40,909 nt of DNA from Methanocorpusculum sp. (GTDB lineage: Archaea > Halobacteriota > Methanomicrobia > Methanomicrobiales > Methanocorpusculaceae): assembly GCA_017399555.1 (NCBI GenBank), contig JAFQBW010000005.1, positions 1 to 40,909 of the forward strand, in the 5' to 3' direction. Shown here one piece after another: positions 1 through 40,909 of the stretch. Position 1 is the first letter of the stretch. Each line of letters opens with the position of its first letter. Under the pieces are notes generated by a model that searched no databases, was not told where the DNA came from, and was given only the letters and a program-made list of their open reading frames with translations. A program made the position numbers and the translations under genes.

Positions 1-461
1 ACCTGCTGCACGATGCGCTGGATGACATTGCGAAGATGCGTCTCACTGTTGAACTCCGCCGCGATACGACGGACGCCTCTATGGTCCTCAATGCAGATGT
101 GGTCGTAGCGGTGGACGATGATGTCTGTGGCTGTGGAGGAGGGCTGCATATACGGCTCCAGCGGGCCGAGGCCGAACATGGAAGTCAGGACCAGCTTACG
201 GATGCGCGACCGCTCCTCATAGTCCACACTGACTGTCTGCACTTCCTTTTCCACCTGTGCCGTTATCTCTGTGCGGATGCCGGGTGTGATGCCTTCCTCG
301 GCAATGCGGCTGCTGAACTGCTGCGAGACACTGTTGATGATGGTGTCTACTTTCTGATGCTCCTCCGCGGTGGGACGGATGGCTGCCAGCCCCTCTACTT
401 TTGCCTCTGCATCCTCCTGCATCTGCCGGTCTTTCATTAAGCGGTTTTCAAGCAGGGACAT
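1..461 (-). CDS. cpaF: CpaF/TadA-like secretion ATPase, N-terminal part (cut by window edge)
   Basis: The first 153 codons of a CpaF-type (Tad/type II-IV secretion, VirB11 superfamily) ATPase are present; the catalytic Walker region lies beyond the left edge. The visible part holds the family's N-terminal domain: a helical stretch, then residues reading GLGPLEPYM, TDIIV and HLRNVIQRIV, the usual CpaF order. In Tad systems this protein is the cytoplasmic hexameric motor that powers pilus assembly or retraction. The ATG at 461 has an AAAGGAG site and lies 3 bases after the stop of the cpaE-like gene, so the two are co-transcribed. The family call is confident. What is exported cannot be seen here. 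Confidence 0.9.
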   Translation of the reverse strand, partial: MSLLENRLMKDRQMQEDAEAKVEGLAAIRPTAEEHQKVDTIINSVSQQFSSRIAEEGITPGIRTEITAQVEKEVQTVSVDYEERSRIRKLVLTSMFGLGPLEPYMQPSSTATDIIVHRYDHICIEDHRGVRRIAAEFNSETHLRNVIQRIVQQ

Positions 462-464
462 GGA

Positions 465-1973
465 TTACTCCTTTCGCCGCTTCCGGAAGAAGCCTCTCTT
501 TTCCTCATCCTTATAGGCGGCTTCCCCTGTGGTGACGAATCGGACGATTTGCTGGATTTGTTTGGTGTATTCGTGCTTCGGATTATAGACCAATGGCCGG
601 CCCAGATTATTGGCGCGGATGATGTCCGGTGTACGCTTGATGCGACAGATACAGTCATAGGGGAAGGTCTCCTCTACCTCCTGTACGCTGACGCCGGTTT
701 CCCGGGAGGGCATGACGCTATTGACCACCAAGCGGATTTTATCGGTGTCAAAACCTGTGTCCCGCAAGGTGCGAAGGACGGAAGCATTGCAGTTGGCAGT
801 CGTCACATCCTGAGTAGCCACCAGCAGGATATAGTCGGAGCGGTCGATTGCGATAACAGAGGAGTCTCGCGTGTTATTTCCGGTATCGCAGATAACGTAA
901 TCGAACTGTCCGTTATCCACGATGTTGTTCAGCATCACCTGCAGCTCCGCTGCCTTGATAAACATGGAGTCCTCATGCATGATAGGGGCGATGAGGGCAA
1001 AAAGGCCGGTCTTCTTCATCTCCTGCAGATAACAGGACTCCATCTCCTTCCGGCTGAACTGGATTTCCTCCGGCACCTTACCTTGCTCCAGCAGTTCCCG
1101 AATCTCCGACGCCCAGTAGGACATATTGGGGCCGGTCTCACTGAATTCCAACGTAGAGGCCACATCACCGAAGTCAATATTATAGTCCACGATACAGACC
1201 CGGAACTTACGGCGGCCGTTGGTGGTGAGGGCGAGGCAGACCGCCAGCTCTGTCGCAATGGATGTCTTTCCAACACCGCCCTTCGCCGCATAGACGGTGA
1301 CCACACGGGTCTTCCTGTTGCGCTCCACATCTCCCGCCAGCAGGTCCCGTTCAATGGCATCGTCCACAGGATGCACAGTCTGCTTTTGTTTTGGGACAGT
1401 GGTTTCTGCAGCGTTGGGCAGAGGCTGTGGGGGATGCGTCTGCGTGGCCGGCTGTTGGCTCATGCTCTGCATCATCTGGAACATCTGGATGAATTGCGCC
1501 ATCTGTTCCTGTGTCATATTGGGCATGGCAGGCATAGCGGGTGCTGTCGGCGGCTGCTCGGGTTCAGGCTCCTTCATCTGCGGCTGCGGAACAGGAGAAG
1601 CAGCTGGCGGAGTTTCCTGCCGCCGGCTGTTGCTCATGGTGGTGATGGACGGTGCAGTCAGGGCAGAGAGAAGTTTGGAGGATGTCTTGATAAGGCCCAT
1701 GCATGGAATACCGGCTTCCTGGAAACTTCGGATGCCGTCAGGGGTGGATGCATAACTGTAGACAGTCCTGCCGGATACCCGGGCAGAGTCGAAGTCCTCC
1801 AGCATGGAGTCGCTGATGATAAGCAGAGCGTCCTTCTGCCTGTCCGCAGCTACCAGCAGTTCCTCAAAATCCTTTGCCAGCGCCACATTCAAAGGGTAGC
1901 TGTCCAGCATCAGGGCCGTAGAGATGTCATTGCGAAAAGCATGGCGCTTCTCACCGAGTATTACATTTCGCAT
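465..1973 (-). CDS. cpaE: CpaE-like ParA/MinD-family ATPase
   Basis: 502 aa. The N-terminal ~110 residues resemble a degenerate receiver-like domain, as in CpaE/TadZ. A Pro/Gln/Met-rich linker follows (about residues 115-200), then a ParA/MinD-type ATPase with the deviant Walker A KGGVGKTS near residues 229-236 and a switch-like VICDTGNNTRDSS segment. TadZ/CpaE proteins localise Tad machines at the membrane or pole. The gene lies between the cpaB-like gene (27-base gap) and the cpaF-like gene (3-base gap), which is the conserved Tad order. It ends in a basic tail (FFRKRRKE) that could contact membrane or nucleic acid; this last point is inference. An AAAGGAG site precedes the ATG at 1973. Confidence 0.88.
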   Translation of the reverse strand: MRNVILGEKRHAFRNDISTALMLDSYPLNVALAKDFEELLVAADRQKDALLIISDSMLEDFDSARVSGRTVYSYASTPDGIRSFQEAGIPCMGLIKTSSKLLSALTAPSITTMSNSRRQETPPAASPVPQPQMKEPEPEQPPTAPAMPAMPNMTQEQMAQFIQMFQMMQSMSQQPATQTHPPQPLPNAAETTVPKQKQTVHPVDDAIERDLLAGDVERNRKTRVVTVYAAKGGVGKTSIATELAVCLALTTNGRRKFRVCIVDYNIDFGDVASTLEFSETGPNMSYWASEIRELLEQGKVPEEIQFSRKEMESCYLQEMKKTGLFALIAPIMHEDSMFIKAAELQVMLNNIVDNGQFDYVICDTGNNTRDSSVIAIDRSDYILLVATQDVTTANCNASVLRTLRDTGFDTDKIRLVVNSVMPSRETGVSVQEVEETFPYDCICRIKRTPDIIRANNLGRPLVYNPKHEYTKQIQQIVRFVTTGEAAYKDEEKRGFFRKRRKE

Positions 1974-2000
1974 CTGGCATATATCTCCTTTCGGAATGGT

Positions 2001-2708
2001 TCAGCCCGCGCTGGAGAAGCCGGCTGTGTTGTAGGTAGGCAGTTGACTGCCGCTGAACTGGTAGCCAGTGGCGTCAACAAGGCCCAGATGGACACTTCCA
2101 TAGGTATAGGCGTGGATGAGCTGGAGGGACTGGGGGATGTCTACCTCCAGCGTGACGGAATTGACAACGCCGCTCTCCCGACCTACACTTAAAACACGGA
2201 TGCTTTCCAGCATCAGGGTGGTGCTGTCATTGTAGCTGGCATAGACATTGACCCGGGAGCCGGACGCCAGTTCCGAGGTAACGCCGGTAATGAAGTTGGC
2301 GCCCACGGTGACTGCTACAGCGTTCTTCTTCATGGTCATCTCAATGGCATTGCCGCCGGTAGTGGTCAGCATCGAGGTCATAAGCGCGTTACCCGCATAG
2401 ACGTCATTGCGGAGTACGCCTGCGGAGGTCAACACACTGCGGTAATTGGAGCCGGTCACGAAGTAGTCCCCGGTAGAGAGCCGGTTCCCGCTCACCACGA
2501 TGTTGCTGTCTACTTCCACAGAGTTGAGCATGTCGTCGGTGACAAGGGTGCCGGCGGAGTAATTGGCATTGAACACATAGACTGTGGTGCGCTGCGGCGT
2601 CAGTACCTGATAGACGCCAAAGGTGGCGACGGCACAGAAGACGACGGCCAGAAGCAGCACCAAGAGGATTTTCTTGTTTCGGCTTGTTCCTTTGATGGTG
2701 GGTTTCAT
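2001..2708 (-). CDS. cpaB: CpaB/RcpC-like SAF-domain protein
   Basis: 235 aa. An N-terminal signal anchor (about residues 12-32) leads into a SAF domain (VYVFNANYSAGTLVTDDML) and an RcpC-type region (VTVGANFITGVTSELASGSRVNVYA). CpaB/RcpC proteins are periplasmic or extracytoplasmic parts of Tad pilus machines that link the outer structure to the inner membrane. A longer reading from 2732 exists, but the ATG at 2708 has a GGGAG site at normal spacing, so this start is preferred. It is the first gene of the operon continuing into cpaE and cpaF. The shared upstream element at 2741-2753 is likely its promoter. Confidence 0.82.
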   Translation of the reverse strand: MKPTIKGTSRNKKILLVLLLAVVFCAVATFGVYQVLTPQRTTVYVFNANYSAGTLVTDDMLNSVEVDSNIVVSGNRLSTGDYFVTGSNYRSVLTSAGVLRNDVYAGNALMTSMLTTTGGNAIEMTMKKNAVAVTVGANFITGVTSELASGSRVNVYASYNDSTTLMLESIRVLSVGRESGVVNSVTLEVDIPQSLQLIHAYTYGSVHLGLVDATGYQFSGSQLPTYNTAGFSSAG

Positions 2709-2740
2709 GTCAAAGCTCCCTTCAAAATTCATTCGAGGTC

Positions 2741-2753
2741 AGTATGTCAGAAC
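2741..2753 (-). promoter_or_regulatory. shared backbone promoter/operator element, copy 1
   Basis: On the minus strand the sequence reads CGTTCTGACATACT. The CATACT ends 32 bases before the cpaB-like ATG. The 12-mer TTCTGACATACT recurs exactly upstream of the lipoprotein/SSB operon (33381-33394), and a near copy precedes the four-TM/ATPase operon (20970-20985). CATACT could be a -10 hexamer; no convincing sigma-A -35 is seen at 17 bases. Confidence 0.5.
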
Positions 2754-2768
2754 GGATTTCAAAAGGCT

Positions 2769-2798
2769 CGTGACAGAAAGGGAGAAGAACGCTATAAT
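2769..2798 (+). promoter_or_regulatory. probable promoter of the ankyrin gene
   Basis: A perfect TATAAT at 2793-2798 lies 30 bases before the start codon. A weak -35 (CGTGAC, 2769-2774) is 18 bases upstream. It lies back-to-back with the divergent cpaB element. Confidence 0.5.
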
Positions 2799-2828
2799 GG
2801 AAGAAACGACAGAGGATGGGGGGAGAGT

Positions 2829-3908
2829 ATGGCAACAAAGAAAAAGACGCTGCCTAAGGATTTTCAGGAGCTGATAAAGGCGGGAAATCTGGATGCACTG
2901 GTTAAAGCAATGGTCAAGTGCGAGCCAAATGCCACAGGTGACTATAACAAATACAATGCATTCAGCTACGAGGGCGTAACGGAGGAGTTCGCCAAGTGGC
3001 TGGTGGAATATGGGACAGACATCAACATGCCTGATAAGTATGGATACACGCCGCTGCACTACCGGGCCATGCGTCGTAACAGCAGGGAGCAGCTGGAACT
3101 GTATATTCGATTGGGCGCCGACATGAACAAACAGGGGTCCTTTAATGGCGGCCCTCTGCATGGTGCAGCATCCTACGGTATTGCAGAAAATGTGCAGGTT
3201 CTAATCGCTGCCGGAGCAGATGTGCTTGCAAAAACGAAAACTCCCAATCCAGAGGGTGGAGATACTGCGCTGGAATTTGCTTTAAGCCGCTGCCGTGGTG
3301 GAGACATCGTGGAGAAAATCGATGCCGTTGAACTGCTGATAAGAGCAAGGGTGCCTGTCACAGAGAAGGTAAAAGAGCACGCGAAGCGAATAGCAGCAGA
3401 TATCGAATTCCATCGCGCTGATTTTGCAGAGGAATGGGCCGGGAAAGTGGATGCATCACTGGAGCGTCTTTACGACTTGACAGGGATTACGCCCGCGAAA
3501 AAACGACGTATCCATGATGGAAAGTCCCCGATTACCGTCACTGCCAAAACCTGGCGTGAGCAATACGCAGAGCTATGGGAAATGCTTGTGCCCGGCAGTG
3601 GGTCTTGCCAGACGATGCAGGGGGAGGCCATCCGCGTTATTGGCCGTGTAACAGACGAACTGCTGAATAACGGCGGAGGTAACTGGGATAAGGATTACTG
3701 CACCATGTTGGAGTCTTTAAAAGCATTTTTCTCCATGGGAATGCCTCTTGACGAGGTAGCGCTTGAAGAAGTAGGGAAACTGTGTGCCCAAGTATCCCCG
3801 GATACAGACTGTGAAGCTGCGCTTCAATGTCTTCAGCAGATGAGCGTCCGTTGGGTGTTGAAGAACCAAGAACCGATTGCATTGGGGAAACCGGCCTATC
3901 GCAGATAG
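2829..3908 (+). CDS. ankyrin-repeat protein
   Basis: 359 aa, no signal peptide, so probably cytoplasmic. Residues ~50-185 hold about three to four ankyrin repeats, recognisable by DKYGYTPLHYRAM, IRLGADMNKQG, GGPLHGAASYGIAENVQVLIAAGADV and DTALEFAL. Ankyrin repeats are protein-binding modules; the partner is unknown. The C-terminal ~170 residues are helical and not recognised. The ATG at 2829 follows a GGGGGGAG site. It is transcribed alone, divergently from the Tad-like operon, and closed by the terminator at 3921-3957. Confidence 0.85.
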   Translation: MATKKKTLPKDFQELIKAGNLDALVKAMVKCEPNATGDYNKYNAFSYEGVTEEFAKWLVEYGTDINMPDKYGYTPLHYRAMRRNSREQLELYIRLGADMNKQGSFNGGPLHGAASYGIAENVQVLIAAGADVLAKTKTPNPEGGDTALEFALSRCRGGDIVEKIDAVELLIRARVPVTEKVKEHAKRIAADIEFHRADFAEEWAGKVDASLERLYDLTGITPAKKRRIHDGKSPITVTAKTWREQYAELWEMLVPGSGSCQTMQGEAIRVIGRVTDELLNNGGGNWDKDYCTMLESLKAFFSMGMPLDEVALEEVGKLCAQVSPDTDCEAALQCLQQMSVRWVLKNQEPIALGKPAYRR

Positions 3909-3920
3909 ATTTACGCAAAA

Positions 3921-3957
3921 CAACGGACAGGCCTTGCGCCTGTCCGTTGCCGGTTTT
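3921..3957 (+). terminator. rho-independent terminator after the ankyrin gene
   Basis: A perfect 12-bp stem (3921-3932 with 3938-3949), 5-base loop, then a short T run (CCGGTTTT). Confidence 0.8.
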
Positions 3958-3987
3958 CATAAGAAGCAAAAAATATTTTGATTAGAA

Positions 3988-4027
3988 TGAACCTTTTGGG
4001 TGTCTGCGGTGTATATGTAAGTGAAAG
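3988..4027 (+). promoter_or_regulatory. ECF-type promoter of the 4042 sigma gene
   Basis: TGAACCTTTT (3988-3997) is a GAAC-type -35 as used by ECF sigma factors. GTGTAT (4009-4014) follows at the right distance, and GTGAAAGG starts at 4021. The arrangement suggests autoregulation and resembles the starts of the sigma genes at 27983 and 28136. Confidence 0.55.
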
Positions 4028-4041
4028 GGGTGAGGCAGAAC

Positions 4042-4536
4042 GTGATAAACAACTACATACATAAGCATGGGAAGCGTCTGTACGGTCTGTGCCTTCACCT
4101 CTGCTCCAACCCACACGATGCGGATGACCTGTATCAGGAGACGTGGATGAAGGCCATGAAGAATATAGACCGATACGACCCTGCCGCACCGTTTGAGCCA
4201 TGGATAACAAGAATCTGTGTCAATACCCATAAGAACGTCCTGCGCGGCATTGCACGTAGCCCTGTCCTGAATTTTCACAGCAACGAGGAAAAGGAGCATG
4301 TGCTGCAATCGGTTATAGCTCCGAAGGAAGCGGACTACAGGGAGCTTTATGATGCCATCGACCGGTTGCCGGACAAGCTGCGGATGACCGTAATACTGTT
4401 CTACTTCCGGGAGATGGACATTGAATCGACGGCAGAGGTTTTGAGCATTCCGGTCGGAACTGTGAAGTCCCGGCTGAACAAAGCGAAAAAACTGTTAAAG
4501 GAGGTGCTGACCAGTGAAGCAGATTTACAATTTTGA
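4042..4536 (+). CDS. ECF-type sigma-70 family RNA polymerase sigma factor
   Basis: 164 aa from the GTG at 4042, which has AGGGGTGAGG at good spacing. GTG codons at 4021 and 4030 are alternatives, but 4021 lies inside the likely transcription start region. Region 2 spans about residues 8-65 (DADDLYQETWMKAMKNI, FEPWITRICVN). Region 4 covers about residues 105-160 (RLPDKLRMTVILFYF, then the helix-turn-helix IPVGTVKSRLNKAKK). No region 3 is present, so it is group IV (ECF). It overlaps the next gene by 23 bases, typical for a sigma/anti-sigma pair, and is preceded by a promoter of the kind ECF factors read. Confidence 0.88.
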   Translation: MINNYIHKHGKRLYGLCLHLCSNPHDADDLYQETWMKAMKNIDRYDPAAPFEPWITRICVNTHKNVLRGIARSPVLNFHSNEEKEHVLQSVIAPKEADYRELYDAIDRLPDKLRMTVILFYFREMDIESTAEVLSIPVGTVKSRLNKAKKLLKEVLTSEADLQF

Positions 4537-4786
4537 GGCACACACGCCGCCTGCTCTCAATGAAAACATGCTCCGCGCCGAGCAGGAACGCCGCAAGGTA
4601 GGGGCACAGACCACAATGCTGGCAGTGGCGGCGCTTCTGATGCAGGCTGCAGTGCTTATTTTTGGCGTAGCGGTAATGAGCATGTATCCGCTGCTCACGG
4701 CCCTGTGTATTGGTTATGTGGCCGTGTCAACGACGGGAGCCGGCGTGGTGGCCGCCGTATATACGAAAAAAGGAGGCGATTTATAA
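4514..4786 (+). CDS. small two-TM protein, candidate anti-sigma partner
   Basis: 90 aa from a GTG with AAAGGAGGTG seven bases upstream. It has a short N-terminal cytoplasmic part (about 30 residues) and two hydrophobic segments (about 34-56 and 60-82). Overlap with the sigma gene and the membrane topology suggest it senses or restrains that sigma factor. No zinc-binding anti-sigma motif (HxxxCxxC) is visible, so the role is positional inference. Confidence 0.6.
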   Translation: MKQIYNFEAHTPPALNENMLRAEQERRKVGAQTTMLAVAALLMQAAVLIFGVAVMSMYPLLTALCIGYVAVSTTGAGVVAAVYTKKGGDL

Positions 4787-5761
4787 ATGGCGAATACGTT
4801 GATATTAGGTGTTCTGGCACTTGGAATTCCGGGGCTTCTGGCTGCGCTTATTGGTGTCTATGTATATCGGGATGCAAAACGCAGAAATATGAATGCTGTT
4901 CTCTGGACAATTATCGCGGTGCTGGCTCCGTCCCTTATCGGCTTTATTATCTATCTTCTTGTAAGGACAAACTACTCTAATCTCAAGTGCCCTCGATGTG
5001 ATGCGCCAGTAACAGAGAGTTATGTGGTCTGCCCCAAGTGCGGCGCCAAGTTGCGGGCGACCTGTCCCAACTGCTCGACGCCTGTGGAGGCGGACTGGAA
5101 GGTGTGCCCGAAGTGTGCCGAGACTTTGCCGGAATATGAGAAGCAGGATTTTGTAAGTCCCGTACGGCCCAAAGACAACTCCTTGAGCAAAGTCCTTGTT
5201 ATCGTATTCCTCATTCCCTCTTTGCTGCTTATATTCGCTATCCTCAGTATGTTTGCGTTTTCCACTACTGGTTCGTCAAGTTTCGCTCAAATGACGGTTG
5301 AGGAGTATAAGAACGATATGGAAAACGAGCAGATTAATGCGTGGCTGGAGGATGTAGGAGATGATGCAAATACTGCTTATGTGCTCATGTATCAGACAGA
5401 AGTCGAGGAAGGAGTCAGGGTTCAGTATCTGATTTACAGTCCCAAAATGGTAAAGAACCACTCCTATTCCTTTGGTGTGAATGGCGGACTATTTAAGCCG
5501 ACGTTCAAAATTAAGCTTGGGGACGTAAATGGAAGTGGCGGGAATATGGTGGCGCTTGCAACCTACACAGGTGAGGAACCACCAAATTTGAAAGTGTATT
5601 ATGGCGACAGAAAACTGGACTGTGAAATTACAGAGGTCGATTTTCCTGTCGAATTGACTGACGGCTCAAAATATGAAAAATATGAGTCATCCATCTCTGA
5701 AGGACTGCCGCAGGGAACCTTGACGGTGGAGCAGAGCGATGTCAAGAAGGTAAGTCCTTAA
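4787..5761 (+). CDS. zinc-ribbon membrane protein with extracytoplasmic domain
   Basis: 324 aa. Two N-terminal TM segments (about residues 5-25 and 38-59) precede a double zinc-ribbon with four CxxC pairs: CPRC, CPKC, CPNC, CPKC (residues ~66-112). A third TM segment (about 137-162) is followed by a ~160-residue extracytoplasmic domain with no family recognised. The ATG at 4787 has AAAGGAGG and starts immediately after the preceding stop, so it is the third gene of the sigma operon. It could be a target of the sigma factor or a sensor that signals across the membrane. The terminator at 5771-5806 follows. Confidence 0.75.
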   Translation: MANTLILGVLALGIPGLLAALIGVYVYRDAKRRNMNAVLWTIIAVLAPSLIGFIIYLLVRTNYSNLKCPRCDAPVTESYVVCPKCGAKLRATCPNCSTPVEADWKVCPKCAETLPEYEKQDFVSPVRPKDNSLSKVLVIVFLIPSLLLIFAILSMFAFSTTGSSSFAQMTVEEYKNDMENEQINAWLEDVGDDANTAYVLMYQTEVEEGVRVQYLIYSPKMVKNHSYSFGVNGGLFKPTFKIKLGDVNGSGGNMVALATYTGEEPPNLKVYYGDRKLDCEITEVDFPVELTDGSKYEKYESSISEGLPQGTLTVEQSDVKKVSP

Positions 5762-5770
5762 TGCAATGGA

Positions 5771-5806
5771 AAAGAGGTTGGCGCAGGTCGCCAACCTCTT
5801 TTTTCT
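5771..5806 (+). terminator. strong terminator, probably bidirectional
   Basis: A perfect 13-bp stem (5771-5783 with 5789-5801), 5-base loop, followed by a T run on the plus strand and flanked by A residues on the other side. It serves the zinc-ribbon gene and probably the convergent blaR1-like gene. Confidence 0.85.
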
Positions 5807-5810
5807 GTAA

Positions 5811-8800
5811 TCAATCGTTGCCGCTGACGGTCAGGGTACAGCCATCCAATCCCTCGCAGGAGAGTTTATACCGTCTGGCGGAGGTAAGTCCGGTGAACAG
5901 ACAATCATTATCGTCGCTGCTCACCTTTGCCTCCAGAATCTCCGCGTTGTTCTGGCTGATATCCACCAAAACGATTTTGCCATCGAAGTCGGCATCCGAC
6001 TCCACTTCCACAGCAATCTGCGTAGAGTTGGTGTAGAACACATAGCGGTCAATTTCATCCACGGTTGCCTCAATGTCTGAAATGGTAAGGTCGTGCTCCA
6101 CAACCGGGTGAGCGTCCATGTTGCTGTCGACCAGCGTTATGATACCGCCCTCTTGCTCCGGATTCGGCTCCAGATGCAGGCCGGTACCCACAATAGACGC
6201 TGTGTAGATGGGCCGCCCATCGGAGTTTCCGCCTGCTCCTTCAATATAAAGGGTGCCGGAGCAGATGTTTTCGTCCCCGTTCAGAACGGTGAACTGAATC
6301 GCTGCCCTGCTGACCCGGAGCGCATCTTCATCCTGCGGAGACCAGCAGAGGGGTACGCCCTTCTTGAAGGTCATATTGTGGTCAGATGTTTTGCCGGGTG
6401 TTTCCCAATCGACCAAAAGACCATCCACACATACTGCGGAAATCTCCGTGTAGTCCATATCAAATGTAAAGGGGAACACAGGGCTGCGGGAACTGAGCAT
6501 GGGGGCGTATTCCCACTGCGCCACGCCCATGGCGGACTCTGGTATTAGACTGTAGATGCTCCACAGGTAGGTGCCCATGCGGTCGTTATTACGAAGCTCC
6601 ACCAGCCAGAGGTCTCCGTCGACTCTTAACAGGAATCTGTTTTTCTCTATCGGCTGATACAGAATCTCGTCATATAACTGGCCTATGCCTTTCATGGCAC
6701 CGAAACCGCCGGGAACATAGAGCGCCGCCCATTCTTCATCCGTATAGGGGAACTCCTGCCATTCCCATTTCTCAACATCGGCTTCGTATCTTGCCGGTAC
6801 ACTTTCTCCCGTGTCTACAGCAGGAGATTCTACGGGGGGATTGGAGCTGATGCTCACGATGTGACCGTCATTTTGGCTTATAATAACAAAACTGTTTTCA
6901 TTGATGATATACCGATAGCCGGAATCGCCGCCAGGAGACCAATAGGAGCTTAGGGGATTCATGTAGATACATTGATAGGAGACATAGGCTGTGCCGGGGA
7001 TAAGCTCGTCAGCAGTCAGTTCCTTGGGCTGAGATGGCTCATTCACGGGCTTAAACACAACCTTCATGGCATACACATCCGACTGTCCCTTGATTTTGAT
7101 GAAGTAATTTACATGGTCCTCCAAACTTTCCCTGCGTGCAATATCCATCGTAAAGAGGCCGTCCTCGTTCCGCGCAATCTCCAAATTGTTTCGTTCAATG
7201 AAGGTTGAATTCTCGCCCTTTCGGTAGTAATCTTCGCTGACCACCAGCGTACTGGCATCGGCCTCCACGGAAAACTGCAATGTTCCCGATTCGTTGACAT
7301 AGGCAACAGGCCAGTTGCCAGTGTCCCGGTCAATATCGGTATCGGGGAAGTAGGCCAGTTCAATGGAGGCGCTGTTCCCATCGCTGACAGCGTTGCACTT
7401 CAGGAGGTCTGTACGTTCCAGCTCGAATATCCACCGAATGAGGGAGCCTTCTTCGGCGGCAGCATGGTTATTACCCACGTCGTAGCCATAGCACAGGAAG
7501 ACATCATCCGTATGGGTCAGAATCAGATAATAGAATACACCACTTTCACTGTCTTCAACATCAAGCCGCCACGCCTGCTTTGTCTGCTCCCGGATACTTT
7601 CAGCACCGTATCGGGCGCCGTCCCATCCGGAGAGATTGCCCGGGTCTTTGAAGTAGTCATCGAATCGCAGACCGGAGAGCTTGATATCCTTAAATGCGCC
7701 GTGATGCTGCACCCATTCCCCGGAATCCGAACCGTCAAACGCGTCTCCGGCAACAAACAGCTGATAATCCGAGGTGAGCTGATATTGTGGCGTGGTGTTC
7801 CTGGTATAGCCAAAGGAATACCGGGTGTCCTGATATATAATCCTGCCAACGCGATAAGCGTGGCAGAACGGCTCCGGGGCGTGATGGCTTGCGTCCGAGG
7901 GATTGGTCAGCAGACACACCGCAAGAACAAGGCAGGCGACCGCGGCCACCAGTACCACCCAAAAGGCTGGCTTCTTCCAATTTGCAAGATTGTGGATGCG
8001 TCCTTTCGTGTTGCCCTCTCCAAAGGCAAGGGGCATGCCTGCAATGATGTGCTTTCCGGTGGCGAGGCTCAAAAGGGAAGCGGTATAGTCCGCCAGAACG
8101 CCCTCTCCCATCTTCTTCACCACAGCCTCGTCGCAGCTCATCTCCATATCCTTTCCGGAGAGGATGAAGGCTGCCCACACCAGTGGATTGAACCAGTGGA
8201 TGCACAAGGCGGCGAAGGCCAGTGCCTTCACAATATGGTCGCCTCGCCGTATATGGTGCTGCTCATGGAGCAGGATGTAGGATTGCTCTTTCTCCTCCAT
8301 AGTGGAGGGCAGATAGATTTTCGGACGGAACAGCCCCAGAACAAAGGGGGATGTGATGCCGTCCGCAAGATAGATGTTATCCCGCACCCGTACGGCAATC
8401 AATAGCTTTCTGCGCAAACGGATATAGGTGGCAAGACCGTAGATGACCATGACCAGCACACCTGCTCCCCAGACATAGGTGGCAATGAACACAGGACCCT
8501 CCAGCGGGTCAGCCCGCAGCTGTTCCTCGCCTTGGGGCAAGGTATCATTGATGACCTCGCTGACACCGGGGACGGGCAGGACAACGGACGGATACTCTGT
8601 GTGGACGATATTCTCCGGTACATATTCCATCACGCTCGTCAGCGTACCTGTTTCCTCTGTGGGAGCGTCAAGGAGATTGTAGAGGGAAAGACTGGACCCG
8701 ATAGATATCGGGCACAGTAGCCGGAACAGCACCACGCCCCAAAGGGCGTAGGAGATGACCTTGGGCGCCTTTTTCAGAAGCAGGCGCAGTAGTATCACAA

Positions 8801-8867
8801 GGACAATAGCCACGCTTGCTGTCAGGCTCATATTTATCAGTTTGGGTAGAAACGAATAGAAAGACAT
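5811..8867 (-). CDS. BlaR1/MecR1-like M56 metallopeptidase sensor with very long C-terminal region
   Basis: 1018 aa. The N-terminal ~330 residues form the M56 membrane peptidase module: TM segments, the zinc motif HEQHH at residues 201-205, then EMSCDEAV and a last TM near residues 310-330. Family members cleave or inactivate a BlaI-type repressor after sensing a signal outside the cell. The ~690-residue external part is much longer than in BlaR1 (about 600 aa in total). No penicillin-binding SxxK site stands out, so the ligand is probably not a beta-lactam. The ATG at 8867 has a GGAGGTGA site, which favours it over the upstream in-frame start at 8891. It begins 4 bases after the blaI-like stop. 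Confidence 0.88.
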   Translation of the reverse strand: MSFYSFLPKLINMSLTASVAIVLVILLRLLLKKAPKVISYALWGVVLFRLLCPISIGSSLSLYNLLDAPTEETGTLTSVMEYVPENIVHTEYPSVVLPVPGVSEVINDTLPQGEEQLRADPLEGPVFIATYVWGAGVLVMVIYGLATYIRLRRKLLIAVRVRDNIYLADGITSPFVLGLFRPKIYLPSTMEEKEQSYILLHEQHHIRRGDHIVKALAFAALCIHWFNPLVWAAFILSGKDMEMSCDEAVVKKMGEGVLADYTASLLSLATGKHIIAGMPLAFGEGNTKGRIHNLANWKKPAFWVVLVAAVACLVLAVCLLTNPSDASHHAPEPFCHAYRVGRIIYQDTRYSFGYTRNTTPQYQLTSDYQLFVAGDAFDGSDSGEWVQHHGAFKDIKLSGLRFDDYFKDPGNLSGWDGARYGAESIREQTKQAWRLDVEDSESGVFYYLILTHTDDVFLCYGYDVGNNHAAAEEGSLIRWIFELERTDLLKCNAVSDGNSASIELAYFPDTDIDRDTGNWPVAYVNESGTLQFSVEADASTLVVSEDYYRKGENSTFIERNNLEIARNEDGLFTMDIARRESLEDHVNYFIKIKGQSDVYAMKVVFKPVNEPSQPKELTADELIPGTAYVSYQCIYMNPLSSYWSPGGDSGYRYIINENSFVIISQNDGHIVSISSNPPVESPAVDTGESVPARYEADVEKWEWQEFPYTDEEWAALYVPGGFGAMKGIGQLYDEILYQPIEKNRFLLRVDGDLWLVELRNNDRMGTYLWSIYSLIPESAMGVAQWEYAPMLSSRSPVFPFTFDMDYTEISAVCVDGLLVDWETPGKTSDHNMTFKKGVPLCWSPQDEDALRVSRAAIQFTVLNGDENICSGTLYIEGAGGNSDGRPIYTASIVGTGLHLEPNPEQEGGIITLVDSNMDAHPVVEHDLTISDIEATVDEIDRYVFYTNSTQIAVEVESDADFDGKIVLVDISQNNAEILEAKVSSDDNDCLFTGLTSARRYKLSCEGLDGCTLTVSGND

Positions 8868-8871
8868 GAAA

Positions 8872-9225
8872 TCACCTCCGCAGCCCGTCAATGACCTTTT
8901 TCAGCTCCTCAACTTCCTCGTCCGTCAACTTGTTTCTGGAACCAAAGGAAACAAGGAACGCAGGCAGAGACCCGTCAAAGGTCTCCTCCAAAAACTTCTC
9001 GCTCTTTTGTGCGTAGAACTCCTCCCGGGAAATGAGGGAAGTGACCGTCTTTCCCGTGGTCTGAAAGATGCCCCGCTCACAGAGCCGGGACAGCACCGTA
9101 TAGGATGTGGAACGCTTCCAACCAAACTCCTGTTCTGCCATCGAAGCAATTTCGCTGCGGGAAATCGGCTCGTTATTCCAAATGAAGTCCGCAAATCTGG
9201 ATTCCAGAGGACCCATAGTAATCAT
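8872..9225 (-). CDS. BlaI/MecI-family transcriptional repressor
   Basis: 117 aa with an N-terminal winged helix (residues ~5-70: ESRFADFIWNNEPISRSEIA, WKRSTSYTVLSRLCERGIF) and a C-terminal dimerisation helix. This is the BlaI/MecI/CopY layout and usual length. It should bind TACA/TGTA palindromes; a perfect one lies across its own promoter (9269-9285), so it probably represses itself and the downstream M56 gene until the sensor relieves it. The ATG at 9225 has AGGAGGAGGC. It is the first gene of the pair. Confidence 0.9.
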   Translation of the reverse strand: MITMGPLESRFADFIWNNEPISRSEIASMAEQEFGWKRSTSYTVLSRLCERGIFQTTGKTVTSLISREEFYAQKSEKFLEETFDGSLPAFLVSFGSRNKLTDEEVEELKKVIDGLRR

Positions 9226-9244
9226 AAAAAGCCTCCTCCTTTCT

Positions 9245-9261
9245 TTCTACATCATGTCGAC
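9245..9261 (-). promoter_or_regulatory. BlaI-type operator, imperfect copy
   Basis: TTCTACATCATGTCGAC repeats the first 13 bases of the palindrome at 9269 exactly, but its right half is degenerate. It lies between the -10 and the ribosome binding site of the repressor gene, 24 bases from the main operator. Confidence 0.7.
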
Positions 9262-9267
9262 AAAATA

Positions 9268-9296
9268 ATTCTACATCATGTAGAAAAATAAGTCAA
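9268..9296 (-). promoter_or_regulatory. blaI promoter overlapped by 17-bp palindromic operator
   Basis: Minus-strand -35 TTGACT (9291-9296) and -10 TAGAAT (9268-9273) are separated by 17 bases. The perfect palindrome TTCTACATCATGTAGAA (9269-9285) covers the -10 and most of the spacer, matching the TACA/TGTA core known for BlaI/MecI operators. Confidence 0.88.
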
Positions 9297-9336
9297 GAGA
9301 AAAGCACGCCGGAGATAGAATTTCGTCCGGCGTGCT
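9297..9336 (-). terminator. terminator of the five-gene sigma/lipoprotein operon
   Basis: An 11-bp perfect stem (9303-9313 with 9326-9336). On the minus strand it is followed by TTTTCTCTT. Confidence 0.8.
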
Positions 9337-9346
9337 GTTTTATCGC

Positions 9347-10594
9347 TCAGTTAACACCGATGGGAATAAGACCGAGGTCCTTAATTGCGTCCTGTCCTTC
9401 CACGCCACGAAGCCAATCGATAACAGCACGAGCGCTGTGGCCCTCCGGCAGGTCGGCGCGGATGACAGCATAGTATCCGTCGCTCAGGGAATAGGTGCCG
9501 TTCGCAATGTTTTCGGCAGAGGGGGCAACACCGTCATAGGAGAGGATTTTCAAGCTGTCTCCAATGCCGGTTATCTCCGTAATATTCTGGAGGTAGGTGT
9601 AAAGGGTATAGCCGATGGCATAGCTGTTGGTGGGTTTGCTGTCGAAGCCGCCATTGTGATAGAAGGCAACGAGGTCCAGAAGACCCTCCATAGTCAGCTC
9701 CGCATAATTCTTCTGGATGTCGGGATGCATTGGTTCATTCTCCAGCACCAGGTTATCCATCTGGGACTGGCTCCCGCTGTCAGCGTTGCGGCAGATGGGG
9801 ACCAGCTCCCGGTCGGGACCGCCCAGTTCAGACCAGTTGGTGATGCCGTAGTCCAGATAGATGCTGCGAATCTGCTCCCGGGTGACGCCCTCGGTAGTGT
9901 TTTCCTTTGGGGTCACGAAGATAAGGGCCTCGGCCGCTACCTTCGTGAAGACCAGCTCCACACCGGCGTCCTCTGCCGCTTGCAGTACATCCTCGGAGGC
10001 ATAGGGTACGAAGATAAGGTCTACCTCGCCGTCAATCAGCTTGTGGTAGGAGGGGACTGTTTTGGACGCTTCCAAGGAATACACTTTCTCGTATTCGGCG
10101 GTTCCCTCCTCGTACATGGCCCGGTGAATCGCCTTTACTATGCTCAGTGTAGAAGTGGAGCCGTCTATGCGGGGATAATTCTCGGCTGTGATGCCGAAGG
10201 CTTTGGCCGTGTCTGTCATCAGAGCATCTTCCGGAAGCGGGTCATCGGTAGTGGTGGGGGAAGGCGCAGTCGGCTTTGTGGTGCCAGCCGTTGTCTCCAC
10301 CTCGTTGATGGCGACTTCCATGACGTTTCCATCGCCGTCATAAGTGACCACAACACGCTTCGCATTTTCTAAATCCCAGTATTCCCCATAGAAGCCGGAG
10401 AGGGTGCCGTCCGGTTCTCCCCATTGCTTCTGAACATCCTCCTGCGTATAGCCGGACAGTTTCTCGGCGGTCCATTCCGCGGATTCCTGCATCACAAGGT
10501 CGAGGGATGGGATGCCATCCACCTCGGTTTCGCCACAGGCGGCCAGAGCAATCAGACATGCAAGGGAGAGGAATAGAGCAAACAATCTTTTCAT
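9347..10594 (-). CDS. PstS-like substrate-binding lipoprotein
   Basis: 415 aa. A signal peptide and lipobox (LIALAAC) give a membrane-anchored lipoprotein. A ~60-residue N-terminal segment resembling a small SmpA-like domain precedes a type 2 periplasmic-binding fold: YPRIDGSTSTLSIVKAIH near residue 140, then LIFVTPKENTTEGVTREQIRSIY and NADSGSQSQMDNL, the phosphate-binding-protein (PstS/PBP-like) signature. No ABC transporter genes lie nearby, so it may be a sensor or scavenging protein rather than a transporter part. The ATG at 10594 has CAGGAGG; the longer in-frame start at 10630 lacks one. Last gene of the sigma-led operon. Confidence 0.82.
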   Translation of the reverse strand: MKRLFALFLSLACLIALAACGETEVDGIPSLDLVMQESAEWTAEKLSGYTQEDVQKQWGEPDGTLSGFYGEYWDLENAKRVVVTYDGDGNVMEVAINEVETTAGTTKPTAPSPTTTDDPLPEDALMTDTAKAFGITAENYPRIDGSTSTLSIVKAIHRAMYEEGTAEYEKVYSLEASKTVPSYHKLIDGEVDLIFVPYASEDVLQAAEDAGVELVFTKVAAEALIFVTPKENTTEGVTREQIRSIYLDYGITNWSELGGPDRELVPICRNADSGSQSQMDNLVLENEPMHPDIQKNYAELTMEGLLDLVAFYHNGGFDSKPTNSYAIGYTLYTYLQNITEITGIGDSLKILSYDGVAPSAENIANGTYSLSDGYYAVIRADLPEGHSARAVIDWLRGVEGQDAIKDLGLIPIGVN

Positions 10595-10626
10595 ATAGGC
10601 GATTACCTCCTGCGGTGAAATTGCGG

Positions 10627-11880
10627 TCAATTCAGTTCAAACTCCGCGTAGAATTTATAGTTATCATAGTCTCCTGTACCGCGGAAATCCATGATTTCTT
10701 TTCCAATGCGATACCTGCCCGCACCGAGATTTGGATAGAGCCATTCGAGGTTGACGTCCCATTCCACAGTACCGTTCATGGGAATCATCCATGCTTCTGA
10801 GGTGAAAGCAACTTCCACCATATCCCGGGGCGTCGGCTCCCAGGTTCCATTAACCCAGGACTCCAGCCAGAAGGGGGCGCCGGTCATCAGCTCGCCGGTG
10901 GGGGCGCCGCCGGACTGGGTGCAGACAAGGGTGAGGCCTTTTGCTGTCACATCTTTCGCCGTCAGCGTCACGCCTAAATCAATGTCAGACAATTCAGAGG
11001 CAGGGCCGGAATAGAAGGAATATCGCGCTGTGCCGCCCCATTCCGGATTATTCCATTTGGCGGTCACTTCATAAATCCGGCTGTCTGGATACAGGTCAAT
11101 TCTCCCGCCGGACACCGCGATTTCATCAGAAGGGGTGTCATAATTGCCCCAACAATCGGTACTCCAGCAACGGGCGGACAATTCATTAGGTGGGATATAG
11201 AAGGTCAGCTCAATGCTGACGCCATTTGCATCCAGAGCAGGTATGGTGTCCTTGCAGTCCAAAGGACTTGCGGAGTCGGCCTCTATCCCTGTAGATGTGC
11301 CATCTCCGTTGGGATAAATCCAGGAAAACGTGCCGGGGAGGGCAGTCGTTTCTTTGCCGTCACGCGTATCCCTGACAACAAGGGCAGGGGGCTGCTTCAA
11401 CACAATGTCATCAGCACCCGCGCCGTTCGTCTGCACACTATCCGGTGCCTCAATGGGAGGTCTGGAGGGGTTTGATACAGAGAACCATTCACCTTCAATG
11501 ACCAGATGGCTGTTATCGGGACCGCCAACGTAGTAGGTAAAGCCGGGGTAGTCCCCTTCGGTCAACTCAAAGGAATACATTTCTCCGCCCTCGGCGTCGC
11601 CGGGGGACTGCCCTTCCGCATAGGTCTTATGTTCATACTTCAATCCGGCCGCCCAATCGCGCAGGGTATCTACATCCTCGCCCTCTGCTGTCCATTCCTC
11701 TACTTGTCCGCTGAGGACATGCATGATGTCAACTTTGGTAACGTCGTCGCCAATGTAAGCGGCATAGGGACGGCCACTGCGGTCACCGGAGCCGGGGACA
11801 TTTGTGTTGGAATCTGCTCCACAGCCGGCAAAAGAAAGAATGCATACGCAACTCAATAATACACCGACAATTCTTTTCAT
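10627..11880 (-). CDS. lipoprotein with C-terminal immunoglobulin-like domain
   Basis: 417 aa. Lipobox LSFAGC within the first 20 residues. The C-terminal ~120 residues (LTAKDVTAKGLTLVCTQSGG onward, PFWLESW, YRIGKEIMDFRGTGDYD) match a bacterial Ig-like domain often attached to Clostridia lipoproteins and M56 proteins; I recognise it by memory of its motifs. The first ~240 residues are not recognised. The middle includes a predicted beta-rich stretch. It lies 18 bases after the preceding gene and 32 before the PstS-like gene, and has GGAGG before its ATG. Probably displayed on the outer face of the membrane. Confidence 0.75.
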   Translation of the reverse strand: MKRIVGVLLSCVCILSFAGCGADSNTNVPGSGDRSGRPYAAYIGDDVTKVDIMHVLSGQVEEWTAEGEDVDTLRDWAAGLKYEHKTYAEGQSPGDAEGGEMYSFELTEGDYPGFTYYVGGPDNSHLVIEGEWFSVSNPSRPPIEAPDSVQTNGAGADDIVLKQPPALVVRDTRDGKETTALPGTFSWIYPNGDGTSTGIEADSASPLDCKDTIPALDANGVSIELTFYIPPNELSARCWSTDCWGNYDTPSDEIAVSGGRIDLYPDSRIYEVTAKWNNPEWGGTARYSFYSGPASELSDIDLGVTLTAKDVTAKGLTLVCTQSGGAPTGELMTGAPFWLESWVNGTWEPTPRDMVEVAFTSEAWMIPMNGTVEWDVNLEWLYPNLGAGRYRIGKEIMDFRGTGDYDNYKFYAEFELN

Positions 11881-11898
11881 GTGAATTCCTCCGACAAT

Positions 11899-12615
11899 TC
11901 AATCCACAAAATACGAGGTGAAGTCCATAATTTGTTCCGCCCTCAATATGGCATGCGGTTCAAATACACCGTCTTCATTTTCCTCTTGCTCGACCTCGGG
12001 CACCCCGGTATAGGTAATGTCCACCCAAGATGTTTTCGTTTCGTTTTCAACGCGGTATTCTTCCGGTAAGTACACGGTAAGAGCATAGGCAGCGTCGAAA
12101 CCATGCTCCGGGTCTGTTCTGATATACAGGCTGTTTGTAGCAGGATATATTTCAGATATGAAGCCAGTAAACGAGGCGCTTTCCGGATGTACCATTGGCC
12201 CGGAGGAAATCGCAATATCCACCAGTTGGTCGAGATATCCGACATCAACTTCGCCATCAGTTACGATATAAGATTTACCACCGCAGTCAATCCATGGCGT
12301 AGGGCCATAGGGAAGGCTCAGTTTGGCAAGCTGATTCCCGTCGCCGTCATGGAAAAACAATTCATAGCCCAGAACCGAAGGTTCTACATTCTTTTGCTCT
12401 TTGAGAGGAAGCGCAGAGAAGTGTTTCACGATGACATCCACATCCGCAGCGCCATCCAAAACCACGGTGGCATAGGGTTCGACAGAGGCGCTGTCATAAG
12501 CGCGGATTTCAACCTTGACGGCGCCATCCAAATCATAAGGAAGACTGCTCCCGCTGCATCCCGCGAGGGCCAACAGCAGCGCCAGAGCAAGGATAAAAGA
12601 AGTCAGTTTTCTCAC
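11899..12615 (-). CDS. lipoprotein sharing a domain with the neighbouring anti-sigma factor
   Basis: 238 aa from a GTG with GGGGAGGTG at good spacing; the longer in-frame ATG at 12717 would hide the signal peptide. Lipobox LALAGC. The C-terminal ~90 residues (FTGFISEIYPATNSLYIRT, LTVYLPEEY, VDITYTGVPE, AEQIMDF) parallel the C-terminus of the adjacent anti-sigma protein (GAVHSVDPYANRIGV, YTVTLPPDI, VIITYEGEP), suggesting a small shared beta-barrel domain. The first half resembles no family I can name. Middle gene of the operon. Confidence 0.72.
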   Translation of the reverse strand: MRKLTSFILALALLLALAGCSGSSLPYDLDGAVKVEIRAYDSASVEPYATVVLDGAADVDVIVKHFSALPLKEQKNVEPSVLGYELFFHDGDGNQLAKLSLPYGPTPWIDCGGKSYIVTDGEVDVGYLDQLVDIAISSGPMVHPESASFTGFISEIYPATNSLYIRTDPEHGFDAAYALTVYLPEEYRVENETKTSWVDITYTGVPEVEQEENEDGVFEPHAILRAEQIMDFTSYFVD

Positions 12616-12674
12616 GGAAGCACCTCCCCATTCGATATATCTATATAGACGAAAAATGCGGTAAAAAGTTCCTG

Positions 12675-13715
12675 TTACGGCTCCGCGAAAGCGACGCTGA
12701 CCAGCTGCTGAGGCCAAATCGTCTTAATGGTGGCTGGTTCTCCTTCATAGGTGATGATTACTTGGTCATCCATAGAATAATCATCAGCAGAGATGTCTGG
12801 GGGCAGAGTAACGGTGTAAACAAGGTCCTCTCCATCCGGCCGTACGCCAATGCGATTGGCATAGGGGTCCACACTATGGACGGCGCCATACAGAACATTG
12901 CTGGCATCCGCATCGTCATCGGGTGTCTCTGTCACGACAGTCATCAATATGCGCAGGAAATCATCTTCACTGACGCCGCTGGCGTCTACATACCAGCCGA
13001 CATCATTTTGCAGAAGCTCCACATAGAAGCGCTGTGCGCCATTTTCGTCTACATAGGAGAAGACGGAGAGGTCGTGGCCATTCACAGAGGTGAAGCCAAT
13101 CTGCTCCCCGGTCAAGGTGAAGATGTCATAGGGATGATGAAAGGCTTTGGTCAGCGTGATGTGCAGAGTCTGTGTACCGTCTGCATTTTCAAAGCGGACG
13201 CTGTTGCCATCATAGTAGGCGCCGCGCTCGCTGTTCTGATAGACGCCGTATCCTCGTTCGCTGTCGGCAAGGGACAGGTCGGGAAACGCCTCCTCGATAG
13301 GCAGTTCGATGCCGTAGTAGGAAAGCAGCTCCACATAGGTCATGGAAATATAATCCTCGCCCGGCAGAGCGATTTGCTGATATGTGGCGGGGTCCGGTTT
13401 GTCGACGAGATTGAAATGCGCTACAGGAAGTACCAGGTCAACAGGCAGCTCCGGGTCCACGGTCATGTAGCTCCCTTCGGTCACGCTGGCGACGGTTCCA
13501 TCCTGGAATTCCCTTTCCTCCGGTTCGTCTATGGGTTCATTGAATGCAGGCTGTGAATCAAAGAGACCGCTGTGCCATGCGCCGAACCCGACAAGTGCGA
13601 CAAGGCAGAAGCAGGACAGGGTGGAGACGATGCGCTTTGTGGCGCGCCTTCGCTCCGCAACGTATTTATCACGACGCTCCAGAATGGATTGCGCCACTTC
13701 ATTATAATCCTTCAT
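12675..13715 (-). CDS. membrane-anchored anti-sigma factor candidate
   Basis: 346 aa. A ~30-residue basic cytoplasmic N-terminus (SILERRDKYVAERRRATKR) is followed by one TM segment (about residues 30-50) and a large external domain. This is the layout of Clostridia anti-sigma proteins. It overlaps the sigma gene by 14 bases and has AAAGGAGGG before its ATG. The external region has a DUF4367-like feel in the middle (GYGVYQ, NADGTQTLHITL, FSYVDENGAQRFYVELLQNDVGWYVD) and ends in the domain shared with the next lipoprotein. It likely transmits an envelope signal to the sigma factor. Confidence 0.78.
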   Translation of the reverse strand: MKDYNEVAQSILERRDKYVAERRRATKRIVSTLSCFCLVALVGFGAWHSGLFDSQPAFNEPIDEPEEREFQDGTVASVTEGSYMTVDPELPVDLVLPVAHFNLVDKPDPATYQQIALPGEDYISMTYVELLSYYGIELPIEEAFPDLSLADSERGYGVYQNSERGAYYDGNSVRFENADGTQTLHITLTKAFHHPYDIFTLTGEQIGFTSVNGHDLSVFSYVDENGAQRFYVELLQNDVGWYVDASGVSEDDFLRILMTVVTETPDDDADASNVLYGAVHSVDPYANRIGVRPDGEDLVYTVTLPPDISADDYSMDDQVIITYEGEPATIKTIWPQQLVSVAFAEP

Positions 13716-14259
13716 AGGTAAAGCCCTCCTTTTCCAGTTCTGACTTCAGAGCCAGCTTTGCCCGATAGAGGAGATTCGCAATCTGCCGGTTACTCCGTTT
13801 CATGACTTTGGCAGCCTGCGCATTGGTCAAATCCTCGAAGAAGATGAGATAGAGGATGGCGCTGTAGTCTGGGTTGATATTGTCCAGCGCCCGGTAGAGC
13901 ATCCTCTTATCCTCCGACTGTATGTAAGAGCGTTCCAATAGGTCCGCCTCATCGCTCATATCCGCAGAATCCTCCATGGATGTGGAAGCTATCCTTGCGG
14001 CACGTTTCAGATAGTTCAGAGCAATGTTCCTGCCAATGGTATAAAGCCATGTCTTGAAGGTGTATTTGGCAGTAAAGCGGGGCCGTCGGGTCGCAAGCCG
14101 GAAAAAGGTCTCCTCCATCAGTTCCTCGGCGGTGTGGATGTTGTTCACATACCGGTTCAGGAACAGAATCAGACCGTCTTTATAGTCCCTTACTATCTCA
14201 ACAAAGCCAGTGTCATCACCATCAAGGAAACGGCGGTAGCTACTTGCACCGTTATCCAT
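13702..14259 (-). CDS. ECF-type RNA polymerase sigma factor heading a lipoprotein operon
   Basis: 185 aa. The ATG at 14259 has AGAAGGGAG; the earlier in-frame start at 14310 lacks such a site. Region 2 covers residues ~10-85 (TAEELMEETFFRLATRRPRF, YTFKTWLYTIGRNIALNYLKR). Region 4 covers ~115-175 (ALDNINPDYSAILYLIFFEDLTNAQAAKVMKRSNRQIANLLYRAKLALK). It belongs to the short sigma-70 group. It heads an operon with the overlapping anti-sigma gene and three lipoproteins, so its regulon probably includes the cell surface. Confidence 0.87.
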   Translation of the reverse strand: MDNGASSYRRFLDGDDTGFVEIVRDYKDGLILFLNRYVNNIHTAEELMEETFFRLATRRPRFTAKYTFKTWLYTIGRNIALNYLKRAARIASTSMEDSADMSDEADLLERSYIQSEDKRMLYRALDNINPDYSAILYLIFFEDLTNAQAAKVMKRSNRQIANLLYRAKLALKSELEKEGFTYEGL

Positions 14260-14316
14260 GATTTTCTCCCTTCTGTGGTTTTGAGATGCATCCCTTTGTC
14301 TGTTAAACAATCGAAA

Positions 14317-14355
14317 GCAGGAATTATCTCACCGTATTGGCTGGATAATTTCTGC
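14317..14355. promoter_or_regulatory. inverted repeat upstream of sigma operon
   Basis: Arms 14317-14328 and 14344-14355 match at 11 of 12 bases with a 15-base spacer. It lies in the leader of the 14259 operon, just downstream of an extended -10-like TGCTATGAT (minus strand, 14360-14368). It could be an operator or an RNA hairpin. Confidence 0.35.
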
Positions 14356-14359
14356 TTTT

Positions 14360-14567
14360 ATCATAGCATATTTGTCAGAGAAGGAAAAATAGAGTTGATT
14401 TTTGGGTGGGGCAGAATGCCGAAAAAGCAAGACGGGCCGGGCTTTTTCCGGGATTTTGCCGTGACCGCAGGATGCAAAAGATTTCGACTCCGCCTGACAG
14501 GATTTGCAGCGCTGTCGAAGATACCATAAAAGCACTCCGGAGAATACATAAAAAATGAGGTCGTTAT
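14360..14567. other. intergenic region between divergent units
   Basis: This non-coding stretch (with 14260-14359) separates the minus-strand sigma operon from the plus-strand 14568 operon. An extended -10 for the minus strand sits at 14360-14368. A weak plus-strand promoter candidate is TTGCAG (14504-14509), 17 bases, TAAAAG (14527-14532). No gene or RNA family is recognised. Confidence 0.4.
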
Positions 14568-15482
14568 ATGGAATCTATTGGTGGACGGCTGCCGTTCCAG
14601 CTTGTGCAGGAACAGTGGGGCGCGATAAACCACGTCGAGGAAGAATGCCCGGGCGTGTTCTATCTTGGGACAACCATGGGGATGGAGGACAGGGTGGGCA
14701 GAGAGATGTATGCAGTTCTCCCCTCAGCTGTCCCGGACATTATCTCCAGCGAAGCTATGGCCTACGGCACAGAGGCGGACGGCGTATATCTGTTTGAATA
14801 TGAGGTGGAAAACAGCGGATGGGACATCATCAAGTATGAGATTCTTCGCTATAAGACAAAGGCGGGGATTGCGCTTGATGATATCGAATCCCTGTACTGC
14901 TCTGCTATCTATTCCGCGGATGTGTATCCCGAATACTTTGGAGGGCTTATTCCGCCGCGTTGTACGCCGTGGGGTCTTACGGTCCGTATGAAGAAAGCAC
15001 AGGAAGGCATCTACTTTCTTGAGACAGACCAATGCGAATGGGTGCTGGCACTGGCACATCCCATATGGGATATCGAATTATCCGATGCCGTCAAGAAGAT
15101 GGGGGCGCTGTGCGAGCATGATAAGGGGATGGGAGATAAATACGCACAATACCTATATTTCCAGAGGGACAAATGCGCCCCGGCAATCTATGAACTGTTG
15201 ACGCACAGCGGATTTGAGAACCTGCGCAATTTTATCAGGTCTCAGGAGGTACTGGAGGCTCATGTCTATCGGCAGAACATGGAATATGCCGTGACTTACA
15301 ATATGACGCAGGTGTCCGGCCATGGGAAGTGCGACATGCTCACTGACATCCTTGAAATGCTTGGCTGTGAAGGGGTGCGTGAGGAATTTGAAACGGAGGA
15401 ACTGCAGAAGCGGCGCGAGGAGGCCTGTATCCGTCTGAACCCTGAACTGGCGGCGGAAGAACTGCTCCTACTGCCGAGATGA
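14568..15482 (+). CDS. hypothetical protein, first gene of HTH/AbrB operon
   Basis: 304 aa, no signal peptide or TM segment, acidic, so probably cytoplasmic. I do not recognise the family. Notable stretches are RLPFQLVQEQWGAINHVEEE, DADGVYLFEYE-like strands in the first half, and a helical C-terminal third rich in Glu and Leu (FETEELQKRREEACIRLNPELAAEELLLLPR). The ATG at 14568 has GAGGT nearby. It is followed at 13 bases by an HTH protein gene and then an AbrB-like gene, all closed by one terminator, so it probably works with these regulators. Confidence 0.6.
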   Translation: MESIGGRLPFQLVQEQWGAINHVEEECPGVFYLGTTMGMEDRVGREMYAVLPSAVPDIISSEAMAYGTEADGVYLFEYEVENSGWDIIKYEILRYKTKAGIALDDIESLYCSAIYSADVYPEYFGGLIPPRCTPWGLTVRMKKAQEGIYFLETDQCEWVLALAHPIWDIELSDAVKKMGALCEHDKGMGDKYAQYLYFQRDKCAPAIYELLTHSGFENLRNFIRSQEVLEAHVYRQNMEYAVTYNMTQVSGHGKCDMLTDILEMLGCEGVREEFETEELQKRREEACIRLNPELAAEELLLLPR

Positions 15483-15495
15483 GGGAGGTGCTGTT

Positions 15496-15987
15496 GTGAC
15501 AGAAGCAAGAAAACATCTGACAGAGCGGGAACTGGAAATCCTTGAGCTGAGGGAACAGAAGGTTTCGTATAGAATCATCGCAGAGAAATACGGCGTCTCG
15601 CAGAGCAGGGCACAGTCCATATACAAGCAGGCAAAAAGACGACTGCGGGAGGAGCAACGCAGGATACTGACACGCAAGGCGAACCAGATGATTGTGCCAA
15701 CGGGCTTTTCCCGGTCGCAGTTGATTATCATCCGGGATGCGTTGTATACCTTGCGCCTGACAATAAGCAACAGCGTCACGCATACATGGAGGAATCTGAC
15801 GGAGCTGGAAGAAAAAGACCCTGTGTATCAAAAAGCGGGACAGGTGCTCGTGATGGTGGAGAAATTACTTGAGAAGACAAGTGGGCAAGTGACGAACATG
15901 GTCGAGGAAAACACGAAGGAAACTGTCCCGGAGATGCTTGCCCTCATTCAAGATGTAAGACAAAAGAAAGGAGGCGGCGAAGAATGA
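15496..15987 (+). CDS. sigma-region-4-like HTH protein
   Basis: 163 aa from a GTG with GGGAGGTG. Residues ~8-50 (LTERELEILELREQKVSYRIIAEKYGVSQSRAQSIYKQAKRRL) form a LuxR/sigma-70-region-4-type helix-turn-helix. The rest is helical, without a recognised effector or sigma region 2, so it is not a complete sigma factor. It may be a DNA-binding regulator of phage-like or mobile-element type. Its stop overlaps the AbrB-like start (ATGA), which implies translational coupling. Confidence 0.7.
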   Translation: MTEARKHLTERELEILELREQKVSYRIIAEKYGVSQSRAQSIYKQAKRRLREEQRRILTRKANQMIVPTGFSRSQLIIIRDALYTLRLTISNSVTHTWRNLTELEEKDPVYQKAGQVLVMVEKLLEKTSGQVTNMVEENTKETVPEMLALIQDVRQKKGGGEE

Positions 15988-16226
15988 GGGCAACAGGAAT
16001 TACAAGGCGTCTGGACAAACTTGGCCGCATCACACTTCCCATGGAGCTTCGCCGCAGTATGGAGATTGGTGATGATGACTTGTTGGAGGTCTTTGTGGAG
16101 GGCAATAACATCGTCATGCAGAAGGTCGAGCGAGGCTGCATGCTCTGCGGGCAGGTAAAGGATACAGTAGCTTTTAAAGCAAAGCGGGTGTGTAGAAACT
16201 GCTTAAAGGACCTGCATGCCCTGTAA
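15984..16226 (+). CDS. AbrB/SpoVT-type transition regulator with C-terminal zinc knuckle
   Basis: 80 aa. Residues 1-48 form a swapped-hairpin AbrB domain (GITRRLDKLGRITLPMELRRSMEIGDDD, then LEVFVEGNNIVMQK). A short tail carries CMLCG and CRNCL, a four-cysteine zinc-binding arrangement seen in some Clostridia AbrB proteins. AbrB-type dimers bind AT-rich DNA as repressors or activators. Third gene of the operon, overlapping the HTH gene by 4 bases. Confidence 0.85.
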   Translation: MRATGITRRLDKLGRITLPMELRRSMEIGDDDLLEVFVEGNNIVMQKVERGCMLCGQVKDTVAFKAKRVCRNCLKDLHAL

Positions 16227-16237
16227 TGATGCGAGGA

Positions 16238-16269
16238 GGAGGCTGCGGTGTCGCAGCCTCCCTTCTTTT
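16238..16269 (+). terminator. terminator after the AbrB-like gene
   Basis: A perfect 10-bp stem (16238-16247 with 16252-16261), 4-base loop GTGT, then TTCTTTTA. The convergent large ATPase gene ends just beyond. Confidence 0.75.
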
Positions 16270-16273
16270 AGTC

Positions 16274-19200
16274 TTACGATGCAGAATGTTCCTTTAGTGC
16301 CAATATCACTTCCCGTTCCGCCAGCATCTCATCGATTTCCGCATTGGTGGGCTGCGACACATTCAGCATGGATATCTTCACCAGTATCGGTTCCGCGTCC
16401 ATGAAGTTCATGGTACGGCTGGATTGGCAGACGAACCATCCGGTGGGGGAGCGGGGGAACCACTTGGTCACATCGCGGTCATCATACCGCGGGTCCTTGG
16501 CAATGGTCTTGACGATGACATTGACATCATCCTCTGTCTTGACTTTGCCGGCAAACACCAGTCCTGCGTTGGCTATAATGGATTTCGGCATATCCGCAAT
16601 CTTCTGCGTGATAGCGAAGATGAACAGACCGTAGCCGGCGGACTGGTCCAGAATCTGCTCAAACTCTGACTGGCCGGAAAGTCCCATCTGCGTATTTCCA
16701 GTGCCAGCGGTGTCTGAGCCTGTCAGCACCTCGTTGGCCTCCTCGATGACCAGGACTGTCTCATACTGGTCAGGGGCCAGATACCCGTTGGGCTGTGCGA
16801 TGGCGTAGCGGTAAAACCCCGCCGTGATGACGCCGAAAATGAAATTCTTGAAGGTAGATTCCAGACCCTTGGACTCCAGAATGGTGATGTCGTCGGCGCC
16901 GATGATGTCGTCAACGCCGAGGCCATCCGCCTCGCCAAACAGCCGCCGTTCAATGGAGAAGGGACGTCCGAATGCGGACAGACGTTCCAGTAAGCGGGCA
17001 TAGGCGTCTTTGGTATCGTTGCCGCCCCGTCCTCGTGCGCTGGTACCGTCATCCATTTGGCGCTTGTAGTAGGTCATGCGCTCGTAGGCTTTAGCGAAGG
17101 TGACGTTGCTGGACAGCAGAGGTACTTCGTCTTCCCATCCCGGTTTGCCGTAGACGTCGAAGACACCGGTCTCCTCATAGAGGGAGTAGAAGGTCTCTGC
17201 CATCAACTGCTTGCCGCGCTCCAGAAGACCGTAGGCCCGGCAATAGATTTCGATAAGGACGTCCACCCAAATCTGGGGGATGACGCCTCTGGGTATTTTG
17301 CAGGGATTGAAGTGCAGGGGATGGAAGTTGGGATTACCCATGGAATAGAACCGGAACCGTTCCGGCTCCACGAACCGGGCGAGTCCACGCCAGTCCTGCT
17401 TCGGGTCCATGCAGATGATGCGCAGCCGCTTTCCCGTCTTACTGCGCCGGATACGGGACAGCTCGGCGACAAAACGCATAGCGGCAACTGTTTTGCCGGA
17501 ACGGGATGCGCCGGTAAAGAATCCATGCATCAGCTCCTTTTCCGAAATGCGGTAATCGTAGGGCGTGGTATAGCCGTTATGCATGGAGTAGCGCTCTGCC
17601 GAGAGGATGGACCCCATGTAAATCTCACCCTTGAGCATGGAGGGGACAGCAAACTTGGGTACATCGCCTACCTCGGCAAAGATGCCGCCTTCGGAAACAC
17701 GGGGCAGGTGGGTATAGGCCACAAACTCCTTGGGCAGCAGGACGGTGGAGTATTTATACTCCTGTACCCCATTGACATTGACCCGTGTCACGTCGGAGGA
17801 GAAGGCGGAGAAGTGGTAGAGCAGATGCCGTTGCTCCTCCTCGTTGAGATACATGACTTGTAGGGGCTGAATCATGGCCTCATCATTCTGCCAGGTAGTC
17901 TTTGCGAGGGCCTGTGCCGCAGAAAGGGCGTCCGGGGACTCGCAGGCAATGTAGACGTAGGTATAGAAGGCGCCGGAACCACGCAGGGCGTTCTTAATAC
18001 GCTCATTTTGGAACTCAAGCAGCTCCAGAATATCCTTGACCTGCTGGTCCAGCCATTGATAGCTCTTGTTATAGCCGATGGAGGGTCCAAGACCCATGCT
18101 GCCGCCGGTGCCTGTGGACACCATGCCGCTGGAACCCATGGACTGCCCGGTACTGAGGGAACTTCCTTTGCTGGTGCTTCTTCCAGTGCTGACGTTGGTG
18201 GATTGCGTGGTGCTGTCGCTGGTCCCGACAGAGGTGCTTTCCGTGGTAGAGACAGACTGGGTGCGTCCCACACTGCTGCCGGTTGTGATGCCGGAGGAGT
18301 GGGATTTCGATTCCGAAGTGCTGCTGGTGGCAGACTCCCCGATGGTATTGCTGACAGACTGGGAGACTCCTTCTGTGCGCCCAGACCCGAAGCTGACGCT
18401 ATCACTGCTGCCCACGGAGTGGGAAGCACCGAGACTTTCAGAATATCCCTTCGTCAGGCTCTCTGTCAGACTGTTGGAGACGCTGTTCGATACACTGTTG
18501 GAAAGGCTGTTAGAAACGGAATTGGACACGCTCTCCGACTGGCTGGCGCTGAAACTCTCCGACTGGCTGACGCCGCTCCCGACAGAAGTGCCCTGCGTTA
18601 CACTGTCCGTTGTGCCGGTGGAGTTGTTCCACCCAATGCTGCCGCCGGTAGATTGGGATTGGGAAGTGCCTTGCGACCAGTTCGTGCCAGCCGATTCGCT
18701 CCAGCCCTGGGATGCGTTTTGGGATACGCTGCCACCCACGCTCTGGCTGGCGTTCCAGCCACTGGAGTTGGATTCGCTGACAGATGTGGAATCGCTGTCG
18801 CTCCAGCTCCCTCCGCCGCCTGCATTGATGCCGAACACATTGATACCGCCATTGACGGAGCTGGAGGAACTGTCCGTGTGGGTCTGGCCCGTAGTGGTGC
18901 TCTGGCTACCATTGACGCCCGCCGACTCGCTCCAGTTGGTACCGGTGGAGACGCCCTGACTTCCGCTGACGGATGCGTTGGCGCTGCCGCCGCTGGAGTT
19001 GGTGACGGAGTTGGAACTTCCCCAGGTGCTGGAGCCGCTGCTGCCTTGAGACACACTTTCACTGTGGCCGATGGAGAGGCTTTCCGAGACGTTTTGGGAC
19101 TCACCCACGGAAACGCCATGATTGACGCCTATCGTCTGTCCCACTGTCTGCCCAACGGTCTGTCCAACAGTCTGGCCAACGGTTTGCCCGACTGTCTGCC

Positions 19201-20395
19201 CTAAGCTTTGGCCCTGCGAGATGCTTTGCCCACGAGTCTCGTTCGTTCCGAAATTTTCACTGGTGCCGTGGGATATCGACTGATTGGTGCTGACGGAGCT
19301 GTTGGTACCGAAGCTGGTGCCGGTGGATTTACTGGTGCCAAAGGACTCTCCGATGCTGGTGCCAACAGTATCCGACTCGGAGAGGGAAACGCTGTCGGTG
19401 ATGCTGGTACCCTCTGTGTGGCCAAAGCTCTGGCCAAAGGTCTCGGATAGGGAGTGACCGATACTCTCCCCATAACCCTGTGTGAAGCTCTCCCCATTGG
19501 AATAAGAGATGCTTTCGGCGTCCGTATAGGCGTGGGACCAGCCCTGGGAGGAGCCGGTATTGGCCATATACATCATGGGCAGGGATAGGGAGGCGGAAAG
19601 GCTCTTGGTACCCTGCAGCTGGCTGTTCCACTGGGTCATATCCAGCTGCGTCCTTGTCTGCCATGCCTTCAGGGTATCCATGAAGACGGGGGTGGAGAGC
19701 ACCTGAATGACATACTCGTAGTCCACCATGCCGGTGATGATTTCCTCCAGCGTACCCTGAGAGTCGGGGTTGAGGTTCTTATTCCCGATGCCCTTATTAC
19801 CCATGTTCTCGCCGGTCTTGCTGGCTTTCGGGATGCCCCGTACCATCGTCAGATGGTCCATGGAGAACATTTTTTCCCGCAGCCATTCCGTCTCCTGTGC
19901 TGTAATGGGGCGGAAGTGGGCGACCCGGTAAGTGCCCTGCACGGCGGCGGCAAGACCGATAAAGTCCCGTCTCGCCTTCTCCTTCGCTTCGTCCAGCGTT
20001 GCAGCTATGCCCTGCACGCCGTAGAGATAGAGGAGTCCAAGGGGGACAGGGTGGATGATATTGGCAATGACAGTGGTGAAGTTATACTGGTTTTCATAGG
20101 CGGAGGTCAGTATCTGCTCGTGCATGTCCATCAAAGACGTGGATTGCTTGGCGTCACGAGGCAGGCGCTGGATACGCAGGAATTTCAGCGCCTTATACAG
20201 GTGATGCGTTTCCCCGGTCTCCGGGTTGATGACTTCAATCTCATAGCAAAGGTATTCCAGGCGGCGCTCCTTATCGGATGCGCCGCTTTCTTCATACTCC
20301 GCCCAAGAGTCGATGAGCCGGAAGTCATCTACCGGCATCTCATTGGCGGAGTTGCGCAGGATACGGCGGATATCGCCGGGATTTAAAATGCCCAT
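16274..20395 (-). CDS. HerA/VirB4/VirD4-like ATPase with ~480-residue serine-rich linker
   Basis: 1373 aa. N-terminal domain (residues ~1-280) with alpha/beta character, then a low-complexity Ser/Gly/Thr/Gln linker (about 290-770), then a C-terminal P-loop ATPase. The Walker A is GASRSGKT (962-969), followed by a MDPKQDW motif; the Walker B-like VIEEANEV lies at ~1216-1223, then an AITQKIAD motif typical of VirB4/VirD4/HerA ATPases. Family members pump DNA or power secretion at the inner membrane. The ATG at 20395 has GAGAGGAG; the frame is open from 20434 but without a site there. It follows a four-TM gene by 19 bases. The linker has no equal in standard VirB4/VirD4 proteins. Confidence 0.82.
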   Translation of the reverse strand: MGILNPGDIRRILRNSANEMPVDDFRLIDSWAEYEESGASDKERRLEYLCYEIEVINPETGETHHLYKALKFLRIQRLPRDAKQSTSLMDMHEQILTSAYENQYNFTTVIANIIHPVPLGLLYLYGVQGIAATLDEAKEKARRDFIGLAAAVQGTYRVAHFRPITAQETEWLREKMFSMDHLTMVRGIPKASKTGENMGNKGIGNKNLNPDSQGTLEEIITGMVDYEYVIQVLSTPVFMDTLKAWQTRTQLDMTQWNSQLQGTKSLSASLSLPMMYMANTGSSQGWSHAYTDAESISYSNGESFTQGYGESIGHSLSETFGQSFGHTEGTSITDSVSLSESDTVGTSIGESFGTSKSTGTSFGTNSSVSTNQSISHGTSENFGTNETRGQSISQGQSLGQTVGQTVGQTVGQTVGQTVGQTIGVNHGVSVGESQNVSESLSIGHSESVSQGSSGSSTWGSSNSVTNSSGGSANASVSGSQGVSTGTNWSESAGVNGSQSTTTGQTHTDSSSSSVNGGINVFGINAGGGGSWSDSDSTSVSESNSSGWNASQSVGGSVSQNASQGWSESAGTNWSQGTSQSQSTGGSIGWNNSTGTTDSVTQGTSVGSGVSQSESFSASQSESVSNSVSNSLSNSVSNSVSNSLTESLTKGYSESLGASHSVGSSDSVSFGSGRTEGVSQSVSNTIGESATSSTSESKSHSSGITTGSSVGRTQSVSTTESTSVGTSDSTTQSTNVSTGRSTSKGSSLSTGQSMGSSGMVSTGTGGSMGLGPSIGYNKSYQWLDQQVKDILELLEFQNERIKNALRGSGAFYTYVYIACESPDALSAAQALAKTTWQNDEAMIQPLQVMYLNEEEQRHLLYHFSAFSSDVTRVNVNGVQEYKYSTVLLPKEFVAYTHLPRVSEGGIFAEVGDVPKFAVPSMLKGEIYMGSILSAERYSMHNGYTTPYDYRISEKELMHGFFTGASRSGKTVAAMRFVAELSRIRRSKTGKRLRIICMDPKQDWRGLARFVEPERFRFYSMGNPNFHPLHFNPCKIPRGVIPQIWVDVLIEIYCRAYGLLERGKQLMAETFYSLYEETGVFDVYGKPGWEDEVPLLSSNVTFAKAYERMTYYKRQMDDGTSARGRGGNDTKDAYARLLERLSAFGRPFSIERRLFGEADGLGVDDIIGADDITILESKGLESTFKNFIFGVITAGFYRYAIAQPNGYLAPDQYETVLVIEEANEVLTGSDTAGTGNTQMGLSGQSEFEQILDQSAGYGLFIFAITQKIADMPKSIIANAGLVFAGKVKTEDDVNVIVKTIAKDPRYDDRDVTKWFPRSPTGWFVCQSSRTMNFMDAEPILVKISMLNVSQPTNAEIDEMLAEREVILALKEHSAS
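18090..19505 (-). repeat. serine-rich low-complexity coding repeat region
   Basis: About 1.4 kb inside the ATPase gene encodes irregular short repeats built from Ser, Gly, Thr, Gln, Val and Asn (such as SVSNSLSNSVSNS and GTSxGxS). No charged or cysteine-rich blocks occur. The opposite strand stays open through it, which produces long spurious ORFs. Confidence 0.85.
19129..19200 (-). repeat. six 12-bp tandem units encoding GQTV/GQTI
   Basis: Six consecutive units encode Gly-Gln-Thr-Val (last one Ile) within the linker of the ATPase. Units differ mainly at third codon positions, so the repeat is maintained at protein level rather than being a recent slippage product. Confidence 0.85.
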
Positions 20396-20414
20396 AGCAC
20401 GCTCCTCTCTGGGT

Positions 20415-20939
20415 TCAGCGCTCACGGATGCCACGAATCTGCTCCATCACCTTGTTCTTGGCGCTGGTACGGCGGAAGGTAATGAATTTCTTGCCCTGCA
20501 GCGTGAGAAAGGTGATGGGCGTCATGAACGACAGTATCCAGAGCATGGATTGCAGAAAGCCGGAGATGGTGGAGCCGGTACTGACGGGCAGCGCCTGACT
20601 GTAGGTGGCCATCAGCTGCTCTGAGGAGGTGGTTGCCGCGATACCGATAAGCCATTTCAACAGCATCAGACCCGCCAGATACCCGGCGACGGCGGCATGA
20701 GTCTCGTTGAGGGCGCTTTTTCTCTGGGACGGGATTTTTAGCGCGACTGCTGCGCCGGCTATCCACATGATACTTGCGGCCGGGGCCAGGATGTTCTGCC
20801 CAAATGCCCCGAACTGCCCAATAATCACAAGCGCAAGCAGAAATACCCCGATGGGGATGGCGATTGCCTTGATATAACTGCCAAGTTCCTGCGAGGACAT
20901 GCCCTGGCGGTAGCTGATTCGACTTGTGTTCCTATCCAT
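20415..20939 (-). CDS. four-TM membrane protein, partner of the large ATPase
   Basis: 174 aa. Four hydrophobic segments (about residues 19-42, 50-68, 83-105 and 128-150) and a basic C-terminal tail (FRRTSAKNKVMEQIRGIRER). No family is recognised. The ATG at 20939 has AAAGGAG ten bases upstream; the longer in-frame reading from 21068 lacks one. It is directly upstream of the ATPase (19-base gap) and is the first gene of that unit, so a membrane anchor or pore subunit for the ATPase is plausible, as with VirB/TraG-like partners. This is inference. Confidence 0.7.
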   Translation of the reverse strand: MDRNTSRISYRQGMSSQELGSYIKAIAIPIGVFLLALVIIGQFGAFGQNILAPAASIMWIAGAAVALKIPSQRKSALNETHAAVAGYLAGLMLLKWLIGIAATTSSEQLMATYSQALPVSTGSTISGFLQSMLWILSFMTPITFLTLQGKKFITFRRTSAKNKVMEQIRGIRER

Positions 20940-20969
20940 AGACGCACAGGCTCCTTTCCGGTGTTTCCA

Positions 20970-20985
20970 CCAGTATGAAAGAAAC
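20970..20985 (-). promoter_or_regulatory. shared backbone promoter/operator element, copy 2
   Basis: On the minus strand the sequence reads GTTTCTTTCATACTGG, close to the copies at 2741-2753 and 33381-33394. CATACT again ends 32 bases before the first start codon (20939). Confidence 0.5.
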
Positions 20986-21080
20986 AGGGGCGTGGATGTT
21001 TCCTGCATACTGCAGTGAAATCCATAGAGAAGAAGGGAGGGAAAATCGATGAACAGCACACCTTGCATCGTCGGAAGCAG

Positions 21081-21109
21081 TTGAATGCCGGTAATTCTAT
21101 TGGTATAAT
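21081..21109 (+). promoter_or_regulatory. sigma-A promoter of the 21138 gene
   Basis: TTGAAT (21081-21086), 17-base spacer, TATAAT (21104-21109) preceded by TGG, an extended -10. The start codon lies 28 bases downstream. Confidence 0.8.
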
Positions 21110-21137
21110 ATGACTTAACATCAAAGGGAGACTGTTT

Positions 21138-22604
21138 ATGGAAAATGACATCATGTATAGCGCCCCTTATTGGCGCTGGCTCGACAAGAAACTTGCGGGG
21201 AATAACAGTCCCATGGCTACCTTACAGCGCAGGACCATGAATACCGCCAGCACGATTCTGACGACTATCCGGGCTATCCCCTTTTCCAAACTGTCCGCCA
21301 CGCTTTATTTCTTCTGCGCCGACGTAGAGACGCGGGAATTTGCCCGGCTCTATGAGTCGCAGCTGGAGTTGGCTGGCGCCGCTCCGGAGAAGTTTGCCAA
21401 GGGCCTGCACAAGTTCTATAACGATGTGACTAATAAAATCAAGAAGGAAAACCGCTTTGCCGACTTCTTCGATTTTATGTCCCTCTGCGGCCGGATTCGT
21501 CTGCAGTCCACGAACCCCAATGTGGATATTTCCGTAGTGAACTGCTACTACAGCCTGCTGCTCCAGAACCTTGAATACTTGCGGCCGGACAAGTTCAACT
21601 TCAATGTGGCGCTGTGTGGGATGAAGACCACAGGGGAGCTACTGACGGTAAAGGACAGCTATCCCAATCTGGATACGCCTGCCTATCTTCTGGAGTTGGC
21701 GGTGCGGGAGAACAGAATCCGAGATAATGAGGAACTGCAGGCCATGATAGCCCGGGAGTACAGCAAGGCCGGATACAAGGATGTAAAGGGTCTGGATGAT
21801 GTGGAGCATCTGACCAATGTGGACCGCTTGTTCACCAATCATGTTGCCGCCATGCTGCCCTTTATCAATGAGTACACCTATGACCTGCTGCCGCAAAAGC
21901 TCTTTACCACCTTAGCTGCACCTTTCCTCGCAATCCAGGTCATAACTCCGACGGACAAACTGGTGGAGATGCTGCGGCATAGAAGCGCAACGCTTCCCAC
22001 CAACGGCGTCGTTTTTCAGTTCAAAAACCCCTTCGTTGTGCTGGAAGTGCAGATGAAAGAGACCTTCTATAATGACCGGATTTATATGCTCTACCGCATG
22101 GATACCATCATGGGTGAGCTGTCCGGCTTCTATGACACGCAGGACGGCTTCCTCTACTCCGTACTTCTGGAGGCCTCGGACGATGACTACTATGACCGAG
22201 TGAAAAGGCTGCTGCTCTACCTGTATGCCAGCGTCGTTACGAAGCATGGGGCAAAGATGCAGCAGACGATGCCTGTTTGCTGCTGGTACGAAGCGGAGGG
22301 AAAAGATTCCCAGAAAATCCCCATGCAGACGGAAGTGTTTGGCAGAGGCGGTAAGCTGAAGAATGTCTATGACCCGGAACCTGAAACAGAGCATCGAAAA
22401 GTGCGCAAGGGCAACGAAAACTATGAGGAGGAAGACCGAGCCATTCAGGGCTTCATCCGCAAAGTCGGAAAGGGGAAGACGCCTTCGCCACAGGCTGTTG
22501 AATATGCCAAATCCCTTGGCTACGACCTGGCGCTGGATGAGACTTACGTGCGCCCCTTTATCCGCAGGGTGCTGCGCCTAAAGGAAAAAGGCGTTGCAGA
22601 ATAA
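21138..22604 (+). CDS. hypothetical protein of 488 aa
   Basis: No signal peptide or TM segment. The family is not recognised. The first ~100 residues are helical (TASTILTTIRAIPFSKLSATLYFF, ARLYESQLELAG); the C-terminal ~80 residues are charged and include KVRKGNENYEEEDRAIQGFIRKVGKGKTPSPQAVEYAKSLG. The protein is rich in Tyr and Leu, with no zinc or nucleotide-binding motif seen. It has its own good promoter and is divergent from the four-TM/ATPase unit. A second promoter within its end drives the HipA-like gene. Cytoplasmic role unknown; it may act on the same machinery. Confidence 0.6.
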   Translation: MENDIMYSAPYWRWLDKKLAGNNSPMATLQRRTMNTASTILTTIRAIPFSKLSATLYFFCADVETREFARLYESQLELAGAAPEKFAKGLHKFYNDVTNKIKKENRFADFFDFMSLCGRIRLQSTNPNVDISVVNCYYSLLLQNLEYLRPDKFNFNVALCGMKTTGELLTVKDSYPNLDTPAYLLELAVRENRIRDNEELQAMIAREYSKAGYKDVKGLDDVEHLTNVDRLFTNHVAAMLPFINEYTYDLLPQKLFTTLAAPFLAIQVITPTDKLVEMLRHRSATLPTNGVVFQFKNPFVVLEVQMKETFYNDRIYMLYRMDTIMGELSGFYDTQDGFLYSVLLEASDDDYYDRVKRLLLYLYASVVTKHGAKMQQTMPVCCWYEAEGKDSQKIPMQTEVFGRGGKLKNVYDPEPETEHRKVRKGNENYEEEDRAIQGFIRKVGKGKTPSPQAVEYAKSLGYDLALDETYVRPFIRRVLRLKEKGVAE

Positions 22605-22622
22605 GCGAGGAATGATTATAAT
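22594..22622 (+). promoter_or_regulatory. promoter of the HipA-like gene
   Basis: TTGCAG (22594-22599, inside the end of the upstream gene), 17-base spacer, perfect TATAAT (22617-22622), 36 bases before the start. Confidence 0.7.
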
Positions 22623-22658
22623 TAAATTGCGAGAATACGGGGAAGGAGACAGGACAGA

Positions 22659-23765
22659 ATGGCCATGACGGACAATCGCTATTTCTTGATGAATATGGAT
22701 GAGACGGTCCTTGACTTCACCTGTGTTCGCAATGAGTTTGACGAGCCGGAGTTCTTTGAGGGCGCATGGCATGTTGAATACCGTCCCATCGGATACCGCA
22801 GCCTCGTCTCTTTTCTGGAGCATCGCAAGGCGCCCAAGCACCGTAAGCATATCCAGAGGCTTCTGGAGCGATATGGCTGTGACGATTTGGAGGGCTTCCT
22901 TCAGGTGACGCACGCCCTTTCGCTTAACGATACCTTCTGGGTTCGGCCGGCAGATTCGGATGTTCGCTGGAAAGACGTCTCTCTGTATGAAAACGAGTTC
23001 AATGAAATCATCAGCGAGGCGGCATTTGACGGGACCATCAGTGAGACGGATATCTCATCCACTTCACCGGAATTCGGCACCGACGGCTACTACGCCAAGT
23101 GCTGGATACGGGAAGACGACGGCATCTATCTCTACAAGAGCGGCAGCTCCCACTATGAGATAGAGCCTCTTTCCGAATATCTCGCCTCCCAGTTGGCTGC
23201 AATCCTGTGCCCGCCCTACATCCCATACGACCTCGGCTTCCACCACGATAAGCTCATCAGCAAGTGCCAGCTGTTCACCAGTGAGAAGAACGGACTGGCT
23301 AAGGCCAGCGCCATCTTCAAGGGCGAGGAGCGTATGATTCCGGAACTGCTGAACTACTTTGAGTCTATCGGCAGCGGGGAAGCTTTCCGGCGCATGTGTG
23401 TTCTGGACGCCATCATCTTTAACCCCGACCGGCACTACGGCAACTTCGGCGTACTGTTTGACAACCGGACCATGGAGATAAAGGGCATGGCGCCTGTCTT
23501 TGATAATAACCGCAGCCTGTTCCCGGATTTGGATTCCGACCAGCTTGCAAAGCCGGACTGGTACATGGAGCGCTGCCGGCCGAAACTGGGGCGCGATTTC
23601 GTGTTGACGGCAAAGCGGCTTCTGACCGACGCCATCCGCTATGATTTGATGGGGTTGAAGGATTTTTCTTTCCACCAGCACCCGCACATACATGCGGAAC
23701 AGGAGCGGCTGGATGCGCTCAGCGCTATTGTCCGAAAACAGGTGGCGCGAATTTTGGAGACCTAA
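22659..23765 (+). CDS. HipA-like protein kinase without HipB partner
   Basis: 368 aa. The C-terminal half has HipA-type kinase motifs: NPDRHYGNFG (residues 255-264, catalytic Asp 257 and Asn 262) and PVFDNN with the metal-binding Asp at 282. HipA kinases phosphorylate translation factors such as glutamyl-tRNA synthetase, causing growth arrest. The N-terminal ~120 residues differ from E. coli HipA. No HipB-like XRE antitoxin is adjacent; the upstream 488-aa protein could be a partner. The ATG has GGAAGGAG. The gene ends with a strong terminator. Confidence 0.75.
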   Translation: MAMTDNRYFLMNMDETVLDFTCVRNEFDEPEFFEGAWHVEYRPIGYRSLVSFLEHRKAPKHRKHIQRLLERYGCDDLEGFLQVTHALSLNDTFWVRPADSDVRWKDVSLYENEFNEIISEAAFDGTISETDISSTSPEFGTDGYYAKCWIREDDGIYLYKSGSSHYEIEPLSEYLASQLAAILCPPYIPYDLGFHHDKLISKCQLFTSEKNGLAKASAIFKGEERMIPELLNYFESIGSGEAFRRMCVLDAIIFNPDRHYGNFGVLFDNRTMEIKGMAPVFDNNRSLFPDLDSDQLAKPDWYMERCRPKLGRDFVLTAKRLLTDAIRYDLMGLKDFSFHQHPHIHAEQERLDALSAIVRKQVARILET

Positions 23766-23777
23766 AAGACGAGCAGA

Positions 23778-23805
23778 GGGCGCCGCATCGATGCGGCGCC
23801 CTTTT
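23778..23805 (+). terminator. strong terminator after the HipA-like gene
   Basis: A perfect 24-base GC-rich palindrome (23778-23801) followed by TTTT. Confidence 0.85.
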
Positions 23806-23835
23806 CGAATTCACAAGGATTTAAGGAGAACTGAT

Positions 23836-24237
23836 ATGGCAGTATCGAATGTGAAAGTCCAATTCCCCTGCGAGGTGCAGAAGGTATGGGATATCGTTAC
23901 CTCCCTTGAGAATTATGCCTGGCGCAGTGACATTGACAGGATTGAATGCGTGGGGGAAAAGCAGTTTGTTGAATATACAAAAGATGGCTTCGCTACAAGG
24001 TTTACAGTCACAAAGCAGGTTTCTTGCAAGCAGTGGGAATTTGATATCGAAAATGACAATATGCGCGGTCATTGGGTCGGCATTTTCTCTCAAAAGGATG
24101 GATATACGGAGCTTGATTTTACAGAGGATGTCACAGCAAAGAGAACGGTCCTGAAGCCATTTGTAAATGCGTATTTGAAGCGACAGCAAAGGCAGTATAT
24201 GGAGGACCTGAAAAGGGCTGTCGATGATATGAAATAA
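23836..24237 (+). CDS. SRPBCC (START-like) family protein
   Basis: 133 aa from the ATG with AAGGAG; a longer in-frame reading starts inside the HipA-like gene and is not supported. The pattern (VKVQFPCEVQKVWDIVTSLENYAWRSDIDRIE, then TELDFTEDVTAKRTVLKPFVNAYLKRQQRQYMEDLKRAV) is that of polyketide-cyclase/SRPBCC helix-grip proteins, which bind hydrophobic ligands. First of three short genes in a row; the next begins 33 bases on. Ligand unknown. Confidence 0.85.
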   Translation: MAVSNVKVQFPCEVQKVWDIVTSLENYAWRSDIDRIECVGEKQFVEYTKDGFATRFTVTKQVSCKQWEFDIENDNMRGHWVGIFSQKDGYTELDFTEDVTAKRTVLKPFVNAYLKRQQRQYMEDLKRAVDDMK

Positions 24238-24270
24238 GAAAACGATACAAGATGTCCTTTGAGGTGTTTT

Positions 24271-24645
24271 ATGACAGAGAATGGGCTTGAAGCTGAGATA
24301 ACGAATTATATCTACACGGAGTATGCTGTAAAGGCGGAACACCCATGGGAAAAGACCGCGGGTAATGCGGTGTTTCGATGCCAAGGAAATGGGAAATGGT
24401 TCGCGGTACTGATAAAAGATGTGAAAAAGCGCAGTTTGCCCATCGATGGAGATGGGACAGTCGATGTACTGAACCTAAAACGCGACCCGCGGATGTCGGT
24501 GGTAGACCATGTAGGCGTATTTCCGGCGTACCACATGAATAAGGAACACTGGATTTCCGTTCTGCTGGATGGCTCAGTGCCAATGGAGCAGATTCAAAGC
24601 CTCATCGCGTTCAGCTATGAATTGGTTTCGAGGAAACGAAAATGA
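24271..24645 (+). CDS. MmcQ/YjbR family protein
   Basis: 124 aa starting at the ATG after GAGGTG (an upstream TTG at 24259 is less likely). Motifs HPWEK, FRCQGNGKWFAVLIKDV, LNLKRDP and PAYHMNKEHWISVLLDG are those of the MmcQ/YjbR family, small proteins with a CyaY-like fold sometimes described as DNA-binding. Its biochemical role is not established. The stop overlaps the next start (ATGA). Confidence 0.88.
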   Translation: MTENGLEAEITNYIYTEYAVKAEHPWEKTAGNAVFRCQGNGKWFAVLIKDVKKRSLPIDGDGTVDVLNLKRDPRMSVVDHVGVFPAYHMNKEHWISVLLDGSVPMEQIQSLIAFSYELVSRKRK

Positions 24646-25145
24646 GAGTTGTCACAAAGCGCATACCAAAAGGGAAGGCCATATCCCATATAATTCTTCT
24701 TGCGGCGTCGGGTATTGCCTCCGGTGTCATCATCAAACTATTGGATATTTACACATCGAATCTGGGCAATCTCTTTTCCCAGATGTCTGTCTGGATTTTC
24801 CTGTGCGTTTTGATATCCGCTTACAGCAGCACTCCGAGGCGTGCAGCGGTCAATGTGTTCGTCTTCTGCGCCGGGATGCTTTTGACCTATTACCTGACGG
24901 CGGAGCTGACACAAAGCCCTTACTCCTTTGCTTTCATTGTTGGGTGGGCTGTCTTCTCTCTGTTCTCGCCTCTGATGGCCTATTTAACATGGTTTGCCAG
25001 AGGACATGGTGTATTCGCATGGATTCTTACTGTGGGCATTGTGGTGGTGATGCTGATTATCGCCGTTGTCCTGTTCGATAAGATACGGATTGCTGACGCC
25101 GCTCTTGCGGCTTTGACGCTCATTTCGCTTTTGAAGAAGGAATGA
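24642..25145 (+). CDS. multi-TM membrane protein
   Basis: 167 aa with about five hydrophobic segments (residues ~15-35, 45-62, 68-88, 95-115, 120-145), short loops and a basic N-terminus (MRVVTKRIPKGK). Family not recognised. It overlaps the YjbR gene by 4 bases, so it is translated with it. Probable integral membrane protein of unknown role. Confidence 0.7.
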   Translation: MRVVTKRIPKGKAISHIILLAASGIASGVIIKLLDIYTSNLGNLFSQMSVWIFLCVLISAYSSTPRRAAVNVFVFCAGMLLTYYLTAELTQSPYSFAFIVGWAVFSLFSPLMAYLTWFARGHGVFAWILTVGIVVVMLIIAVVLFDKIRIADAALAALTLISLLKKE

Positions 25146-25148
25146 CTC

Positions 25149-25190
25149 ATAAAAAAGGACCTCTCTCTGTATGAACAGAGGGAGGTCCTT
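25149..25190 (-). terminator. terminator between convergent genes, main use on minus strand
   Basis: A 15-bp stem (25155-25169 with 25176-25190, one G-U pair), 6-base loop. The minus side ends in a run of T; the plus side lacks one, so it primarily serves the VanZ gene. Confidence 0.8.
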
Positions 25191-25213
25191 CCTGTAATCG
25201 GATGGCTGGAAGG

Positions 25214-25768
25214 TTAATCCCGTTTCTTTAAGGCGTATTTGAAAACGGTAAAAAGTGATGCAGATACTACGATACCCAACATGTTTAGGATGATGTCGTT
25301 CATGTCAAAAGACCTGCCGAAAATCGGCTGCATCACCTCTATCGCAACGACGACAAAAAATCCAGTGATGATGGAGTTTTTCCATGTGGGCCTCGCTCGT
25401 GACAGGGGGTGCAGAATACCAAACGGCAAAAACATTGCAAAGTTTCCGATGTTCTCCCTGCTGAGGTGATTGAAAAAGTCAGGAACAAGGTCAAACTCAC
25501 CGGAAAAGAAATGTATCTCGGTGCCGGAATCCATATGATAAATCAGTTCAAACCAACATGCACGCATTAAATCCAATCCGACGGTCAGACAAACAAGTCC
25601 GGTCATGTAGCAGACAAAAATGCAGGAGAGTAGTTTGCAGCTAATTCCCATCTCTTTGTCTTTTCTAAATCTGAAATAGCCGTACACTGCACTTACTGCC
25701 AACGCAATAGGAAGTGCTTGCAAAAAGTAGCCAATATATGTATCAAAAAAGAAATATTGAAAAGTCAT
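25214..25768 (-). CDS. VanZ family protein
   Basis: 184 aa from the ATG at 25768 (GGAGG upstream; the longer start at 25819 would overlap the -10). Several TM segments and the VanZ pattern: FDLVPDFF, SRENIGNFAMFLPFGILHPLS, IEVMQPIFGRSFDMNDIILNMLG. VanZ-like proteins are linked to teicoplanin or lipoglycopeptide tolerance in some Gram-positives, with others of unknown role. No van gene cluster is nearby, so a resistance role is not implied. Confidence 0.88.
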   Translation of the reverse strand: MTFQYFFFDTYIGYFLQALPIALAVSAVYGYFRFRKDKEMGISCKLLSCIFVCYMTGLVCLTVGLDLMRACWFELIYHMDSGTEIHFFSGEFDLVPDFFNHLSRENIGNFAMFLPFGILHPLSRARPTWKNSIITGFFVVVAIEVMQPIFGRSFDMNDIILNMLGIVVSASLFTVFKYALKKRD

Positions 25769-25809
25769 GACTAAAGCCTCCGGCAGGAATTCATGTTTCC
25801 CTGCCCAAT

Positions 25810-25838
25810 ATTTTATCATGTCTTTCGGGTCATATCAA
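25810..25838 (-). promoter_or_regulatory. promoter of the VanZ gene
   Basis: Minus-strand TTGATA (25833-25838), 17 bases, TAAAAT (25810-25815). Confidence 0.75.
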
Positions 25839-25878
25839 CAACTACAGAATTTGAACCGACAACGGGAACGGCGCTATG

Positions 25879-25906
25879 AAAAGGGCCCCACCCTGTTGTG
25901 GAGCCC
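25879..25906 (-). terminator. terminator of the XRE regulator unit
   Basis: A 9-bp stem (25883-25891 with 25898-25906, one G-U pair) followed on the minus strand by TTTT. Confidence 0.7.
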
Positions 25907-25911
25907 TCCAT

Positions 25912-26154
25912 TCATCCGTTGGCGAATGTTTTTGCCTTGCGGAAGCAGATGTGCGAGACAACGGCGCAGATAACAATGCCGACTGCATAGGGGATAGCCA
26001 GCAGGAAGGCCGTATTTGCAGGTGCGCTGTAGCCGGCGTATTGGATACCCCAGAGCATACTGCTGTAATTATACCCGACTACCGCGCACATGACGTTGGA
26101 CAGCAGGATGGCGAGGGCGGCAAAGATAAAGCCAAGAGTTCGGTTCTTTTTCAT
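25912..26154 (-). CDS. two-TM small membrane protein, XRE partner
   Basis: 80 aa from the ATG at 26154 with AAAGGAGG; the longer reading from 26346 runs antiparallel to no site and overlaps the XRE gene. Two TM segments (about residues 7-28 and 47-68). It lies 14 bases after the XRE regulator and probably works with its membrane tail. Family not recognised. Confidence 0.75.
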   Translation of the reverse strand: MKKNRTLGFIFAALAILLSNVMCAVVGYNYSSMLWGIQYAGYSAPANTAFLLAIPYAVGIVICAVVSHICFRKAKTFANG

Positions 26155-26168
26155 GGGAATGACCTCCT

Positions 26169-26618
26169 TTACTTCTTCCGCAGGACAAGGATAACGCCTG
26201 CGACCATACAGAGGACGCAGAGCAGCAGGAGGATACCGGAGCCATTGAGGGTGATGGTGGATGACTCGTTGAGCTTGTCCACAGAAGCAGGGGCGACCAT
26301 CATCATAATGCCGGCCAATACCAGCAGCAGGGCGCCGATACCGCACAGGAAGATGCCCAACTTACTGGCCGAGGAAACTGCGGCAGGGGTGGCTGTGTTG
26401 GGGGCGGGTTTCTCTGCACTGTTGGTATCTTCGCTGGTCAGTTCGTCAAGGGTGATGCCGAAGCAGTCGCTGAGTGCTTTCAGCTTATCCAGCTCCGGCG
26501 TCGATAAACCACCCTCCCATTTTGAAATCGCCTGACGGGAGACGCATATTTTCTCGGCAAGCTGCTCCTGGGACAGACCCTGCTTCCTGCGGAGTGTATA
26601 AATTCTTTCAGACAGCAT
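26169..26618 (-). CDS. XRE-type regulator with C-terminal membrane domain
   Basis: 149 aa. Residues 1-60 hold an XRE helix-turn-helix (LSQEQLAEKICVSRQAISKWEGGLSTPELDKLKALSDCFGITLDEL). A Pro/Ala-rich linker leads to two TM segments (about 85-108 and 124-146). Such membrane-tethered Cro/C1-type regulators are common in Clostridia. AAGGAGG precedes the ATG. Followed by the two-TM partner in an operon. Confidence 0.88.
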   Translation of the reverse strand: MLSERIYTLRRKQGLSQEQLAEKICVSRQAISKWEGGLSTPELDKLKALSDCFGITLDELTSEDTNSAEKPAPNTATPAAVSSASKLGIFLCGIGALLLVLAGIMMMVAPASVDKLNESSTITLNGSGILLLLCVLCMVAGVILVLRKK

Positions 26619-26877
26619 TGCAGTACCTCCTTGCCGATACTATACTGGAAACTGTGGTGACACGCTATCAACAATAGCTGATAATTCAGCAACCGGCGGT
26701 TGCAATTTGGTTGCCGGCATTTTTAGGATACTGCAAACCCGTCTTTTTTTCAAGAAAGGGCATTGTCATACTCGGTAGTGATAAAAATTAAGAAATGATT
26801 GCGTTCACTCATGAGCTGCTTTCCAAGAAAAACGGAGTTGATAAAGCAGGAAGCGCGCTTTGGTGAGCCATGGCTAT
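26619..26877. other. non-coding stretch upstream of the XRE gene
   Basis: No supported gene or RNA family. It includes a short hairpin (GCAACC-GGC-GGTTGC at about 26689-26703) and TTGATA/TATAGT elements whose 21-base spacing is too long for a normal promoter. The XRE promoter should lie here but is not resolved. Confidence 0.4.
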
Positions 26878-26909
26878 AAAAAAACTCCCCCTATACTTGA
26901 TAGGGGGAG
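26878..26909 (-). terminator. terminator of the 27983 sigma operon
   Basis: A perfect 10-bp stem (26885-26894 with 26900-26909), 5-base loop, followed on the minus strand by seven T. Confidence 0.88.
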
Positions 26910-26920
26910 GCTCCTTGCGG

Positions 26921-27511
26921 TCAGTTGAATTCCCTGGGACTCAAATACCTGTGGGGACTGGTGGCAAATCCGTTTTGGTATTTGACGGTCATATACAGAG
27001 TGTCGTCGCCATTTTCCAGCTTGACATAGCAGACATCATCTTCAAACTTGTCTGTGATGTCTACCTTCTGGTCGCCCCAGTAGACGCAGACGGTCCCGTT
27101 TTCCTCATACTGCACATCAGGTCCAGCAAGATACTCCATGATTTCGTACTCTGTTACGGGAACCTCGGTCCCGTCGGGAAGGAAGGAGACACCGCCGCCG
27201 GCCTGGTAGTGGACATTGCCATCGTCATCGGTGTGTTCCATGCTGTAATTGCCGTTGCCATCAAATGTCACCGTTGCTGAGGTCTGGTCCCCATTGAACC
27301 AAATCTGCACAGTGCGCTGGATACCGCCTACATCGGCGGCGTAGGCCATGGTCATGCCGCCAATCATCATCGCACAGGCAGCCACAACAGCAACAATTCT
27401 ATTGAGCTTCCAACGTTTTACGGTTTTTTCCATTACATTTACCTCCAAAGAAAAATCATCAGAGGCACGCAGTACGGAGAACGCCTGCTTGTATTTTTCC
27501 TTATTCGTCAT
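26921..27511 (-). CDS. anti-sigma factor candidate, single-pass membrane protein
   Basis: 196 aa. A ~38-residue cytoplasmic N-terminus (KYKQAFSVLRASDDFSLEV, TVKRWKLNR) precedes one TM segment (about 39-58) and a ~135-residue external domain with YWGDQKVDITDKFEDDVCYVKLENG. It overlaps the sigma gene by 11 bases and has GGAGG before the ATG. The layout fits an anti-sigma factor, with the external part as sensor. Signal unknown. Confidence 0.78.
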   Translation of the reverse strand: MTNKEKYKQAFSVLRASDDFSLEVNVMEKTVKRWKLNRIVAVVAACAMMIGGMTMAYAADVGGIQRTVQIWFNGDQTSATVTFDGNGNYSMEHTDDDGNVHYQAGGGVSFLPDGTEVPVTEYEIMEYLAGPDVQYEENGTVCVYWGDQKVDITDKFEDDVCYVKLENGDDTLYMTVKYQNGFATSPHRYLSPREFN

Positions 27512-27983
27512 CGTCCCATGCCTCCTTCAGTGTGCTGCGAAGCAGCTTTCTTCCGCGTGACAGGCGGACTTTTACATTGCCTGACGAGATTTTTAGGATG
27601 CCTGCTATCTCGTCCACAGAGTAGTCCTCATAGTAGAACAGGTGAACCACAATACGGTACTTTTCCGGGAGCTTCATCACAGCCTCGAATAGTTCGGACG
27701 ACTCCTCGGACTCGAATGATAGCGACTCCATGTAATCTTCCAGTGGCAGAGTCTTTTTTCGGAAAAGGGAATTGTTTTTGTTCTTCGCCTTATTGATTGC
27801 TACTCTGAGAAGCCACGCACGTATATGCTGCTCCGTTTCAAAATCTTTGTTTTGTGACCAATATTGAATGAAAGTGTCCTGCACAACATCCTCTGCATCC
27901 TGCGCATTTTTACATATATTGAATGCCGCGGCATAGAGGTTGTGCCGAAACGCTTCAATCACCGTCTCGACGGGTAGTTTCAT
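27501..27983 (-). CDS. ECF-type RNA polymerase sigma factor
   Basis: 160 aa from the ATG at 27983 (AAGGAG, 8-base spacing); a longer reading to 28118 runs through the promoter region. Region 2 covers ~8-70 (AQDAEDVVQDTFIQYW, IRAWLLRVAINKAKN); region 4 covers ~100-155 (LPEKYRIVVHLFYYEDYSVDEIAGILKISSGNVKVRLSRGRKLL). ECF-like length. Operon with the overlapping anti-sigma gene; divergent from another sigma/anti-sigma pair. Confidence 0.9.
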   Translation of the reverse strand: MKLPVETVIEAFRHNLYAAAFNICKNAQDAEDVVQDTFIQYWSQNKDFETEQHIRAWLLRVAINKAKNKNNSLFRKKTLPLEDYMESLSFESEESSELFEAVMKLPEKYRIVVHLFYYEDYSVDEIAGILKISSGNVKVRLSRGRKLLRSTLKEAWDDDE

Positions 27984-28000
27984 AAGCATGCTCCTTAACT

Positions 28001-28050
28001 GGTACAAAGGCCTTTCACCAATAATACAACTGGGCGGGACAAAAGGTAAC
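28001..28050 (-). promoter_or_regulatory. ECF-like promoter with AAAGGCCTTT palindrome, minus side
   Basis: On the minus strand: GTTACCTTTT (28041-28050) as possible -35, TTGTATTAT (28021-28029) as -10, then GTGAAAGGCCTTT (28006-28018). The 10-bp palindrome AAAGGCCTTT sits at 28006-28015. Confidence 0.5.
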
Positions 28051-28087
28051 ATCGTTTTTAAAAAAATGCAATGCAGAGCCGATTTCC

Positions 28088-28116
28088 GCGTGTATAGGAG
28101 TGAAAGGCCTTTACAC
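28088..28116 (+). promoter_or_regulatory. ECF-like start region with AAAGGCCTTT palindrome, plus side
   Basis: GCGTGTAT (28088-28095) as -10, then GTGAAAGGCCTTTACAC; the palindrome lies at 28103-28112. This mirrors the minus-side element, with 12 identical bases in the same place relative to each gene. The -35 is unclear. Confidence 0.5.
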
Positions 28117-28135
28117 AAGGGGAAAGGAGGGAGCC

Positions 28136-28696
28136 ATGAACGACAATGAGATTCTGGACCTGTACTGGTCGCGTTCCGAGCGCGCCATAGAAGTGACAGC
28201 GGAGAAGTATGGCGCCTACTGTCATACCGTCTCCTTCAATATCCTGCACAGCAACGAGGATGCAGAGGAATGTGTCAATGACACATGGCTGAACGCGTGG
28301 AACGCCATCCCGCCAAACCGTCCGAACCGGCTGCAGACTTATCTTGGCAAAATCACGCGTAATTTATCATTGAGCCGGTACCGGAAGTACAGTACGGAGA
28401 AGCGCGGCTTTGGCCAGATGCCGTTGGTCCTGTCGGAGCTGGAGGAATGTGTTACCGCAGGAGATACGGTGGAGCAGGAAATTGAGGATAAGGCGCTGCT
28501 GGCTGCCATAGAGAAGTTCCTGTATGGACTGCCGGAGCAGAGGCAAAATATCTTCATCCGCCGCTACTGGTATCTGTATTCCATTGAGGATATTGCCAAG
28601 GCGTATGGGATGAGCAAGTCAAAAACGGCCTCCCTGCTTTTCCGGTTAAGGAACAGCCTGAAGGCACACCTTGAAAAGGAGGGCATCGTGCTATGA
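28136..28696 (+). CDS. ECF-type sigma-70 family RNA polymerase sigma factor
   Basis: 186 aa from the ATG with AAAGGAGGG. Region 2 (residues ~8-75) includes EDAEECVNDTWLNAWNAIP and TYLGKITRNLSLSRYRK; region 4 (~125-182) is LPEQRQNIFIRRYWYLYSIEDIAKAYGMSKSKTASLLFRLRNSLKAHL. It has the long, tyrosine-rich region 4 of a Clostridia sigma family. The start is overlapped by the next gene (ATGA at 28693). Divergent from the 27983 sigma gene. Confidence 0.9.
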   Translation: MNDNEILDLYWSRSERAIEVTAEKYGAYCHTVSFNILHSNEDAEECVNDTWLNAWNAIPPNRPNRLQTYLGKITRNLSLSRYRKYSTEKRGFGQMPLVLSELEECVTAGDTVEQEIEDKALLAAIEKFLYGLPEQRQNIFIRRYWYLYSIEDIAKAYGMSKSKTASLLFRLRNSLKAHLEKEGIVL

Positions 28697-29469
28697 AAAG
28701 CGAGAGATTGATTTCAGTAATGAACGACCTCAACGACGAACTGGTCGAAGGGGCCGTCAAGGATACGGGGGCAAGCAGGAAACGTGGATGGCTCAAATGG
28801 GGTGCTGCGGCCGCCTGCCTGTGCCTTGTGGTGGTGGGCGCTGTTATGTGGAGCAACCCCGGCTTCCCCGGGCACATCGGGGAGCGTGGGCCGGACGCAG
28901 CTTTAGGCGGCGCTGAACCGGGCGGCGTCGGCATGTGGCCGGAGGGAGTAGACCCTGTTGTAGCGAGTCTTGCTGTATTCCCTGCGGGGGAGGACCTGCT
29001 GAACGTGGCTGACGCGACCTCTGTTTCCATCAGTGAGGAGGAAGCAAGGGAGATAGAGGACCTGGGCGCCTTTATCCCGACTGTGCTGCCGGAGGACTGT
29101 CATTATGGTGCCGCCGGCTACTATGAGACGACCATGAAAGATGGTACCCGCTACCACATGATTCGGGTGACCTATGACAGTCGAATGCAGACGGTTCCTG
29201 CCCCCGTTCCGAAGCAGGAAAACGTCGATGGAAACGAGGAGGCGTCCACTGCCGTGTATCATGATTCGGCATTCCTGTGGATGGTCTGGGGGCATCGTCC
29301 AGACACCGACCTGCCTTTCTTCCGACCGGAGGAAATCAACGCGCAGCTTCTGGAACAGCAGAAGTACAATGTGTTTTATATTGATTATGGTGGTATCTAT
29401 GTCGGGGTTTCCCAGATGGATATCGAAACAGAGGAAATGCTGTCTGTCATCGAGTCGATTGGGCATTAA
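28693..29469 (+). CDS. anti-sigma-like membrane protein
   Basis: 258 aa. A ~32-residue N-terminal cytoplasmic helix (LISVMNDLNDELVEGAVKDTG) is followed by one TM segment (about 34-54) and a Gly/Pro-rich external part. The C-terminal ~120 residues hold FLWMVWGHRPDTDLPFFRPEEI and VFYIDYGGIYVGVSQMDIETEEMLSVIESI, a beta-rich domain seen in Clostridia anti-sigma proteins. Overlaps the sigma gene by 4 bases. Last gene before the terminator at 29485. Confidence 0.8.
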   Translation: MKSERLISVMNDLNDELVEGAVKDTGASRKRGWLKWGAAAACLCLVVVGAVMWSNPGFPGHIGERGPDAALGGAEPGGVGMWPEGVDPVVASLAVFPAGEDLLNVADATSVSISEEEAREIEDLGAFIPTVLPEDCHYGAAGYYETTMKDGTRYHMIRVTYDSRMQTVPAPVPKQENVDGNEEASTAVYHDSAFLWMVWGHRPDTDLPFFRPEEINAQLLEQQKYNVFYIDYGGIYVGVSQMDIETEEMLSVIESIGH

Positions 29470-29484
29470 AAGCGGATAAAGAGC

Positions 29485-29522
29485 ACACGCACCCGGCATG
29501 GCGCCGGGTGCGTGTCATTTAC
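29485..29522. terminator. terminator between convergent units
   Basis: A perfect 13-bp stem (29485-29497 with 29503-29515), 5-base loop. Only modest T-rich tails on either side, so strength is moderate; it could serve both the 29469 and 29519 ends. Confidence 0.65.
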
Positions 29523-29704
29523 AGGATATTCTGTTCTTCCCGGACTACAGCCGCATTCTCCTCCTTGATGCCCATGATGATGGAGGCCAGAGCCGCCGCC
29601 ACCAGCAGGATGAGGCACCAGTTATTTGAGAAGGCGTAGAGCAGGGAATTCACTGCATTGGCGTGGAATGCCCGTAAGGACTCCCACAGGAGCTGGATGT
29701 TCAT
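29519..29704 (-). CDS. 61-aa single-TM peptide at the end of the SSB operon
   Basis: One TM segment (about residues 26-45) and a charged C-terminus (KEENAAVVREEQ). The start overlaps the upstream stop (ATGA), so it is translated with the coiled-coil gene. Family not recognised. Its position as last gene of a backbone unit suggests a small membrane subunit. Confidence 0.7.
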   Translation of the reverse strand: MNIQLLWESLRAFHANAVNSLLYAFSNNWCLILLVAAALASIIMGIKEENAAVVREEQNIL

Positions 29705-31242
29705 AGGCTGTCTCCCTTCTGTATCGTCGGTGTAGCGCTTTCGTTGAGGTTATAGATGGCGTACCAGCTCTTGTCATCGTTGATGCTGGCGGCGCCCTCC
29801 AGCCGCTTGAGCGTGGTGATGCGGACTCGGATGCCTCGGAGCGCCTTGTGTCCGCCACGCAGTTCAATCCACTTATCCACCTTGGCAATCAGTCCCTCGG
29901 CAGTCCCGATGTTGGGCGCCACGATGTTCAGGTACTTGGTCACCTTGGCCATTTTATTGAGCTTGATATTGAAGTTGCTTTGATTATGGGTGTCGCGCTC
30001 GTATTCCAGATACATGGCAAAACCCTTCGCCTTATCCCGAGCAATGATGTCGGGGATATAGGTACTGGAGTCATCAATGCGTATGGTGTTCGTCTGCCGG
30101 TCCATGGTGACGGTGGAGAAGCTGCCGGTGGCCTCCATGATTTCCTTGAGGGTCTTGATGCCAAGCCCGTGCTCAAGGTTATCGTGTTGGGCAATGAGCG
30201 CGTCACGTTCCGAGGCGACCGGCTTCTTTCCAAACTGCTGCTCATAGAGCCGCTTGCCGATTTCAGACAGGGAGTAGACGCCGAAATTGCTTTTGAGGGG
30301 GTGCTGGATATTGGTGTCCAGAATCAAAACGCCAAGGTCTACAAGGTTCTTGAGTTCATAGCTGAAACCGCCGTCTGTTATCTTGCGGTCGGAAGCATTG
30401 CGCTTTTTGTAGAGGTCGATGAAAGCCGTTTTTAACTGGCTGCGCTCATAGTAGCCAGTGCTGCCGATGACTTCCAGCACCAGCCATTTCCGCTCATTCA
30501 TGCGCTCCCGGATATCGCCTACATCCACCATCATAGCCTCCACAACACGCTTGCGCTCCTGTTCCACGGCGCGCTGCTTTTTGGCGGATGGGGATATCTT
30601 GATACCGCTGCGTTCCAGAGATATGACTTCGCCCAGTTTTGCCATGCCTTGCTGCTGTGCAATGTCAGAGAGGGAGACGTCATCGTCTTCCTCAATGAGC
30701 TGGATTTCCAAGGCGCCTTCCTTCACCGCCTGCTGCATATTGTAGTTGACTCGCCGCATTGTCTCGGCGGGTATCTCCTTTTTCATGTCTGGCACTGCAG
30801 CGGAAGTAACTGGCATCTGCTCCGGCTCCGGAGAAGCAGGCGCCGGCGGAGGAGGAGCAGAACGAAGCTCCTGCATGGAGGAAGAAATCTGCAGTTTCAG
30901 ACTCTCGATTTGCAGACGGCGCTCCTCTGCTGTCTCCTGTATGGTTTTCAGCAGTTGGGTGCGGCTGTCATTATAGCTGGCAAAGACGACTTTGGCTTTC
31001 TGGAGCAATGTCCGTAGGTCCAGCTTGCCCCAGGAGTATTCGGAGCCAAGCACCATCTCCCGTGGCTCTTTTGCCAGCACCAGCTCACACAGTTCCCGGG
31101 CAAGGGACTCGTTGATGCGGAAATTCTGCTCCATCTCCTTCCAGACAGACTCCTTTTCCTCCATCTGCTTTTCCAAGTCCCGGAACCGGGCAATGAGCCG
31201 GTTGTATTTGCTCAGTAGGATGTTGTAGCTGTCATCGCCCAT
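29701..31242 (-). CDS. coiled-coil protein with possible relaxation/nuclease-like C-terminal domain
   Basis: 513 aa. N-terminal coiled coil (residues ~10-45 and 88-125), Pro/Ala linker (~128-150), a winged-helix-like region (~245-340: IGSTGYYERSQLKTAFIDLYKK, LVDLGVLILDTNIQ), then a C-terminal region with IPDIIARDKAKGFAMYLEYERDT, KLNKMAKVTKYLNIVAPN. The PD...EYE...K pattern is reminiscent of PD-(D/E)XK folds and of the replication-relaxation family found on conjugative elements; this is a tentative match. The ATG at 31242 follows the previous gene by 3 bases. Possible DNA-processing or helper protein of the backbone. Confidence 0.5.
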   Translation of the reverse strand: MGDDSYNILLSKYNRLIARFRDLEKQMEEKESVWKEMEQNFRINESLARELCELVLAKEPREMVLGSEYSWGKLDLRTLLQKAKVVFASYNDSRTQLLKTIQETAEERRLQIESLKLQISSSMQELRSAPPPPAPASPEPEQMPVTSAAVPDMKKEIPAETMRRVNYNMQQAVKEGALEIQLIEEDDDVSLSDIAQQQGMAKLGEVISLERSGIKISPSAKKQRAVEQERKRVVEAMMVDVGDIRERMNERKWLVLEVIGSTGYYERSQLKTAFIDLYKKRNASDRKITDGGFSYELKNLVDLGVLILDTNIQHPLKSNFGVYSLSEIGKRLYEQQFGKKPVASERDALIAQHDNLEHGLGIKTLKEIMEATGSFSTVTMDRQTNTIRIDDSSTYIPDIIARDKAKGFAMYLEYERDTHNQSNFNIKLNKMAKVTKYLNIVAPNIGTAEGLIAKVDKWIELRGGHKALRGIRVRITTLKRLEGAASINDDKSWYAIYNLNESATPTIQKGDSL

Positions 31243-31245
31243 GGC

Positions 31246-32022
31246 TTATGCTCCTTCCGTCAGACTCTCGGAAAACGCCTCGGGAGACCAGTCGTAAATG
31301 TCCATGTTATCCGCTCCCTTGGTGCTGCGAGCGAGTGATACGGCATTGGCAGTCAGGCGGGAGAAATCTGCATACATAACGTCCCTTGAGATAAGGGCGT
31401 TATTGGCCTTCTCCGCATTGTTTTCCGTAATGGCGCCAGCCATGTTCTGCAGATACACGGCAATATCCGTCTTTACCCAATTCAGCAGCTGCCCGTAGAC
31501 GCTGGAGTATCCGGTCTCGTATTCGGCGGCGCTGATATCCACAGAAAGCTTTGCAACGTCATCCAGCAGCGCCGTATAGTCCATGGCCACGACAAGGGCG
31601 CTGTCTGGAGCAATGGAGAGACGGTAGTCCAATGTCATGGCTTCCTCATACAGGATACGGGCACGCAGGAAATAGGCGGAGAAGGCTTCGTATTCCGCAA
31701 GGGAACGCATATCGGAAACAGTCAGTACCTCCGGCGCGACCTGACCCTGCTCCGTGTAGACATAGCGTGTCATGGAGACTCCGTAAATGAGGAAGGCGAC
31801 ATAGACGCACAGGGCAATCAGGCATATTTGCAGGCCGAAGGTCAGCCGGCTGCGCAGAGCGGAACCACGCTTTTCCCTTGTCTGCCGGCGCTCGGCTTCC
31901 TGTTCCAGCGCCTCGTCATATTCTGCAGCCGGCTCCATGATGGGAGTGGTAGTCTGCGGCTCCTGTCCTGCGCCAAGTCTATTCATACGGGAGGAGAGCA
32001 GGGAAGTGTTCTTCTTTGCCAT
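31246..32022 (-). CDS. single-TM membrane protein of the SSB operon
   Basis: 258 aa from the ATG at 32022, which has GGAGGAG at 7 bases; the ATG at 32028 is too close to that site. Cytoplasmic N-terminus of ~65 residues rich in Glu/Arg/Pro, one TM (about 64-88), then an external, mostly helical domain (YEAFSAYFLRARILYEEAMTL, LLNWVKTDIAVYLQNMAGAI). Family not recognised. Probably a bitopic component of the membrane machine. Confidence 0.7.
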   Translation of the reverse strand: MAKKNTSLLSSRMNRLGAGQEPQTTTPIMEPAAEYDEALEQEAERRQTREKRGSALRSRLTFGLQICLIALCVYVAFLIYGVSMTRYVYTEQGQVAPEVLTVSDMRSLAEYEAFSAYFLRARILYEEAMTLDYRLSIAPDSALVVAMDYTALLDDVAKLSVDISAAEYETGYSSVYGQLLNWVKTDIAVYLQNMAGAITENNAEKANNALISRDVMYADFSRLTANAVSLARSTKGADNMDIYDWSPEAFSESLTEGA

Positions 32023-32024
32023 GG

Positions 32025-32840
32025 TCATTCTCCTCCTTCATCTTCATCAGCTTTTGGAGACTCGTCGAAGATACAGTTCATCAGATACTCCACACTGTAA
32101 GGAAACAGCTCCGCAACGCCTTCTTTGATGACATAGGCCGCCTCGCAATCCTCACAGACGATTTCCCGTTCGATTTCGCGGGTCTGTACGGCGCCGTTGA
32201 TAAACACAGTGGAATTGAGCCGCAGATGCTCGTAATCGTCCCGTGCCTGCCGGTTGATGGTCTTGACCCAGGGATAGTCCGTCCGCTCCTCGTCGTGGCC
32301 GTCCCGGATATGGTAGCGGCGGTTTGCGGCGATTTGGTACTGGGTCATGCAGCCCTTTTTATCCTCATGCTCATAGAAAACTGGGTCACGGCAGAGGGTG
32401 CCGATTATCATGACTACGTTGGATATCTCCGCCCTGGCCCGCAGCAGTTCCATACCCTGCTCCTCGCTCAGTTCCGGTTCCCGGCGGCAGATGTAGATGG
32501 GGGTGATAAAGACGAAGTTGCCGAGGGATGTGTTCTCGTGTCCATTGGGGCAGGTGGATTTCTTTGTTACCTCGCGGGTGGTCAAAACGCCGCGGATATC
32601 CACCATGTCGCCCTTCCGCAGGGTGGAGGAAGTTTTTATCAGCTCTGCGTCAGAGGTCAGTATGATGGGATAGTCGATATAGAGCTTTCCAGCCACGATT
32701 TGCCCCTCGCCAGTGAGGAATGGGCGGCGCAGCACCTTCACAGCGAAGGTGGCTCGTTTGGCTTCACCGTTCCCGTTGAGATAGATACGGGGCCGCTCAT
32801 ATACTTGTCCGTGCAGCAGCACGCAGTTTTCTCTTGCCAT
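32025..32840 (-). CDS. SSB-like protein with two OB-type domains
   Basis: 271 aa. The first domain (residues ~5-125) reads CVLLHGQVYERPRIYLNGNGEAKRATFAVKVLRR, KGDMVDIRGVLTTRE, the pattern of single-stranded DNA-binding proteins. The second (about 140-250) repeats the scheme: VVMIIGTLCRDPVFYE, YQIAANRRYHI, STVFINGAVQTRE. Cys/His pairs (CPNGH near residue 97, CEDCEAA near 230) may bind zinc. The C-terminus is acidic (DEDEGGE), as in SSBs that recruit partners. Two nucleotides separate its stop from the next start. It would protect ssDNA during transfer or replication. Confidence 0.7.
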   Translation of the reverse strand: MARENCVLLHGQVYERPRIYLNGNGEAKRATFAVKVLRRPFLTGEGQIVAGKLYIDYPIILTSDAELIKTSSTLRKGDMVDIRGVLTTREVTKKSTCPNGHENTSLGNFVFITPIYICRREPELSEEQGMELLRARAEISNVVMIIGTLCRDPVFYEHEDKKGCMTQYQIAANRRYHIRDGHDEERTDYPWVKTINRQARDDYEHLRLNSTVFINGAVQTREIEREIVCEDCEAAYVIKEGVAELFPYSVEYLMNCIFDESPKADEDEGGE

Positions 32841-32867
32841 AGTTCTACTCCAATCGTCCTCTATTCC

Positions 32868-33350
32868 TCATTCAGGCATGACGGTAAAAGCGCCAGTAAG
32901 GGAAACATAGGCGCTCTCCATCCTTGTGATTGCGGTATCGACAGCCTCTGCGTCAGCTGCCACCAGCGCGGACTGATACTCCATAATGGCCTCCTGTGCT
33001 TCCTCCAAACGACGCAGGGCGGAGTTCCGCAGGTCTTCGTATCCATCCGGCGGCCGCAGGGTATCCACGCTGTCGATGGCATCGGCAATAAGAAGCAGGT
33101 TCTCTGCGACGCTCTGTGTCTCATTGGCTGTCAGGGCAGTTGAATCCAGCGCTGTGCGGCTGTTCCCGAGATGGGTCGCCAGCAGGTTCATCACAAGGCC
33201 CAGTTCCTTATCCATATAGGTCGTGTAATTGAGCGCATCGGTAGCCGTGTCGGTGGAGTATCCGTCATCCATTGGGACTTGCTTATGGCCGGTAGAGCAG
33301 CCGGACAGGAGCAGAAGGGTGAAAAGGAGGCAAAGCAATTTGTATTTCAT
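32868..33350 (-). CDS. lipoprotein, first gene of the SSB operon
   Basis: 160 aa with lipobox LLLSGC from the ATG at 33350 (AGAGGTG upstream; the start at 33368 lacks one). After a ~20-residue linker the rest is helical: a four-helix-like bundle (LNYTTYMDKELGLVMNLLATHLGN, NLLLIADAIDSVDTL, LRRLEEAQEAIMEYQSALVAAD). Family not recognised. Exposed on the outer face of the membrane, possibly a surface subunit of the machine encoded with it. Confidence 0.7.
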   Translation of the reverse strand: MKYKLLCLLFTLLLLSGCSTGHKQVPMDDGYSTDTATDALNYTTYMDKELGLVMNLLATHLGNSRTALDSTALTANETQSVAENLLLIADAIDSVDTLRPPDGYEDLRNSALRRLEEAQEAIMEYQSALVAADAEAVDTAITRMESAYVSLTGAFTVMPE

Positions 33351-33380
33351 CCGTGAAGCACCTCTCAATCTTCTTGTTGG

Positions 33381-33394
33381 AGTATGTCAGAAAC
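33381..33394 (-). promoter_or_regulatory. shared backbone promoter/operator element, copy 3
   Basis: On the minus strand the sequence reads GTTTCTGACATACT. It shares TTCTGACATACT with copy 1, and CATACT ends 30 bases before the lipoprotein ATG. Confidence 0.5.
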
Positions 33395-33412
33395 GAAAAT
33401 TGAGGGCAGGGG

Positions 33413-33447
33413 ACAAGAAAACGGGCAGCCTGACCAAGGCTGCCCGT
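33413..33447 (-). terminator. terminator of the DUF5104-like unit
   Basis: A perfect 10-bp stem (33421-33430 with 33438-33447), 7-base loop; minus-strand tail TTTTCTTG. Confidence 0.8.
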
Positions 33448-33457
33448 GGGGATATTA

Positions 33458-34336
33458 TCAGTTGGTGGAAGACGCCGGTTCTTCCCACACCTTATAGAGC
33501 CATTCAAAGCTATCTACCGCACTGGCGCCGAAAATCTTGCCAGTATACTCATCGACTGACACCTGCAAATAACGTGGAGAATCTTCCACAGACGGCAGTT
33601 CGTAGATGTGGTATATATGAACGGCATTCGGTTCGCCAAAACGCTCAACAAAAGCGGAGAAGCTGGTGCTGGTATCCAGAAAAGACTTCACTTCATCTTC
33701 TTTTAGGGGGTTCTCCGAAGACTTAAATTTATACGGGTAACCGGAGACGCAGCGGACTTCGCAGTCAAGGGAGTCGTCGGGGTAGACAATCAAGCCGGAC
33801 TCATCCGGTATTTTCCAGTCCCCATCGTATTGAAAGCGACATCGCTCGTCGGCAGAGAAGAACAGCAGTTTTGTGATTCCAATGTTGTCCTCGTTTTCGT
33901 CGTCTTCGTATGTAAGTTCAAAATGGCACCAGTAGTATACGTCATTTGAAACGACGGGAAAGGAGGAGTAAACTGTTGCGATATGTTCTCCATAGTGATT
34001 GGAATAGCTTCCGGACAACGAATTTCCATCTCTCCGGTTGATTTCAGTCGGACCAGAATACAGAGAGAGGAGTATTTCGATTTGTTCGTTCAGGTCGGCA
34101 TCGTTCTCCTGTGCGTTTTTGGAGAACAAAGCGCGGATACCATCCGCGTCTCCGGCGTCTAAAGCGGCAAAGAATGCGTCTACCGCCTCGTTGTACTTCT
34201 TTGCTTCAGAACTAAGAAAGGCTTCCTCTGGGACATGGTTTTGAATGATATTTTTGACTAATTCACCTGAAGAACAACCCGAGCAAATTAGACTTATACA
34301 TATTAGGATTGAAAGAATGAGGGTAGGCTTCTTCAT
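33458..34336 (-). CDS. DUF5104-like lipoprotein
   Basis: 292 aa with lipobox LICSGC. The segment FFAALDAGDADGIRALFSKNAQENDADLNEQIEILLSLYSGPT (residues ~55-97; only its pattern is relevant) follows the DUF5104 scheme of Clostridia lipoproteins, as I remember it. A second part (about 200-285) has EVKSFLDTSTSFSAFVERFGEP and a beta-rich end. Anchored outside the membrane. The start overlaps the stop of the small upstream gene (ATGA). Role unknown. Confidence 0.75.
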   Translation of the reverse strand: MKKPTLILSILICISLICSGCSSGELVKNIIQNHVPEEAFLSSEAKKYNEAVDAFFAALDAGDADGIRALFSKNAQENDADLNEQIEILLSLYSGPTEINRRDGNSLSGSYSNHYGEHIATVYSSFPVVSNDVYYWCHFELTYEDDENEDNIGITKLLFFSADERCRFQYDGDWKIPDESGLIVYPDDSLDCEVRCVSGYPYKFKSSENPLKEDEVKSFLDTSTSFSAFVERFGEPNAVHIYHIYELPSVEDSPRYLQVSVDEYTGKIFGASAVDSFEWLYKVWEEPASSTN

Positions 34337-34521
34337 TGTGTACCTGCACTTTCAGTTACAGCGATTATCTTATCCATATCTGTAAGGATATCCGTGGAAT
34401 CTCGGCCGACAAAGCCATTGGCGCGTTCTGTCTGTGCATACAAAAGGTCAGAAACAACAGATGAAGTCTCTTGAGATTCTGCGGACGAATCCATCCGAAT
34501 ATCTTTGTCAATTCTATCCAT
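34333..34521 (-). CDS. small acidic hypothetical protein upstream of the lipoprotein
   Basis: 62 aa from the ATG at 34521 (GGGGGTG upstream); the longer start at 34572 lies in the promoter. No TM, Asp/Ser-rich (MDRIDKDIRMDSSAESQET, TDILTDMDKII). Overlaps the lipoprotein start by 4 bases, so probably co-translated. Family not recognised. Confidence 0.6.
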   Translation of the reverse strand: MDRIDKDIRMDSSAESQETSSVVSDLLYAQTERANGFVGRDSTDILTDMDKIIAVTESAGTQ

Positions 34522-34539
34522 ACAAACACCCCCATGACC

Positions 34540-34568
34540 AGTATAACCGAATGCGACCATATTTTCAA
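34540..34568 (-). promoter_or_regulatory. promoter of the small gene/DUF5104 lipoprotein unit
   Basis: Minus-strand TTGAAA (34563-34568), 17 bases, TATACT (34540-34545). Confidence 0.75.
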
Positions 34569-34581
34569 TCAATATCGCGGA

Positions 34582-34614
34582 TAAAGAAATGGAGCCGGAT
34601 GTGAATCCGGCTCC
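34582..34614 (-). terminator. terminator of the dnaE-like gene
   Basis: A perfect 10-bp stem (34591-34600 with 34605-34614), 4-base loop, then ATTTCTTTA on the minus strand. Confidence 0.7.
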
Positions 34615-34619
34615 TAAGA

Positions 34620-37600
34620 TTAAGCAACGGGCATCATGGAAATGAGCAGGGAAGGAATGCTAAGAGATAGCAGGTCTTTGGAGACGCGGAACTCACACCT
34701 GCGCAGACGCATTTCTGTCTGGTCGTTAAAGAAGCATTCGTAGCCGTCCGACTGCTCAAAGCTGCGGATAGTCTCGTAGTGCTCGACCCATTCAAGGATG
34801 GAAGCGGCACTGATGACAATGCGCTCCTTCTTCAGCTTTGAGAGCTTTCGGATTTCCTTGGCCATAACGTAGTAGGTCGTCTCGTCCTCAAAATCATCAC
34901 GGGCTTCCGTTTGTCTGGCCTGTCCGGAAATTGTCAGAGCGGCGCCTTCTTCAATCAGCAGCTCGAACTTAGGATACTCCTTCGTAAAGCACTTGACCTC
35001 GATTTCTCCGCTGCGGTCAAACAGGAGGAAGGAGCAGAAAGGGCGTCCATCGGACTTTCGCTGATGCACCTGCAGATTGGAGACAATGCCGCAGATGACT
35101 ACATCTCCGGTAGATTCCACGTCAGAGATGGACAGCGCCTTCGGAACCAGCCGGATGGCGTCCGCATAGTCGTCGATGGGATTGCCGGACACGTAGAAGC
35201 CCAGAAGCTCATGCTCCTTTGCCATCTTGGTGTTCGGGTCTTCGGGTACCATGAGGAAGGTATGGGTGGCATAAGCCTCCCGCAGAGCAGAGAGCTTTGT
35301 CGCTGTCGTCGTGATAGAACGGCTCAACGCCTTCCGCTTCTTCTCCGGCGTATCGTCATCCTGTTCCGCCTGTTGCTGGAGCAGGACGCTGTACTTTTCC
35401 TGCATATCCTTCAACTTGCGTGTGGTGTCGGAAAAGGCGTCCACCTCAGACAGCAGGGATTGGCGGTTGCCGTCACAGAAGGCGTCGAAGGCGCCGGCCT
35501 CAATGAGCTTCGTTACAACGCCTTTGGTGATGGTCGAGGTGCCGGCGGCTGTGGTGCGGTAGATGAAGTCCTTGAACGATACGAAGGGAGCATTCTTGCG
35601 CTCGGCAACAATATCCTCGCCGGAGCTGCCAACGCCTTTGATGTTGCCGAACCCGAACAGGACCGTCTCTCCGGCGTTGATGAAGGCGTCGGAGGAGCGG
35701 TTGATGTCCGGCGGAGCGACCGTCAGACCCATCTGCCGGCATTCGTTGATGAGCGCCGGAAGCTTTTCGAAGGGTGTGCGGGTCATGACGGAGCACATAT
35801 ACTCCGCGGGATAGTGATACTTGAGATAAGCGGTGTAGTAGGCGATATGCGCGTAGGCGGCGGCATGGGACTTGTTGAATGCGTAGGAGGCAAAGTCCAG
35901 CAGCTCGTTCCAGAAACCTTCCGCGTCCTTTTCAGAGGCGCCGCGGGCCGTCAGGCCCTTAATAAACTTGCCATGGTAATCTGTCTTGGGGTCGGTGAGT
36001 ATTGCAATCTTCTTTTTACCCATAGCGCGGCGGATGATGTCCGCTTCGCCCAGAGAGAAGCCGGCAACCTTGTTGAATATCTGCATGACCTGCTCCTGAT
36101 AGATGGTGTATCCATAGGTAACTTCCAAAATCTCCTCAAGGCCGTCAGCAATATAGGTCGGTGTTTTGCTTCCGTTCTTGACTGCAGTGATGTCGGGGAT
36201 ATACTTCATGGGGCCGGGGCGGTAGGCAGCCACCAGCAGGATAAGGTCTTCCATGGAGGTCGGACGGAACCGCTTGAGCATGTTCCGCATACCGGCAGAT
36301 TCAAACTGGAAGACGCTGCTCGTCCGGCCGCGAGAGAAGATTTCACTGAACACTTCCGGTTCAAGCGGTACGGACTCCATATCGATGACACGCCCGTAGT
36401 TTTTATAAATGCGCTGGAGCGTGTCGGTAATGATATCCAGATTCCGAAGACCGAGGAAGTCCATTTTGAGAAGACCGGCGTCATTTTCGCACTGGCCCAT
36501 ATCGCACTGGGCGACCCACTGTTCCTTGGCGCTGTTATACATGAGGGGGACATACTTTCCCACATCCCCATTGTCGGAGATGATAACGCCGGCCGCGTGC
36601 ATTCCGTAATTGACAACGGTGCCTTCCACCAGTCTGGCGTCGCTGATAAGCCGCTTCGCCACGGCATTGGTTTTGCAGACGGCATCCAAATCCGGAGCGT
36701 CGTCGATTTTGGCATTGGGCGTGGAGGGAATCATCCGGGCGACCATATCCACGACGGACTCCGGGGTATCGGTGACCCGGCCCACGCTGCGGATAGCCGA
36801 CTTTCCGGCCATGGTGCCTTTGGTGATGATGTTGCAGACCGCTCTTTCACCGTACTTTGAGCGCACGTAGTCAATGACCTTTGCTCGAATTTCCGTATGG
36901 AAGTCAGAGTCGATATCCGGCATGGATACACGGTCCTTATTCAGGAACCGCTCAAACAGCAGTCCGTAGCGGATGGGGTCGACACTGGTGATGCCGCAGA
37001 GATAGCAGACAAGGGAACCAACAGCGCTGCCTCGGCCCGGGCCAATGGTATATGCTGCGGCGCCGGGATAGTCCTTCGCCAGAGACCGCCCATACTCCAG
37101 AAAGTCCTGAACGATACAGAGGTAGTCGGAATAGCCCTGGGAGCTGATGACATCCAGCTCGTAGTCCATACGCGCCTGCAGGTCCGGTGTCCAGTGTTCA
37201 CCGGGGTACTTTTTCGGGATTCCTTCCGCCGCGAGCCGGCGCAGACGTGATGCGGTATCCTCACCATGGACGCCGCCAACGAATACGGGATAATGCTCCT
37301 CGCGGACCAGCTGCACATCGCAGCCATCTACGATGATACGGATGTTTTCCAGAGCCTGACGTGCAGTATCCTCGTCAATGATTTCAGACAGGATTGCCAG
37401 CAGTTCTCCATCCGCCTTCATGTAAAGCTCGCCGTAGCCTTCTTCCAGTGTTTCGTTTTCAATGACAGTGTTGAAGCGCATAGCGGCTACCAGCGTTCGG
37501 GCGCGGATATCCTCGGCGCTGTCGGTGGCATAGTGTACGTCATTGGCAGCAACCATGGGGATATCCAGCTCTGCAGCCAGCTGTGCCAGTTTGGGCATGA

Positions 37601-38615
37601 CGATGGCTTCCTCGCGCATCCGGTGGTTTTGCAGTTCAATGAAAAAATTGCCGTCTCCAAAGATGTCGCAAAATAGGGCGGCAGACTCCTTCGCGGCTGC
37701 GTAAAGAACATCATCCGGTCTGACGGCGGCCAGCAGCTCCTCAATTTGGGTTTCATAGGCTGTCCAGCGTTCTCCGGACGTTTTCAGAGCAGCGATGCTT
37801 TTGGAATACTCCGTTTTGGCCCTGCGCTTTGCTGCAATCTCCTTTTTGATGGCGGACAGGTCTTTCTTTGCCTGTTCCTTTTGCTTGGTCTGAGACTCCA
37901 GTTCTGCTTCCAGTTCAGCGTATTCGGAAGTTCCAGCGTCGACAGATTTCAGCCTGCGCTTGAGACCGGTGAGATTGAGTTTTGCTGCGGCTTCCAATTC
38001 ACTGCGGCGGGAAATAAGGGTTTCAATCTCCTCCGCCAGTTCTTCCTCTTTCTTGATGGCGTCCAGCAGCTCGTCGTCTACGGGGTGGTACTTATCCCGC
38101 TTGCGATACAGCTTTTCCGCGTCCCGTTCTGCGTTCTGCCGCTCCAGAAGAATTTGTGCCAGCGGCCCCTGGATGCAGGCGGAAGTGGCATACACATGTC
38201 CGTGGCCGCTGGCGCCGGGGCCAAAGCAATCCAGCAGGATGTCCGTGGTCATGCGGGGGTAGTCATCCACGGCATGCGTATAGGAGCGGTAGACGGCCTC
38301 GCAAATCGCCTGATAACCAGCCATATCCCGCGCCATGAGAATGAGGTGCTGCTTGGTCTTATCCTTTGCCAGCGTTTCCCCGTTCGCAGGGGTATAGTAC
38401 GCCTCGATGCCGGGGATGGGCTTGATGTCATTCTCCTTACACAGGCGCATGAAGTCATAGAAGCCGGTGAGGATGCCGTGGTCTGTCAATGCGATTGCCG
38501 GTGCGCCCAATTCCACAGCACGGGTCACCATAGCGGACAAGGGCATGGCGCTGTCTTTTACAGAGAACTCGCTATGGCAGTGGAGGATGCCATAGCTTGC
38601 TTTGCTCATATCCAT
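34620..38615 (-). CDS. dnaE: DNA polymerase III alpha subunit (DnaE type) with coiled-coil insertion
   Basis: 1331 aa. N-terminal PHP domain (LHCHSEFS at 11-18, LTDHG at 43-47), interrupted by a ~145-residue charged coiled coil (about 155-300), then the C-family polymerase core: catalytic Asp in MPDIDSDF (Asp 567 and 569) and MDFLGL (Asp 719), tandem helix-hairpin-helix, OB fold (CGIVSNLQVHQ, about residue 1150) and a C-terminal extension. DnaE synthesises DNA at the replication fork. Usual length is about 1150 aa; the excess is mainly the coiled coil. Transcribed alone, with AAAGGAG 11 bases before the ATG. Whether it is the host's main DnaE or an element-encoded copy cannot be decided from one window. 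Confidence 0.9.
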   Translation of the reverse strand: MDMSKASYGILHCHSEFSVKDSAMPLSAMVTRAVELGAPAIALTDHGILTGFYDFMRLCKENDIKPIPGIEAYYTPANGETLAKDKTKQHLILMARDMAGYQAICEAVYRSYTHAVDDYPRMTTDILLDCFGPGASGHGHVYATSACIQGPLAQILLERQNAERDAEKLYRKRDKYHPVDDELLDAIKKEEELAEEIETLISRRSELEAAAKLNLTGLKRRLKSVDAGTSEYAELEAELESQTKQKEQAKKDLSAIKKEIAAKRRAKTEYSKSIAALKTSGERWTAYETQIEELLAAVRPDDVLYAAAKESAALFCDIFGDGNFFIELQNHRMREEAIVMPKLAQLAAELDIPMVAANDVHYATDSAEDIRARTLVAAMRFNTVIENETLEEGYGELYMKADGELLAILSEIIDEDTARQALENIRIIVDGCDVQLVREEHYPVFVGGVHGEDTASRLRRLAAEGIPKKYPGEHWTPDLQARMDYELDVISSQGYSDYLCIVQDFLEYGRSLAKDYPGAAAYTIGPGRGSAVGSLVCYLCGITSVDPIRYGLLFERFLNKDRVSMPDIDSDFHTEIRAKVIDYVRSKYGERAVCNIITKGTMAGKSAIRSVGRVTDTPESVVDMVARMIPSTPNAKIDDAPDLDAVCKTNAVAKRLISDARLVEGTVVNYGMHAAGVIISDNGDVGKYVPLMYNSAKEQWVAQCDMGQCENDAGLLKMDFLGLRNLDIITDTLQRIYKNYGRVIDMESVPLEPEVFSEIFSRGRTSSVFQFESAGMRNMLKRFRPTSMEDLILLVAAYRPGPMKYIPDITAVKNGSKTPTYIADGLEEILEVTYGYTIYQEQVMQIFNKVAGFSLGEADIIRRAMGKKKIAILTDPKTDYHGKFIKGLTARGASEKDAEGFWNELLDFASYAFNKSHAAAYAHIAYYTAYLKYHYPAEYMCSVMTRTPFEKLPALINECRQMGLTVAPPDINRSSDAFINAGETVLFGFGNIKGVGSSGEDIVAERKNAPFVSFKDFIYRTTAAGTSTITKGVVTKLIEAGAFDAFCDGNRQSLLSEVDAFSDTTRKLKDMQEKYSVLLQQQAEQDDDTPEKKRKALSRSITTTATKLSALREAYATHTFLMVPEDPNTKMAKEHELLGFYVSGNPIDDYADAIRLVPKALSISDVESTGDVVICGIVSNLQVHQRKSDGRPFCSFLLFDRSGEIEVKCFTKEYPKFELLIEEGAALTISGQARQTEARDDFEDETTYYVMAKEIRKLSKLKKERIVISAASILEWVEHYETIRSFEQSDGYECFFNDQTEMRLRRCEFRVSKDLLSLSIPSLLISMMPVA

Positions 38616-38654
38616 TTCAGCTTGGTCTCCTTTCGTCTAAAAGTGGTACAATGC

Positions 38655-38660
38655 AGTATG
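38655..38660 (-). promoter_or_regulatory. weak copy of the shared CATACT element upstream of dnaE
   Basis: Minus-strand CCACCATACTGC; CATACT ends 39 bases before the ATG and lacks the preceding TTCT. Counted only as a possible fourth copy. Confidence 0.25.
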
Positions 38661-38712
38661 GTGGAATTGATGAAAGGGAGACGGTGCGGTCTTGGCTCTG
38701 TAGGTCACGATG

Positions 38713-38741
38713 TTGAAATAAGCATTGTTTTATGGTAGCAT
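38713..38741 (+). promoter_or_regulatory. promoter of the 38772 gene
   Basis: TTGAAA (38713-38718), 17 bases, TAGCAT (38736-38741). Confidence 0.65.
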
Positions 38742-38771
38742 TTAGGAGTAAATTGAGGTGGGGTGCAGAGC

Positions 38772-38963
38772 ATGAAAGAATGGATTTATAAGGGAACTCT
38801 GTTCGTTTTAATACCCGTAGTATCCGTGGTATTATGCAGGTTATTGCGTGTGGCACAGGGGGAGAAAAATGAAGAAATCGTGCTGGGCATTATGATAGGT
38901 ATAGTGATTGACCTTGTAGCTTGTTTCGTGCTCTTTCTATACAAACGTCTGAGGTCCGGGTAA
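38772..38963 (+). CDS. 63-aa two-TM membrane protein
   Basis: Two hydrophobic segments (about residues 9-27 and 36-57) around a short charged loop (RVAQGEKNEE). Preferred start is the ATG at 38772 with GAGGTGGGG upstream; a GTG at 38763 is also in frame. It has its own promoter. Family not recognised. Confidence 0.6.
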   Translation: MKEWIYKGTLFVLIPVVSVVLCRLLRVAQGEKNEEIVLGIMIGIVIDLVACFVLFLYKRLRSG

Positions 38964-39101
38964 TTTCATTGCATGGAACTTAGGTAATCAAGAATCACAC
39001 AAGCAGCAGTAGCAGTGTTTGATTCAGCGGGTTACTTAATTGGAGGTATCGTGCATCTGTATGGCTGGCATCTGATAAAGCATGGGACGAGGTGACCACA
39101 T
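38964..39101. other. gap with no supported gene, possible gene remnants
   Basis: No ORF with a ribosome binding site. Two short readings in different frames look protein-like (one ending VWLASDKAWDEVTTYKGTG, one reading AAVAVFDSAGYLIGGIVHLYGW), which may be decayed coding sequence. A GAGGTG site at its end precedes the next gene. Confidence 0.3.
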
Positions 39102-39659
39102 ATAAAGGAACTGGTTGAAGATAAGTTTTACAAAATAATATCCGAAAAGTATGATGAACTGTTGCTCGATTATGTGCTGTTGTCCTTTGATGAGGAATAT
39201 TGCGGCATGCAGTCCCATAAGAGAGCCGTTATTGAGGCGATTTCAATATTGAATTCAAGGGTCAGAGTTGGCAATAGCTTAAAGCACCCGCATTTTTCTG
39301 TTGATGAGGATAAAATGCGCTGTGCGGTATATGATATCGAACAGTTTTTCTGTGACGGAAACAGCAGCTGGAAGATAGACGGTAACACAAAGGTTCGTGT
39401 ATCACCTTCCCATATGACATATTGGTGGGCTTTCTTTGAACCGCCGTATGGAGTTCCATACTCCAAAGAGGATTTCCATAAACTCAATCATCTTTTATTT
39501 CCATCTCAGTTTAGAAATGATTTGGAGATATTCAGCTGGAACGACGACTTTTCAAATTATTTTGATGATGGAAAAGAATGGTGGGGCACTGCGCTTTGGA
39601 GCATCTATGATAAATGGATGAGTCGCTTTGTGATTATTGGTGCTTCATTAACAGATTGA
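39102..39659 (+). CDS. hypothetical protein with unclear start codon
   Basis: About 185 aa if read from codon ATA at 39102, which sits 5 bases after GAGGTG; the frame is closed by TGA at 39093. No ATG, GTG or TTG lies between 39096 and the TTG at 39162, and that TTG has no ribosome binding site and would remove 20 well-formed residues (KELVEDKFYKIISEKYDELL). The C-terminal part (EWWGTALWSIYDKWMSRFVIIGASLTD) is aromatic-rich and looks like small Clostridia immunity-type proteins, but I cannot name a family. Probably cytoplasmic. Confidence 0.6.
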   Translation: MKELVEDKFYKIISEKYDELLLDYVLLSFDEEYCGMQSHKRAVIEAISILNSRVRVGNSLKHPHFSVDEDKMRCAVYDIEQFFCDGNSSWKIDGNTKVRVSPSHMTYWWAFFEPPYGVPYSKEDFHKLNHLLFPSQFRNDLEIFSWNDDFSNYFDDGKEWWGTALWSIYDKWMSRFVIIGASLTD

Positions 39660-39683
39660 AAAGGCATTGTGGGGGGGATTACT

Positions 39684-39833
39684 ATGAAAAGGATAGGTCT
39701 GGGAATAGCCATTATCCTGTTTGCGATTTTGATTGAGGTGTCATGGTCGGGGTACTTTGCCTATATTACGTCTGGCATCGGACTGATTGGCCTGCTTATC
39801 GCAGTTGCCGGTTTTGTGAGTAAAGAAAAGTAA
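39684..39833 (+). CDS. 49-aa membrane peptide
   Basis: Reads MKRIGLGIAIILFAILIEVS, then WSGYFAYITSGIGLIGLLIA and a short charged end (SKEK). Two TM segments. The ATG follows GGGGGGG at 5-6 bases and lies 24 bases after the preceding gene; both may be co-transcribed. A widespread type of short Clostridia hypothetical. Confidence 0.65.
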   Translation: MKRIGLGIAIILFAILIEVSWSGYFAYITSGIGLIGLLIAVAGFVSKEK

Positions 39834-39869
39834 ATTGAACGACGGGAAAGACCGTAGGAGAACAACACC

Positions 39870-40508
39870 ATGGCGTTTGACTTTAAGAAAGAATACAAAG
39901 AGTTCTATATGCCCAAGAACAGGCCGGAAATCGTGAATGTCCCGCAGGCGAATTATATTGCCGTTAGAGGGAAAGGTGACCCGAACGACGAACGCGGAGC
40001 ATACCAGCAGGCAATCAGTATTTTGTATGCGGTAGCATACACGATAAAGATGAGCTATAAAACCGACTATAAGATTGAGGGCTTTTTTGAATACGTTGTT
40101 CCCCCTTTGGAAGGCTTTTGGTGGCAGGATGACGTGGATGGGGTGGACTATTCCGATAAGTCCTCGTTTAACTGGATTTCAGTAATTCGTCTCCCGGACT
40201 TTGTATCCAGAGAGGATTTTAACTGGGCAGTGGAAACTGCTTCAAAAAAGAAAAAGGTGGATTGCACCGCGGCTGAATTTCTGACAGTGGATGAGGGCCT
40301 GTGTGTGCAAATCATGCATTCAGGCCCCTTTGATGATGAATCCGCATCAGTTGCTTTGATGGACAGTTATTTGGAGCAGAATGGATATGCAAATGACATA
40401 ACGGCAGAAAGACTTCATCATGAAATCTATATGTCCGATGCCCGGAAAGTCCCTCCAGAGAAGTGGAAAACAGTTATTCGACACCCGATAAAACCTGTAA
40501 AAGAATAG
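39870..40508 (+). CDS. GyrI-like small-molecule-binding protein
   Basis: 212 aa, soluble. The fold pattern is that of GyrI/AraC effector-binding proteins lacking a DNA-binding domain: PQANYIAVRGKGDPNDERGAYQ, IEGFFEYVVPPLEGFWW, CVQIMHSGPFDDESASVALMDSYL, HHEIYMSDARKVPPEKWKTVIRHPI. Such stand-alone domains bind or hydrolyse small molecules in some cases; the ligand is unknown here. Third of three consecutive plus-strand genes. Confidence 0.88.
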   Translation: MAFDFKKEYKEFYMPKNRPEIVNVPQANYIAVRGKGDPNDERGAYQQAISILYAVAYTIKMSYKTDYKIEGFFEYVVPPLEGFWWQDDVDGVDYSDKSSFNWISVIRLPDFVSREDFNWAVETASKKKKVDCTAAEFLTVDEGLCVQIMHSGPFDDESASVALMDSYLEQNGYANDITAERLHHEIYMSDARKVPPEKWKTVIRHPIKPVKE

Positions 40509-40527
40509 AATTGCTATGTAACAAAGA

Positions 40528-40560
40528 GCCGGCTGATGCTCCATCAGCCGGCTTCGTTCA
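40528..40560 (+). terminator. terminator after the GyrI-like gene
   Basis: A perfect 11-bp stem (40528-40538 with 40542-40552), 3-base loop, then TTCGTTCATGTTG, a weak tail. Confidence 0.6.
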
Positions 40561-40909
40561 TGTTGTCCTTGTTTCTCCGCTTTGTGTATCATCTTCAATC
40601 GGCGCATCCGGTACAGGCTCCGCGTCTCCTTCCACAGGAGTCGTGGCCGGCTCTGCCGGTGTGGGTGGGACGTTAGGGGTGCTTTCTGGTTTGATTTCAG
40701 TTTCGGTTTCATCCAGCTGCTTTGTGCCGGATGGGGTCAGGATATCAATGATGGCGATACGGTGCCGTGCGGCGGAGGAGTAGCCGCAGCCGGAAAAAGC
40801 AAACTGCTCATACTCCTGTATGGTGCCGGACACATCCAGTATCCGCTCGCTGTACGCTGTGATATTGATAACGCCCAGCTGTTCTCCGGTACTGGGGTCA
40901 CAAACCAGT
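40558..40909 (-). CDS. C-terminal part of a proline/threonine-rich protein (cut by window edge)
   Basis: The frame is open to the right edge, so about 116 C-terminal residues are visible. A short beta-rich stretch (LGVINITAYSERILDV, ARHRIAIIDILTP) leads to a Pro/Glu/Thr tail (PPTPAEPATTPVEGDAEPVP). No family recognised. The reading that starts at the internal GTG at 40833 is not a start with a ribosome binding site. It is on the same strand as the backbone genes and may belong to them. Confidence 0.6.
   Translation of the reverse strand, partial: LVCDPSTGEQLGVINITAYSERILDVSGTIQEYEQFAFSGCGYSSAARHRIAIIDILTPSGTKQLDETETEIKPESTPNVPPTPAEPATTPVEGDAEPVPDAPIEDDTQSGETRTT

Follow-up and report, generated by a model that had tools for sequence, protein, structure and literature searches.

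Genes and probable promoter elements at the locus

The window, by which we mean the whole stretch of 40,909 nucleotides analysed here, carries the dnaE, single-strand DNA-binding protein (SSB), replication-relaxation, Ser-rich ATPase and Tad backbone of a megaplasmid, in the gene order of Ruminococcus albus pRUMAL01. Four relatives recognised by protein homology are considered alongside it: pRUMAL01 (R. albus 7; 420,706 bp), pB6464 (Alkaliphilus sp. B6464; 435,827 bp), an Anaerostipes element and an element in a Lachnospiraceae MAG; "own" denotes the contigs of the window's replicon. The two named plasmids share with the window the backbone order dnaE, SSB, replication-relaxation protein, Ser-rich protein and Tad genes.

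The genes concerned all lie on the minus strand. Operon 1 begins with a CpaB/RcpC-like Tad-pilus assembly protein (2001-2708), whose start was set at the ATG at 2708, behind GGGAG, the Pfam RcpC match (3.5e-8) having been obtained on the longer ORF 2001-2732; its second gene encodes a CpaE-like ParA/MinD ATPase (465-1973; Pfam AAA_31, ParA and CbiA). The orthologue of the first gene is preceded by the replicon's own motif in the Anaerostipes element, the Lachnospiraceae element and pRUMAL01. Operon 2 comprises a 174-aa conserved backbone protein (20415-20939), with homologues in the same three replicons, and a Ser-rich protein (16274-20395) whose C-terminal half is DUF87-like. This half shows the highest identity among the backbone proteins compared (69% in pRUMAL01, 68% in Anaerostipes, 62% in Lachnospiraceae and 46% in pB6464); the protein has no Pfam match at 0.001, DUF87 being the annotation of distant hits.

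Operon 3 starts with a 160-aa protein whose N-terminus reads as lipoprotein-like (32868-33350). Its counterparts, matched by gene position rather than by alignment, have 163 aa in pRUMAL01, 170 aa in Anaerostipes and 169 aa in Lachnospiraceae, with TATAAT 40 nt, CATACT 32 nt and CATATT 51 nt upstream, respectively. The operon also encodes SSB (32025-32840; Pfam SSB 2.6e-12), a 258-aa conserved protein (31246-32022) with homologues in Anaerostipes, pRUMAL01 and Lachnospiraceae, and a replication-relaxation-like protein (29701-31242) with a weak, sub-cut-off Pfam match and homologues in all four relatives. Finally, dnaE, for the DNA polymerase III alpha subunit, occupies 34620-38615; its orthologues have their replicon's motif at 73 nt (Anaerostipes), 25 nt (Lachnospiraceae) and 39 nt (pRUMAL01), and dnaE and RecJ of pB6464 are without it.

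A preliminary description of the sequence had reported a recurrent minus-strand element 32, 32 and 30 bases before the first genes of the three operons, with a weaker copy at dnaE, and all of these sites are real. The 12-mer TTCTGACATACT occurs exactly at 2741-2752 (hexamer CATACT at 2741-2746) and at 33381-33392, and TTCTTTCATACT, with two mismatches to it, at 20972-20983; the end of CATACT lies 32, 32 and 30 nt from the ATGs at 2708, 20939 and 33350. The dnaE copy, TTCCACCATACT, is at 38655-38666 (hexamer at 38655-38660), 39 nt before the ATG at 38615. Transcription is predicted to start at the seventh base past the hexamer, that is, at G 2734, A 20965 and A 33374 for elements 1, 2 and 3. 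On the plus strand, TTTCCTGCATACT (20999-21011), back to back with element 2, is a weak candidate for a divergent partner promoter, with only a short ORF directly downstream, and a hairpin resembling an intrinsic terminator (33421-33447, minus strand) has its stem end 28 bases before element 3. Within the window alone, copies with up to two mismatches number five, which is not above chance (shuffle mean 2.59; 10 of 100 shuffles reach five). The case for the element rests on the two exact 12-mers, on their common position before start codons and on data from outside the window.

The replicon and its host

The bin is that of a methanogen, as mcrA is present on contig C10 of the assembly. However, most contigs with TTCTGACATACT belong to a Clostridia-type megaplasmid that has been co-binned with it: from the bacterial sigma factor, the SD sites and the Clostridia relatives, we infer that the methanogen is not the true host of the element.

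In the whole assembly (2,024,668 bases), TTCTGACATACT has 11 exact copies, where uniform bases predict 0.24, and 37 places match with at most one mismatch, as compared with 8 for the reversed pattern. All 11 exact copies are followed within 60 nt by an SD-like sequence and a start codon under a loose rule. The same holds for 21 of 25 CATACT sites with five or six letters of TTCTGA upstream, for 10 of 37 with three or four, and for 10 of 110 with none to two, a Fisher test having been applied to the first and last of these classes. The formula of the preliminary description, TTCTNNCATACT, matches 20 times in 175,241 bases of other hit-bearing contigs (0.33 expected; 12 first-order Markov simulations gave 0-2 matches each), and three further contigs, 54,974 bases in all, have no match. 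Because the former contigs were chosen for having hits, the whole-assembly count is the unbiased figure. Only 10 of these 20 matches fall 10-95 nt before a start picked by a simple gene caller, in which long spurious ORFs can mask short genes. Back-to-back divergent copies of the element also occur.

Accessory genes had been thought to use ordinary promoters instead. This holds in part: the gene at 21138 (plus strand) has TTGAAT-17-TATAAT with TG before it, but a sigmaA-like pair is found, under a loose rule, in only 18 of 80 own motif-less upstreams.

Each replicon has its own box

Motif discovery on the upstream regions of these units and their homologues, the check proposed for the element, shows that it is conserved in homologous loci, in a form specific to the replicon. 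De novo EM on the upstream regions of each replicon gave one dominant motif each, and the four relatives have boxes of the same layout in other letters: CATACTAT, ACATATT, TTTCTGnTATAAT and TGTGTTATGTTAAA. The own motif is TTCTGA-CATACT and that of pRUMAL01 TTTCTGn-TATAAT, both with TG one base before the hexamer, and the pB6464 box reads TGT-TATGTT. Upstreams above a 98% shuffle threshold number 33 of 113 in the own replicon (2.3 expected), 46 of 93 in Anaerostipes (1.9), 21 of 50 in Lachnospiraceae (1.0), 73 of 195 in pRUMAL01 (3.9) and 58 of 279 in pB6464 (5.6), and the median distance from box to start is 37-41 nt in each of the five. When only the first 180 kb of pB6464 are analysed, the same motif emerges, and in three further Lachnospiraceae MAG contigs, picked for motif hits, 33 upstreams out of 69 have CATATT, where 2.3 would be expected. 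Like the own replicon, pRUMAL01 and pB6464 thus have a replicon-wide motif of their own, unlike it in the box itself.

The relatives' boxes often sit before orthologous operons. Among orthologue pairs, the replicon's motif is present in 22 of 34 cases in which the own gene has the motif (it is absent from the other 12) and in 11 of 47 in which it does not (Fisher p 2.5e-4). In Anaerostipes, the long form TCATACTATNAAT is nearly confined to the element: of its 12 copies in the 3.3-Mb genome, 11 lie on the element contig of 152.7 kb, and the reversed control has 2.

Since the box differs between replicons, searching the relatives with TTCTGACATACT itself is of little use. With at most two mismatches it has 77 places in pRUMAL01 against 53 for the reversed control; with at most one, the counts are 35 against 32 in the whole of genome G001, 4 against 2 in pB6464, 0 against 0 in OY725880, and 23 against 6 in the whole of genome G002, where only one of the 23 is on the element contig. 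Elsewhere, the motif+SD pattern gave 10 single-hit stretches in IMG/VR. The ATPase profile found two loci in the genome collection and none in IMG/VR (143 stretches tested), and the replication-relaxation protein had no relative in the collection (20 stretches tested). In 397 genomes of G001's family the ATPase profile gave 28 matches at E<=0.001, the best after G001 at 3.4e-9, and in 391 genomes of its class a single match at E<=1e-30, which was G001 again, so that the megaplasmid family is rare among the genomes drawn. The Subdoligranulum plasmid OY725880, reached through a sigma hit, has no comparable motif, and its sigma is closest to the RpoD-like one of pB6464; it was counted as a negative.

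Architecture of the probable promoters, and sigma factors

The reported lack of a conserved -35 holds for four of the five replicons (own, Anaerostipes, Lachnospiraceae and pB6464). At some pRUMAL01 sites, a -35 that is rich in T or resembles TTGACA lies at 17-18 bp, and TTGACA with at most two mismatches at 15-19 bp is found at 42% of sites, as compared with 19 and 24% in two control spacings; on account of this partial signal, host sigmaA may serve the pRUMAL01 sites. Apart from that replicon, the sites have the form of single-box promoters of the T4 gp55 type. The box has TATA-like letters and no dyad symmetry, and its -12 position is C in the own, Anaerostipes and Lachnospiraceae replicons, a strong departure from TATAAT. 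From hexamer +6 to +7, the purine share rises from 9 to 91% in Anaerostipes and from 18 to 82% in pRUMAL01, a clear pyrimidine-purine step, and from 43 to 88% in pB6464 and from 45 to 90% in Lachnospiraceae, a fair one; in the own replicon, +7 is no richer in purines (70%) than neighbouring positions. This step suggests a transcription start 7 nt past the hexamer. Rfam gave no match over 141,372 bases of own contigs.

One sigma homologue is encoded on each replicon; that of pB6464 is RpoD-like, and the others are diverged. The own sigma factor (295 aa; L009:7787-8674) is encoded on contig C9 of the same assembly, and a copy of the motif stands 41 nt before its gene; the sigma genes of Anaerostipes, Lachnospiraceae and pB6464 have none within 110 nt. 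The own sigma scores 28.0 bits against Pfam Sigma70_r2 (cut-off 24) and 37.3 bits against Sigma70_r4 (cut-off 24.1). It thus retains region 4, even though the sites share no -35, and among PDB sequences SigA chains match it best. It does not qualify as RpoD-type (group 1), which would call for regions 1.1, 1.2 and 3 like those of RpoD: neither Pfam r1 nor r3 has a match; by eye, it has SSHY at the position of RpoD's IRIP. The Anaerostipes sigma has a bare r3 match (26.0; cut-off 25.3). With ten queries, the homologue was the only sigma-like protein detected on the Anaerostipes element, the Lachnospiraceae element and pRUMAL01, the homology in pRUMAL01 being weak (4e-5). The own contigs also encode many ECF sigmas. 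No relative of the own sigma was found in IMG/VR (9 stretches tested), and phage-type RNA polymerase (PF00940) was found in none of five genomes or records, 14 control genomes being silent too.

In region 2.4, the residues at E. coli positions 437/440 are E/K in the own sigma, H/I in Anaerostipes, H/T in Lachnospiraceae, H/A in a second Lachnospiraceae sigma, A/L in pRUMAL01 and Q/T in pB6464; the -12 base is C in the first four and T in the last two. The substitutions Q437H and T440I are reported to suppress a -12 change from T to C (PMC2613000). The own sigma, with E437 and K440, is without these classical -12C residues.

Interpretation and alternative explanations

The 12-letter element is very probably a promoter through which the core genes of a large plasmid of gut bacteria are turned on, and it is perhaps read by a sigma factor carried on the plasmid itself. 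Of the three options first offered (a promoter for another sigma factor, an activator-dependent promoter or an operator), the sigma option is the best supported, in view of the replicon-specific recurrence, the lack of a -35 in four of five replicons, the +6/+7 step, the presence of a sigma on each replicon and the near-confinement of the Anaerostipes long form. We consider it probable that a sigma encoded by the plasmid controls a private set of promoters, mostly devoid of a -35, and that this regulon and its sigma drift together. TTCTGACATACT would then be the -10 plus an upstream extension, forming the core of a dedicated promoter for many backbone transcription units; host RNA polymerase with the plasmid sigma would recognise the single 12-14-bp box with no need of a -35, transcription would begin about 7 nt downstream of the hexamer, and a short leader, typically about 20-40 nt, would carry the ribosome-binding site. 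In related megaplasmids the arrangement would be the same, each having a sigma of its own and a box that has drifted. Recognition of the box by this sigma, the place of the transcription start and a joint divergence of the two are all inferences.

Strong extended -10 boxes need no -35, which might suggest that host housekeeping sigmaA reads the element and that the plasmid has merely standardised its promoters. The TG before the own and pRUMAL01 hexamers, the TGT-TATGTT box of pB6464 and the -35-like signal of pRUMAL01 all agree with this explanation, which we nevertheless regard as unlikely: C at -12 in three replicons is far from TATAAT, the boxes differ between replicons, some own motif-less genes bear a sigmaA-like pair instead, and chromosomal use of the kind expected for sigmaA is scarcely seen in Anaerostipes, the one genome concerned, where a single long-form copy of 12 lies outside the element.

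Plasmid backbone regulators act at many promoters, and an operator or activator site of a plasmid-wide regulator, overlapping weak promoters, would also account for a single box without a -35 and for back-to-back divergent copies. The absence of dyad symmetry, the TATA-like letters, the start-like step at +7 in four of five replicons and the absence of any other conserved promoter box nearby, again in four of five, make it quite improbable. Least probable of all is a host sporulation-type sigma. The -10 of sigmaE and sigmaK is of the CATA type, CATA---T, which CATACT and CATATT resemble, but the replicons with TATAAT and TATGTT boxes are at odds with it, no -35 is conserved in the CATACT and CATATT replicons, and such a regulon should be largely chromosomal, yet the Anaerostipes long form is nearly confined to the element.

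To return to the plasmid-encoded sigma, a broader and more tentative reading, to which we give slightly less than even weight, is that of a family of Clostridia megaplasmids with a private transcription channel, in which a plasmid sigma would serve the single-box promoters of operons for replication, partition, repair and pili, and sigma specificity and box would drift together so that each lineage reads only its own backbone. If so, these plasmids would offer a set of naturally occurring sigma-promoter pairs that are orthogonal to one another, and plasmid identity or incompatibility might be based on them. If the sigma link itself is true, the co-evolution of sigma factors and promoters could be tested directly on this series of diverged sigmas and boxes, which might also be a source of orthogonal promoters for gut Clostridia; in metagenomes, the sequence would serve as a marker by which these megaplasmids can be found and binned.

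Comparison with known systems

Few plasmid-encoded sigma factors with plasmid-restricted regulons have been described; SigN and UviA are examples. In searches of the open-licence literature, we found no plasmid with its replication, partition and pilus backbone behind dedicated, plasmid-variable single-box promoters. SigN (ZpdN) of the Bacillus subtilis plasmid pBS32 is described as having a mostly plasmid-restricted regulon and its own gene under a sigma-dependent promoter; its promoters have -35 and -10 regions, and sigN is induced by DNA damage via LexA, induction killing the cell (PMC6751061). The system proposed here would be similar in its plasmid-encoded sigma, plasmid-centred regulon and motif at its own sigma gene. 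Unlike SigN promoters, the sites here are not of the two-box type, a conserved -35 being absent from four of the five replicons; the box is plasmid-specific, and the genes that stand behind it include those of the backbone for replication, partition and pili.

A short single box read by an element-encoded sigma is known from the T4 gp55 late promoters (TATAAATA, -13 to -6), where transcription involves the gp33 bridge and the gp45 sliding clamp; in the T4 relative Aeh1, a diverged gp55 goes with C at -12 (PMC1524935). Aeh1 thus provides a precedent for the co-divergence of sigma and box. Unlike the case for T4 gp55, the elements here are plasmids, and the own sigma retains region 4.

A bacterial megaplasmid in a methanogen bin

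The assembly containing the window is a methanogen bin, with mcrA on contig C10 and a stated completeness of 92.66 and contamination of 0.98. Despite this, the window is part of a bacterial megaplasmid together with most of its companion contigs; nine contigs (about 190 kb in total, including the window) encode homologues of bacterial megaplasmid proteins. Homologues on the replicons of the relatives described below exist for proteins of C9, C44, C42, C1, C56, C25, C36, C51, and the window, while for C32 and C65 such homology is weak or not demonstrated. Grouped by protein homology, these contigs may all belong to one molecule.

On its minus strand, the window encodes DnaE, a 160-aa protein, SSB, a 258-aa protein, a replication-relaxation-like protein, a 174-aa protein, a Ser-rich protein with a DUF87-like half, CpaB, and CpaE. 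Within the conserved gene 16274-20395, a long Ser-rich region (about 18100-20395) contains tandem repeats of 12 and 24 bp. The other contigs encode a CHC2 zinc-finger (DnaG-type) protein, RNase H, an M23 peptidase, an exonuclease, an NAD-dependent ligase, UvrD, AAA and VWA proteins, RecJ, RecD2, and an actin-like protein.

Four relatives were located through protein homology, independently of any promoter motif. pRUMAL01 of Ruminococcus albus 7 has the same backbone order as the window without its intervening accessory genes, and pB6464 of Alkaliphilus has a similar backbone. The other two were reached through the C-terminal half of the Ser-rich protein: a 152.7-kb contig of Anaerostipes hominis (68%) and a 139.4-kb contig of a Lachnospiraceae MAG (62%), whose isolate name, Lapin-032, points to rabbit.

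The box in the window and across the assembly

The preliminary description reported a TTCT-NN-CATACT box before three backbone operons, with a weaker copy before dnaE; its positions are right to within a few bases. The number of near-matches in the window (5, vs. 2.59 in shuffles) is unremarkable by itself. The 2.02-Mb assembly contains 11 exact copies, and 37 copies with at most one mismatch vs. 8 for the reversed pattern; this whole-assembly count is the unbiased figure, the fetched contigs having been picked for motif matches. At many sites, the sequence contexts place the box a few tens of nucleotides upstream of a Shine-Dalgarno (SD)-like sequence and start codon, on contigs C9, C44, C42, C1, C25, C32, C36, C51, C56, and C65. 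An SD and start codon follow within 60 nt at all 11 exact copies and at 21 of 25 CATACT sites preceded by five or six letters of TTCTGA, vs. 10 of 37 sites with three or four letters and 10 of 110 with none to two.

Divergent boxes recur back to back on these contigs, with hexamers 16-39 bp apart (C44:4340/4370, C9:4971/4987, C42:20008/20040, C25:8296/8335, and window 20977/21006). The end of C9 (about 32073) and the start of C51 (about 384) share near-identical DNA around a CATACT site, which reflects either a repeat or an assembly link.

Each replicon has its own box

The motif recurs at homologous loci in a modified form: searches with TTCTGACATACT allowing mismatches gave no clear enrichment on the relatives' elements, whereas de novo expectation maximization (EM), run separately on each replicon's upstream regions, returned one dominant, replicon-specific box. 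These boxes are TTCtgaCATACTg for the window's element, TTttCATACTATnaAT for Anaerostipes, ACATATTa for Lachnospiraceae, TTTcTgnTATAATa for pRUMAL01, and TGTGTTATGTTAAA for pB6464, with likelihood gains of 120.6, 257.2, 75.6, 248.8, and 291.4, respectively; five shuffled sets per replicon reached no more than 55.1. Upstream regions exceeding the 98% shuffle threshold numbered 33/113, 46/93, 21/50, 73/195, and 58/279 in the same order, and the first 180 kb of pB6464 alone yielded the same box.

The long Anaerostipes form, TCATACTATNAAT, has 11 of its 12 copies in the 3.3-Mb genome on the element (reversed control, 2). A looser Lachnospiraceae pattern followed by an SD gave 24 matches in the Lachnospiraceae MAG vs. 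4 for the reversed control, and 3 vs. 6 in the Anaerostipes genome. The 24 matches comprise 10 on the element contig C2 (two being one site), 5, 3, and 2 on MAG contigs C9, C47, and C75, and 4 elsewhere. In these last three contigs, which were fetched on motif matches, CATATT occurs in 33 of 69 upstream regions (2.3 expected). MAG contig C9 carries more backbone homologues, one of them a sigma factor, and 14 of its 73 proteins match the family, as do 5/40 on C47 and 2/25 on C75. Because other fetched pieces of the two genomes also match the family (0/10 to 2/9), C47 and C75 are at most candidate element DNA.

Orthologues were counted as reciprocal best hits shared by at least two relatives. 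The respective replicon's box precedes 22 of 34 of them where the gene of the window's element is boxed and 11 of 47 where it is not (Fisher p 2.5e-4, although orthologues of the same gene are not statistically independent of each other). CpaB, which begins operon 1, dnaE, RecJ, and a C36 protein carry the replicon-specific box in the window's element, Anaerostipes (barely at threshold for the C36 protein), Lachnospiraceae, and pRUMAL01; dnaE and RecJ of pB6464 lack it. The actin-like protein gene is boxed in all five replicons, the pB6464 copy being weak and at 88 nt. By plain pattern, boxes precede the start of operon 3 (160-aa gene) at 32 nt in Anaerostipes, 40 nt in pRUMAL01, and 51 nt in Lachnospiraceae. 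The first gene of operon 2 (174-aa) has a clear box in the window and a poor one in Anaerostipes, with none within 110 nt upstream in Lachnospiraceae or pRUMAL01; in Anaerostipes, a box lies 26 nt upstream of the Ser-rich gene itself.

Anatomy of the probable promoter

The absence of a conserved -35 element noted for the window extends to the upstream columns of its whole element, Anaerostipes, Lachnospiraceae, and pB6464, none of which stands out beyond the box. TTGACA with at most two mismatches occurs at spacers of 15-19 in 6, 11, 30, and 29% of their sites, respectively, and at control spacers of 22-26 and 28-32 in 30/24, 33/20, 50/5, and 17/29%. pRUMAL01 has a T-rich -35-like stretch, with TTGACA at 42% vs. 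19 and 24% in the controls.

The seventh base past the hexamer is a purine at about 69-70% of sites in the window's element, 91% in Anaerostipes, 90% in Lachnospiraceae, 82% in pRUMAL01, and 88% in pB6464. The rise from +6 to +7 is sharp in Anaerostipes (9 to 91%) and pRUMAL01 (18 to 82%) and fair in pB6464 (43 to 88%) and Lachnospiraceae (45 to 90%); the window's element shows no special step (55 to 70%, with similar neighboring positions). The relatives thus speak for the usual spacing between a -10 box and its transcription start; the window's element does not.

Hairpins are frequent just upstream of the boxes: a fold of -8 kcal/mol or lower in the 42 nt ending 6 nt ahead of the hexamer was found at 13/33 sites in the window's element, 20/46 in Anaerostipes, 6/20 in Lachnospiraceae, 12/72 in pRUMAL01, and 9/58 in pB6464. 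A hairpin resembling a terminator lies in the window, ending 28 bases upstream of the operon 3 box (33381-33392, minus strand).

A second class of sites carries a TGGAG-type word, sought 14-44 nt after the hexamer. It starts 23-25 nt past the hexamer on pRUMAL01 (18 of 19 sites) and 23-29 nt past it on the window's element (10 sites), the true SD and start codon often being further downstream. Sites of this class include L071-L091 (pRUMAL01 pieces), C1:14483, C42:20040, C44:16341, and others; typical forms are TTGATAAnTTGGAGT and TTGACGATTGGAGT. The word is kept before RecJ and AAA/MoxR-type genes in both replicons and lies inside a hairpin at some sites (z < -2 in 6/29 leaders); Rfam had no match in the contigs of the window's element searched. 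It may act as a leader RNA or in the control of translation. A second word enriched in the upstream regions of pB6464 is ACTTGA.

Plasmid sigma factors

A 295-aa protein encoded on contig C9 of the window's assembly contains sigma regions 2 and 4, and SigA chains are its top sequence matches in the PDB (1.5e-8). It has one homologue each in Anaerostipes (2.7e-28), Lachnospiraceae (7.6e-12), pB6464 (8.2e-6), and pRUMAL01 (4e-5), and a further one on MAG contig C9 (6.4e-10). Pfam region 4 matched all but the pRUMAL01 protein among the five replicons' sigmas, and region 2 did not match that of Lachnospiraceae. Ten sigma queries detected no other sigma-like protein on the Anaerostipes, Lachnospiraceae, or pRUMAL01 replicons, and found a second sigma on pB6464 and many ECF sigmas on the contigs of the window's element.

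Region 3.0 of sigma contacts the extended -10. At its start, the position of RpoD IRIP, four diverged sigmas have S/T-x-H-Y and a fifth SCYY, as read by eye in an ungapped run after KFSTY (MAFFT placed a gap elsewhere). By the same ungapped reading, the residues at E. coli positions 437/440 are E/K in the window's element, H/I in Anaerostipes, H/T in Lachnospiraceae, H/A in the second Lachnospiraceae sigma, A/L in pRUMAL01, and Q/T in pB6464. The box base at -12 is C for the first four and T for pRUMAL01 and pB6464. A -12 change from T to C is suppressed by Q437H and by T440I (PMC2613000). The residues thus match the -12 base well in Anaerostipes, both Lachnospiraceae sigmas, and pB6464, which in a set of six sigmas is suggestive and falls short of proof; the -12 C of the window's element is not explained by the classical residues of its sigma (E/K).

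ECF-type sigma genes lie in the window at 13702-14310, 27501-28118, and 28100-29469, and on C1, C9, C25, C42, C51, and C65; none was detected on the Anaerostipes, Lachnospiraceae, or pRUMAL01 replicons. Nine ORFs outside the window match its 28136-28696 protein best. By eye, several of these ORFs are followed by a second gene, alike between copies, which perhaps encodes an anti-sigma factor. On pB6464, a tandem pair of sigma-like ORFs lies at 320491-322836; its first member resembles RpoD and has regions 1.1 to 4. A sigma-70 family gene with about 26% identity to the 295-aa sigma is present on Lactiplantibacillus plantarum plasmids of 63-80 kb (H10-H13), and further plasmid sigma-promoter systems may exist.

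Proposed mechanism and comparison with known systems

In the most probable mechanism, the plasmid sigma and host core polymerase would bind the 12-14-bp box, DNA would open at the hexamer, and transcription would start some 7 nt further on, so that the SD would lie in a short leader. The missing start signature in the window's element leaves the likelihood of this mechanism unaltered, since the relatives show it. A box of this small size could be placed immediately after the previous unit's terminator, or adjoin a divergent box in a back-to-back arrangement. A box lies 41 nt upstream of the 295-aa sigma gene and CATATT 35 nt upstream of the second Lachnospiraceae sigma gene, so that positive feedback would be possible for both; the Anaerostipes, Lachnospiraceae, and pB6464 sigma genes have no box within 110 nt upstream.

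No earlier account of a comparable system on Clostridia megaplasmids was found in the open-licence literature. One of the two closest precedents is SigN of pBS32, likewise a plasmid sigma, with a regulon mainly restricted to the plasmid; its promoters are two-box (PMC6751061), in contrast to the lack of a conserved -35 in four of the five replicons here. The other is the late promoters of phage T4, where gp55 reads a single box, the layout also of four of these replicons, and where box and sigma have diverged jointly in Aeh1 (PMC1524935), a precedent for the joint divergence proposed here.
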